Shown: one piece after another, positions 1-34,739 of the stretch
Numbering within the stretch: the stretch's first letter is position 1
Layout of the letters: every line of letters begins with the position of its first letter
Origin: Akkermansiaceae bacterium
Lineage (GTDB): Bacteria > Verrucomicrobiota > Verrucomicrobiia > Verrucomicrobiales > Akkermansiaceae
Direction of reading: 5' to 3'
Length of the DNA stretch: 34,739 nt
Assembly: GCA_903934285.1 (NCBI GenBank)
Contig: CAIZNN010000110.1
Coordinates: 1 to 34,739 of the forward strand
Program-made: the position numbers and the translations under genes
Notes under the pieces: model-generated
What the model was told of the DNA's origin: nothing
What the model saw: the letters and a program-made list of their open reading frames with translations, nothing else
Database searches by the model: none

Positions 1-60
1 GGCGGGGGCGGCGGGGGCGGCGGGGGCTGCGGGGGCTGCGGGGGCGGCGGGGGCGGCGGG
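1..60 (-). repeat. Ala-Ala-Pro coding microsatellite (9-nt unit)
   Basis: A run of about six near-identical 9-nt units (CCCGCCGCC or CCCGCAGCC on the minus strand) encodes (A-A-P)n at the window edge, inside the alpha-2-macroglobulin-like gene. The full length is unknown because it continues out of the window. Such a tract is a candidate for slippage-driven length change of the linker. Confidence 0.75.
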
Positions 61-654
61 CTTGTGACCGCGGGCGGCCCAAGGGCGGTAGTTGGGATTA
101 TCGGTGCCGGTGCGGGCGAGGGTGGCTTGGGCGAGTTTGGCGGCGACCTTTTGGCCGGACTTAGAGGCGAAGGCAACAAAGGGGGTGGCGGTGGCCGCCG
201 CGACATCGTCATTGAAAAAGACCAGCCACTCGGCGGTGGCCGGCGAGAATTGCTCGGACCAGCGGTCATGGGTGGTGGCCGATCTGGCTTGGAACGGCTC
301 GCTGGCACAAGAGGCGAAGGTGCCGGCGGGGATCGGGGATTCGTCGAGATGGTGTTGGTTTTGGGCGATGCCAAACTGATAGGTGGTGCCCATGGCGGGG
401 ACCTCGTCGGGGACGAATTGGGCGATGTTCTGGGCTTTCCAGATGAGTTTGCCGGGCAGCGGCGGGCTGACTTCAAGCCAGGTGTTGGCCACGGTGGCAC
501 CGAGGGCGGTGGGCGGGGTGACGGGCAGGTCGAAGATCACCTGGATATCGCATTCCGGAGTGATCTCCGGGGTGGAAACCAGCAACCGGGGGGCGGCGGA
601 GGAACTGAGTGCGAGGGCCAAAGTCGCTGCGAGGGCGGTGCCGAGCGTTTTCAT
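1..654 (-). CDS. Alpha-2-macroglobulin-like secreted protein, N-terminal part (partial)
   Basis: The frame stays open from an ATG at 654-652 to the window edge, giving 218 codons and no stop, so the C-terminal part is missing. Residues 1 to about 21 form a signal peptide (MKTLGTALAATLALALSSSAA) followed by mature sequence. The next ~100 residues contain phrases such as TPECDIQVIFDLPV, EVSPPLPGKLIW and QFVPDEVPAMGTTYQFGI. These look like the first beta-sandwich domain of bacterial alpha-2-macroglobulin family proteins, which are large periplasmic or surface protease traps. The last ~20 codons before the edge are a low-complexity Ala-Ala-Pro repeat (positions 1-60), probably a linker. The thioester region that would prove the family lies outside the window, so the assignment rests on N-terminal resemblance only. 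An Ig-like surface protein of another family is the alternative. The gene sits 103 bp after the MFS gene on the same strand. Confidence 0.5.
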   Translation of the reverse strand, partial: MKTLGTALAATLALALSSSAAPRLLVSTPEITPECDIQVIFDLPVTPPTALGATVANTWLEVSPPLPGKLIWKAQNIAQFVPDEVPAMGTTYQFGIAQNQHHLDESPIPAGTFASCASEPFQARSATTHDRWSEQFSPATAEWLVFFNDDVAAATATPFVAFASKSGQKVAAKLAQATLARTGTDNPNYRPWAARGHKPAAPAAPAAPAAPAAPAAPA

Positions 655-757
655 AATCGAACAGGCTTGTGCCTTATGTGGGGGATACGTATGCTTTCCG
701 CCACAAAATGCAAGTTCTGATTGCCCCATGATTACCACTGAGAGCACTGAGTTCTGA

Positions 758-2164
758 TCACCTCGGGCCATCGTCGAGGCGCAGCGGCGCGAGGTGGGTG
801 TCGCGTTGCAGGAAGCGCATGCCGGCGAGCCAGAATCCGCCGGCCACCACGAACATCACGCCGACCACCACGAAGGCGGTGGTCATGCTGTAGCGGTCAC
901 TGATGATGCCGATAATGACCGGCGAGATGACATCGCCGAAGGCGTGGATGACGAAGATGTTGAGTGCAAAGGCAGTGGCGCGGACCGACGGATGGGTGAC
1001 GTTGGCAAGGATGGTGTTGGTTGGGCCGGTGTTGAAAAACAGGCAGAAGCAGGCCAGAAACAGCCACAGCCAAATCCAGTTGAATCCCGCGGTGACGGTG
1101 AGCAGCATGAACGGAAAGCCCGCCACCATCGCGATGCCCGACACCAGGAAATAGGACCCGCTGCAGCGTGGGCGCAGTCGGTCGCCCACAATCCCCCCCA
1201 GCAACGTCGCCGAGAGCCCCGCCACGATGGTGATGACGCCGAAGATCATCGTCGCCGCCTCCGGGGCGCCGGGTTTCATGCTCAGAAAATAGGGCATCCA
1301 AAACGCGATACCGCCGATGGCAAAGGTCATCGCCGTCATGCCCAGCGTGCAGAAAACGTAGGACGGGGTGCGCAGCAAAATGGCGTAATCGCGCCAGCCG
1401 GGTTTGCGCGACACCACGCCATGCGCCAAATCCGCCTGGCCGCGCGCCGGATCGGGCATGCGGAAACTGCGCAGGCCTAACAAAACCCCCGGCACCACCA
1501 CGAGCAAAAACGCCCAGCGCCAACTCTCGGCCGGCGCGCCGAGCACGCGCTGGCCCCAGGCGCCGATGCCGGAGCGTGCCACGGCGTCGCCGAGCACATA
1601 GCCCAGCGCGCTGCCCACGGGGATGGCCATGTAGAACCAGGCCAACACCTGGCCGCGGACCTTTACCGGATAGAGATCGGCGATCACGGTGGGTGCCACC
1701 GGCCCGTAGGCCGCCTCGCCGATGCCAACAAAACACCGCGTCGTCAACAACATGAAGAAGCCGGTGGCCAGACCCGAACCGCCGCTGGCCACACTCCACA
1801 GCATCACCCCAACACCGATGAGCATCCAGCGCGAATGCCGCTCGGCGAGTTTGCCGAAAACCGGCGCGCCTATCATGTACACCACCATGAACGCCATCGA
1901 TAACACGCCCACCAACGCGTTTTCCGGCTTGAAACCCAGGTGGCTCTGACACCAGCCGAGCAAGGCGTTGAGCGTCGCGTCGCCGCCGGTGCCGTCCTTG
2001 CCGAAGAAGGTCTCCTTGACCTGCGGCACGACCGCCGCCAACACCTGGCGGTCGATGTAGTTGAATAGGTTGATGAGCAGCAGCAGCAGCAACGCCGAGC
2101 GCGCGCCGGGAAACGACGCGGCGCGGCCGGCGGCCACCGCGGATGATGTTAGATCGGGTTTCAT
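758..2164 (-). CDS. Spinster-like major facilitator superfamily transporter
   Basis: 468 residues, a normal MFS length, with about 12 hydrophobic segments. After a polar N-terminus of ~24 residues, the first helix carries NLFNYIDRQVLAAVVPQVK, and helices 4 to 5 carry GIGEAAYGPVAPTVIADLYP. These phrases are typical of the Spinster (Spns) branch of MFS, known for transport of sphingolipid-like or other lipophilic molecules; the bacterial substrates are largely unknown. A ~40-residue insert after helix 1 (about residues 50-80) forms an extracytoplasmic loop with a WCQ motif. Its ATG overlaps the TGA of the YihY gene by 4 nt (ATGA), which implies translational coupling. It contains a rare TTA leucine codon inside a TTGTTAG heptamer at 1477-1483. 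The MFS call is secure; the substrate cannot be read from the sequence. Confidence 0.88.
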   Translation of the reverse strand: MKPDLTSSAVAAGRAASFPGARSALLLLLLINLFNYIDRQVLAAVVPQVKETFFGKDGTGGDATLNALLGWCQSHLGFKPENALVGVLSMAFMVVYMIGAPVFGKLAERHSRWMLIGVGVMLWSVASGGSGLATGFFMLLTTRCFVGIGEAAYGPVAPTVIADLYPVKVRGQVLAWFYMAIPVGSALGYVLGDAVARSGIGAWGQRVLGAPAESWRWAFLLVVVPGVLLGLRSFRMPDPARGQADLAHGVVSRKPGWRDYAILLRTPSYVFCTLGMTAMTFAIGGIAFWMPYFLSMKPGAPEAATMIFGVITIVAGLSATLLGGIVGDRLRPRCSGSYFLVSGIAMVAGFPFMLLTVTAGFNWIWLWLFLACFCLFFNTGPTNTILANVTHPSVRATAFALNIFVIHAFGDVISPVIIGIISDRYSMTTAFVVVGVMFVVAGGFWLAGMRFLQRDTHLAPLRLDDGPR

Positions 2165-3063
2165 TCGTCTTCCGGGTCTTCGTGCCAGAGGATGCCGGCA
2201 TTGGCGTTGCGTTGGAGATCGGCGATGACCTGGGCGCCAAGCAGCAGGATCAAGGCGACCGCCTCCAAGGTGAGAAGGACGATGATGATGGTGGCCATCG
2301 ACCCGTAGATCGCGTTGACCATCGAAATGCTAGTGTAATAGGCGACCAACAAATGGCGGGTGATTTCCCACAGGATCGCGGCGGTGAGGCCGCCGGACAG
2401 GGCGCGGCGGAACGACACCCGCGCCACCGGCATGATCTTGTACAGCAGCGTGAAAAGCAGGACCAGGCCGAGCACTCCTGTTAGATAGATGATGAGGCCG
2501 AGGTAATTGTGCATGAGCGCATCGATTTGCGGAAACGGGTGGCGCACCTGGCTTTGTGCGTCGATGATGGCATTGGCGGAAGTGACCAGGATCAGGCCGC
2601 CCGCGACAATGAGGATGAACAGATAGGGCATCAGCGCCGAGATCCAGAACTTCCGTTTCAAGGTCGGCAGCGGCCGGTGGAAGATGATGGCGATGGAGTC
2701 CTCAAGCACCCGGAATGCCATCGAACTGAAAAAGAGCAACACCAGCACGCCGATCCAGCCGACGAGTTTGCGGTTTTGCAGGAAGCCTTCGAGCACCTCG
2801 GCGAGAGTGGCGGTGAAGCCGGGCGCGATGAGGGCGACCTCTGCGGTGAGGGTTTCCATCAGGATGCGCTGCTCAAAGAAATGCGAGAACACCACCATCA
2901 ACACCGCCGATAGCGGGATGAGCGAGAGCATCATGTTATAGGCCACTGCCCCGGTTAGCAGCAACCCGTGATTGCGCAGGAAAAAATCCCGCAGCACCCG
3001 GCTCGCGAAGCGCAGCACTTGCACTGCCAGCAGATGGGATGTTGGGCGACCGCGCATGAGCAT
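2161..3063 (-). CDS. YihY/BrkB family inner-membrane protein
   Basis: 300 residues with six predicted membrane helices. The family signature is visible near the N-terminus (LLTGAVAYNMMLSLIPLSAV, about residues 36-55) and in the last helix (YGSMATIIIVLLTLEAVALI, followed by LLLGAQ), close to the C-terminus. This is the UPF0761/YihY family, once misnamed RNase BN and related to the Bordetella BrkB factor. It is an integral membrane protein whose biochemical role is not settled. It starts 17 bp after the lipoprotein gene and overlaps the MFS start by 4 nt, so the three genes are probably co-transcribed. The ATG at 3063 gives MLMRG; a second ATG two codons later is an equally plausible start. Confidence 0.88.
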   Translation of the reverse strand: MLMRGRPTSHLLAVQVLRFASRVLRDFFLRNHGLLLTGAVAYNMMLSLIPLSAVLMVVFSHFFEQRILMETLTAEVALIAPGFTATLAEVLEGFLQNRKLVGWIGVLVLLFFSSMAFRVLEDSIAIIFHRPLPTLKRKFWISALMPYLFILIVAGGLILVTSANAIIDAQSQVRHPFPQIDALMHNYLGLIIYLTGVLGLVLLFTLLYKIMPVARVSFRRALSGGLTAAILWEITRHLLVAYYTSISMVNAIYGSMATIIIVLLTLEAVALILLLGAQVIADLQRNANAGILWHEDPEDE

Positions 3064-3080
3064 GCCACAGCGTATAAGAG

Positions 3081-3659
3081 CTAGCCCTCCTTGGCAGGAC
3101 GCGGCTCGATTGGCGGCACCGGTTCGGCCGCGGGTCCTGCGGGCGTTGGCGCCGCGGGCGCTTCCGGATCAATAACTGTTGGGATCGCGCCTTCCGGCGG
3201 CGCGGCGGCCGGGTCCACGGCAGGTAGCGGCGCGTCGGCGCCGGCACCCGGCAGTGGCGGATAGACCTGGAATTCGCCGGGCGAGGCCGGGGCCGGGGGC
3301 GGGCGGAGATTGGGATTTTCCACCATGACGGCGGGCACAAAGCCGACTTCACCGGAATTATCGAGTTCCACTTGCAGATAGCTGCCCGCGACGCGGATGA
3401 CTTTCATGTGGGTGTCGCGGATCAGGACTTTATCGGCGTCGGCGTCGCCTTTCGGCAGTTGTTTGAAAAACGCGGTGTTGTCCATCGCTGCGCGGACATG
3501 GTCGCCGGGCTTGATCCCGTCCTGGGCGTCGGCCAATTTGATGCCGCCACCCGGCGGCAGCAGCGGATTGAAGTCACTGCTGGAAATCGGCGCATTCATG
3601 CTTTCACAGGCGGTAAGAGCAAGCGCGACGACAGCAGACAAGAGCGGGATAGGCTTCAT
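3081..3659 (-). CDS. Lipoprotein with SH3-like region and Pro/Ala-rich tail
   Basis: 192 residues from the ATG at 3659. I prefer this start to one seven codons upstream because it gives a clean lipoprotein signal: MKPIPLLSAVVALALTAC with lipobox LTAC (Cys about 18). The mature N-terminus is followed by a compact domain (about residues 45-115). It contains KPGDHVRAAMDNTAFF, a lysine and aspartate rich turn, and VAGSYLQVELDNSGEVGFVP, which resembles bacterial SH3-like folds. The last ~75 residues are dominated by proline, alanine and glutamate, as in a periplasmic spacer. It lies between panD and the YihY gene on the same strand. The role is unknown: likely a membrane-anchored envelope protein. 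Upstream is a short direct repeat of AATTGTGT (about 3669-3683). Confidence 0.7.
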   Translation of the reverse strand: MKPIPLLSAVVALALTACESMNAPISSSDFNPLLPPGGGIKLADAQDGIKPGDHVRAAMDNTAFFKQLPKGDADADKVLIRDTHMKVIRVAGSYLQVELDNSGEVGFVPAVMVENPNLRPPPAPASPGEFQVYPPLPGAGADAPLPAVDPAAAPPEGAIPTVIDPEAPAAPTPAGPAAEPVPPIEPRPAKEG

Positions 3660-3739
3660 AGAAGACCACACAATTGACACAATTCGTGCCAGGCGTCAAC
3701 GCCATTCCCAACAAAAATCAGCCGGGCCAAGGCAAAAAC

Positions 3740-4087
3740 TCAGCGCCCGGCACGGATCACGTGATTGGTCTCGTCGAGCACGATTTTCTTAGCCAGCACC
3801 GGGGCTTGTGACAACCCGAACGCCATGATGGCGACGCGTTCGCCTTTCTTGATGCGGTGTGCGGCGCCGCCGTTGATAATGATCCGGCCGGTGCCGGGGG
3901 CGCCGGGTTGCACGTAGGTTTCGAGGCGGTTGCCCGAGGTGATGGATGCCACCAAGACTTTCTCCCCCTCCCACAGCCCGGCCGCCTCCATCAGGTCGGT
4001 GGGGATTTCAATGCTGCCTTCATAATCCACATCGGCGGCGGTGATCATCGCACGGTGGATCTTGGATTTGAGAACTTGGTGAAACAT
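3740..4087 (-). CDS. panD: Aspartate 1-decarboxylase proenzyme
   Basis: 115 residues, the standard length. PanD converts L-aspartate to beta-alanine in pantothenate and coenzyme A synthesis. It is made as a proenzyme and self-cleaves at Gly24-Ser25 to create the pyruvoyl cofactor; here the cleavage site is intact in DYEGSIEIP. Lys9, Arg54 and Tyr58 (SGNRLETY), which in the characterised enzyme contact substrate or take part in catalysis, are also present, as is the NGGAAH turn. The gene is the first of the minus-strand cluster and is divergent from the CAP-domain genes, with 119 bp between the two start codons. No panB or panC is visible nearby. Confidence 0.96.
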   Translation of the reverse strand: MFHQVLKSKIHRAMITAADVDYEGSIEIPTDLMEAAGLWEGEKVLVASITSGNRLETYVQPGAPGTGRIIINGGAAHRIKKGERVAIMAFGLSQAPVLAKKIVLDETNHVIRAGR

Positions 4088-4206
4088 GCCGCACCAACCA
4101 ACCCCCGCCGCGCGCCAACGTCAAGCGTGGAAAAAAATTTCGGTGTTGCCGCACTTGCGCCTTGTGGCGGCTGCCGGCGGGCATAAGCTCGCTGCGCTCC
4201 GAAGCT

Positions 4207-5283
4207 ATGAATCGATTGCTGTATCAACTGTTTTTAGGCGTGATGGTGATGTCGATGTTGCACGCGCAGGAGGCGGGGCCGACGGCGGAATTCAAGCTGC
4301 GGGTCAACCCATGGATGGTGTCGGTGGACACGGCCAAGCGCAAGGCCGCCTACCGGGCGTGGCTGCAACTCGGGCCCGAGTGGTTGCCCGAATACCGCAA
4401 GGCGCTGGCCGCCGCCGCCAACTATCACGCGACGAAACTCAATGAATTGGCCGGGCCGCGGGTGGCCGCCAATCCCTACGCCGCCCATCAGGAGGTGGCC
4501 AGGCAACTCGATGAGGAGCGGCCGCGGGTGATGGCATTGATCAAGACTGATTGGCACAAGGATCCGGCCAAAATCCAGATGCTGCGCGCGGAAGTGGCCA
4601 AAGTGGAGCAACTTTGGGCCCACGCCAACCGTCTCGCCGCCGCCGATACCAGGCGCATCGATGCGACCCTCAACGCCAGCGTCGGCGGCATGATGGAAGT
4701 GGCGCGCGAATTGGAGCGTTTTGACTCAGCCGCGGAAACCATCGCGATGGATGAGCCGACCCTCAAGAGCCACCTGCTCAAAGATCAGGTCAAGGCCGGC
4801 ATCATGCTGCAGCACCGCGCGCGCTTCGAACTTACCCGCAACCAAGCCACCGAGCTCGCTGCCGTCGAAAAGGCCAACGCCTCACCCGGCCAGTGGGCCA
4901 CGGCCCCAATCAAAAATTTCACCACCCGGCTCAATCGTGAGCGCGCCATCATGGGCCTCAAGCCGCTGCGGTTGGAAGAACACCTCGCCACGGCCGCCCG
5001 CGGCCATAGCGAAGACATGGTGCGGCTCAATTTCTTCGACCATACCTCGCCGGTGCCGGGCAAGAGCAGCCCGGCAGAGCGCGCCCGCTTGGCTGGCTTC
5101 ACCGGCCCCGGCACCGGGGAAAACATCTATTACGCCACCAAGGCCACCTTCGACTCCGCCTATCAAGCTTGGTTCGGCTCGGACGGCCACCGGTTCAACA
5201 TGTTTGGCGGCGAATGGAATGTCGCCGGCGTCGGCGTCGTCGGGACCCACTGGACGTTGATGCCCGGCCAGACCGCAGGCTGA
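4207..5283 (+). CDS. Secreted CAP (SCP/PR-1) domain protein, copy 1
   Basis: 358 residues from the ATG at 4207, chosen because it begins a good signal peptide (MNRLLYQLFLGVMVMSMLHAQ) and matches the start of the paralogue downstream. Residues about 22-225 are helical and charged, with no family I recognise. Residues about 235-355 form a CAP domain: LNRERAIMGLKPL, ATAARGHSEDM, FFDHTSPVPGK, GTGENIYY and WFGSDGHRFNMF. The two histidines (GHSEDM and DGHR) and the acidic residues around them line the CAP cavity in known structures. CAP proteins are secreted, and bacterial members have poorly defined roles. It is followed after 92 bp by a paralogue of the same length. Confidence is high for the domain and low for any function. 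Confidence 0.85.
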   Translation: MNRLLYQLFLGVMVMSMLHAQEAGPTAEFKLRVNPWMVSVDTAKRKAAYRAWLQLGPEWLPEYRKALAAAANYHATKLNELAGPRVAANPYAAHQEVARQLDEERPRVMALIKTDWHKDPAKIQMLRAEVAKVEQLWAHANRLAAADTRRIDATLNASVGGMMEVARELERFDSAAETIAMDEPTLKSHLLKDQVKAGIMLQHRARFELTRNQATELAAVEKANASPGQWATAPIKNFTTRLNRERAIMGLKPLRLEEHLATAARGHSEDMVRLNFFDHTSPVPGKSSPAERARLAGFTGPGTGENIYYATKATFDSAYQAWFGSDGHRFNMFGGEWNVAGVGVVGTHWTLMPGQTAG

Positions 5284-5375
5284 GCGCGCCCCCAGCCGCG
5301 GGAAGCTTCCCGGCATTTTCGCTTGTGCCGCGGCAGGCAGCGGACGTATGCTGCGCCTGTTCCCAGCTTACGTTT

Positions 5376-6452
5376 ATGAATCGCTGCGCATTGCAACTAA
5401 CCTTGGGCTTGCTGGTCATGTCGCCACTGCTGGCGCAAGACAGTGGGCCGTCGACAGAATTCAAACAACGGGCCAGCCAGTGGATGGTGTCAACCGCTGG
5501 GGCGAAGCGCAAGGCCGCCTACCGGTCGTGGCTCCAACTCGGCCCGGAAGCACTGCCCGCCTACCGCCAGGCGCTCGCCAGCGCCGCGAGCTATCACTCG
5601 ACGCATCTTGATCAACTGGTCCGTGGCCAAGCGGCAACTCCCAATCCCTACGCCGCTCATCAGGAGCAGGCCAAACAACTCGACGAGGAACGGGTGCGGG
5701 TGATGGCGTTGCTCAAGACCGATTGGAAAAAAGACCCGGCCAAAATCGCCATGTTGCGCGACGAAATGGTGCAACTAACAAAACTCTCGAACCGGGTCAA
5801 CCACCTCGCCGCCGCCGATACCAAGCGCTTCGATCTGGCACTCGACGCGCTGGTGGGCGGCATGATGGAAGTGACGCGCGAATTGGAGCGCTTTGACAGC
5901 GCCGCGGAAACCGCCGCGATGGATGATGCCGAGCTCAAGGCGCACCTGCTGCAAGCGCAGGTGGAGGGTTGCCTGCTGCCCGCACAACAGGGCCGCTTCG
6001 AACTCACCCGCAAACACAGCGCCGCCCTCGCCGCAGCCGAAACGGCCAACGCCGCTCTCGACCACTGGGCCACCGCCGCCATGAAAAATTTTGCCACTCT
6101 CCTCAACTCGCAGCGCTGCGTCATGGGACTCACCCCGTTGCTGCTCGAAGAAAAACTAGCCGCCGCCACGCGCGGCCACAGTGAGGACATGGCGCGACTC
6201 GGGTTCTTCGCCCATAATTCGCCGGTGCCGGGCAAGACCACCCCATGGGACCGCGCCCGCCTCGCCGGCTTCCAGGGCAGTGGCACCGGTGAAAACATCT
6301 ACACCGGCTCGCCAAACTTCGAGGCCGCCTATCAGGCCTGGTTCGGCTCGGACGGCCACCGCTTCATCATGTTTGGCGATGGCTGCAATGTCCTCGGCGT
6401 CGGCATTGCCGGGGTCATCTGGACGATGATGACCGGCAGGACCAGCGGCTGA
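5376..6452 (+). CDS. Secreted CAP (SCP/PR-1) domain protein, copy 2
   Basis: 358 residues, the same length as the gene upstream and alignable from start to stop with only compensating one-residue gaps; identity is roughly 60% by eye. The frame is open further upstream, but the ATG at 5376 gives the signal peptide MNRCALQLTLGLLVMSPLLAQ and matches copy 1, so the longer start is rejected. The CAP motifs are LNSQRCVMGLTPL, AATRGHSEDM, FFAHNSPVPGK, GTGENIYT and WFGSDGHRFIMF. The Asp of copy 1's FFDH is Ala here (FFAH), so the putative metal or ligand cavity differs. The pair is a tandem duplication that has diverged for some time. Its function is unknown. Confidence 0.85.
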   Translation: MNRCALQLTLGLLVMSPLLAQDSGPSTEFKQRASQWMVSTAGAKRKAAYRSWLQLGPEALPAYRQALASAASYHSTHLDQLVRGQAATPNPYAAHQEQAKQLDEERVRVMALLKTDWKKDPAKIAMLRDEMVQLTKLSNRVNHLAAADTKRFDLALDALVGGMMEVTRELERFDSAAETAAMDDAELKAHLLQAQVEGCLLPAQQGRFELTRKHSAALAAAETANAALDHWATAAMKNFATLLNSQRCVMGLTPLLLEEKLAAATRGHSEDMARLGFFAHNSPVPGKTTPWDRARLAGFQGSGTGENIYTGSPNFEAAYQAWFGSDGHRFIMFGDGCNVLGVGIAGVIWTMMTGRTSG

Positions 6453-6549
6453 ACGATGGCCTTTCCCATCAATTGCTCCGCGTTAATTGCTTAGGCATTG
6501 CGCGGGCCGGCCGGCGCCACTGATGGTCGCCGCGTCGGCGGGAGATCCG

Positions 6550-6718
6550 CCGGACTCTTCGGGAAGCCCGTTTGCACGGGCAGGAAATCGATGGGGAATC
6601 CGGTGCCCCGCCAACCACACCACGCACGGTGCGGTCGACGGCATTCCGGAGCGGTATCGCCACTGTGATTTTTTGTTGTACCAACAGCAAAAACAGCCAG
6701 AGCACCAGCCTGAGGGGA
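6550..6718 (+). promoter_or_regulatory. Cobalamin (B12) riboswitch
   Basis: Several conserved blocks of the cobalamin riboswitch appear in the right order. They are a GCCCG/CGGGC hairpin (about 6566-6581), an A-rich joint leading to GGGGAATCCGGTG (6593-6605), and a variable arm. Next come GCATTCCGGAGCGG (about 6641-6654) and CGCCACTGTGA (about 6658-6668), then a B12-box-like AGCCAGAGCACCAGCCTG (6694-6711). It ends about 45 nt before the ATG of a BtuB-like receptor, the classical target, where bound adenosylcobalamin or another corrinoid represses expression. A short GTCTG/CAGAC hairpin (6729-6745) lies between the aptamer and the start codon and may belong to the expression platform. The boundaries are approximate because P1 could not be paired with confidence. 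Confidence 0.8.
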
Positions 6719-6761
6719 CGTTTCATCCGTCTGCGATCTACAGACCATTGAATGCTAACAA

Positions 6762-8603
6762 ATGAGCTATAAAAAACTGCCTCTTCGAGGCGAATGTTGT
6801 TGTGCCTTGGCACTTGCCGCCCTGCTGCTTCCGGTTTCCGCCAGCGCGGAGGTGGAAAATGAATTGTCACCCTTGGTCGTTTCGGCGCTGCGCATCCCGC
6901 AGCCCGCAGCCGCCGTCACCTCCACGGTGACCGTGCTCGACCCGCAAGCGCTGCAAGACCGCGGGTTGCTGCAATTGCGCGAGGCCCTGAATGAAGCGCC
7001 CGGCGTGATCGCCACATCCACCGGCGGCCAGACCGGCGCCTTGGGTGCCTTGTTCATCCGTGGCACCACCACCGCCTATTCGCAAATGGTGGTGGATGGC
7101 ATGCGCTTGGGCGATTCGTCCTCCTCGCTGGGCAATTTCCTCGGTGCCAGCAGGGTTTATGATGTTGGCCGCCTGGAGATTTTGCGCGGCCCGCAAGGGG
7201 CGATCTATGGCGGCGAAAGCGTCGGCGGCGTGCTGTGGATGGAAACACCCCGCGGCTCCGGCCAACCCCACGGCTCAGTCACCGGCGAAGGTGGCTCGTT
7301 CGGCTCGGTGTCGCTCCATGCCATGCATCAGGGCGAAGTGGCCGATCTGTCGTATTTCCTCGCCGGGGGTTATGAGGAAACCGCCAACGACTCACCCCAT
7401 CAGGATTTTCACCAAAGCCAGATCGCGTTGCGCCTGGAGGCCAAAATCAATAAACTCTGGACCCTCGGCACCACCTACCGCGGATTTGAAAATTCCTATG
7501 AAAATGGCACCGCTTCCGATGACCGCGTGCATGAGGCCCTCGCCACGGTGCAAGCCACCGGCGTCATCTCCGACCGTTGGACCACCCGCTTTCATGTCGG
7601 GTTCCAGCAGGAAGCTTATGACAGCGACTACCATGTTGGCGACTACGGTTCCGACGTGGAAGCGACCGCCATCTCCACCGATCAACGCATCGTTCTCAAC
7701 GACCAGCTGCTGCTGTTGGCCACCGCCTTCGTCCACCACAACTCGTATGACAGCGCCTCGGTGGATGATTGGTCGAACAGCCGCACCGACGACGCGTGCG
7801 ACCGCTATGGCGTGGGTGCCGCCCTCGAGTGGAGCCCCACTGCGGAACTCACCGCCAGTGGCGCACTGCGCTGGGAGGACTACGATACTTACGGCAGCGA
7901 ATTGACCTGGCGCATCGGTACGGCCTATCAAATCAACCGCAGCGGCACCACCCTCCGCGGCGGCGTGGGCACCTCGTTCCGCACCCCGACCTTTCTCGAT
8001 CTGTATGGGTCGACTTGGAGCGACCCCAATCCGGATCTGGTTGCCGAAGATGCGCTGGGCTGGGATCTGGGCGTCGTCCAAAAACTCACCGACCACCATC
8101 AACTCGAAGTCACTTGGTTCCGCAACCAGATCAAAAACCAGATCAAATTTCTCTCCGACCCGTTCCCGAGCTGGGGCGGCCGATCGGTGAACCTGCCCGG
8201 CACCACCCCAACCCAAGGGCTGGAAGTCGGCCTCAACGGCGCCTGGCTCGAGCGCACCCTCGCCTACCGGGTGGCATGGACCATGCTGGCAAAATGCCTC
8301 GCCGATCAGCCGCGCAATGCGGTCAATGCCTCGTTTGATTGGAAACCGACCACCCCGGCGCTGATCGGTATCGGGCTGTCCCATCTATCCGAGCATTCCT
8401 GGGGCGGCGATCCCATCGGTGCCTACACCTTGGCGCGGGTTTATGCCTCCTATCAAGTCACCGACACCCTCAAACTCCACGCCCGCGTCGAAAACCTCTT
8501 CAACCAGGACTACGAATTATCCAACCCGTCCCCAGGCTGGGGTGGCACCCCCGTCAAAGGCGCGGGCACCGGGGTTTATGCGGGGGTGACCTTCGATTGG
8601 TAA
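6762..8603 (+). CDS. btuB: BtuB-like TonB-dependent outer-membrane receptor (corrinoid uptake)
   Basis: 613 residues, almost exactly the length of E. coli BtuB. The signal peptide is about residues 1-29. A TonB-box-like LSPLVVSA follows at 35-42, then a plug domain (about 50-165) with ALGALFIRGTTT, VVDGMRLGD and EILRGPQGAIYGGESVGGV. After that comes a beta-barrel with many alternating aromatic stretches, and the chain ends in VTFDW, the usual C-terminal aromatic for outer-membrane barrel insertion. The riboswitch directly upstream is the main argument that the ligand is vitamin B12 or another corrinoid; without it the plug alone would only say TonB receptor. No btuCDF genes are visible in the window. 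A CTAACAA heptamer abuts the ATG. The 3' end overlaps a convergent gene by 28 bp. Confidence 0.85.
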   Translation: MSYKKLPLRGECCCALALAALLLPVSASAEVENELSPLVVSALRIPQPAAAVTSTVTVLDPQALQDRGLLQLREALNEAPGVIATSTGGQTGALGALFIRGTTTAYSQMVVDGMRLGDSSSSLGNFLGASRVYDVGRLEILRGPQGAIYGGESVGGVLWMETPRGSGQPHGSVTGEGGSFGSVSLHAMHQGEVADLSYFLAGGYEETANDSPHQDFHQSQIALRLEAKINKLWTLGTTYRGFENSYENGTASDDRVHEALATVQATGVISDRWTTRFHVGFQQEAYDSDYHVGDYGSDVEATAISTDQRIVLNDQLLLLATAFVHHNSYDSASVDDWSNSRTDDACDRYGVGAALEWSPTAELTASGALRWEDYDTYGSELTWRIGTAYQINRSGTTLRGGVGTSFRTPTFLDLYGSTWSDPNPDLVAEDALGWDLGVVQKLTDHHQLEVTWFRNQIKNQIKFLSDPFPSWGGRSVNLPGTTPTQGLEVGLNGAWLERTLAYRVAWTMLAKCLADQPRNAVNASFDWKPTTPALIGIGLSHLSEHSWGGDPIGAYTLARVYASYQVTDTLKLHARVENLFNQDYELSNPSPGWGGTPVKGAGTGVYAGVTFDW

Positions 8604-9559
8604 GCGCCGCGTCGCAATACCAAATGGCAGATCCAGGTGCTGAGCCCCAGTGCGGCCAGCGGCAACAGGCCTGAACGCAGGTTGTCGCCTATCCACCACC
8701 ATGCCAACGGGCCCGCCACCACTTTCACATGGGTCAGGTGGAAAACTTTGAACGCAATGACCCACCCGCTGTGCATGCCCATGCACAGCCACAGCCGCCC
8801 GGTGCGCAGGCGCGCACCGGCCAGAATCCAGCCGATGGTGAACAAGGTGAGGAAATCCGCCACCACAAACCGCGGATCGGTGAAATGCAGCAGAATGCCG
8901 CCAAGGTGACGGAAGCCCGCCAGCGCGGCTAACGGCTCCGCCATGCCGTCGCCCGGCGGTGCCAGAAAATGTAAAAACGCAAACACCAACGAACTGCCGA
9001 GCGCCGCCGCCAACGGCTGGGCGACCCGGAGCCAGAGCCCGAGCAAAAGCCCGCGGAATAGCCATTCCTCCACCACCGACACCACCACCGCCGGCAACAC
9101 CGCCTGGCTCAGCAACCGCGTGGCGCCAGGCACCACCGGCGCGGCCGTGAACGCCCCCAACCCCGTCAGCACCACCCCCAACCCGCATACCGCCCCGCAG
9201 GCAATCACCGCACCTAACAACCCTTGCGCCGCGCCGCTCTGCCACGTCCCCGGCCCCGGCGCGCCGCCCGGCCACACCCGTTCGCCGGGATGACGCAAGG
9301 CCCTGAGTCGGCGGAACATCACCGGCAGCAAAATCAGCGCCGCCAGCAACAGGCTGCGGTTAAAAAACCGCCCGAATGTGGCCCGCCGGCAGGCCATGCC
9401 CAACCACCCGGCCACCCCCGTGTACCCCTGCGCTTGAGCCAGCTCCGCAAACTCCCGGCCCCCCTGATAGAGCCACGGCGCAATCCCCGCCGCCAGCACC
9501 AACGACGCCACCACCCACAGCACCACCGCCCCTGCCTCGGATCGTACAAATCGTGTCAC
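8576..9559 (-). CDS. CPBP (Abi/CAAX-type) intramembrane glutamic protease
   Basis: 327 residues with about eight hydrophobic helices. The catalytic signatures of the CPBP family (PF02517) are visible: the EEWLFRG motif (glutamate pair followed by Arg) near the middle, FAFLHF on the next helix, and HSGWVIAFKVFHLTH near residue 270. In the family these residues form the intramembrane glutamate protease centre. In bacteria the proteins process or modify membrane proteins or peptides and are often linked to bacteriocin self-immunity, but here the substrate is unknown. The gene is convergent with btuB, and the last 28 bp of the two frames overlap. It contains a TTG-TTA pair inside a TTGTTAG heptamer at 9214-9220. 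Confidence 0.85.
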   Translation of the reverse strand: MTRFVRSEAGAVVLWVVASLVLAAGIAPWLYQGGREFAELAQAQGYTGVAGWLGMACRRATFGRFFNRSLLLAALILLPVMFRRLRALRHPGERVWPGGAPGPGTWQSGAAQGLLGAVIACGAVCGLGVVLTGLGAFTAAPVVPGATRLLSQAVLPAVVVSVVEEWLFRGLLLGLWLRVAQPLAAALGSSLVFAFLHFLAPPGDGMAEPLAALAGFRHLGGILLHFTDPRFVVADFLTLFTIGWILAGARLRTGRLWLCMGMHSGWVIAFKVFHLTHVKVVAGPLAWWWIGDNLRSGLLPLAALGLSTWICHLVLRRGAYQSKVTPA

Positions 9560-9949
9560 GCCCGCAGTGTGTGGCCGATTGCCACCACTTGTCCAGTGAC
9601 GCCTGCGCCAGCTCGCAACAGGCCGCGACTGCGTCTCCGCCGCGTGCGCCGCGTGCCGCGTGCCGCTCGCCGAGAATCAACCGCTTCATCGCAACCGATG
9701 CCGGGGTGTCAACCAGAATTTCATTAGCAGGACACTCCTGTAAAATCGAGACACTCCTGTAAAATCGAACCGCTTCATCGCAACCGATGTCCGGGCGTCA
9801 ACCAGAATTTCATTTGCAGGAGTCTCCTGTAAAATTGCAGGAGTCTCCTGTAAAATTGTCCTGTCGTTCACCTGGCGGCGGGAGCGGACCATTGCATTGT
9901 AGCGTTCCAGGGGGCATTTTGCCGGGGAGCGGCACACCGCGCCGCGACA
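9560..9949. other. 390-bp intergenic stretch with repeats, no convincing gene
   Basis: This gap between the CPBP protease and the rhodanese holds the nested tandem repeat described separately (9675-9857). Outside it the sequence is GC-rich with no recognisable promoter or RNA. An 83-codon minus-strand frame (9686-9937) translates the repeat itself and is not accepted as a gene. Confidence 0.6.
9675..9857. repeat. Nested tandem repeat: 89-bp unit containing 19-21 bp sub-repeats
   Basis: An ~89-bp unit beginning AACCGCTTCATCGCAACC occurs at 9679 and again at 9768, with a few substitutions. Each unit ends in its own tandem pair. In the first, GACACTCCTGTAAAATCGA is repeated at 9731 and 9750 (period 19). 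In the second, GCAGGAGTCTCCTGTAAAATT is repeated at 9816 and 9837 (period 21). The sub-repeat of the second unit includes the palindrome CAGGAGTCTCCTG. The minus strand of each unit contains an AGGAG-like block followed by ATGAAATTCTGG. Confidence 0.9.
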
Positions 9950-10324
9950 TCAGTTTTCACTCGGGGTGCCGAGGATGTCCCTGGCACGGGAGAGTGACCC
10001 CAGATTGAAGACCTTGGCGTAGCCGATGGCGCGCAGCTTGCGCACGGCCATGGCACTGCGCATGCCGCTCTGGCAATGCAACAACACCACCTGGTTTTTG
10101 TCAGGCACCCGCAGCGGCACGGCGCTTTCAATCATTTCCAGAGGGATGTTCAACGTGTTGGGCAAATGCTCGGCACTGAACTCGCCGGGGCTGCGCACGT
10201 CGATGACCACCGCGCCCTTCTTCAAATGCTCGCGGGCCTCTTTGGGTGATAGCTGGCCGCTTTGTTTCAGCAGCAAAACGATTACGACAAGCGCCGCGAT
10301 GACTAGCAGGATGGTCCATTTCAT
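9950..10324 (-). CDS. Membrane-anchored rhodanese-like protein
   Basis: 124 residues from the ATG at 10324, chosen because it starts a membrane anchor (MKWTILLVIAALVVIVLLL); the longer open frame upstream has no coding character. Residues about 30-120 form one rhodanese domain with VVIDVRSPGEFSAEHLPNTL and the active-site loop HCQSGMRSAMA. The catalytic Cys is in the usual CxxxxR loop, so sulfur transfer or persulfide handling is plausible. The N-terminal helix would place it on the inner membrane; the side is not certain. It has no operon partner. Confidence 0.85.
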   Translation of the reverse strand: MKWTILLVIAALVVIVLLLKQSGQLSPKEAREHLKKGAVVIDVRSPGEFSAEHLPNTLNIPLEMIESAVPLRVPDKNQVVLLHCQSGMRSAMAVRKLRAIGYAKVFNLGSLSRARDILGTPSEN

Positions 10325-10973
10325 GGTTTGAGCGTTGCGGTGAATTTTAGTCGCCCCCCCGTACTTGCGCCCGGCACCAATGTCAAGCCCGCGGCCGGAA
10401 TTCAGGCGCGCCCGGTCCCACCCCCAGATTGGACCCTTCAACCATGCCGCTGCTGAAGAACTTTTTGGCCTTGGAATAGTTCATGAGCACACACTCCCCC
10501 CAGGCGGCCAGCGCGGGACTGCGATGGTGACCGGCTGGGTGAAGAGTGTTCGGCAGGATGCCGAACACAGCCGGCGGGACGCCGGCGCTCCCCAAAACCG
10601 CAGGGCGAAAAAGCGCAGGCATCCTGCGATAGTGGATAGAGGGTCGCAGATAGCGGATCGCAGATGAAGAGAGCACTCTTTCACCAACGAGTCTCAATCT
10701 TCAATCCACGCTCCACGATCCCGATTCCGCCTCACTGCTCGCCGTGGAGCGTGGTCAGGGCGTAGGGGCTGCAACGGGTTGGCCTGGGGCAGCGGCCTGG
10801 ACGTGACGCAGCATCATGGGATCATCCTAAAAAAGGCAAAGGGAACCGGTTGGGGTGGCGTTTTTTCCTGATTGGATGCGGGGTTGCATCAGGTGTATGC
10901 AATTTTCCAGCATTGGTGTTCCAACCGGGAAAATTCTTGAACAATTCTCCCCGCCGCCCACGTAACCATCGCC
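10325..10973. other. 650-bp non-coding stretch with REP-like hairpins
   Basis: No frame here looks coding. It contains two adjacent perfect hairpins, listed separately at 10548-10586, short direct repeats of CGCAGAT around 10645-10665, and an A-rich patch followed by a T6 run (about 10828-10867) with no strong stem. The rest is unassigned. Confidence 0.55.
10548..10586. repeat. Pair of REP-like hairpins
   Basis: GTTCGGCA-gga-TGCCGAAC (10548-10566) is a perfect 8-bp stem. Three bases later GCCGGC-gggac-GCCGGC (10570-10586) forms a second. The layout resembles the stem-loops at 22363-22385 and 28368-28407, whose arms read GGGCAnGATGCCC or GGGCATCTTGCCC, so they may be members of one dispersed palindromic family. 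Confidence 0.6.
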
Positions 10974-11153
10974 GTGCCTCATGTCAAACCGATTTTCGCC
11001 ATCGTGTCGATCGCCTGCGGGGTGGTCGCGATGGCGCGTGGTTCGTGGGATGCGCTGGGCGGGTTTTCCGCCAGCCTCTCCTGCATGGCTGGCGTTGCCG
11101 CGGCGGGAAATTCTGCTGCGGCGGTGAAGTTAGATAACAACAAATCATCATGA
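10974..11153 (+). CDS. Small hypothetical protein, possibly exported or membrane-bound
   Basis: 59 residues from a GTG at 10974, ending in a TGA that overlaps the ATG of the zinc-ribbon gene by 4 nt (ATGA). This overlap is the main reason to believe the gene. The protein has one hydrophobic segment (VKPIFAIVSIACGVVAMA, about residues 4-21), then a Gly/Ala/Ser-rich stretch with one Cys, and a polar tail ending AAVKLDNNKSS. There is no clear ribosome-binding site in front of the GTG, and the start could be an ATT further upstream. I recognise no family. Confidence 0.4.
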   Translation: MPHVKPIFAIVSIACGVVAMARGSWDALGGFSASLSCMAGVAAAGNSAAAVKLDNNKSS

Positions 11154-11434
11154 AATGCCCTGTATGCACTGAACCCGACCTGGTGATGACCGACCGCCAA
11201 GGCGTGGAAATTGACTATTGCCCCAAATGCCGCGGAGTGTGGCTGGACCGGGGTGAGCTCGACAAAATCATCGAGCGTGCGGCATCCATCCCGGCCCCGC
11301 AGGCGGCGCCGGGCTACCGCGGCGAGCCCCAAGGATACTCCAAACACGACGATCACCACGACGAACATGGCGGCTTCGACAAACATGGCCAGCCGCGTCG
11401 CAAAAAATCGTGGCTGGCGGAAATGTTTGACTAA
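11150..11434 (+). CDS. TFIIB-type zinc-ribbon protein
   Basis: 94 residues. The first ~45 residues are the zf-TFIIB domain (PF13453): MKCPVC, then YCPKCRGVWLDRGELDKII, with the four zinc cysteines in two CxxC pairs and the characteristic WLDRGEL. The rest is a hydrophilic tail rich in His, Asp and Lys (SKHDDHHDEHGGFDKH) ending RRKKSWLAEMFD, which recurs at the C-terminus of this family. The molecular role of the family is not known. Translation is probably coupled to the small ORF upstream through the ATGA overlap. Its stop codon lies inside a CTAACAA heptamer (11431-11437). Confidence 0.9.
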   Translation: MKCPVCTEPDLVMTDRQGVEIDYCPKCRGVWLDRGELDKIIERAASIPAPQAAPGYRGEPQGYSKHDDHHDEHGGFDKHGQPRRKKSWLAEMFD

Positions 11435-11477
11435 CAACCGCCGCCGCCATCGCTCTTCACCTGCATTGCACGGGGGG

Positions 11478-11564
11478 TGCACATCAGACAACTCACACGA
11501 GGCCAAGGCACTCAAGCGGATACTCTCCGCCATCGACACATATATCGACGACCAGGCTGCCTAA
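11478..11564 (+). pseudogene. Possible C-terminal gene remnant
   Basis: One frame reads HEAKALKRILSAIDTYIDDQAA before a TAA. This looks like the amphipathic end of a real protein rather than random GC-rich translation, but no plausible start or upstream domain exists. Family unknown. The surrounding 11435-11687 is otherwise empty. Confidence 0.2.
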
Positions 11565-11687
11565 AAAAGTTGACTCAAAATGATCGACTTCGTCGATTCA
11601 AGGACTCTAGAATTTGCTTGCGGGGTGAGTGTGCATGGCAAAGCCGGTGGCAGACTGGAGGGCGGGAAAACCCGGGTTGCTTGGCCC

Positions 11688-14225
11688 TTATTGCAGGGTT
11701 GGCTGGGCAAGTTCGCCGCCGAGTTGGGCCTCGCCACCCGCTTGCTCGTAAACGCCGTAGAACTGGCAGACCGAGTCCAGCCACGTCACGATGCGGCACA
11801 TTTCGTCGGCGGTGAGCTTCACGCCGTGATGGCCTTTTTGAAGCAGTGGGTAGAGTTTTGAGGCGCGCGCGCCGAAGCTGCCGGGCGTGGTGCGGTAGAA
11901 CTGCGGCGAGTTCCAGTCGTTTCGCGCGCCGTAGGAGGTGAAGCCGTAAGGCTCCGCGAGACTCAGGTACGAGGCGTAATAGCGCGACGCCTTGTTCATC
12001 CAGCCGCCGGCGGCGAGGGTCACCACCTCGCGGTCCAAGCGCGGCGGGACTTTCTCACCGGCCTGCGCGGACTTGATTTTCTCCGCGTGGCAGGCGACGC
12101 AACGCATGTCGAGGACCGGCTGGACCAGCCGCGGGAAACTGAACGGGTTGGAGCCCTCGGGGCCGGGCGTCAACACGGACGGCGCGCGCTTCATGGCCAG
12201 CGGCGTGGCTGCGGGCGCGAGTTGCGGCACGGCGGTCGTGGGCTCGTGGCAACCCAGGCACGACATGGTTTCGCCCGCAACGAAGGCGGTGGCGGAGCGC
12301 ATGGACTGCACGGCGCAGCCATTCGCGTCCAGCGCCTGGAAAAAGACCTCCACGCCCGCGGGCACCGTGAAGTGGGCGCTGCCGTCCTTCTCCACCGGAG
12401 CCGTGCCAAGCACCACGCGCGCCAGATTGATCGAGTCGGACCCCTCCGGGATCTGGATGCCGATGTTTTGCGCCACCTCCTCCGAGGCCACGGAGAGCGG
12501 GAAGATCTGCCAGACGCGCAGCGCCGTGATGACGGTGTTTGCGGGCCACGGCTGCCGGCTCTTGTAAACGTCCGCAATGGTCACGGTGGCCTCGCCGCGC
12601 TCGCCCGCCTTGAGCGGCTTGCGCTGTTCGGGAATCACCGGCGGCCGCGGCGTCGCGCGCAGCGGCATGGGGCTCAGGCAGGCGATGCCGGGATCGCGGT
12701 AGACCAGCTCCTTGTTGCCGAACTGGTCCAACAGGTAGAGGCCGAACACCTGCGGCTCGGCCACGCCCTTGACCTCGGCGGGCTCGTAGGCGCACAGGTA
12801 ATACTTCTCGCTCAGGGGCCAGGCGGTGCCGTAGGTCGGCGAGCCGTTCTGGCTCTCCGGGAAGCCGGCGTCCGGGGTGAGCCGCTTGACGGGCGCCATG
12901 GCGTCATCGTCCGCCACGCGCGGGTCGATCACGAGCAGCGAGCCGAATGCCTGCCCGTGATGCGGCGCGGCGGTCGAAACGAGGCTGTGCGAGCCGGGGA
13001 TGGGGCGGGTGTCGAGCTCCATGTCGGCGCGCTTATAGCGGAACGAGTAGTTGCCATGCACCGGCCGCGGGTTGCGCCCATCCGGCGTGGTGACCCACGG
13101 GTGGTGCGCGGTGCAGCCGTGGCGGTCCACGTAGTCCCAGCGCGTCCAGAGCAGCAGGCCGTCGTGCGTCACGGCGGGCGACCACTCGTTGGTCTCGTGG
13201 TGGCTCAGGCAGCGGATGTCCGAGCCGTCGCTCGCCAGGTCAAACAGCGTGAAGGTGGGACAAAAGCGTCCGCAGCGCAGATAGCCGCCGCGCCGCTCGG
13301 AGATGAAGGCGATGCGGTCCGCCGGCGTGAAGCAGGGCTGGAAGTCGTTGAAGGTGCCGTCGGTGAGCTGGGTGAGGAGCGAACCGTCCGCGCCGACCGA
13401 GAAGAGATGGTAGCAGAAGCCCTGCTCCCAGTGGCCGTCCTGCGCGTGGTTGAGGTGGCTGATGTGGCGGCGCGAGCCGACGCCCTCGACGTAGGCGAAG
13501 GCGACGGTCTTGCCGTCGAACGAGACTGCGGGCGAAAGCAGCGAGCCGCCGTCCTTGCCCTGCGTGGCACGAGTGCCGAAAGCGAGCGGTTGGCCTTTCA
13601 TCCGGCCGGCGGCGACGCGTGCGTCAGCCAGGACGTCGCGCAGCCCGGGCGAGGTGCCGAACGGGTCGGAGAGCGCGAAGAGCCCGCCGCCGGAGCGCTG
13701 CTGCTGGCCGTAGAACTGGTCGCAACAGTGCTCCATCACGCCGCGCACCTCGCGCTTGATGAAAAGCAATTCCTTGAAGTCGAGCAGGGGGTTGGCGAAG
13801 GCGATCCGGCGGCGCAGGGGCAAGAGTCGGTCGAAGAGCGCGCGCCGTGCGGCGGCGTTTTCGGGCGCGGCGGCGGCCGCCTCGGCGCGCAGGGCGTCGA
13901 GCCCGCGCCGCTCGGCGTCGAGGTCACGCGCGCCGGGCAGGGCACGCACGTCGGCCAACAGCGCGGTGGTGCGCCGCAGCAGAATGTCGAGCGGGTCGCG
14001 GTCGGCGGCGGTCACCAGCGCCTCCGCGCAGAAGGTCTCGGGCGCGAACGACGCGAACCGCGCCTTCTGTGTCAGGTCATGCGTGAGGAAGGCCCACTGG
14101 CGGCCGGCCTCACCTGCGGGATAGGCCGCGCCCGGCGCGGGCGGCGTGAGCCACTCGGAAGCGCCGCACGAGGCGGCCCACAACATCCCTGTCAACCCCA
14201 AAACCGACGTCAGCAACAGCTTCAT
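11688..14225 (-). CDS. HzsA-like beta-propeller protein with two c-type haem motifs
   Basis: 845 residues from the ATG at 14225, which starts an export signal (MKLLLTSVLGLTGMLWAAS) with a possible lipobox Cys; the frame is open a further 115 codons upstream but that part is not coding. The first ~210 mature residues are helical, with MEHCCDQFYGQQQ near the end. About 230-560 is a WD40/TolB-like propeller with SFDGKTVAFAY, RIAFISERRGG and SPAVTHDGLLLWTRWDY. The C-terminal part has CLGCH (about 656-660) and CVACH (709-713), two CxxCH haem c sites. The architecture matches the hydrazine synthase alpha-subunit-like family (HzsA middle domain) of verrucomicrobia and planctomycetes. Most members are not in hydrazine metabolism, so a periplasmic redox role is inferred only. 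Confidence 0.75.
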   Translation of the reverse strand: MKLLLTSVLGLTGMLWAASCGASEWLTPPAPGAAYPAGEAGRQWAFLTHDLTQKARFASFAPETFCAEALVTAADRDPLDILLRRTTALLADVRALPGARDLDAERRGLDALRAEAAAAAPENAAARRALFDRLLPLRRRIAFANPLLDFKELLFIKREVRGVMEHCCDQFYGQQQRSGGGLFALSDPFGTSPGLRDVLADARVAAGRMKGQPLAFGTRATQGKDGGSLLSPAVSFDGKTVAFAYVEGVGSRRHISHLNHAQDGHWEQGFCYHLFSVGADGSLLTQLTDGTFNDFQPCFTPADRIAFISERRGGYLRCGRFCPTFTLFDLASDGSDIRCLSHHETNEWSPAVTHDGLLLWTRWDYVDRHGCTAHHPWVTTPDGRNPRPVHGNYSFRYKRADMELDTRPIPGSHSLVSTAAPHHGQAFGSLLVIDPRVADDDAMAPVKRLTPDAGFPESQNGSPTYGTAWPLSEKYYLCAYEPAEVKGVAEPQVFGLYLLDQFGNKELVYRDPGIACLSPMPLRATPRPPVIPEQRKPLKAGERGEATVTIADVYKSRQPWPANTVITALRVWQIFPLSVASEEVAQNIGIQIPEGSDSINLARVVLGTAPVEKDGSAHFTVPAGVEVFFQALDANGCAVQSMRSATAFVAGETMSCLGCHEPTTAVPQLAPAATPLAMKRAPSVLTPGPEGSNPFSFPRLVQPVLDMRCVACHAEKIKSAQAGEKVPPRLDREVVTLAAGGWMNKASRYYASYLSLAEPYGFTSYGARNDWNSPQFYRTTPGSFGARASKLYPLLQKGHHGVKLTADEMCRIVTWLDSVCQFYGVYEQAGGEAQLGGELAQPTLQ

Positions 14226-14573
14226 TTTTCTTGTTGGGAATTTGTTTTTGAGGTGGAGGCGGTTGTGATGCAGTGCGGCATTAATCCCCCGATCCTTGGC
14301 AAGGTGCAGGCGAACAGTCCGCAATATCGGTTCATCCTTCGCAGCGTTCTTATCATGATGGTGGTGGTGGATCGGCGCGGGAAATCCGCCTCGATTCAAC
14401 GGGGGCGAGGGAGGCGATATTTCAAAAATCCGGGAAACAGGAGGAGAAAGGACATCGAACATCCCGATGCGCCTGCGGGATGTCCGCGCCGGCGCCTGGA
14501 TCGCGAATGTTTCGCCTTGGTGACCTGCGGATGCAACAGGCGGGGACGCCCAATACTGTTCGGTTATCATGCA
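14226..14573. other. 348-bp intergenic region with one perfect hairpin
   Basis: There is no gene here. ACATCCCG (14459-14466) and CGGGATGT (14476-14483) form a perfect 8-bp stem with a 9-nt loop between the end of the GH31 gene and the HzsA-like gene. There is no T-tract on either side, so it is not a standard intrinsic terminator. The region just before the HzsA-like ATG is A-rich on the coding strand and lacks an AGGAG motif. Confidence 0.5.
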
Positions 14574-17171
14574 CTATCTTACAGGTGTTTTCCACGCCAC
14601 GTAATCAACGCCAATCAGGGAGTTCCTGGAATCAGGGTGCTTCCCCTGGTAGAGGATTTTCAGGAGGTGCTTTCCTTGGCTTAGCATCGCCGGCTTGAGC
14701 TTGAAGGCGACGGGAGGTTGCAGCCTTGGCTGGAAGAGGTCAATCGCCTCGCTCACAGGGCCATCGTCGAGCTGGAAACTGAAGATGCCATAGTCCTCGG
14801 CTTTGGACAGGTGCAGTTCCAGTTCATAGGAACCCGCTTTGTCCACCGGCACTTCCAGAACCAGCTGGTCGCCTGCGGTCAATCCTCCCCACCAGACCAG
14901 TTGGCTGTCGTCGCTCCAGTGGTTGCCGAAGGGCGCCATGTCCTGCGGCTCAACCCGGCCGCGGCTCACGGAGTGGACTTTCAGGCACTCGGCTTCAATC
15001 ACGCCGGGAGCCGTCGCAGGCGCCTCATCCAGGTCGCGGAACAGTTCTAGCAGAGCGGGTTTGTCGCCGCGGATGAACACGGGAATATGCTCGAGCGGCG
15101 CGTCCGCGGTGATCGTCTGACCGCCGGGAATTTTCTTGCCGGTCCAGGCATCAGTCCACTCGGCTCCAGCCGGAAGATAGACCTCGCGGCTGCGCATCTC
15201 AAACTTGGTGATTGGAACAACCAGCAGATCCGGCCCGAACATATATTCATCTTCCACGGTCGCGGCCTTGGGGTCGTTCATGAAGTCGAAGAACAAGGGG
15301 CGCATCGGCGGCAATCCGCTTTTGGAGGCCAGTTTCATTTGTTCCATTACATACGGGCGCAGGCGTTCCCGGAGCAGCAGGGATGCCCGAATATGGCCAT
15401 AAGTTTTCTTGCCGCCGAGATTCCACGGTTCATTGTTAGGCCGGCAGGCATGGGTGCGGAAGACGGGCAGGAAGACCCCATACTGATACCACCGCGTCAT
15501 CAATTCCTGAAAGTGGGGACTTTTATTATCCGGGCTTACAAAGCCGGTATCGCAACTCCACCAGGGAATTCCGCTCATCATCACGTTGAGGCCCACCTTG
15601 ATGTATCTTTCCAGATCCTCAAAGGAACATTGGATATCGTGAGGCGCGGGGCAAGCCCCGTAGCGCTGGCTGCCAGCCCAGGCATTGCGGCAAATGCTCA
15701 CCACCTCTTTCTCTCCGGCGGCCAGCAAGCCCTCATAGATGTTTTTCTGATGGGCTATCGGGAACCACGCATGGCATTCCTTGGCCGGACCGATGTGAAA
15801 GAGCACCTGGTCGTAATCCGCGATCTCGTGCAGATCATCGCAGGGGTCGAGCCAGAACGTGCGGATGCCCAGCTCCACATAATTCTGTTGCCATTTGCTC
15901 CAGAGGTATTTGGCGGCTTCCGGGTTGGTCGGGTCGTATTGATACTTCGGGCCCCAGAATTCGACGGTGTCCTTCTTCCCGCCTATGGAACCGGTGAACA
16001 GTCCGTGCTCCTTCATGTAGGCGAAATTCTCACTCTTCTCGTCCACCAGGGTCCAGGGTGAGATCATGATCCGGTAGCCCATCTCGTCCATTGCCTTGAC
16101 CATGGCCTTGGGGTCGGGCCAGCACTTGGGATCGAGCCTCCAGTTGCCCGTGACATCCCAGTGCAGGAAGTCGATGACGAGCACCGACAAGGGCAGGTTG
16201 CGCCGTTTGAATTCACGCGCCACGTCCAGGAACTGCTGCTGGGTCTCATAGCGAAGTTTGCACTGCCAGAATCCGGAGGCCCAGTAAGGAAACTTTGGCG
16301 CGTGCCCGGTGGCATCCGCGTAATTCTCCATGATGTCGGCGTAGCAATCGCCTGCGGTGATGAAATAGTCGAGTTGTTTGCAGCCATTGGAAATCCAGCG
16401 GGTTTTGTTATTGCCGAATTCAACCTTGCCCAGTGACGGATTGTTCCAGAGGAACCCGTAGCCTTCACTGGAAACAACAAAAGGCACGACGGCCTTCATG
16501 TGTCGCTGAAAGAGGTCGATCATGCAGCCTTTCAGGTTCACCTTGTTTGGAGCGTTAACCGCATTCTCACCCATGCCGTAGAGGCGTTCTCCCTCACGCG
16601 CCGCAAACTGCAGTTCGGAAGAAAACAGACCGTCGCCCGCCGGCTTGAACGATCGCGCGCCGGGATTGTTAGCGTCAGCCGCATCATCGCACTCGCCCAG
16701 GAGCGGAATCTGTCTGCCGCCGGCATGCCTGAAGAACTGCATATGACCGCTGCGGGTGGGAGTGTCCTGAATGCGAACGGAGATCTTCCCGTTGCGCAGC
16801 GTGGCTTCCTTTGGGGAGATCTCTATCTTCCCTTTCCTCTCCAGTGGAATATCCAAGGCCCAGTCCGAGGTCTGACCTCCGCCGGCGGGAGTGACCCGCA
16901 CGCGGAGGCTGTCCCGTCCCCACGCCTGGATGACGACCGTCTGCCCGCCATCCTTATAAACAAGTCCGTCCCCGTCCCTCCTGGCCCGGTCTGCCAAAGC
17001 GGGCGAAGCAGGCATGTCGAGCGTTGCCAGTTTGCGGATCAACGGCCGGCCGTCTTTGTCGACCGGAGCTTTGTCATCCGCCGCATCGGCGGCGGATGCG
17101 GCGCCGCAATTTGTCAACATCGCCAGAGCAATAAGCAGTCCTGAAAAGCGCGGCGGAATGTTGTTATACAT
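14574..17171 (-). CDS. Secreted GH31 family glycoside hydrolase (alpha-xylosidase/glucosidase type)
   Basis: 865 residues from the ATG at 17171, which gives a signal peptide (MYNNIPPRFSGLLIALAML) with a possible lipobox LTNC; an ATG 11 codons upstream is possible. Residues about 65-270 are the N-terminal beta-sandwich, with the GH31 phrase ERLYGMGENA. About 290-620 is the catalytic barrel with KFPYWASGFWQCKLRY, VIDFLHWD, TFWLDPCDD (nucleophile candidate Asp442), ICRNAWAGSQRYG and IPWWSCDTGF. The acid/base position normally sits in W-x-G-D; here the aligned segment is APHD (Asp512), an unusual variant. About 730-865 is a carbohydrate-binding-like module starting VIEAECLKVHSVSRG. It probably cleaves alpha-linked xylose, glucose or galactose from exogenous glycans in the periplasm or at the surface. 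Confidence 0.88.
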   Translation of the reverse strand: MYNNIPPRFSGLLIALAMLTNCGAASAADAADDKAPVDKDGRPLIRKLATLDMPASPALADRARRDGDGLVYKDGGQTVVIQAWGRDSLRVRVTPAGGGQTSDWALDIPLERKGKIEISPKEATLRNGKISVRIQDTPTRSGHMQFFRHAGGRQIPLLGECDDAADANNPGARSFKPAGDGLFSSELQFAAREGERLYGMGENAVNAPNKVNLKGCMIDLFQRHMKAVVPFVVSSEGYGFLWNNPSLGKVEFGNNKTRWISNGCKQLDYFITAGDCYADIMENYADATGHAPKFPYWASGFWQCKLRYETQQQFLDVAREFKRRNLPLSVLVIDFLHWDVTGNWRLDPKCWPDPKAMVKAMDEMGYRIMISPWTLVDEKSENFAYMKEHGLFTGSIGGKKDTVEFWGPKYQYDPTNPEAAKYLWSKWQQNYVELGIRTFWLDPCDDLHEIADYDQVLFHIGPAKECHAWFPIAHQKNIYEGLLAAGEKEVVSICRNAWAGSQRYGACPAPHDIQCSFEDLERYIKVGLNVMMSGIPWWSCDTGFVSPDNKSPHFQELMTRWYQYGVFLPVFRTHACRPNNEPWNLGGKKTYGHIRASLLLRERLRPYVMEQMKLASKSGLPPMRPLFFDFMNDPKAATVEDEYMFGPDLLVVPITKFEMRSREVYLPAGAEWTDAWTGKKIPGGQTITADAPLEHIPVFIRGDKPALLELFRDLDEAPATAPGVIEAECLKVHSVSRGRVEPQDMAPFGNHWSDDSQLVWWGGLTAGDQLVLEVPVDKAGSYELELHLSKAEDYGIFSFQLDDGPVSEAIDLFQPRLQPPVAFKLKPAMLSQGKHLLKILYQGKHPDSRNSLIGVDYVAWKTPVR

Positions 17172-17223
17172 GGAGTTGCTCGTTTGTCGTAATAACGATC
17201 TCAAGAGTGGGGAGCTCTTCGGC

Positions 17224-17437
17224 TCAGGATTCGTCGGAATGAAGTCCTAGGCGGGTCTTGAGCCGGAAGAGTTTTAGCGCCGCATCAGCCCACTGGTCAA
17301 CGAGTTTGCGGCAGCGTTTGAAATTCGCCACCTCCGGCCGCGCCGCCTTGAGGTTCTCCCGCCTCAGGTATTCCGTCCGGCATTTCATCTGGTAGGTGTG
17401 GCTGAATTGGTAGAATGGCGTCTTGCGCTCCTGCGGA
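17224..17437 (-). pseudogene. DUF6788-like fragment (transposon-associated protein remnant)
   Basis: Directly downstream of hrpB, an open frame encodes about 70 residues: TPFYQFSHTYQMKCRTEYLR, then ENLKAARPEVANFKRCRKLV and ALKLFRLKTRLGLHSDES before a stop at 17224. The pattern 'PYYQ.......K..T.Y......A.....NF.R...L...' resembles the small DUF6788 proteins that accompany some insertion sequences. The N-terminal zinc-ribbon-like half expected in that family is missing; upstream, the frame continues antiphase inside hrpB. No transposase or terminal repeats were found nearby. The family call is from memory of the pattern and is tentative. Confidence 0.4.
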
Positions 17438-19996
17438 TTAGCGCCACACGTGACCGGGGAACTTCTTGGCCACCGCTTGGCGGTGCTTTGGCCATTCACG
17501 AACGAGGAAGGCGGGCCAGTCGGTGGTGGTGGTGAGGCGTTTGCCGTCGGGGGTGCAGAGGCAGAGGAGCACGGGGAGGCGGCCTTCACAAAGGCTGGGG
17601 TGTTGTTTGAGCGCGAAGCAGTCCTGCAGTTTGACCTGCGCTTCCGGCGACCCGTCCAGATAGGAGACTTTGAGGGAGCGGCTGTCGGGCCAGGGGATGG
17701 CGAGTGGCAGCAACTCGTCGAGCCAACCGGTTTGGCCTTTTTCCAAATGCTGATGGAACGCGGCGCTGAGCGGCGCGGCCTGGGCCTCCTTCACCAGCGA
17801 GAGGCCGGCGAAGGCACGGGCGAGGCAAGCGGTGATGGCGGATTCATCAAATGGGGCAAACTCCAGTTCGGGCAAGGTGGCGTGGATGAGACCCACCCGG
17901 GCGATGAATTGTTTCAGCCGGTGATCCATCAGCGGCAGCTCAAAGGCGCCGGCGCGGTGGGCGGCGGCGAGGCAGCGGCCGCTGGCGAGCGGATCGAGGT
18001 CGCGTTGCTGCGACTTCTGCTCGATGACGAGATCGTGATAGCGCACGAGTTTCATCGCGGCGACGCGCTTGTTAGTGGCATCAAACAAGTGCTCCACGGT
18101 GCTGCTCAGATGTTGGGGAAACATCTCGGCGATCCACGCGGGCTGCACGGCGGTGGCGAGGCTGAGCAGGGTCAGCGGGGCGGACCCGCGCGAGGGCGCT
18201 TCCCGCAGGTTGGCGGCGACGAAAAACGTGGCGTCCTGCACCACGCTTTCGCGCACGAGCTGGCCTTGCCGGTGCCCGCTGAGGTCGCATTCGGGCTTGC
18301 CGGGTTCGCGGCGTTTGGCGAGCTGATCGACGAAGCCGGCCATCAGGCAACGCCGCAGGACGTCGTCAGGTTTCGCGGTGCCGGCGGGGCCGGCGGGGGC
18401 GGCGGTGCGGTCGTAGAGGCGCTGCTGATGGGCGACCTGCAGGATTAGCTGGCACGTCTGCTCCACTTGGCGCGCGACTTGGTCGTTGATGCCATAACTG
18501 CGGCAGCGCTCAAAGCTGAAGCCGTTGGCTTTGGCGAAGTCGTAGGCGCGCATCAGGGTGATGAAGTCGGAGTCTCCGCTGACTTCAAACATCGCCCGCG
18601 CGGCTTGGGCCTGGGCGTCATCGCGATCCAGCCGGGCGAGCAAGTCGCGGCCACTGACCAGCGCGGCACACAAGGCGGCGTCGGGCACACAGCCGCGCTG
18701 GCCGGCTTCTATCAACATGCGTGAGTAGCGCGGATGCATGGGCAGGCGCAGCATTTGGCGGCCGACGGCAGTGAGGTCCGCCTGGTGCAAGGCGCCGAGC
18801 ATGGTGAGCAGGTGCTCGGCGCGTTCGACGGCCTGCGGATCGGGTTTGTCCAGCCAGTCAAAGGTGGCGGCCTGCCGGATGCCGAGCGAGTGCAGCAGCA
18901 GCACGACCTCGGCGAGGTCACTGCGCTGGATTTCAGGCGTGTTGCGTTCCTCGCGGCTATTGTGGCCAATGACGGTCCACAAGCGATGACAGGTGCCCGG
19001 CGCGGTGCGGCCGGCGCGGCCTTTGCGCTGGTCCGCACTGGCCCGGCTGATCTCCTCTAGCAAAAGGGTGCCGATGCCGCGTTGGGCGTCGTAGCGGGCC
19101 ACGCGGGCCACGCCGCTATCCACAACGTGGCGAATGCCGTCGATGGTGATGCTGGTCTCAGCGACGTTGGTGGCGACGATGATTTTGCGCAGGGCGTTGG
19201 GGGCGAAGGCGCGGTCTTGCTCCTGCGGTTCGAGTTCGCCGTGCAACGGGATGCAGGCGACCCGCTCGTGGGTTCTCAGGCCCCGCAGCGCGTCGAGGGT
19301 GCCGTTGATTTCACCGCGCCCAGGCATGAAAACGAGGATGTCGCCGGGGGCCTCGCTGTGGAGGATGCGCTCGACCGCCTCGGCCGCTTGCGCGGTGATG
19401 GCGCGCTGGTCGGGGAGCGCCAGATAGTCGACGGCCACGGGATAGCTTTGGCCTGCGGAGGTGAGGATCGGGCACGGCTGCAAATACGCGGCGACGGGCT
19501 CGGCATCGAGGGTGGCGGACATCACCAGCATGACCAGCTCGGGCCGCTGGGTCTGCTGCAAGTGTTTGACCAAGGCGAGGGCGACATCGCTGAGCAAGTT
19601 GCGCTCGTGAAACTCATCAAACACCACGGCACCGATGGCGGACAGCGTGCGGTCCTCCTGCAGCCAGCGCAGCAGAATGCCTTCGGTGACAAAACAGATG
19701 CGGGTGCCCACGCTGGTGTGATCGTCAAAGCGGATTTGATAGCCAACCTCCGCGCCGGGCTTGCCCCCGCGCTCCCAGGCGACGCGGGTAGCCAAGCTGC
19801 GGGCGGCGACGCGCCGGGGTTGCAACACCACAATCATTTTCCCGCCCGCGATTCCCGCATCCAGCAGCATCTGCGGCACCTGCGTGGTCTTGCCCGAGCC
19901 GGTCGGCGCGACGAGCACCAGCCGATTGCCGGCTTGCAGCGCGCGCAGGATGTCGGCGTGGATCTTCCAGATGGGGAACTCGGTGGCAGCAGGCAT
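17438..19996 (-). CDS. hrpB: ATP-dependent helicase HrpB (DEAH-type)
   Basis: 852 residues from the ATG at 19996; the frame stays open 21 codons further, but MPAATEFPIWKI is the usual HrpB beginning. The helicase motifs are in order: I (APTGSGKT, about 30-37), Ia (QPRRVAARSLA, about 59-69), II (FDEFHER, 126-132; HrpB has DEFH rather than DEAH), III (MSATLDA, about 159-165), V (IIVATNVAETSITI, about 272-285) and VI (QRKGRAGR, 323-330). The HrpB-specific C-terminal domain fills the rest and ends KFPGHVWR. The family is a conserved 3'-5' NTP-dependent RNA/DNA helicase; its in-cell role is poorly defined. The stop codon is followed immediately by the DUF6788-like remnant. A TTGTTAG heptamer lies at 18069-18075. 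Confidence 0.93.
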   Translation of the reverse strand: MPAATEFPIWKIHADILRALQAGNRLVLVAPTGSGKTTQVPQMLLDAGIAGGKMIVVLQPRRVAARSLATRVAWERGGKPGAEVGYQIRFDDHTSVGTRICFVTEGILLRWLQEDRTLSAIGAVVFDEFHERNLLSDVALALVKHLQQTQRPELVMLVMSATLDAEPVAAYLQPCPILTSAGQSYPVAVDYLALPDQRAITAQAAEAVERILHSEAPGDILVFMPGRGEINGTLDALRGLRTHERVACIPLHGELEPQEQDRAFAPNALRKIIVATNVAETSITIDGIRHVVDSGVARVARYDAQRGIGTLLLEEISRASADQRKGRAGRTAPGTCHRLWTVIGHNSREERNTPEIQRSDLAEVVLLLHSLGIRQAATFDWLDKPDPQAVERAEHLLTMLGALHQADLTAVGRQMLRLPMHPRYSRMLIEAGQRGCVPDAALCAALVSGRDLLARLDRDDAQAQAARAMFEVSGDSDFITLMRAYDFAKANGFSFERCRSYGINDQVARQVEQTCQLILQVAHQQRLYDRTAAPAGPAGTAKPDDVLRRCLMAGFVDQLAKRREPGKPECDLSGHRQGQLVRESVVQDATFFVAANLREAPSRGSAPLTLLSLATAVQPAWIAEMFPQHLSSTVEHLFDATNKRVAAMKLVRYHDLVIEQKSQQRDLDPLASGRCLAAAHRAGAFELPLMDHRLKQFIARVGLIHATLPELEFAPFDESAITACLARAFAGLSLVKEAQAAPLSAAFHQHLEKGQTGWLDELLPLAIPWPDSRSLKVSYLDGSPEAQVKLQDCFALKQHPSLCEGRLPVLLCLCTPDGKRLTTTTDWPAFLVREWPKHRQAVAKKFPGHVWR

Positions 19997-20175
19997 GAAC
20001 GGGACGCACACCCTAGGGCAGCGCGCGCGGAATGCCAACACCAAGCTCGGCAGAACCACGGACGGGCTCGGGCGAGCGCCCTGAAGTTGCGAATTTGCCC
20101 AACGCTCCCGGGGCGGGGCTTGTCCAACGCCATCACCTCAACACCAACCACGTTAGAAAAACCGCCCTCACCGGG

Positions 20176-20189
20176 AAAGCAATTGCTTT
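20176..20189. promoter_or_regulatory. 14-bp perfect palindrome upstream of hrpB
   Basis: AAAGCAATTGCTTT is a perfect inverted repeat lying 180 bp before the hrpB start and about 80 bp beyond the VPDSG gene. It could be an operator-type site. There is no regulator gene next to it, and a chance palindrome of this size is possible in AT-richer intergenic DNA. Confidence 0.25.
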
Positions 20190-20270
20190 GCAGTATGTGG
20201 GGGCGGGAGCGTGGCTCGCCGGGCGGGAAAACGGGCGGGGCTGGCCGAACAGTTCGATGAACCTTGAACC

Positions 20271-21038
20271 TCAAGCCCTGCGACTTCTCGTCAGGCGTTG
20301 CAGTCCCGTAAGTCCCGCGAATGCCACACCCAAGAGCGCAAGGGCATTGCCGGAATCCGGCACGCCGACGGGCGGGGAGAAGCTGTCGGAGACGGCGACA
20401 TTGTCAATCCAAGTCACGGTGCCAACCGGACTTCCGGCAGGTGCGGTAAAGACAAGACTCACCGTTTCCGAATTCGCCATCAGGTAATTGCCCAAACTAA
20501 CACTATAGTCACCGAAATCCTGGGGGGCCGTAGGATCAAGCGGCCCATACGCGCCAAGGGGGGTCGTCCCCAGCAGTGTGATGAAATCAATCTGAACGAA
20601 ACGATCGATCTGTCCGGTCGATGCCGCCGCGTCAAAATACAGACCAGCGAGGTTGATACTGTAGCCAGTGTTATTGGTCATCGAAAACTTGAGAACACTG
20701 CTCCCCGTGGCAGTGGTGTCTTGATTGACGTTAGGGTAGACCTTGATCGCGCCATAGCCGTCACCCCATGACGGGGCGGTCCCCACCGCAATCCCCGAAT
20801 TGCCATAGTGGCCATCCATCGAACCGCCCCCACCCCCAGACGCCATCGCGGGACTTTCAATCCAACCTGCAATCCCGCTCATAACTTCATCAGCGTAATC
20901 CGTGCGCGGGTTCGGAGGACCGAAGGACTTGTCGCCGTCGAACTGAAAAAAACCGGCCAGAACAGACGCGCCCGAGCCCTGCGCGCCCGCCAGCGCGAGC
21001 ACTGTCAGAGCCACTTTTCCATAGCATGATAATTTCAT
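20271..21038 (-). CDS. VPDSG-CTERM sorting-domain exported protein
   Basis: 255 residues. Signal peptide MKLSCYGKVALTVLALAGAQGSGAS, then a secreted beta-rich domain (about 27-220) with many Gly, Ser, Thr and Asn, including SMTNNTGYSINLAGLYFDAA and FTAPAGSPVGTVTWIDNVAV. The last ~30 residues read VPDSGNALALLGVAFAGLTG, then a cluster of arginines. This is the tripartite VPDSG-CTERM signal (short motif, hydrophobic helix, basic end), recognised and cut by an exosortase of the XrtC type in verrucomicrobia. The protein is therefore expected to be exported, cleaved and attached to the envelope or exopolysaccharide. No exosortase gene is in the window. The function of the passenger domain is unknown. 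Confidence 0.85.
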   Translation of the reverse strand: MKLSCYGKVALTVLALAGAQGSGASVLAGFFQFDGDKSFGPPNPRTDYADEVMSGIAGWIESPAMASGGGGGSMDGHYGNSGIAVGTAPSWGDGYGAIKVYPNVNQDTTATGSSVLKFSMTNNTGYSINLAGLYFDAAASTGQIDRFVQIDFITLLGTTPLGAYGPLDPTAPQDFGDYSVSLGNYLMANSETVSLVFTAPAGSPVGTVTWIDNVAVSDSFSPPVGVPDSGNALALLGVAFAGLTGLQRLTRSRRA

Positions 21039-21449
21039 GTGTTTTGTATGTTAGGTTAGAGTCGGCCGACTGGCTTTGCCAGGAAACCGCCTTAGGAGTG
21101 GAGTGCATGGGAAAACCGACTTGGCGACCGGATAACGATCGTGTGGTTTGTGCAAGAACGGGGATTGAGCAGAAAGCATGCCAAAACGAACCGCACCCAA
21201 TATAACCCGTTTGGAATGGCGGGAATATGGCAGTGAATCCGTTCTATTGCGGGCCGCGTGCCACTTGTTGTAAGGTTTCCGGTTGGTTGCTGTAAACAAA
21301 ACCGGCGCTTTTTTTTGCGCCGCATCCCCATCCATCCGCAGGTAATGCATATTGCCAGGAATTTGCCTAACATGGTTGCCCTTGGCAAAGTGGCGGCGGA
21401 GCGGGTTGTTGGACATGCTATCTCGCTGCGCTCGGTTGTGTAATCCTCT
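21039..21449. other. 411-bp intergenic region upstream of the VPDSG gene
   Basis: No gene is recognised. It contains the terminator-like hairpin at 21292-21322 and tandem GTTAG pentamers just upstream of the VPDSG start (about 21049-21059). The rest is AT-richer than the neighbours and probably holds the VPDSG promoter. Confidence 0.5.
21292..21322 (-). terminator. Rho-independent terminator-like hairpin
   Basis: On the minus strand CGGCGC-AAAAAAAA-GCGCCG (21322 to 21303) forms a 6-bp GC stem with an A8 loop and is followed by GTTTTGTTT. It lies 128 bp past the stop of the DUF1566/EF-hand pseudogene and upstream of the VPDSG gene, so it would end transcription entering from the former. The stem is strong but the T-tract is interrupted by one G. 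Confidence 0.5.
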
Positions 21450-22030
21450 TCATCCGTGGTCATCTTCGTCCCGCATTACCATTCCAGCCCGCGAAGCGCG
21501 CGCAAAGGCGCCAAAGCATTTTCCACCGGGACCGCCTTGCAATTGCGGTCGGTATTCGTCGGCGGTGAGGTTGCCGTCCTTGTTTTTGTCGAGGGATTTA
21601 AGAACTTCCGCGGCTTTTGTGAGTTCTTCGGCTTCGATGGTGCCATTTTGATTGGTGTCCAGCGCGGTGATAATGGGGGAGGGCGCGGGCTGATAGGAAG
21701 CCGCCGGCGCGACCAAAGGCCACATACATCGCCGCCGCGCCGCCAAGTTGACTGATGTGGCTGGAGCCGCTCCAGTAATATGGATAATCCGTCTTACCGG
21801 CCTCGTTGGTAATCTTGGTGCAAGTGAAGACCGGGCCGACGGCCGGGCTGTTAGACGTGTCGGGGGATCTGGTGTAATCCACGATGCTCTGGAGTTCCTT
21901 TATGCTGGGCATGCGCCAGTCGTCATGGCCGAGGTGTTTTGCGGCATTCATTTTCAGCACCCAAGCGAGCGACTGTTCCCAATTCATCCCCTTGATGAGC
22001 GTGCGGGTCGGGCAACGGGCCGGGCGGGTG
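21450..22030 (-). pseudogene. DUF1566 (Lcl-type) + EF-hand protein, truncated and frameshifted
   Basis: In one frame (about 22000-21720) there is a clear DUF1566 segment: MNWEQSLAWVLKMNAAKHLG, HDDWRMPSIKELQSIVDYTR, NEAGKTDYPYYWSGSSHIS and AAMYVAFGRA. In a second frame (about 21700-21450) a pair of EF-hand loops follows: ALDTNQNGTIEAEEL and LDKNKDGNLTADEY. In verrucomicrobial proteins the two parts occur in one chain. Here the region after YVAFGRA, where further DUF1566 sequence is expected, is missing and the frame changes, so a deletion or indel joined the halves. The N-terminus with signal peptide is also absent; upstream sequence is unrelated GC-rich DNA. I read this as a decayed gene for a secreted calcium-binding protein. 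Confidence 0.7.
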
Positions 22031-22093
22031 GCGGCTCCGCCACGACCGTTCATGGCTGCCGGCCGGTTCCGCCGCGCGGGGGCTGGCGCCAAA

Positions 22094-22273
22094 TCATTTC
22101 TCAGGGTCGACAGCTGCAGACCGGGGCGTTACTGAGGAGTGGGAGCCTGGCTTTTTGGCAACCGTGGGTCGTGTCTTTTTGGAGGATTCCACCAGCACCC
22201 CCTTGGCCGCCCTCACGGCCTTGATTGCCACGCGGATGAGATCGGAAGCGTTGACGTCGCGCGGAATTTTCAC
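22094..22273 (-). CDS. Small ORF, possibly a degenerate HicA-type toxin
   Basis: 59 residues from a GTG at 22273, preceded by CGAGG at a suitable distance. It starts (M)KIPRDVNASDLIR and later has VAKKPGSHSSVTP. HicA toxins typically begin K-[IV]-P-R-D-[VL]-S-G-x-[DE]-L-[IV]-R and have an RQ(K/T)GSH motif with the catalytic His. The spacing between the two motifs is longer here (about 31 rather than about 17 residues), and no HicB antitoxin is adjacent, so it may be broken or unrelated. It lies between the DUF1566 pseudogene and the intron 3' end. Confidence 0.3.
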   Translation of the reverse strand: MKIPRDVNASDLIRVAIKAVRAAKGVLVESSKKTRPTVAKKPGSHSSVTPRSAAVDPEK

Positions 22274-22362
22274 GTCGTTAGAACCTCGGCGCGCACAAAG
22301 TGCAAGCGAAGGATCTGCGGTATCGAACCGGGCAGTGCATCGCCGCAATGGCAAGAGGGCCG

Positions 22363-22385
22363 CCGGGCAAGATGCCCGGGCCACC
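22363..22385. repeat. REP-like palindrome at the intron 3' junction
   Basis: GCCGGGCAAGATGCCCGGGCCACCTG. The complementary strand, CAGGTGGCCCGGGCATCTTG and onward to CCCGG, recurs at 28384-28407. It directly follows the predicted 3' end of the group II intron, so this repeat is the 3' exon. Confidence 0.65.
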
Positions 22386-22465
22386 TGATAGAGGTAGGAA
22401 CGGGGCTTTCGCCCCGCTCCCCCCTCCGAACCGGACGGGCGGATCTCCCGCATCCGGCTCTCCAG

Positions 22466-23719
22466 TCAGTGGTTTGCTCCATTACGGAGACTGATGATTT
22501 CAGTTTCTCGGGCCTCTAGCAGGCAAAAGAGCCCGAGTTTCGTGAAGTAGCGGTTGGGCCAACGCTGGTGATCTCCTCCACGGCCGCGACCTTTCAGGCC
22601 GCGCCGTTTTCGCAAAATGGATCGCAATCTCATGCGAATCCACCCGTCGATTCCACTCAGTTCGCTGGCCATAACGTGTTTGAAGTAGCCGAACCAGCCG
22701 GGCAGTGTCCGGTTGAGGTCCTCCACGATCGCTTTCATGCTTCGTCCGCCGGCCCGGTGGGTCCGCGGTTTGATGGCTTCGCGCAATTTGCGCAGACTCT
22801 TGGGCCGGACCAATCGCATCATCCGTCCCCCGCGGCTTCTCTTGAACCGATAGCCGAGGAAGTCAAAATGACTGTCGGCCAGGTTCATGTCCACCGTGCG
22901 GGTTTTATCGGGATGCAACGTCAATCCGGCCCCGGCCATCCATTCCCGGAGCTTTTCCAGCGCAGCTTCGGCTTCTTCCTGACTGCGGCATAACACGACC
23001 ATATCGTCGGCATACCGCACCATTTCAAAGCCGACTCCGGCCATCAGCCAGTCCAGCGGATCGAGGTAGATGTTGGCTAACAATGGACTTATCACCCCAC
23101 CCTGCGGCGTGCCTTGCGGCTCGTCTTCGGGCATGTCTTCCACGGTTTCAACCCATTCGGTGCCTTCCATCACGCCTTGTTTGAGGAACCCCTCGATAAG
23201 CCCCAGTACCCGCCCGTCGGCGACGTGCTCGCGCACCAACGCCATGAGCCGATCATGGGGAATCGCATCGAAGTAGCCCTTGATGTCCACGTCCACGATG
23301 TGCGTCATCCCTGCTTGTAACAGTTCTTCCACACGCCGCAGCGCGTCTTTACAACCGCGTCCGGGGCGGAATCCGTAGCTGTGTTTGGCAAAACGGTTTT
23401 CAAAAATGGGTTCAATGACCATTCTCACCGCTGCCTGCACCACGCGGTCGGTGACCGTGGGTATCCCCAGGGGTCGCTTTTCCACGCTGCCAGGTTTGTC
23501 TATCCACACCCGTTTGACCGGCTTGGGTTGATAGGTACCCTTGCTGAGATGCTCATTTACGGCGAGCAGCCGACTTTGGCTGTCTTGCTCAAAGCGCCCT
23601 ATCGTGATGCCGTCAACGCCACAGCTCCCGGCGTTTCTACGCACCTTTTCCCACGCCAGTTGAAGGGTTCTTTCTGTGCTGACCTTGTCGATCAGGCTGA
23701 ACCACTTGTTTCCTTTCAA
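22466..23719 (-). CDS. ltrA: Group II intron reverse transcriptase/maturase
   Basis: 417 residues from a TTG at 23719, with AGAGG just upstream. RT blocks in order: KPVKRVWIDKPGSVEKRPLG (block 1-2), IFENRFAKHSYGFRPGRGC (3), HIVDVDIKGYFDAIPHDRLM (4), GTPQGGVISPLLANIYLDPL (5), FEMVRYADDMVVLCRS with the YADD catalytic pair (6), and GLTLHPDKTR (7). The X/maturase domain (about 300-400) includes LPGWFGYFKHV and RRGLKGRGRGGDHQRWPN. There is no HNH endonuclease domain, as usual for IIC introns. The frame continues upstream through one in-frame TAA into a further 40 codons that belong to the family's N-terminus (see 23726-23848), so the protein may start short or be inactivated. A TTGTTAG heptamer (TTG-TTA codons in PLLAN) lies at 23077-23083. 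Confidence 0.9.
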   Translation of the reverse strand: MKGNKWFSLIDKVSTERTLQLAWEKVRRNAGSCGVDGITIGRFEQDSQSRLLAVNEHLSKGTYQPKPVKRVWIDKPGSVEKRPLGIPTVTDRVVQAAVRMVIEPIFENRFAKHSYGFRPGRGCKDALRRVEELLQAGMTHIVDVDIKGYFDAIPHDRLMALVREHVADGRVLGLIEGFLKQGVMEGTEWVETVEDMPEDEPQGTPQGGVISPLLANIYLDPLDWLMAGVGFEMVRYADDMVVLCRSQEEAEAALEKLREWMAGAGLTLHPDKTRTVDMNLADSHFDFLGYRFKRSRGGRMMRLVRPKSLRKLREAIKPRTHRAGGRSMKAIVEDLNRTLPGWFGYFKHVMASELSGIDGWIRMRLRSILRKRRGLKGRGRGGDHQRWPNRYFTKLGLFCLLEARETEIISLRNGANH

Positions 23720-23725
23720 CCCTCT

Positions 23726-23848
23726 TTAGAGAGCCACCGGCATCGGCTCTGTCCACACTCCGCGTTGGGCCTTGTGGCGTTGCCACAGGTCTTCTTCCGC
23801 TTGTTTATCCCTCTCGGGAACTGGCGCGGATGGTTCTTCGCGATTCAT
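23726..23848 (-). CDS. N-terminal piece of the intron RT, separated by an in-frame TAA
   Basis: ATG at 23848, 40 codons, TAA at 23728-23726. The peptide reads MNREEPSAPVPERDK, then EDLWQRHKAQRGVWTEPMPV and AL-stop. After the stop the same frame continues R-G-L-K-G-N-K-W-F-S-L. Related intron RTs read through as (W-T-[DE]-x-M-[LP]-x-A-L-E-x-G-[IV]-x-G-x-x-W-[FY]-S-L). The TAA therefore stands where a GAA (Glu) codon is expected. Either a single G-to-T nonsense change split the gene, or reinitiation at the TTG nine bases later restores the RT. Confidence 0.6.
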   Translation of the reverse strand: MNREEPSAPVPERDKQAEEDLWQRHKAQRGVWTEPMPVAL

Positions 23849-24160
23849 GGTCTTTGCCTTTCCACCTTCCTGCCGCCCTTCGCTCCACGGGCATTACCCC
23901 GCTTCATCACTACTATGGCGACTCTAACTGCTGCCCGACTCCGCTCGCGCGAATTCCTGCCCGGACAGCTCTCCACGCGTCCACATGATACCGTCCCTGC
24001 GTTCTCACCCCAGCCATCCACAACAGCCCGTTTCTCCCCCGTGAACGAGGGATGTGGGAGGAAACGGTTGCCTGTGCGTCCATGTCCGGCCATAATGGTT
24101 TGCCTGTGGCCTAATACTGGGGACCTGGGTTGAACCGGCAACGGCAGGTCATAAAATGAT

Positions 24161-27100
24161 TCACGGCATGGTCACCTTGAGGCGGCCCGCGGCCCTGCCG
24201 TTTTGGGCGTAGGCCAGCGGAATGCGGATCTCCATATCATCCGGGGCGGGGCCGTTTTCGTTGACCAGCACCGAGGCGATGTCAGTCCAGTGGACCAGGT
24301 CGGCGCTCCACTGGCCGACGTGGGTGGTGTCAGCTTCCGCGGCGTCGTTGCGCCGGTAGCTCAACACCAGATAGCCGCCGCGAAGCGACGGCTTGGGCAG
24401 GGAGGCGGCGCTGGCAGCACGCGGGTCGCCGCCGATGACATACTCTATCAGGTTCGGGATGCCGTCGCCATCCGGATCGCCGCCGCTGGACTTGTCGCTG
24501 AGACCGGCGAAGGTATCAGCCCAGACGCCATAGCTCGCCGGTTCCACGGCGAGGAGGCCGGACGCCTGGCGGAAGCTCCATTTGTCAGGGCCGCGGAAAC
24601 ACGTCCACACCCCGGTCCCAGTCATGCTGAAATCGGTTAGCTTGAAGGTGGTGCCGTAGGTTGCGGCGAGGGAATTGGCATTGACGAGCAGCCACGAGTT
24701 GCCGGCGGTGGTGCTGGCGGCGGCGAGATCGATGGTGAGTGAGCCATCCAGCACGAGGGTGCCGCTGCCGCCGATGGTATTGACGACGCCATTGGCCAGG
24801 GGCGCGAAGTTCAGGCAACCTGCGGAGCCAAGGGCGAGGGTGGCCCCGGCGCCCACGGTGATGGCGGATTGGCCGCCAAGGGAACCGCTCACGGCGAGGG
24901 TGCCGCCGGTGACGGTGGTGCTGCCGGTATAGGTGTTCGATCCGGTCAATTGCAGGCGCGCCGAACCGGATTTGGTGAGGGTGGCGCTGCCGGTGATCGG
25001 GTTGCCGCCGATGCTGTAATCCCTGAGGTTGTTAGCCGCCAGGATGCCACCCGGCGCAACATTGGCGGCCGTGATGGTCACTGCCACCGGGCCGCTTCCC
25101 GCCGCGGTGTCGTCAAACTTCACCGTGTCCCCTTCCGAGTAAAGGTTCAGCGGCGGCCCCGTGGCGAGCCAGTTGGCAGCGGTGCTGTCCCAAGTGCCGT
25201 TGACCGCTCCGCTCCAAACACCGGACTGCGATGATTGGGCCGTGCCCACATAGCCTGTGCCACCGGCAGTCTGCTCGATTTTGAAATACGCCGGCGCGGC
25301 GGAGGCGGAGGCATACGGAATGTTGGCGGCGACCCGCTTGCCGTTGATGGAGAGCGTGTATCCGGTTGGCGCACATTCGTAGGCGAAGGCATAGGTGGTG
25401 CCCGCGACATAACTGCGGGCCGTGACAATGGCAGCCCCCTGATAGTACTTGATCTTGCCGTCGGTATCGAAAAACGCCCCGGCCAGCACCGTGTTGTTAG
25501 AATCAGCGTCCAGCCGCAGCGGGGTGAATTTCACCGTGGTTTGGTCCGCGCGGGCGGAAAAGGCGAAGCGGTTGTTAGTGAGGCCGACCGCTTTGCGCAG
25601 CCGCAGGCTGTGGGTGGCATCGGTCTTGAGTACCAAGCAATTGGGCGGGATGGGGTTGCCGATTTTGCGGATGTAGGTGGCCGGCCAGGTGCCCGGCGAA
25701 CTGAGCACTTCACCAAAGCCAGGGTCATAGGCCCAGCCCTCGGCCACGACGTCATCCCACATTTCCGGGCGTTGGACCAACTCCTCCAACGGCATGTCCC
25801 AGGTCATCAGGGAAAGTTCGGGCAGTTGTGGGTTCTGGTATTGGACATCCTCATACCAGAACCAGGTCTTGCCGTTGACGCTAACCAAAGTGCCGTCGGC
25901 CACCTGCGCCTCGCCGTTCTTATACACCCACTCGCGGGAGAGCCAGCCCATGCGCGTCCAGTGGTTGAGGTCGGTGGACTTGTAGAGCGAGCAGGAGGTC
26001 GGCGTCCAGTTGATGCTGGGATCCGTCTCATGAATGATGCAATAGTAGGTATGGCCCACCTTGTGAACCTCGGTTCCGCCGACCGCCGTGCCCGGCCCGC
26101 CATACGGGATGACCGGGTTGCCCGGGTACTTGACCAGGCTTGTCAGACTCGGTCCGTAGGCGCGGCCGACCTGCCAACCGCCCGATCCCGAGCCCGCCTC
26201 ATACATGACCTGCCACTGGTTGGCTTCATACCAGATGCATATGTTGCCGGTGCGGAACCCGTCCCAAGACCCGGAGATACCCAGTGACAGGATCAGGTTC
26301 GAGTTGTTCAGCCACGTCCATGAGCCGGGCAGTCCGGTAGTGGAATAGAACAGGTCGAAACCGAACTGACCGTTGCGGCCCACCGGCATGTAGTACCCTG
26401 CGGGTTCGCCCGCCGCGGTGGCACTGGTCAGGTGATAGGTGTAGGGGCAGCCGCGATGGTAAGGACTATTGCCGAGGCACACGCCCTGGTCGGTCCAGTT
26501 GATGCCGTCGGGGCTGGTGGCGTAGCGGATGGCGCCGCTGTTCCAATAGTCTCCGGGGCTCTCCGGGGCCGGGCTGCCGTGATACCACGATTTGAAGATG
26601 CCGTCCTCCAACATCATCGTCTGCTCGACGCCCCAGCGCGTCTTGACCACGCCATCCTTGTTAGCCCCCTCGCGGCGCGGGCCGCTGAACACCGGCGCCT
26701 CCGTCAAGCCACTAACGGCGCGGTAGTAACCGGTGGCCAGCGCGCTATCGGCAATTCCGGGTTTGGTGGCAATGGCGCTGACTAACAGTTTGGAGGGGGC
26801 TGTCACTGCCACCGTGGCGCTGCCGGCATTCGCCGCACCGTGGGGCGAGGCGGGGCCGGGCATGGTGCCATCGGTGGTAAACCAAATGGTGGTGCCGGGT
26901 TCGCCGGTGAGGGTCACGGTCTGGCTGCCCAAGCAGCTGCCTGGCGGCGGGTTGAAGGCGGGTTTGGCGAGCGTGATGAGGTAGGCGGCCGTGGCGACGG
27001 CGCTATCCGCCTTGCCGCTTTTCACCGCGAATGCCTTGAGGGTCTGGCTGGCTGGCACATTGACTGCGGCGGTGCCGGAACCCGCCGCGCCGGAGGCGGA

Positions 27101-27850
27101 GGTGTTGTTAGGTGGCGTGCCATTGGTGGTGTAATAAACCGTCGATCCGGTCTCCGCGGCGATGGTCACACTTTGGGTCCCGACGTAAGTGCCCGCCGGC
27201 GGGGTGAACATCGGGGCGGCCATGCCACTCAAGTCGCGCAGTTGGATCGCGTTGACTTGGCTGAGCACGTTGCCTGTGAGGGTGAACGCCTGGGTGGTGG
27301 TGGTGGCCGTGAACGTGCCGATGGAGAATTGGCCGGTGGTGCCCGTACCCGTTCCTGTGTTGTAGTTCAAGTTGATTGTATTACCGCCGCTGCTGGTGAG
27401 GTTTTGATTGCGATTGTATTGCGCCCGCGAATCATCAACCCACACCTGCACTTGATACTGGTGGCCGGCGGTGAGGTTGTTGAGGGTGAGGGTGAGCGGG
27501 GCGGTGGTGTTATTGTATCTGCTGCCATACAGGACTTGTTTGTAGGCGGCGGAAAGCGCCGAGGCTCCGGCATAATCCGGATAGGTGTTCGGGCTCGCAG
27601 GATCGGTGCTGGTCCAGGTGATCCCCCCGGCGACCTCGGCGGTAAAGCTGACGCCGTTGAGGGTCACGGGCGGGCTGCTAGAATAACAATAGGCAAACAC
27701 GCCCGCACCGTTGGTGGAGACATCACCATCGCCGGCGATGGTGGCCGGGACCGACCACGTCACGGGGGCCGCCCGCACAGTGGCGGTGAGGGCCAGGGCG
27801 GCGAGGCAGATCGCCGGGCGGTTCAGGAATGTTGTCACGAATGTTCTCAT
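24161..27850 (-). CDS. Large secreted modular protein: chitobiase-type repeats, five-bladed propeller (GH43/32-like), PATR
   Basis: 1229 residues from the ATG at 27850, with signal peptide MRTFVTTFLNRPAICLAALA ending near TVRAAP; the frame is open 65 codons upstream but without coding character. Domains: an N-terminal beta-sandwich (about 29-207, containing YQVQVWVDDSRAQYNRNQN); two CHB_HEX_C-type repeats (211-292 with VYYTTNGTPP, 294-377 with IWFTTDGTMP); and a five-bladed propeller (about 382-725) with IRYATSPDGINWTDQG, VHKVGHTYYCIIHET and LYKSTDLNHWTRMGW. These are followed by a lectin-like region, an autotransporter-associated PATR strand (GSNTYTGSTTVTGGTLAVSG) and a C-terminal DPDGDGIPNLIEYVIGGDP unit with a terminal beta domain. 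It is probably a surface or extracellular glycan-binding hydrolase; catalytic carboxylates could not be fixed by eye. Five CTAACAA/TTGTTAG heptamers occur in it. Confidence 0.75.
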   Translation of the reverse strand: MRTFVTTFLNRPAICLAALALTATVRAAPVTWSVPATIAGDGDVSTNGAGVFAYCYSSSPPVTLNGVSFTAEVAGGITWTSTDPASPNTYPDYAGASALSAAYKQVLYGSRYNNTTAPLTLTLNNLTAGHQYQVQVWVDDSRAQYNRNQNLTSSGGNTINLNYNTGTGTGTTGQFSIGTFTATTTTQAFTLTGNVLSQVNAIQLRDLSGMAAPMFTPPAGTYVGTQSVTIAAETGSTVYYTTNGTPPNNTSASGAAGSGTAAVNVPASQTLKAFAVKSGKADSAVATAAYLITLAKPAFNPPPGSCLGSQTVTLTGEPGTTIWFTTDGTMPGPASPHGAANAGSATVAVTAPSKLLVSAIATKPGIADSALATGYYRAVSGLTEAPVFSGPRREGANKDGVVKTRWGVEQTMMLEDGIFKSWYHGSPAPESPGDYWNSGAIRYATSPDGINWTDQGVCLGNSPYHRGCPYTYHLTSATAAGEPAGYYMPVGRNGQFGFDLFYSTTGLPGSWTWLNNSNLILSLGISGSWDGFRTGNICIWYEANQWQVMYEAGSGSGGWQVGRAYGPSLTSLVKYPGNPVIPYGGPGTAVGGTEVHKVGHTYYCIIHETDPSINWTPTSCSLYKSTDLNHWTRMGWLSREWVYKNGEAQVADGTLVSVNGKTWFWYEDVQYQNPQLPELSLMTWDMPLEELVQRPEMWDDVVAEGWAYDPGFGEVLSSPGTWPATYIRKIGNPIPPNCLVLKTDATHSLRLRKAVGLTNNRFAFSARADQTTVKFTPLRLDADSNNTVLAGAFFDTDGKIKYYQGAAIVTARSYVAGTTYAFAYECAPTGYTLSINGKRVAANIPYASASAAPAYFKIEQTAGGTGYVGTAQSSQSGVWSGAVNGTWDSTAANWLATGPPLNLYSEGDTVKFDDTAAGSGPVAVTITAANVAPGGILAANNLRDYSIGGNPITGSATLTKSGSARLQLTGSNTYTGSTTVTGGTLAVSGSLGGQSAITVGAGATLALGSAGCLNFAPLANGVVNTIGGSGTLVLDGSLTIDLAAASTTAGNSWLLVNANSLAATYGTTFKLTDFSMTGTGVWTCFRGPDKWSFRQASGLLAVEPASYGVWADTFAGLSDKSSGGDPDGDGIPNLIEYVIGGDPRAASAASLPKPSLRGGYLVLSYRRNDAAEADTTHVGQWSADLVHWTDIASVLVNENGPAPDDMEIRIPLAYAQNGRAAGRLKVTMP

Positions 27851-28480
27851 GATTGCTAGGAAATTGGGTTGCAGGTGAAGGCCGTCGCTAGAGCCGGTGG
27901 CCGCGAAAAAGGGGAGGGTGCGGTTGCGGGGGGTGGCGACGGTGTTAGGGACGCCAAATGGCCGGATCCGGAAAAAATCCCAACCGCGGTGTTGCGGGCT
28001 CACAGCCGAATTGCCGGGCGCGGGTATTGTGAGGGTGTCGCCCATGGGTCGGGCGCAAGCATGCCCCGTTGTGGTGCTAACGGAAGGAAAATCGCCCCGA
28101 CCAGGGTCATTGAAACCGGCAAGGGGTTGTCGTCAGGGCAACTTCCTCGTCTAGCGTCTTGGGCGTTCGGCGAGCGGTTCGACTGAGTTCGCCGAAGTCT
28201 CAGCCGAGCCGACCTGTCGTCTTGGGTCTGAGGCGAAGCCCCGCCAGGGGCATACCGGCCTGCAACAGCTTTAGCTACTTGCTGTGTGTGGACATATTTA
28301 CGGGCATCTTGCCCAATACGGTTTACTTAAGACGAGACAGGGACGAGACAGGAAGAAGCGGCGGGCAGGATGCCCGCGCCACAGGTGGCCCGGGCATCTT
28401 GCCCGGAGCCTCGACTCAAACCGCCAAGGGTGCTAAGTAAACCGTATTAGGCATCTTACCCGGCGGCGAGCGGCGGCGGC
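27851..28480. other. 630-bp intergenic region with a MITE-like element
   Basis: No coding frame is convincing. The 5' half (27851-28300) is the leader of the minus-strand glycosidase-like gene and contains no motif I can name. The 3' part (28303-28461) holds the inverted-repeat element described separately. Confidence 0.6.
28303..28461. mobile_element. MITE-like element with 15-bp perfect terminal inverted repeats
   Basis: AATACGGTTTACTTA (28315-28329) and TAAGTAAACCGTATT (28434-28448) are perfect inverted repeats about 104 bp apart. They are flanked outside by near-identical direct repeats GGCATCTTGCCC (28303-28314) and GGCATCTTACCC (28450-28461), which could be a 12-bp target duplication. 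The interior contains a GGGCAGGATGCCC hairpin and a CCGGGCATCTTGCCCGG palindrome, and no ORF. The unit is short, AT-rich at its ends and non-coding, as in miniature inverted-repeat elements. Confidence 0.6.
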
Positions 28481-29158
28481 TTACTTTGCCTGGGTCTTGA
28501 TCTGGACCTTGCGGAACCAGACGGTGGCATCGCCGTGTTTGCCTTGCAGGCCGATGCGGCCCTTGGTGGGCAATTCGGCAAACGGGGTGCTGAGCCAACT
28601 TGGGATGGCGGAACCATCCGGATTTTTGGTGGCCGAGGGCCAGAGGGCCATGTCCATGTCGGCGGTGAGTTCGCCGTTGAGCCAGACCTGCAGTTTTTTA
28701 CCGGTGGCGGCGATGGTCATGTGGTTCCACGCGCCGGGTTTTTTGGTCATTTGCTTGGCCGGTGCGAGGTGGCCGAAGATGCCGCCGCCGTGCCAGGTGG
28801 GGTCGGCCTTGGCCCATTTATCGGCGAACGGATCGGCGATCTGGACTTCCACCGACTTGGGGATCCAGTTTTTGGTGTCGGTGCAATAGATGACGACGCC
28901 GCTGTTGGTGCCGCTGGCGGTCTTGAACTCGAGGTCGAGGGTGAAATTCTCGTATTCCGTCTTGGTCCAGATGCATTCGTCGGCATTGGCGGTCAGCTCG
29001 CCATCAGCCACTGACCAGACGCCGGCAGGCTTGTCGGCGTTGGCGAGGTCGGGCGCAAACAACGGGGTCCAGCCCGGGCCGGAGGCAGCGGGTTGGGGTT
29101 GGGCGGAGGCCAAGGCGGTGAAGCCGGCGAGGGCGGCGAGGAGGACGGCGGATTTCAT
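28481..29158 (-). CDS. DUF1080 family secreted protein (3-keto-disaccharide hydrolase type)
   Basis: 225 residues from the ATG at 29158, giving signal peptide MKSAVLLAALAGFTALASAQ; the longer frame upstream is rejected. The mature protein is one DUF1080 jelly-roll domain (PF06439, now named 3-keto-disaccharide hydrolase). Phrases include WTPLFAPDLANADKPAGVWS, TKTEYENFTLDLEFKTASGT, NSGVVIYC, WNHMTIAATGKKLQVWLNGE and GRIGLQGKHGDATVWFRKVQ. The family is abundant in verrucomicrobia and planctomycetes; studied members cleave 3-keto sugars, but many are untested. It lies 78 bp after rsgA on the same strand. Confidence 0.9.
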   Translation of the reverse strand: MKSAVLLAALAGFTALASAQPQPAASGPGWTPLFAPDLANADKPAGVWSVADGELTANADECIWTKTEYENFTLDLEFKTASGTNSGVVIYCTDTKNWIPKSVEVQIADPFADKWAKADPTWHGGGIFGHLAPAKQMTKKPGAWNHMTIAATGKKLQVWLNGELTADMDMALWPSATKNPDGSAIPSWLSTPFAELPTKGRIGLQGKHGDATVWFRKVQIKTQAK

Positions 29159-29235
29159 GGTAGCGGTTAGTTGGTGGGTGGGTGGTGGGTGGGTAAAGAC
29201 CGATGACTGATAACTGCCCCGCGGGGAGCAACCTT

Positions 29236-30339
29236 TCACAATTCGCCGCGGGCATCCTTTTCGAGCTGAATGCGATCATTGAGGTTGCGGGCTTGCACCC
29301 GATTGTTGCGCTTGGCCCAACGCTCAATGGCCATCTGGCGCTTGGCAGCACGCTTTTTCAACGCCGCAATTTCATTTTCCAAATTGAGGAAACTCTCATG
29401 GCGGCGGCCATCGATGTGGCCACCTTCCACTGCCGAGCGCACCGCGCAGCCCGCATCCAGGCGGTGACTGCAATCGGCGAAGCGGCAGTTGCTGGTGAGC
29501 GCCTCCACATCGGCGAAGCTGTCGCGGAGGGTGGCTTCATCAGTCCACATTTGGATTTCCCGCATGCCCGGGTTGTCGATGAGCATGCCACCGCCGGCCA
29601 AGGGCACCAACTCGCGGGTGGTGGTGGTGTGGCGGCCTTTGCCGGTGACTTCATTGACCTCGGTGGTCCATTGCCAATCCTCGCCGTAGAGTTGGTTGAC
29701 GAGAGTGGATTTGCCCACGCCGCTGGAACCGACGATACACATGGTGATGCCCTTCTTGAGGTATTTTTTCAGGACCTGGAGGCCTTCGCCCTTGAGGACA
29801 CTGATGATGTGCACCGCCGCACCGTCCCACAACGCGCCGATTTGGGCGGCGGCCTGGCGGCTTTGCTCGGGCGGAAAGAGGTCGGACTTGTTGATCAGCA
29901 CCACCGCTTTGGCACCACTGCGCCCAATGAGCGTGAAGTACCGCTCCATGCGCCGCAGGTTGTAATCCGGCCCGGCGTCGGTGACCACCGCGACGAGATC
30001 GACATTGGCACCGATGACTTGGGCTTGCGAGCTGTTGCCGGGCATTTTGCGCGAGAAGCAGGACCGGCGCGGCAGCACCGCGCGGATGACGTGGTCTTGA
30101 TTTTCGTTGCCCAACTCCACCACCACCCAATCGCCCACTGCGGGCAACTCCGCATCGCAGGCGGCGGCGTGCCACAGCCGCCCGCACAAGATCACGTCGA
30201 TTTCCTCACCGTCGGCGAGGAAGGCGCCGAAGTTGATAGGGGTCTCGCGGATCAGGCGTGCCGGCACCCAGCCTTTGGCACGGTACGGTGCGAAGGCGAC
30301 AGCAAACTCGGAATTCCAGCCCAAGGCGCGGAGGGTCAT
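29236..30339 (-). CDS. rsgA: Ribosome small subunit-dependent GTPase A
   Basis: 367 residues from the ATG at 30339, chosen over an ATG 16 codons upstream because MTLRALGWN begins the OB-fold domain. RsgA (YjeQ) is a circularly permuted GTPase that checks and releases late 30S subunits. The permuted order is visible: an N-terminal OB domain (about 20-95); G4 NKSD (150-153); G1 GSSGVGKST (204-212); switch region GKGRHTTT (about 233-240); G3 as DNPG (255-258; DTPG in most homologues). A zinc site Cys285-Cys290-His292-Cys298 (CRFADCSHRLDAGC) follows, with a basic helical C-terminus (KKRAAKRQMAIERWAKRNNR). The gene is divergent from the CotH protein gene. Confidence 0.95.
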   Translation of the reverse strand: MTLRALGWNSEFAVAFAPYRAKGWVPARLIRETPINFGAFLADGEEIDVILCGRLWHAAACDAELPAVGDWVVVELGNENQDHVIRAVLPRRSCFSRKMPGNSSQAQVIGANVDLVAVVTDAGPDYNLRRMERYFTLIGRSGAKAVVLINKSDLFPPEQSRQAAAQIGALWDGAAVHIISVLKGEGLQVLKKYLKKGITMCIVGSSGVGKSTLVNQLYGEDWQWTTEVNEVTGKGRHTTTTRELVPLAGGGMLIDNPGMREIQMWTDEATLRDSFADVEALTSNCRFADCSHRLDAGCAVRSAVEGGHIDGRRHESFLNLENEIAALKKRAAKRQMAIERWAKRNNRVQARNLNDRIQLEKDARGEL

Positions 30340-30426
30340 CGGTTGGGGAGTGTAATGGGACCGGCAGGGCGCGTCAACCCGGGACATTCACCCGCCACCG
30401 CTGGCGTAGTTTCCCAGCGAATGATT

Positions 30427-30454
30427 TTGACACGGCGGGCCGGCAGGATAGGTT
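30427..30454 (+). promoter_or_regulatory. Possible sigma-70-like promoter for the CotH gene
   Basis: TTGACA (30427-30432) followed after 16 bp by TAGGTT (30449-30454), 180 bp before the ATG at 30635, in a 295-bp divergent gap that otherwise has no recognised element. The -35 box is a perfect match and the -10 box is weak, so this is only a candidate. Confidence 0.3.
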
Positions 30455-30634
30455 CTGCGCAGCGGAAAATTCTTCATGAATTCTGCGATAGTTCCCTGCC
30501 CCGCGCCCAAATCCGTCGTTCGCCGTTTGGGACTTGGTCACCAACCCGGCTCGCCCGATTGGCCAACCTTTTGGACTTTGCTTCACCCGCCACCGCCTTG
30601 CTCCCGCCCGCCGATCCCCCGCCTTAACTCTCTC

Positions 30635-33600
30635 ATGCGCGGCCAACCCATAACCAGCCTTGGAATCATCCTCGTGTTATGCGCCACGGCGCTGGCCCGC
30701 GGGGGAGTTCTTCCCAATCCGACCATCACGGCGGCCACCGCCAGTTCGTCGCCAACCAACGCCGTGGCCGGCATTTTCGACAACTTGGCGGAAGCGAGCG
30801 AATACCGCACCAACGCCGCGGGCAACACCACGTTCATCGAGTTTGACTTCGGCACCCAAGTCACCATCGATGGATTCCTCAATGTGACCCGCAGCAGCAC
30901 CAGCAGCGTGGTGACCGGGTCGCGGCTGATCTTCGACAATGACGGCAGCGCCGGGTTCTCGGCCGCCACCGACAGCGTGGTCGAGTTCAACGCGGCCAAT
31001 ACGGGATCGACCGGCCAAGGCTACCTCAACCGCTTTGCGCCGGTAACCGCGCGCCGGGTCCGCTGGGAAGTCACCGCCAACGCTGGCAGCAGCCAAAGTT
31101 GCGGCGCCATGGAGATGCGTTTCCTGGGGGCAGCCGCAGGCACCACGCCCGTGGCCGGCGTCGGCGTCACCGCCGGTTCGCCTGCGCTCGACGCCTATCA
31201 CGCGCTGGCCAACGCCAGCAACGGGCTGGCCGGACGCACCCTCCCAACCTACCCCTACTCCGACATCCTGCCCGCCGTCGGCTACGCCAGCAACGCAGGC
31301 GCCACGGCCACCTTCGTCGATTTCGACCTCGGCCAAACCAAACTGGTCGCGGGGTTTGATTTTTTCGACCAACTCGGCACCGACCAGCGGGTCAATTCCT
31401 TCACCCTGAGCTTCAGCAACGATGCGGGTTTTGTCGCTCCCGTTGCCACCCGCTCGTACTCGAACAGCGGGTTTTCCCTCTCCGATGCCTTTGCCGCCAT
31501 CCCCGCCCGCTATATCCGCTACCAAGTGACCTCCTGCGCCGCTGCCAATCCCGGCCTGTCCGAATTGGTGTTCTATGAGACGGCGGGCTCCAGCCTCGCC
31601 ACGGCGTTTTCGCCCGGCGCCAATCCCAGCCAAAATTGGCTCCACGGCGAGAAAGCCACCCCGCTCGCCAAGGACCTCACCGCCTATCAAACCGCCGCCC
31701 CGCCCGACACCACCGCCCCATGCCAACGTTGGGGCACCGATCCTGCGGCGCAATCCACCGCATTCATCGGCATGGCCCCGCTCGCTGCCGCCTCATTCCT
31801 CTGGGGCGGCACCCCCACCGACTGGGCGGCCGGCGCCCTTTACCACGCCTGGCGCAACGGCCACGCACTGCCCATGGTGTCACGCTTCACCATAATCCAA
31901 TCCGGTTGGTATGACATCGCGGCCGGCTGGCAGGCCCACACCGTGGCGGGTTGTGAGGCCATCGTCTCCATCGTGGCCAACGGCAGCACGGTGTATTCGG
32001 CCAACCTTTCCGGCTTTGCCGGCACCCCGCACGGCACCACTGCGCCGTCGGGTGCCGCTCCCATCATCAACGGCGCGGCCAGCGGCATTCCATTGGCGGC
32101 CGGTGCCACGGTGGATATCGTGACGCTGCCGCTCAGTGCCGTGGGCAACGTCGCCGTGGACGCCCACATCACCGCGGTGGCCGCGCCGGCGGAGACCACC
32201 GCCAGCGTGGTCATCCGCGAGTTCTGCGCCGCCAACCTCAACGGCCTGCGCGATGAAGACGGCGCCGCCTCGGATTGGATCGAGCTCTACAACGGCACCG
32301 GCACTGCCGTCGACCTCACCAATTGGTCACTCACCGACAGGTCCGGCCAACCGCGGATGTGGTTGTTCCCGCCGCGCATCCTGCCCCACGGGCAACGCCT
32401 GGTGGTTTTTGCATCTAACAAAGATTCGGTGAAACGTGCCGCCTACGGTCCCACCAGCCAACTCCACACCAACTTTGCGCTGGCGAAATCCGGCGAGTTT
32501 CTCGGCCTCGCCGATCCGGACGGCGGCTTTGTCAGCTCATTCGCGCCGACGTTTCCCGCCCAATACGACGATATCACCTACGGTTTGGGGGCCAACGGCC
32601 TAACAGGATACCAGCAACCAACCCCCGGTGCGGCCAACGCCGCGGCCTCACCGGAGCCGCTCACCGTGCTTGCTTTCTCCGCGCCCTCCGGCCTCTTCAG
32701 CAGCACTCTGAGCGTCACGATCAGCGGTTACAGCGCGAGCCACACCGTCCGTTATACCACCGATGGCACCGAACCCACTTTGGCCACCGGTCTAACCTAC
32801 ACCGGCACCCCGATCAGGATCGCCGCCAGCACCACCCTGCGCGCCCGCACTTACGCAGCCAGCGTCGCGGGCCCGCTCGCCCAAGCCACCTACAGCAAAC
32901 TCGGCACTGCCAGCCAATACGGCATCACGCCGGCCACCTTCACCTCGGCGCTACCCGTGCTGGTGATCGACGCGCCGGCCGCGCCGCCATCTGACAAGAC
33001 CCCGCTGGTGGCGCGTTTCACTTTGATAGAGCGCAACCCCGCCGATGGCTTGGCCCGCCTCTCCGGCACCCCCGCCCTCGCCACCCGCGGCACGATCAAG
33101 CTGCGCGGCCAGTGGTCATCCAGCTTTCCCAAGCAAGGCTACGCGATCGAATTCTGGGATGGTTCCGATCAGGATGAGGCGCGCCAGGTATGCGGCATGC
33201 CCGCGGAATCGGACTGGACGCTGTACGCCGCCTATCAGACAGATCCGGATTTCATGCGCAACGTCCTGGTGTACGAACTGTTCCGCCGCATGGGCCGCTG
33301 GGCGCCGCGCACCCGTTTCGTCGAGGTCTTCCTCAACACCGGTGCCGCCCAGGTCGACGGCGCCAGTTACTACGGCGTTTATGTCTTGAGAGAGAAAATA
33401 AAAATCGACGCCGACCGGGTGGACATCAGCCAAATGACCGCCGCCGACAGCGCCGGTGAGGCGGTGAGCGGCGGCTACATCATTGCCCACGACAAATACG
33501 GCAACGGCGAGCAAACCCATCCCGAGCTGCTCACCGGCAATCGCGACGGCTTTCCGCACTGGCTACCTAACGGCGCGTTCGTCTATAAAACCCCCTCGGT

Positions 33601-34739
33601 AACCGACATCACCGCCGCGCAGAAAGCCTATATCTCCGATTACGTGCTGCAGACCGACGCCGCCATCGCCCCGCCCACTTTCACCCATCCGGTTACCGGG
33701 CGGCATTACACCGACTACATCGCGCGCGATTCATTCATCGATCACCACATGCTCATGGCTTTCGCCAAAAACCTCGATGGCCTTCGCATCAGCACCTACT
33801 TCACCAAAGACCGCGGCGGCAAATTGAAAATGTCCGTCCCGTGGGATAACGATCTGTCCCAGTGCCCTGCGGATGCCGGCAGCGCGGGCGCCGACCCTAA
33901 CAACTGGAACAGCGACATGGACGCATCCGCAAATTATTCCGACTATTTCACAAGGGATGCTCACATCGCCGAGGGCTGGTTCCACTATCTCCATCAAGAT
34001 CCCGGCTACATGCAGGAATGGGTGGACCGCTTCGACCGCTGGCGCAACAGCGGCGTGCTCGATCCAACACAAATCAGCACGTTCCTCAACCAAGCCGCCG
34101 CCGAGTTGACCGCGGCGGACAACAACGGCACCGCCGCCGCCAACACCCCCATCGCCCGCAATTTCGGCCGCTGGCCGCGCGCCACCAACGGCATCTCCAC
34201 CCAGGGCACCAATGCCGCCGCGGTCATTTTCGGCAGTGCCACCACCAGCGAGATCAGCCGCCACAAGACCTGGCTCCAGCAACGCATCGCCTTCATGGAC
34301 ACCTGGGTCTTGCGCAAACCGGTGCCGTCGCGCGCCGCGGGAGTGGTCTCACCCGGTGCCACGCTCAGTCTCACGTCGCCCGATCTAACCGGCGCCGCGC
34401 GCTTCTATTACACTCTTGATGGCACCGATCCCCGTGCCGAGACCGGCGGCATTGCCCCGACCGCCCTGCCATGGAGCGGGTCGCTTGCGCTGGGTTCAAG
34501 CACCCTGCTCAAGGCCCGCCTCTATCAGCCGTCGCCGGTCAACAAGCACACCGCCTGGAGCGCCCCGCTGGAAGCCCGTTATATTGTGGGGGCGGTAGCG
34601 GCCGCGGCGGCCAACCTCGTGGTCAGCGAGTTGATGTATCACCCCGCCGACCCCTCGGCCCGGGAAATCGCCGCCGGCATCACCGATGCCGAGGCCTTCG
34701 AGTACATCGAACTGCGCAACACCTCCGCCACTCCCGTCA
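30635..34739 (+). CDS. Giant CotH-kinase-like surface protein with lamin-tail and chitobiase repeats (partial)
   Basis: The frame is open from the ATG at 30635 to the window edge (1368 codons, no stop). Signal peptide MRGQPITSLGIILVLCATALA. Domains: two discoidin-like beta units (about 25-170 with TFIEFDFGTQVTIDGFLNVT, and 175-310 with ATFVDFDLGQTKLVAGFDFF); a variable region to ~520. Next a lamin-tail domain (about 525-670: VIREFCAANLNGLRDEDGAA, DWIELYNGTGTAVDLTNWSL), a chitobiase-type repeat with YTTDGTEPTLATG (about 680-755) and a CotH domain (about 770-1230). The CotH part includes RGTIKLRGQWSSSFPKQGYA, YYGVYVLREKIKIDADRVDI and LKMSVPWDNDLSQ, whose Asp residues match the metal-binding PWD of CotH kinases. 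A second chitobiase repeat (YYTLDGTDPRAETGG) and a second lamin tail (ELMYHPADPS) follow. It is probably an exported, surface-attached protein; substrate unknown. Confidence 0.88.
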   Translation, partial: MRGQPITSLGIILVLCATALARGGVLPNPTITAATASSSPTNAVAGIFDNLAEASEYRTNAAGNTTFIEFDFGTQVTIDGFLNVTRSSTSSVVTGSRLIFDNDGSAGFSAATDSVVEFNAANTGSTGQGYLNRFAPVTARRVRWEVTANAGSSQSCGAMEMRFLGAAAGTTPVAGVGVTAGSPALDAYHALANASNGLAGRTLPTYPYSDILPAVGYASNAGATATFVDFDLGQTKLVAGFDFFDQLGTDQRVNSFTLSFSNDAGFVAPVATRSYSNSGFSLSDAFAAIPARYIRYQVTSCAAANPGLSELVFYETAGSSLATAFSPGANPSQNWLHGEKATPLAKDLTAYQTAAPPDTTAPCQRWGTDPAAQSTAFIGMAPLAAASFLWGGTPTDWAAGALYHAWRNGHALPMVSRFTIIQSGWYDIAAGWQAHTVAGCEAIVSIVANGSTVYSANLSGFAGTPHGTTAPSGAAPIINGAASGIPLAAGATVDIVTLPLSAVGNVAVDAHITAVAAPAETTASVVIREFCAANLNGLRDEDGAASDWIELYNGTGTAVDLTNWSLTDRSGQPRMWLFPPRILPHGQRLVVFASNKDSVKRAAYGPTSQLHTNFALAKSGEFLGLADPDGGFVSSFAPTFPAQYDDITYGLGANGLTGYQQPTPGAANAAASPEPLTVLAFSAPSGLFSSTLSVTISGYSASHTVRYTTDGTEPTLATGLTYTGTPIRIAASTTLRARTYAASVAGPLAQATYSKLGTASQYGITPATFTSALPVLVIDAPAAPPSDKTPLVARFTLIERNPADGLARLSGTPALATRGTIKLRGQWSSSFPKQGYAIEFWDGSDQDEARQVCGMPAESDWTLYAAYQTDPDFMRNVLVYELFRRMGRWAPRTRFVEVFLNTGAAQVDGASYYGVYVLREKIKIDADRVDISQMTAADSAGEAVSGGYIIAHDKYGNGEQTHPELLTGNRDGFPHWLPNGAFVYKTPSVTDITAAQKAYISDYVLQTDAAIAPPTFTHPVTGRHYTDYIARDSFIDHHMLMAFAKNLDGLRISTYFTKDRGGKLKMSVPWDNDLSQCPADAGSAGADPNNWNSDMDASANYSDYFTRDAHIAEGWFHYLHQDPGYMQEWVDRFDRWRNSGVLDPTQISTFLNQAAAELTAADNNGTAAANTPIARNFGRWPRATNGISTQGTNAAAVIFGSATTSEISRHKTWLQQRIAFMDTWVLRKPVPSRAAGVVSPGATLSLTSPDLTGAARFYYTLDGTDPRAETGGIAPTALPWSGSLALGSSTLLKARLYQPSPVNKHTAWSAPLEARYIVGAVAAAAANLVVSELMYHPADPSAREIAAGITDAEAFEYIELRNTSATPV

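Follow-up and report, generated by a model that had tools for sequence, protein, structure and literature searches.

A CTAAC-based DNA word over-represented in some Verrucomicrobiales genomes, with a possible role in DNA uptake

The window, i.e., the whole analyzed stretch of 34,739 nucleotides, contains 16 copies of the heptamer CTAACAA (TTGTTAG on the other strand), all located exactly where an earlier sequence-only reading had placed them. Three of these, on the plus strand within minus-strand genes, are read TTG-TTA-G on the coding strand, as had been claimed: 1477..1483 in an MFS gene (758-2164), 9214..9220 in a CPBP (Rce1-like) gene (8576-9559) and 23077..23083 in a group II intron reverse transcriptase (22466-23719). 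The second frame named in that reading, N-CT-AAC-AA, was found in 10 of the 16 copies. It is seen in the minus-strand copies at 15433..15439 and 16666..16672 of a GH31 gene (14574-17204, minus strand), both also present in the G125 homologue, and at 18069..18075 (minus strand) in an HrpB-type helicase gene (17438-20059, minus strand); the last copy is kept in the relatives G006 and G125 and reads CCAACAA in G132. The same frame occurs at 25029..25035 (minus strand) in a large gene encoding PATR and CHB_HEX_C_1 domains (24161-28045, minus strand) and at 32415..32421 (plus strand) in a CotH/LTD-domain gene (30476-34738, plus strand, reaching the window end). The PATR/CHB_HEX_C_1 gene carries further minus-strand copies at 25494..25500, 25572..25578, 26658..26664 and 27105..27111, and the CotH/LTD-domain gene another plus-strand copy at 33897..33903. 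The plus-strand copy at 5775..5781, in a CAP-domain gene (5169-6452, plus strand), reads CTA-ACA-A. That at 6755..6761 (plus strand) directly precedes the start codon of a TonB-dependent receptor gene (ATG at 6762), the gene border earlier ascribed to btuB. For the copy at 11431..11437 (plus strand), described before as spanning a zinc-ribbon stop codon, the overlap with a TAA holds, but the short plus-strand open reading frame that it would end (11150-11434) appears in only one of two gene calls, and the copy otherwise lies outside called genes. No internal repeat was found in a search of positions 17100-17500.

Dinucleotide-preserving shuffles of the window (n=100) gave a mean of 0.91 copies and a maximum of 4, and the reported excess stands. 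Among the 7-mers of the window, CTAACAA has the top score under an order-2 Markov model (16 vs 0.78). Under a maximal-order model it falls outside the top ten, because the excess is already contained in CTAAC and TAACA. The pentamer CTAAC, previously thought to be near expectation (about 36 seen, about 44 expected), is in fact over-represented (42 vs 21.6, maximal-order estimate for the window). The source genome (G000; 4,795,702 bases) contains 1,484 copies of CTAACAA, 736 forward and 748 reverse, or 309 per Mb; the control, the same word read backwards, has 237 and 212 copies. Composition and codon nulls were applied to 469 kb of the 4.8 Mb, with a coding part of 371 kb delimited by our own codon-score script rather than a standard gene finder. 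In this sample the count is far above both the Markov and the codon nulls, and the CTAACAA-type word is the strongest word-level signal by the synonymous-shuffle test.

The CTAAC-based word is a DNA-level signal: it is enriched on both strands, in all readable frames, and in coding as well as intergenic DNA. In the coding sample of G000, 141 copies of CTAACAA were observed (63 sense, 78 antisense), compared with 8 after synonymous-codon shuffling and 13.8 after a stricter shuffle that keeps codon-junction dinucleotides, which bears out the earlier claim that the signal overrides codon preference. By class, the seen and expected counts under the synonymous shuffle were 19/0.5 and 44/3.7 in sense and 71/3.4 and 7/0.8 in antisense orientation; the four readable classes of G006 gave 16/0.8, 32/4.1, 40/1.8 and 4/0.6. 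Intergenic copies in the G000 sample numbered 19, with 3.8 expected. A codon-pair or translational context effect as the sole cause, one of the two outcomes that the sequence-only reading had named as refuting its claim, neither of which is borne out, is therefore highly improbable: the enrichment extends to all four readable classes of both genomes and to intergenic DNA, and a ten-fold excess remains after the junction-preserving shuffle. What speaks for such an effect is the share of N-CT-AAC-AA among the window copies and the genome G051, where TTG-TTA-G holds 118 of 147 coding copies (7.4 expected) and CTA-ACA-A only 1 (1.2 expected), unlike a pure DNA word. Thus, a codon-pair rule is ruled out for G000 and G006 and may be a contributor in G051. 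TTA-codon context alone was rejected as well, since the CTA-ACN and NCT-AAC forms are also enriched. In the G000 sample, 51% of the TTA codons (n=258) lie in TG_TTA_G, whereas only 14 of 596 lie within the word at 80 named loci of relatives, indicating that the word adds rare codons. The motif-free TTA comparison at first used nine of the eleven near loci, the two omitted ones having the most copies; with all eleven together, 3 of 69 TTA codons fall within the word.

CTAAC was found to be the core of the word. In the 371 kb of G000 coding sequence it occurs 484 times, against 124 under synonymous shuffling, and the letters that trail it differ among lineages, which disagrees with the earlier proposal that selection acts on the trailing AA alone. 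The G000 word is this core with graded flanks, roughly YCTAACAA, with CTAACAA as its commonest form; clear information spans 7-8 bp only. Some one-mismatch forms show a graded excess, with CTAACAN 4-8 times, CTAACGA and CTAACCA about 3 times, and CTATCAA, CTAGCAA and CAAACAA about 2 times over expectation, and other variants without excess or in deficit. A bipartite or longer motif was rejected, as no strong partner lies within 30 bp of CTAACAA. A single mutational hotspot (C-to-T at CCAAC) is unsupported, CCAACAA being undepleted in G000 coding sequence (100 vs 79.5, synonymous shuffle), and is also disfavored by the variety of alleles at lost sites in relatives, of which CCAACA is the commonest (4 of 14 in G006) and CTATCA, CGAACA and CTAGCA are others.

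The excess is largely limited to certain lineages within a single order. Within Verrucomicrobiales, CTAACAA is at or above the reversed-word control in 45 of 171 genomes (109 rows entered, the other 62 judged below control by eye), which is not a tally of proven motif carriers because this control leaves base-composition effects, so that AT-rich genomes such as G149 may exceed a ratio of 1 with weak excess. In the rest of the class the figure is 4 of 226, with all rows entered and recounted. Samples of 22-40 kb each were taken from G043, G103, G134, G159, G149, G119, G252, G126 and G117; G140 (2.3 kb) was left out. The G149 sample has little CTAACAA excess (6 vs 3.5). The CTAAC core is common to the lineages and the flanks are lineage-specific, i.e., they form dialects: g8 genomes favor CTAACAA, g20 genomes favor CTAACAG, G119 uses TCTAACAG, and G252, a genome of another family, uses GCCTAACGA. 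The last has 1,802 copies in 2.9 Mb, with 23 in 33 kb of coding sequence against 0.8 expected, and 13 plus and 16 minus orientations in 40 kb. G252 also carries a second word, AAGATCGACAW, that is commoner than GCCTAACGA, and at most one of the two therefore need be an uptake signal.

Conservation of individual sites was compared over four relatives. In G006, motif codons were kept in 19 of 28 cases, compared with 42 of 119 for the same codons elsewhere (p=0.0025). The three other relatives summed show no such excess (13/35 vs 134/338), and over all four, whole-word retention of CTAACAA (15/38) is not above that of the control CCAACAA (14/28). Strong conservation of each site is thus unsupported, the codon-level excess being confined to G006.

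Spacing between copies in G000 is random (CV 1.02), with no paired or periodic arrangement found. No opposite-orientation neighbors within 50 bp were detected for CTAACAA or CTAACA in the G000 sample, and for bare CTAAC there were 7 in opposite and 18 in same orientation. Mild orientation clustering of CTAACA was also observed in this genome, with 188 of 326 neighbors in the same orientation (168 +/- 7.7 expected). The 269 CTAACA copies in G000 genes of at least 450 bp show no gene-terminus bias (KS p=0.40). CTAACA occurs at 637 per Mb between genes and 733 within. The density of the word is no lower in codon-atypical genes: the fifth with the least typical codon use has 437 per Mb, and the remaining fifths have 307-409. 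In G051, leading-strand genes have 9 leading and 58 lagging copies of CTAACAA and lagging-strand genes 61 and 14 (162 of 167 copies tallied); orientation there tracks the gene, not replication. In G000 orientation tracks local GC skew (CTAACA, p=0.00015), on contigs whose length does not allow a firm replication test. Words of similar composition, e.g., CCAACA and TCAAC, do so too, and the trend is accordingly one of composition; replication polarity was not shown.

How does the CTAAC word compare with known DNA words? It resembles the Neisseriaceae DNA uptake sequence (DUS) in being non-palindromic, in genome-wide excess on both strands at hundreds to thousands of copies, built of an invariant core with lineage flanks, and missing from some members (PMC3630211). 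The Neisseria dialects are described there as sharing the core CTG, with about 1,900 AT-DUS copies per genome; the core here is CTAAC, and the phylum is another. Known DUS and USS words are about 9-12 bp long (DUS, 10-12 bp), with exact copies numbering from hundreds to thousands, a description that fits GCCTAACGA of G252, whereas the G000 word, at 7-8 bp, is shorter, which counts against uptake. CTAACAA and CTAACA also lack the close inverted pairs seen in Neisseria. Such pairs are typical of DUS but not defining. The Pasteurellaceae uptake signal sequence (USS) is likewise a genome-wide word with one-mismatch forms in graded excess, a feature of uptake sequences according to PMC1939737; its sequence is unrelated, and the gene-terminus bias reported for it (PMC2346458) is absent here. 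As for integrons, attC boxes are inverted pairs around a hairpin. GCCTAAC and ATCTAAC fit the attC core-box consensus, RYYYAAC, but CTAACAA and CTAACA again occur without close inverted pairs.

Two further kinds of word suggest other causes. The cyanobacterial HIP1 (GCGATCGC) is over-represented genome-wide, patchy among relatives, replaced by alternates in some species and tied to matching methyltransferases (PMC4390886). By analogy, CTAAC could be a methyltransferase target, created and kept by mismatch-repair bias or a methyl-dependent function, and the spread over all frames would suit a repair-driven ratchet. This is unlikely, given that HIPs are palindromic and CTAAC is not, that lost sites carry several kinds of replacement allele, and that two Verrucomicrobia methylation motifs given in PMC6329791, from other species, are AGGNNNNNRTTT and ACGAG. 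Somewhat more doubtful is a Chi-like role, in which CTAAC-type sites would switch a RecBCD/AddAB-type nuclease and be selected for double-strand-break repair, the flanks reflecting co-evolving recognition. The short non-palindromic form and the density in G000 resemble E. coli Chi (GCTGGTGG, with analogues elsewhere), which is given as 1,008 copies in 4.64 Mb (PMC1939737), and intergenic CTAACA in G051 leans lagging (20 leading, 35 lagging; no significance test applied). Yet the word is not G-rich, its orientation in G051 follows the gene, its GC-skew link in G000 is shared with control words, and it is without demonstrated replication-strand polarity. About as doubtful is a chromosome-organizing or other protein-binding word with a structural, partition or transcriptional role: presence in coding and intergenic DNA and random spacing would agree with it, but copies do not cluster at gene ends, and hundreds to more than 1,000 sites per Mb exceed most known architectural words.

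The reading that we favor, while giving it rather less than an even chance, is that CTAAC is kept by a sequence-specific DNA-handling process, most probably biased DNA uptake. A step that favors the word would lead to its genome-wide build-up; this step may be the biased uptake or recombination of word-bearing DNA during natural transformation, making the word a DUS/USS-like self-recognition signal accumulated by molecular drive. The core would be read by a conserved receptor, and drifting flanks would give rise to dialects. In our judgement, an uptake-like signal fits best among the roles first proposed, and a polar recombination signal less well. Counting against uptake are the lean of bare CTAAC to the sense strand in G000 (281/202) and the sparser occurrence of CTAACAA between genes than within (195 vs 380 per Mb). 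The undiminished density in codon-atypical genes, the lack of gene-terminus bias and of close inverted pairs, whole-word retention no better than that of the control, the dominance of one frame in G051 and the small excess in G149 point the same way. ComEC is present in every one of the 38 genomes examined, whether rich or poor in the motif, and thus does not discriminate. Among the papers searched, none joins Verrucomicrobi, natural transformation and uptake sequence, and none contains CTAACAA as a whole word or one of six longer words, part of the results being judged by title and the start of the abstract.

To our knowledge, sequence-specific self-DNA uptake is documented in two proteobacterial families. 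It is conceivable, and put forward with more reserve than uptake itself, that Verrucomicrobiota possess a DNA uptake sequence family of CTAAC-core dialects, including G252 with its two such words, that arose independently of those of Neisseriaceae and Pasteurellaceae. If true, this would be a second origin of self-DNA uptake in another phylum, with dialects traceable over many genomes, and drive, selection, and core and flank change would become comparable between independent cases. Whatever its role, studies of codon usage or composition in Verrucomicrobiota would have to allow for the word.

The heptamer CTAACAA is a DNA word that is spread over the whole genome, limited to certain lineages and split into dialects, and the sequence-only reading, which had noticed its excess in the window, was right and understated it. 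All 16 positions listed for the window were confirmed as exact copies, compared with 0.91 from dinucleotide shuffles. The whole genome (G000; 4.8 Mb, 282 contigs, the window being contig 110) contains 1,484 copies, 736/748 by strand, versus 449 of the word read backwards (the reversed control). In 97 kb of intergenic G000 DNA, 19 copies were observed versus 3.8 expected from an order-2 Markov model. The density was 195 per Mb intergenic versus 380 per Mb in genes for CTAACAA, and 637 versus 733 per Mb for CTAACA. The searched words were found, as whole words, in no paper, and Verrucomicrobi, natural transformation and uptake sequence were never combined, in a search with subscription papers largely outside its coverage.

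Could the excess be a codon effect? Synonymous codons were shuffled within genes of a 469-kb G000 sample (the window and 31 further stretches), giving 8.4 expected copies versus 141 observed; a stricter shuffle keeping codon-junction dinucleotides gave 13.8 +/- 4.0. The codon-pair explanation had been proposed to be checked in other frames and non-coding DNA, and there the word was in excess in four strand/frame classes, namely TTG-TTA-G (71 seen, 3.4 expected), N-CT-AAC-AA (44, 3.7), CTA-ACA-A (19, 0.5) and N-TT-GTT-AG (7, 0.8), as well as between genes. In this sample, 51% of 258 TTA codons lie within TG_TTA_G and 172/378 CTA codons precede ACN. In 80 named loci of relatives, by comparison, only 14/596 TTA codons lie within TG_TTA_G, and CTAACAA is rare (28 in 1.36 Mb versus 116 for the reversed word). 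Thus, the word adds rare codons. The earlier suggestion that the trailing AA is selected, with CTAAC near expectation, did not hold: under the synonymous-shuffle null, the first six 6-mers, the first eleven 7-mers and all 25 of the 8-mers listed for G000 contain or overlap CTAAC, which is the core. On its 5' side the core prefers Y, and on its 3' side an A followed by A or C.

The reversed control is blind to base composition, so that AT-rich genomes can pass with weak excess; on this measure, CTAACAA equaled or exceeded its control in 45 of 171 genomes of the order (completeness >=95%), including 19/32 under the window's own genus label and none under g18. Elsewhere in the class the figure was 4/226 (median ratio 0.18), and in a phylum sample counted by eye YCTAACR exceeded control only in G000 and G252 (2/288). 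The AT-rich G149 had 6 copies versus 3.5 in the codon test, the motif-poor G126 and G117 samples had none versus 0.4 expected each, and no CTAAC was among the top words listed for G009. The all-frame excess was seen again in G006, which has the most copies per Mb among aligned relatives, and CTAACAA was also the top word of G010 (24 versus 3.0). Dialects were TCTAACAG in G119 and, as the top words, TCTAACA and CTAACAG in G103; the CTAACAA/CTAACAG ratio was 0.43-0.70 in four g20 genomes with excess and 3.3-4.6 in six g8 genomes with excess (171-genome set). In G051, from another family of the order, the word falls chiefly in one frame (118/147 copies), and CTGACA and CTAGCA are in weaker excess in each readable class; a codon-context contribution is likely there. 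In the same genome (L131-L135, L141-L158), 53% of TTA codons lie within xG_TTA_G, and CTGGCA is in excess too, giving a broader CTRRCA-like pattern. In G252, from another family of the class, the word GCCTAACGA has 1,802 copies in 2.9 Mb versus 70 reversed, and is present in four strand/frame classes (13 + and 16 - in 40 kb). A second G252 word, AAGATCGACAW, stands out strikingly as a possible genome-wide signal by itself: 40 kb (L283, L284) holds 70 exact AAGATCGACA copies, about one per 570 bp, on both strands and in five strand/frame classes. Of these, 61 lie in CDS, where 5-10 would be expected, and one-mismatch forms number only 9.

Spacing of CTAACAA in the G000 sample was random (CV 1.02), and neither CTAACAA nor CTAACA had an opposite-orientation neighbor within 50 bp. 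Neither gene ends nor codon-atypical genes of G000 stood out. Sense/antisense counts in G000 genes were 63/78 for CTAACAA and 281/202 for bare CTAAC. G051 genes showed no clear replication-strand difference once gene strand was allowed for; its intergenic CTAACA copies were 20 leading and 35 lagging. In G000, + copies lie in lower-GC-skew regions than - copies (CTAACA p=0.00015), which was rejected as word-specific polarity because words of like composition behave alike. Separately, forward and reverse CTAACAA counts are strongly unequal in G021, G137, G150 and G151, and likewise for the reversed control, perhaps from a preferred orientation of deposited contigs.

Between G000 and G006 (36.6 kb aligned), motif codons for the same amino acid were unchanged in 19/28 cases versus 42/119 for the same codons elsewhere (Fisher p=0.0025). 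G019, G125 and G132 together showed no excess (13/35 versus 134/338), whole-word retention in four relatives (15/38) was similar to that of CCAACAA (14/28), and the letters replacing motif positions were varied. These small numbers suggest that any per-site force would be at most weak, perhaps stronger in lineages with most copies.

The window's genome is verrucomicrobial, and we infer the order Verrucomicrobiales: the helicase protein matches Verrucomicrobiota, with named Prosthecobacter among the closest (83-85%), and the window also encodes a PATR protein and, scoring under the Pfam cut-off, a match to VPDSG-CTERM. This HrpB-type helicase (17438-20059) has copies at 82-92% identity in G006, G132, G125 and G022, the remaining genomes of the genus label carrying only ~35-50% versions; it may have passed from one family to another. 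The stretch 17200-17439, which separates the GH31 gene from the helicase gene, has several G125 matches, in pieces 85-90% identical, and resembles a dispersed repeat; a search for repeats inside it gave none. ACCCAGTG and AGTGCCCG, overlapping within ACCCAGTGCCCG, are probably a dispersed repeat family (57 and 68 copies versus 6 and 10 expected at order 3; 236 kb of G000). A 960-aa protein (11688-14570) matches the hydrazine synthase alpha middle domain (PF18582). Hydrazine synthesis is not expected in this organism.

What might maintain such a word? Rival readings are that it is Chi-like, HIP1-like (PMC4390886) or bound by a protein. Two methylation motifs published for Verrucomicrobia (PMC6329791) are unlike it. 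As an analogue for a non-palindromic word that ignores reading frame and holds its core fixed while its flanks drift, the DNA uptake sequences (DUS/USS) fit best: Neisseriaceae DUS occur in thousands of copies, with dialects around a fixed core (PMC3630211), and near-matches of uptake sequences occur in graded excess through molecular drive (PMC1939737). Those systems belong to the naturally competent Neisseriaceae and Pasteurellaceae; for the CTAAC word, membership of the DUS class is not claimed. ComEC was found in 38/38 genomes searched, whether or not they carry the word; the machinery therefore permits uptake and leaves the word's pattern unexplained. The uptake reading is slightly weakened by the lower density between genes, by the sense bias that bare CTAAC shows and by a G252 strand count that covers part of that genome. 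On this analysis, the CTAAC word may serve these bacteria as a DUS/USS-like uptake signal, a possibility to which we give somewhat less than an even chance.
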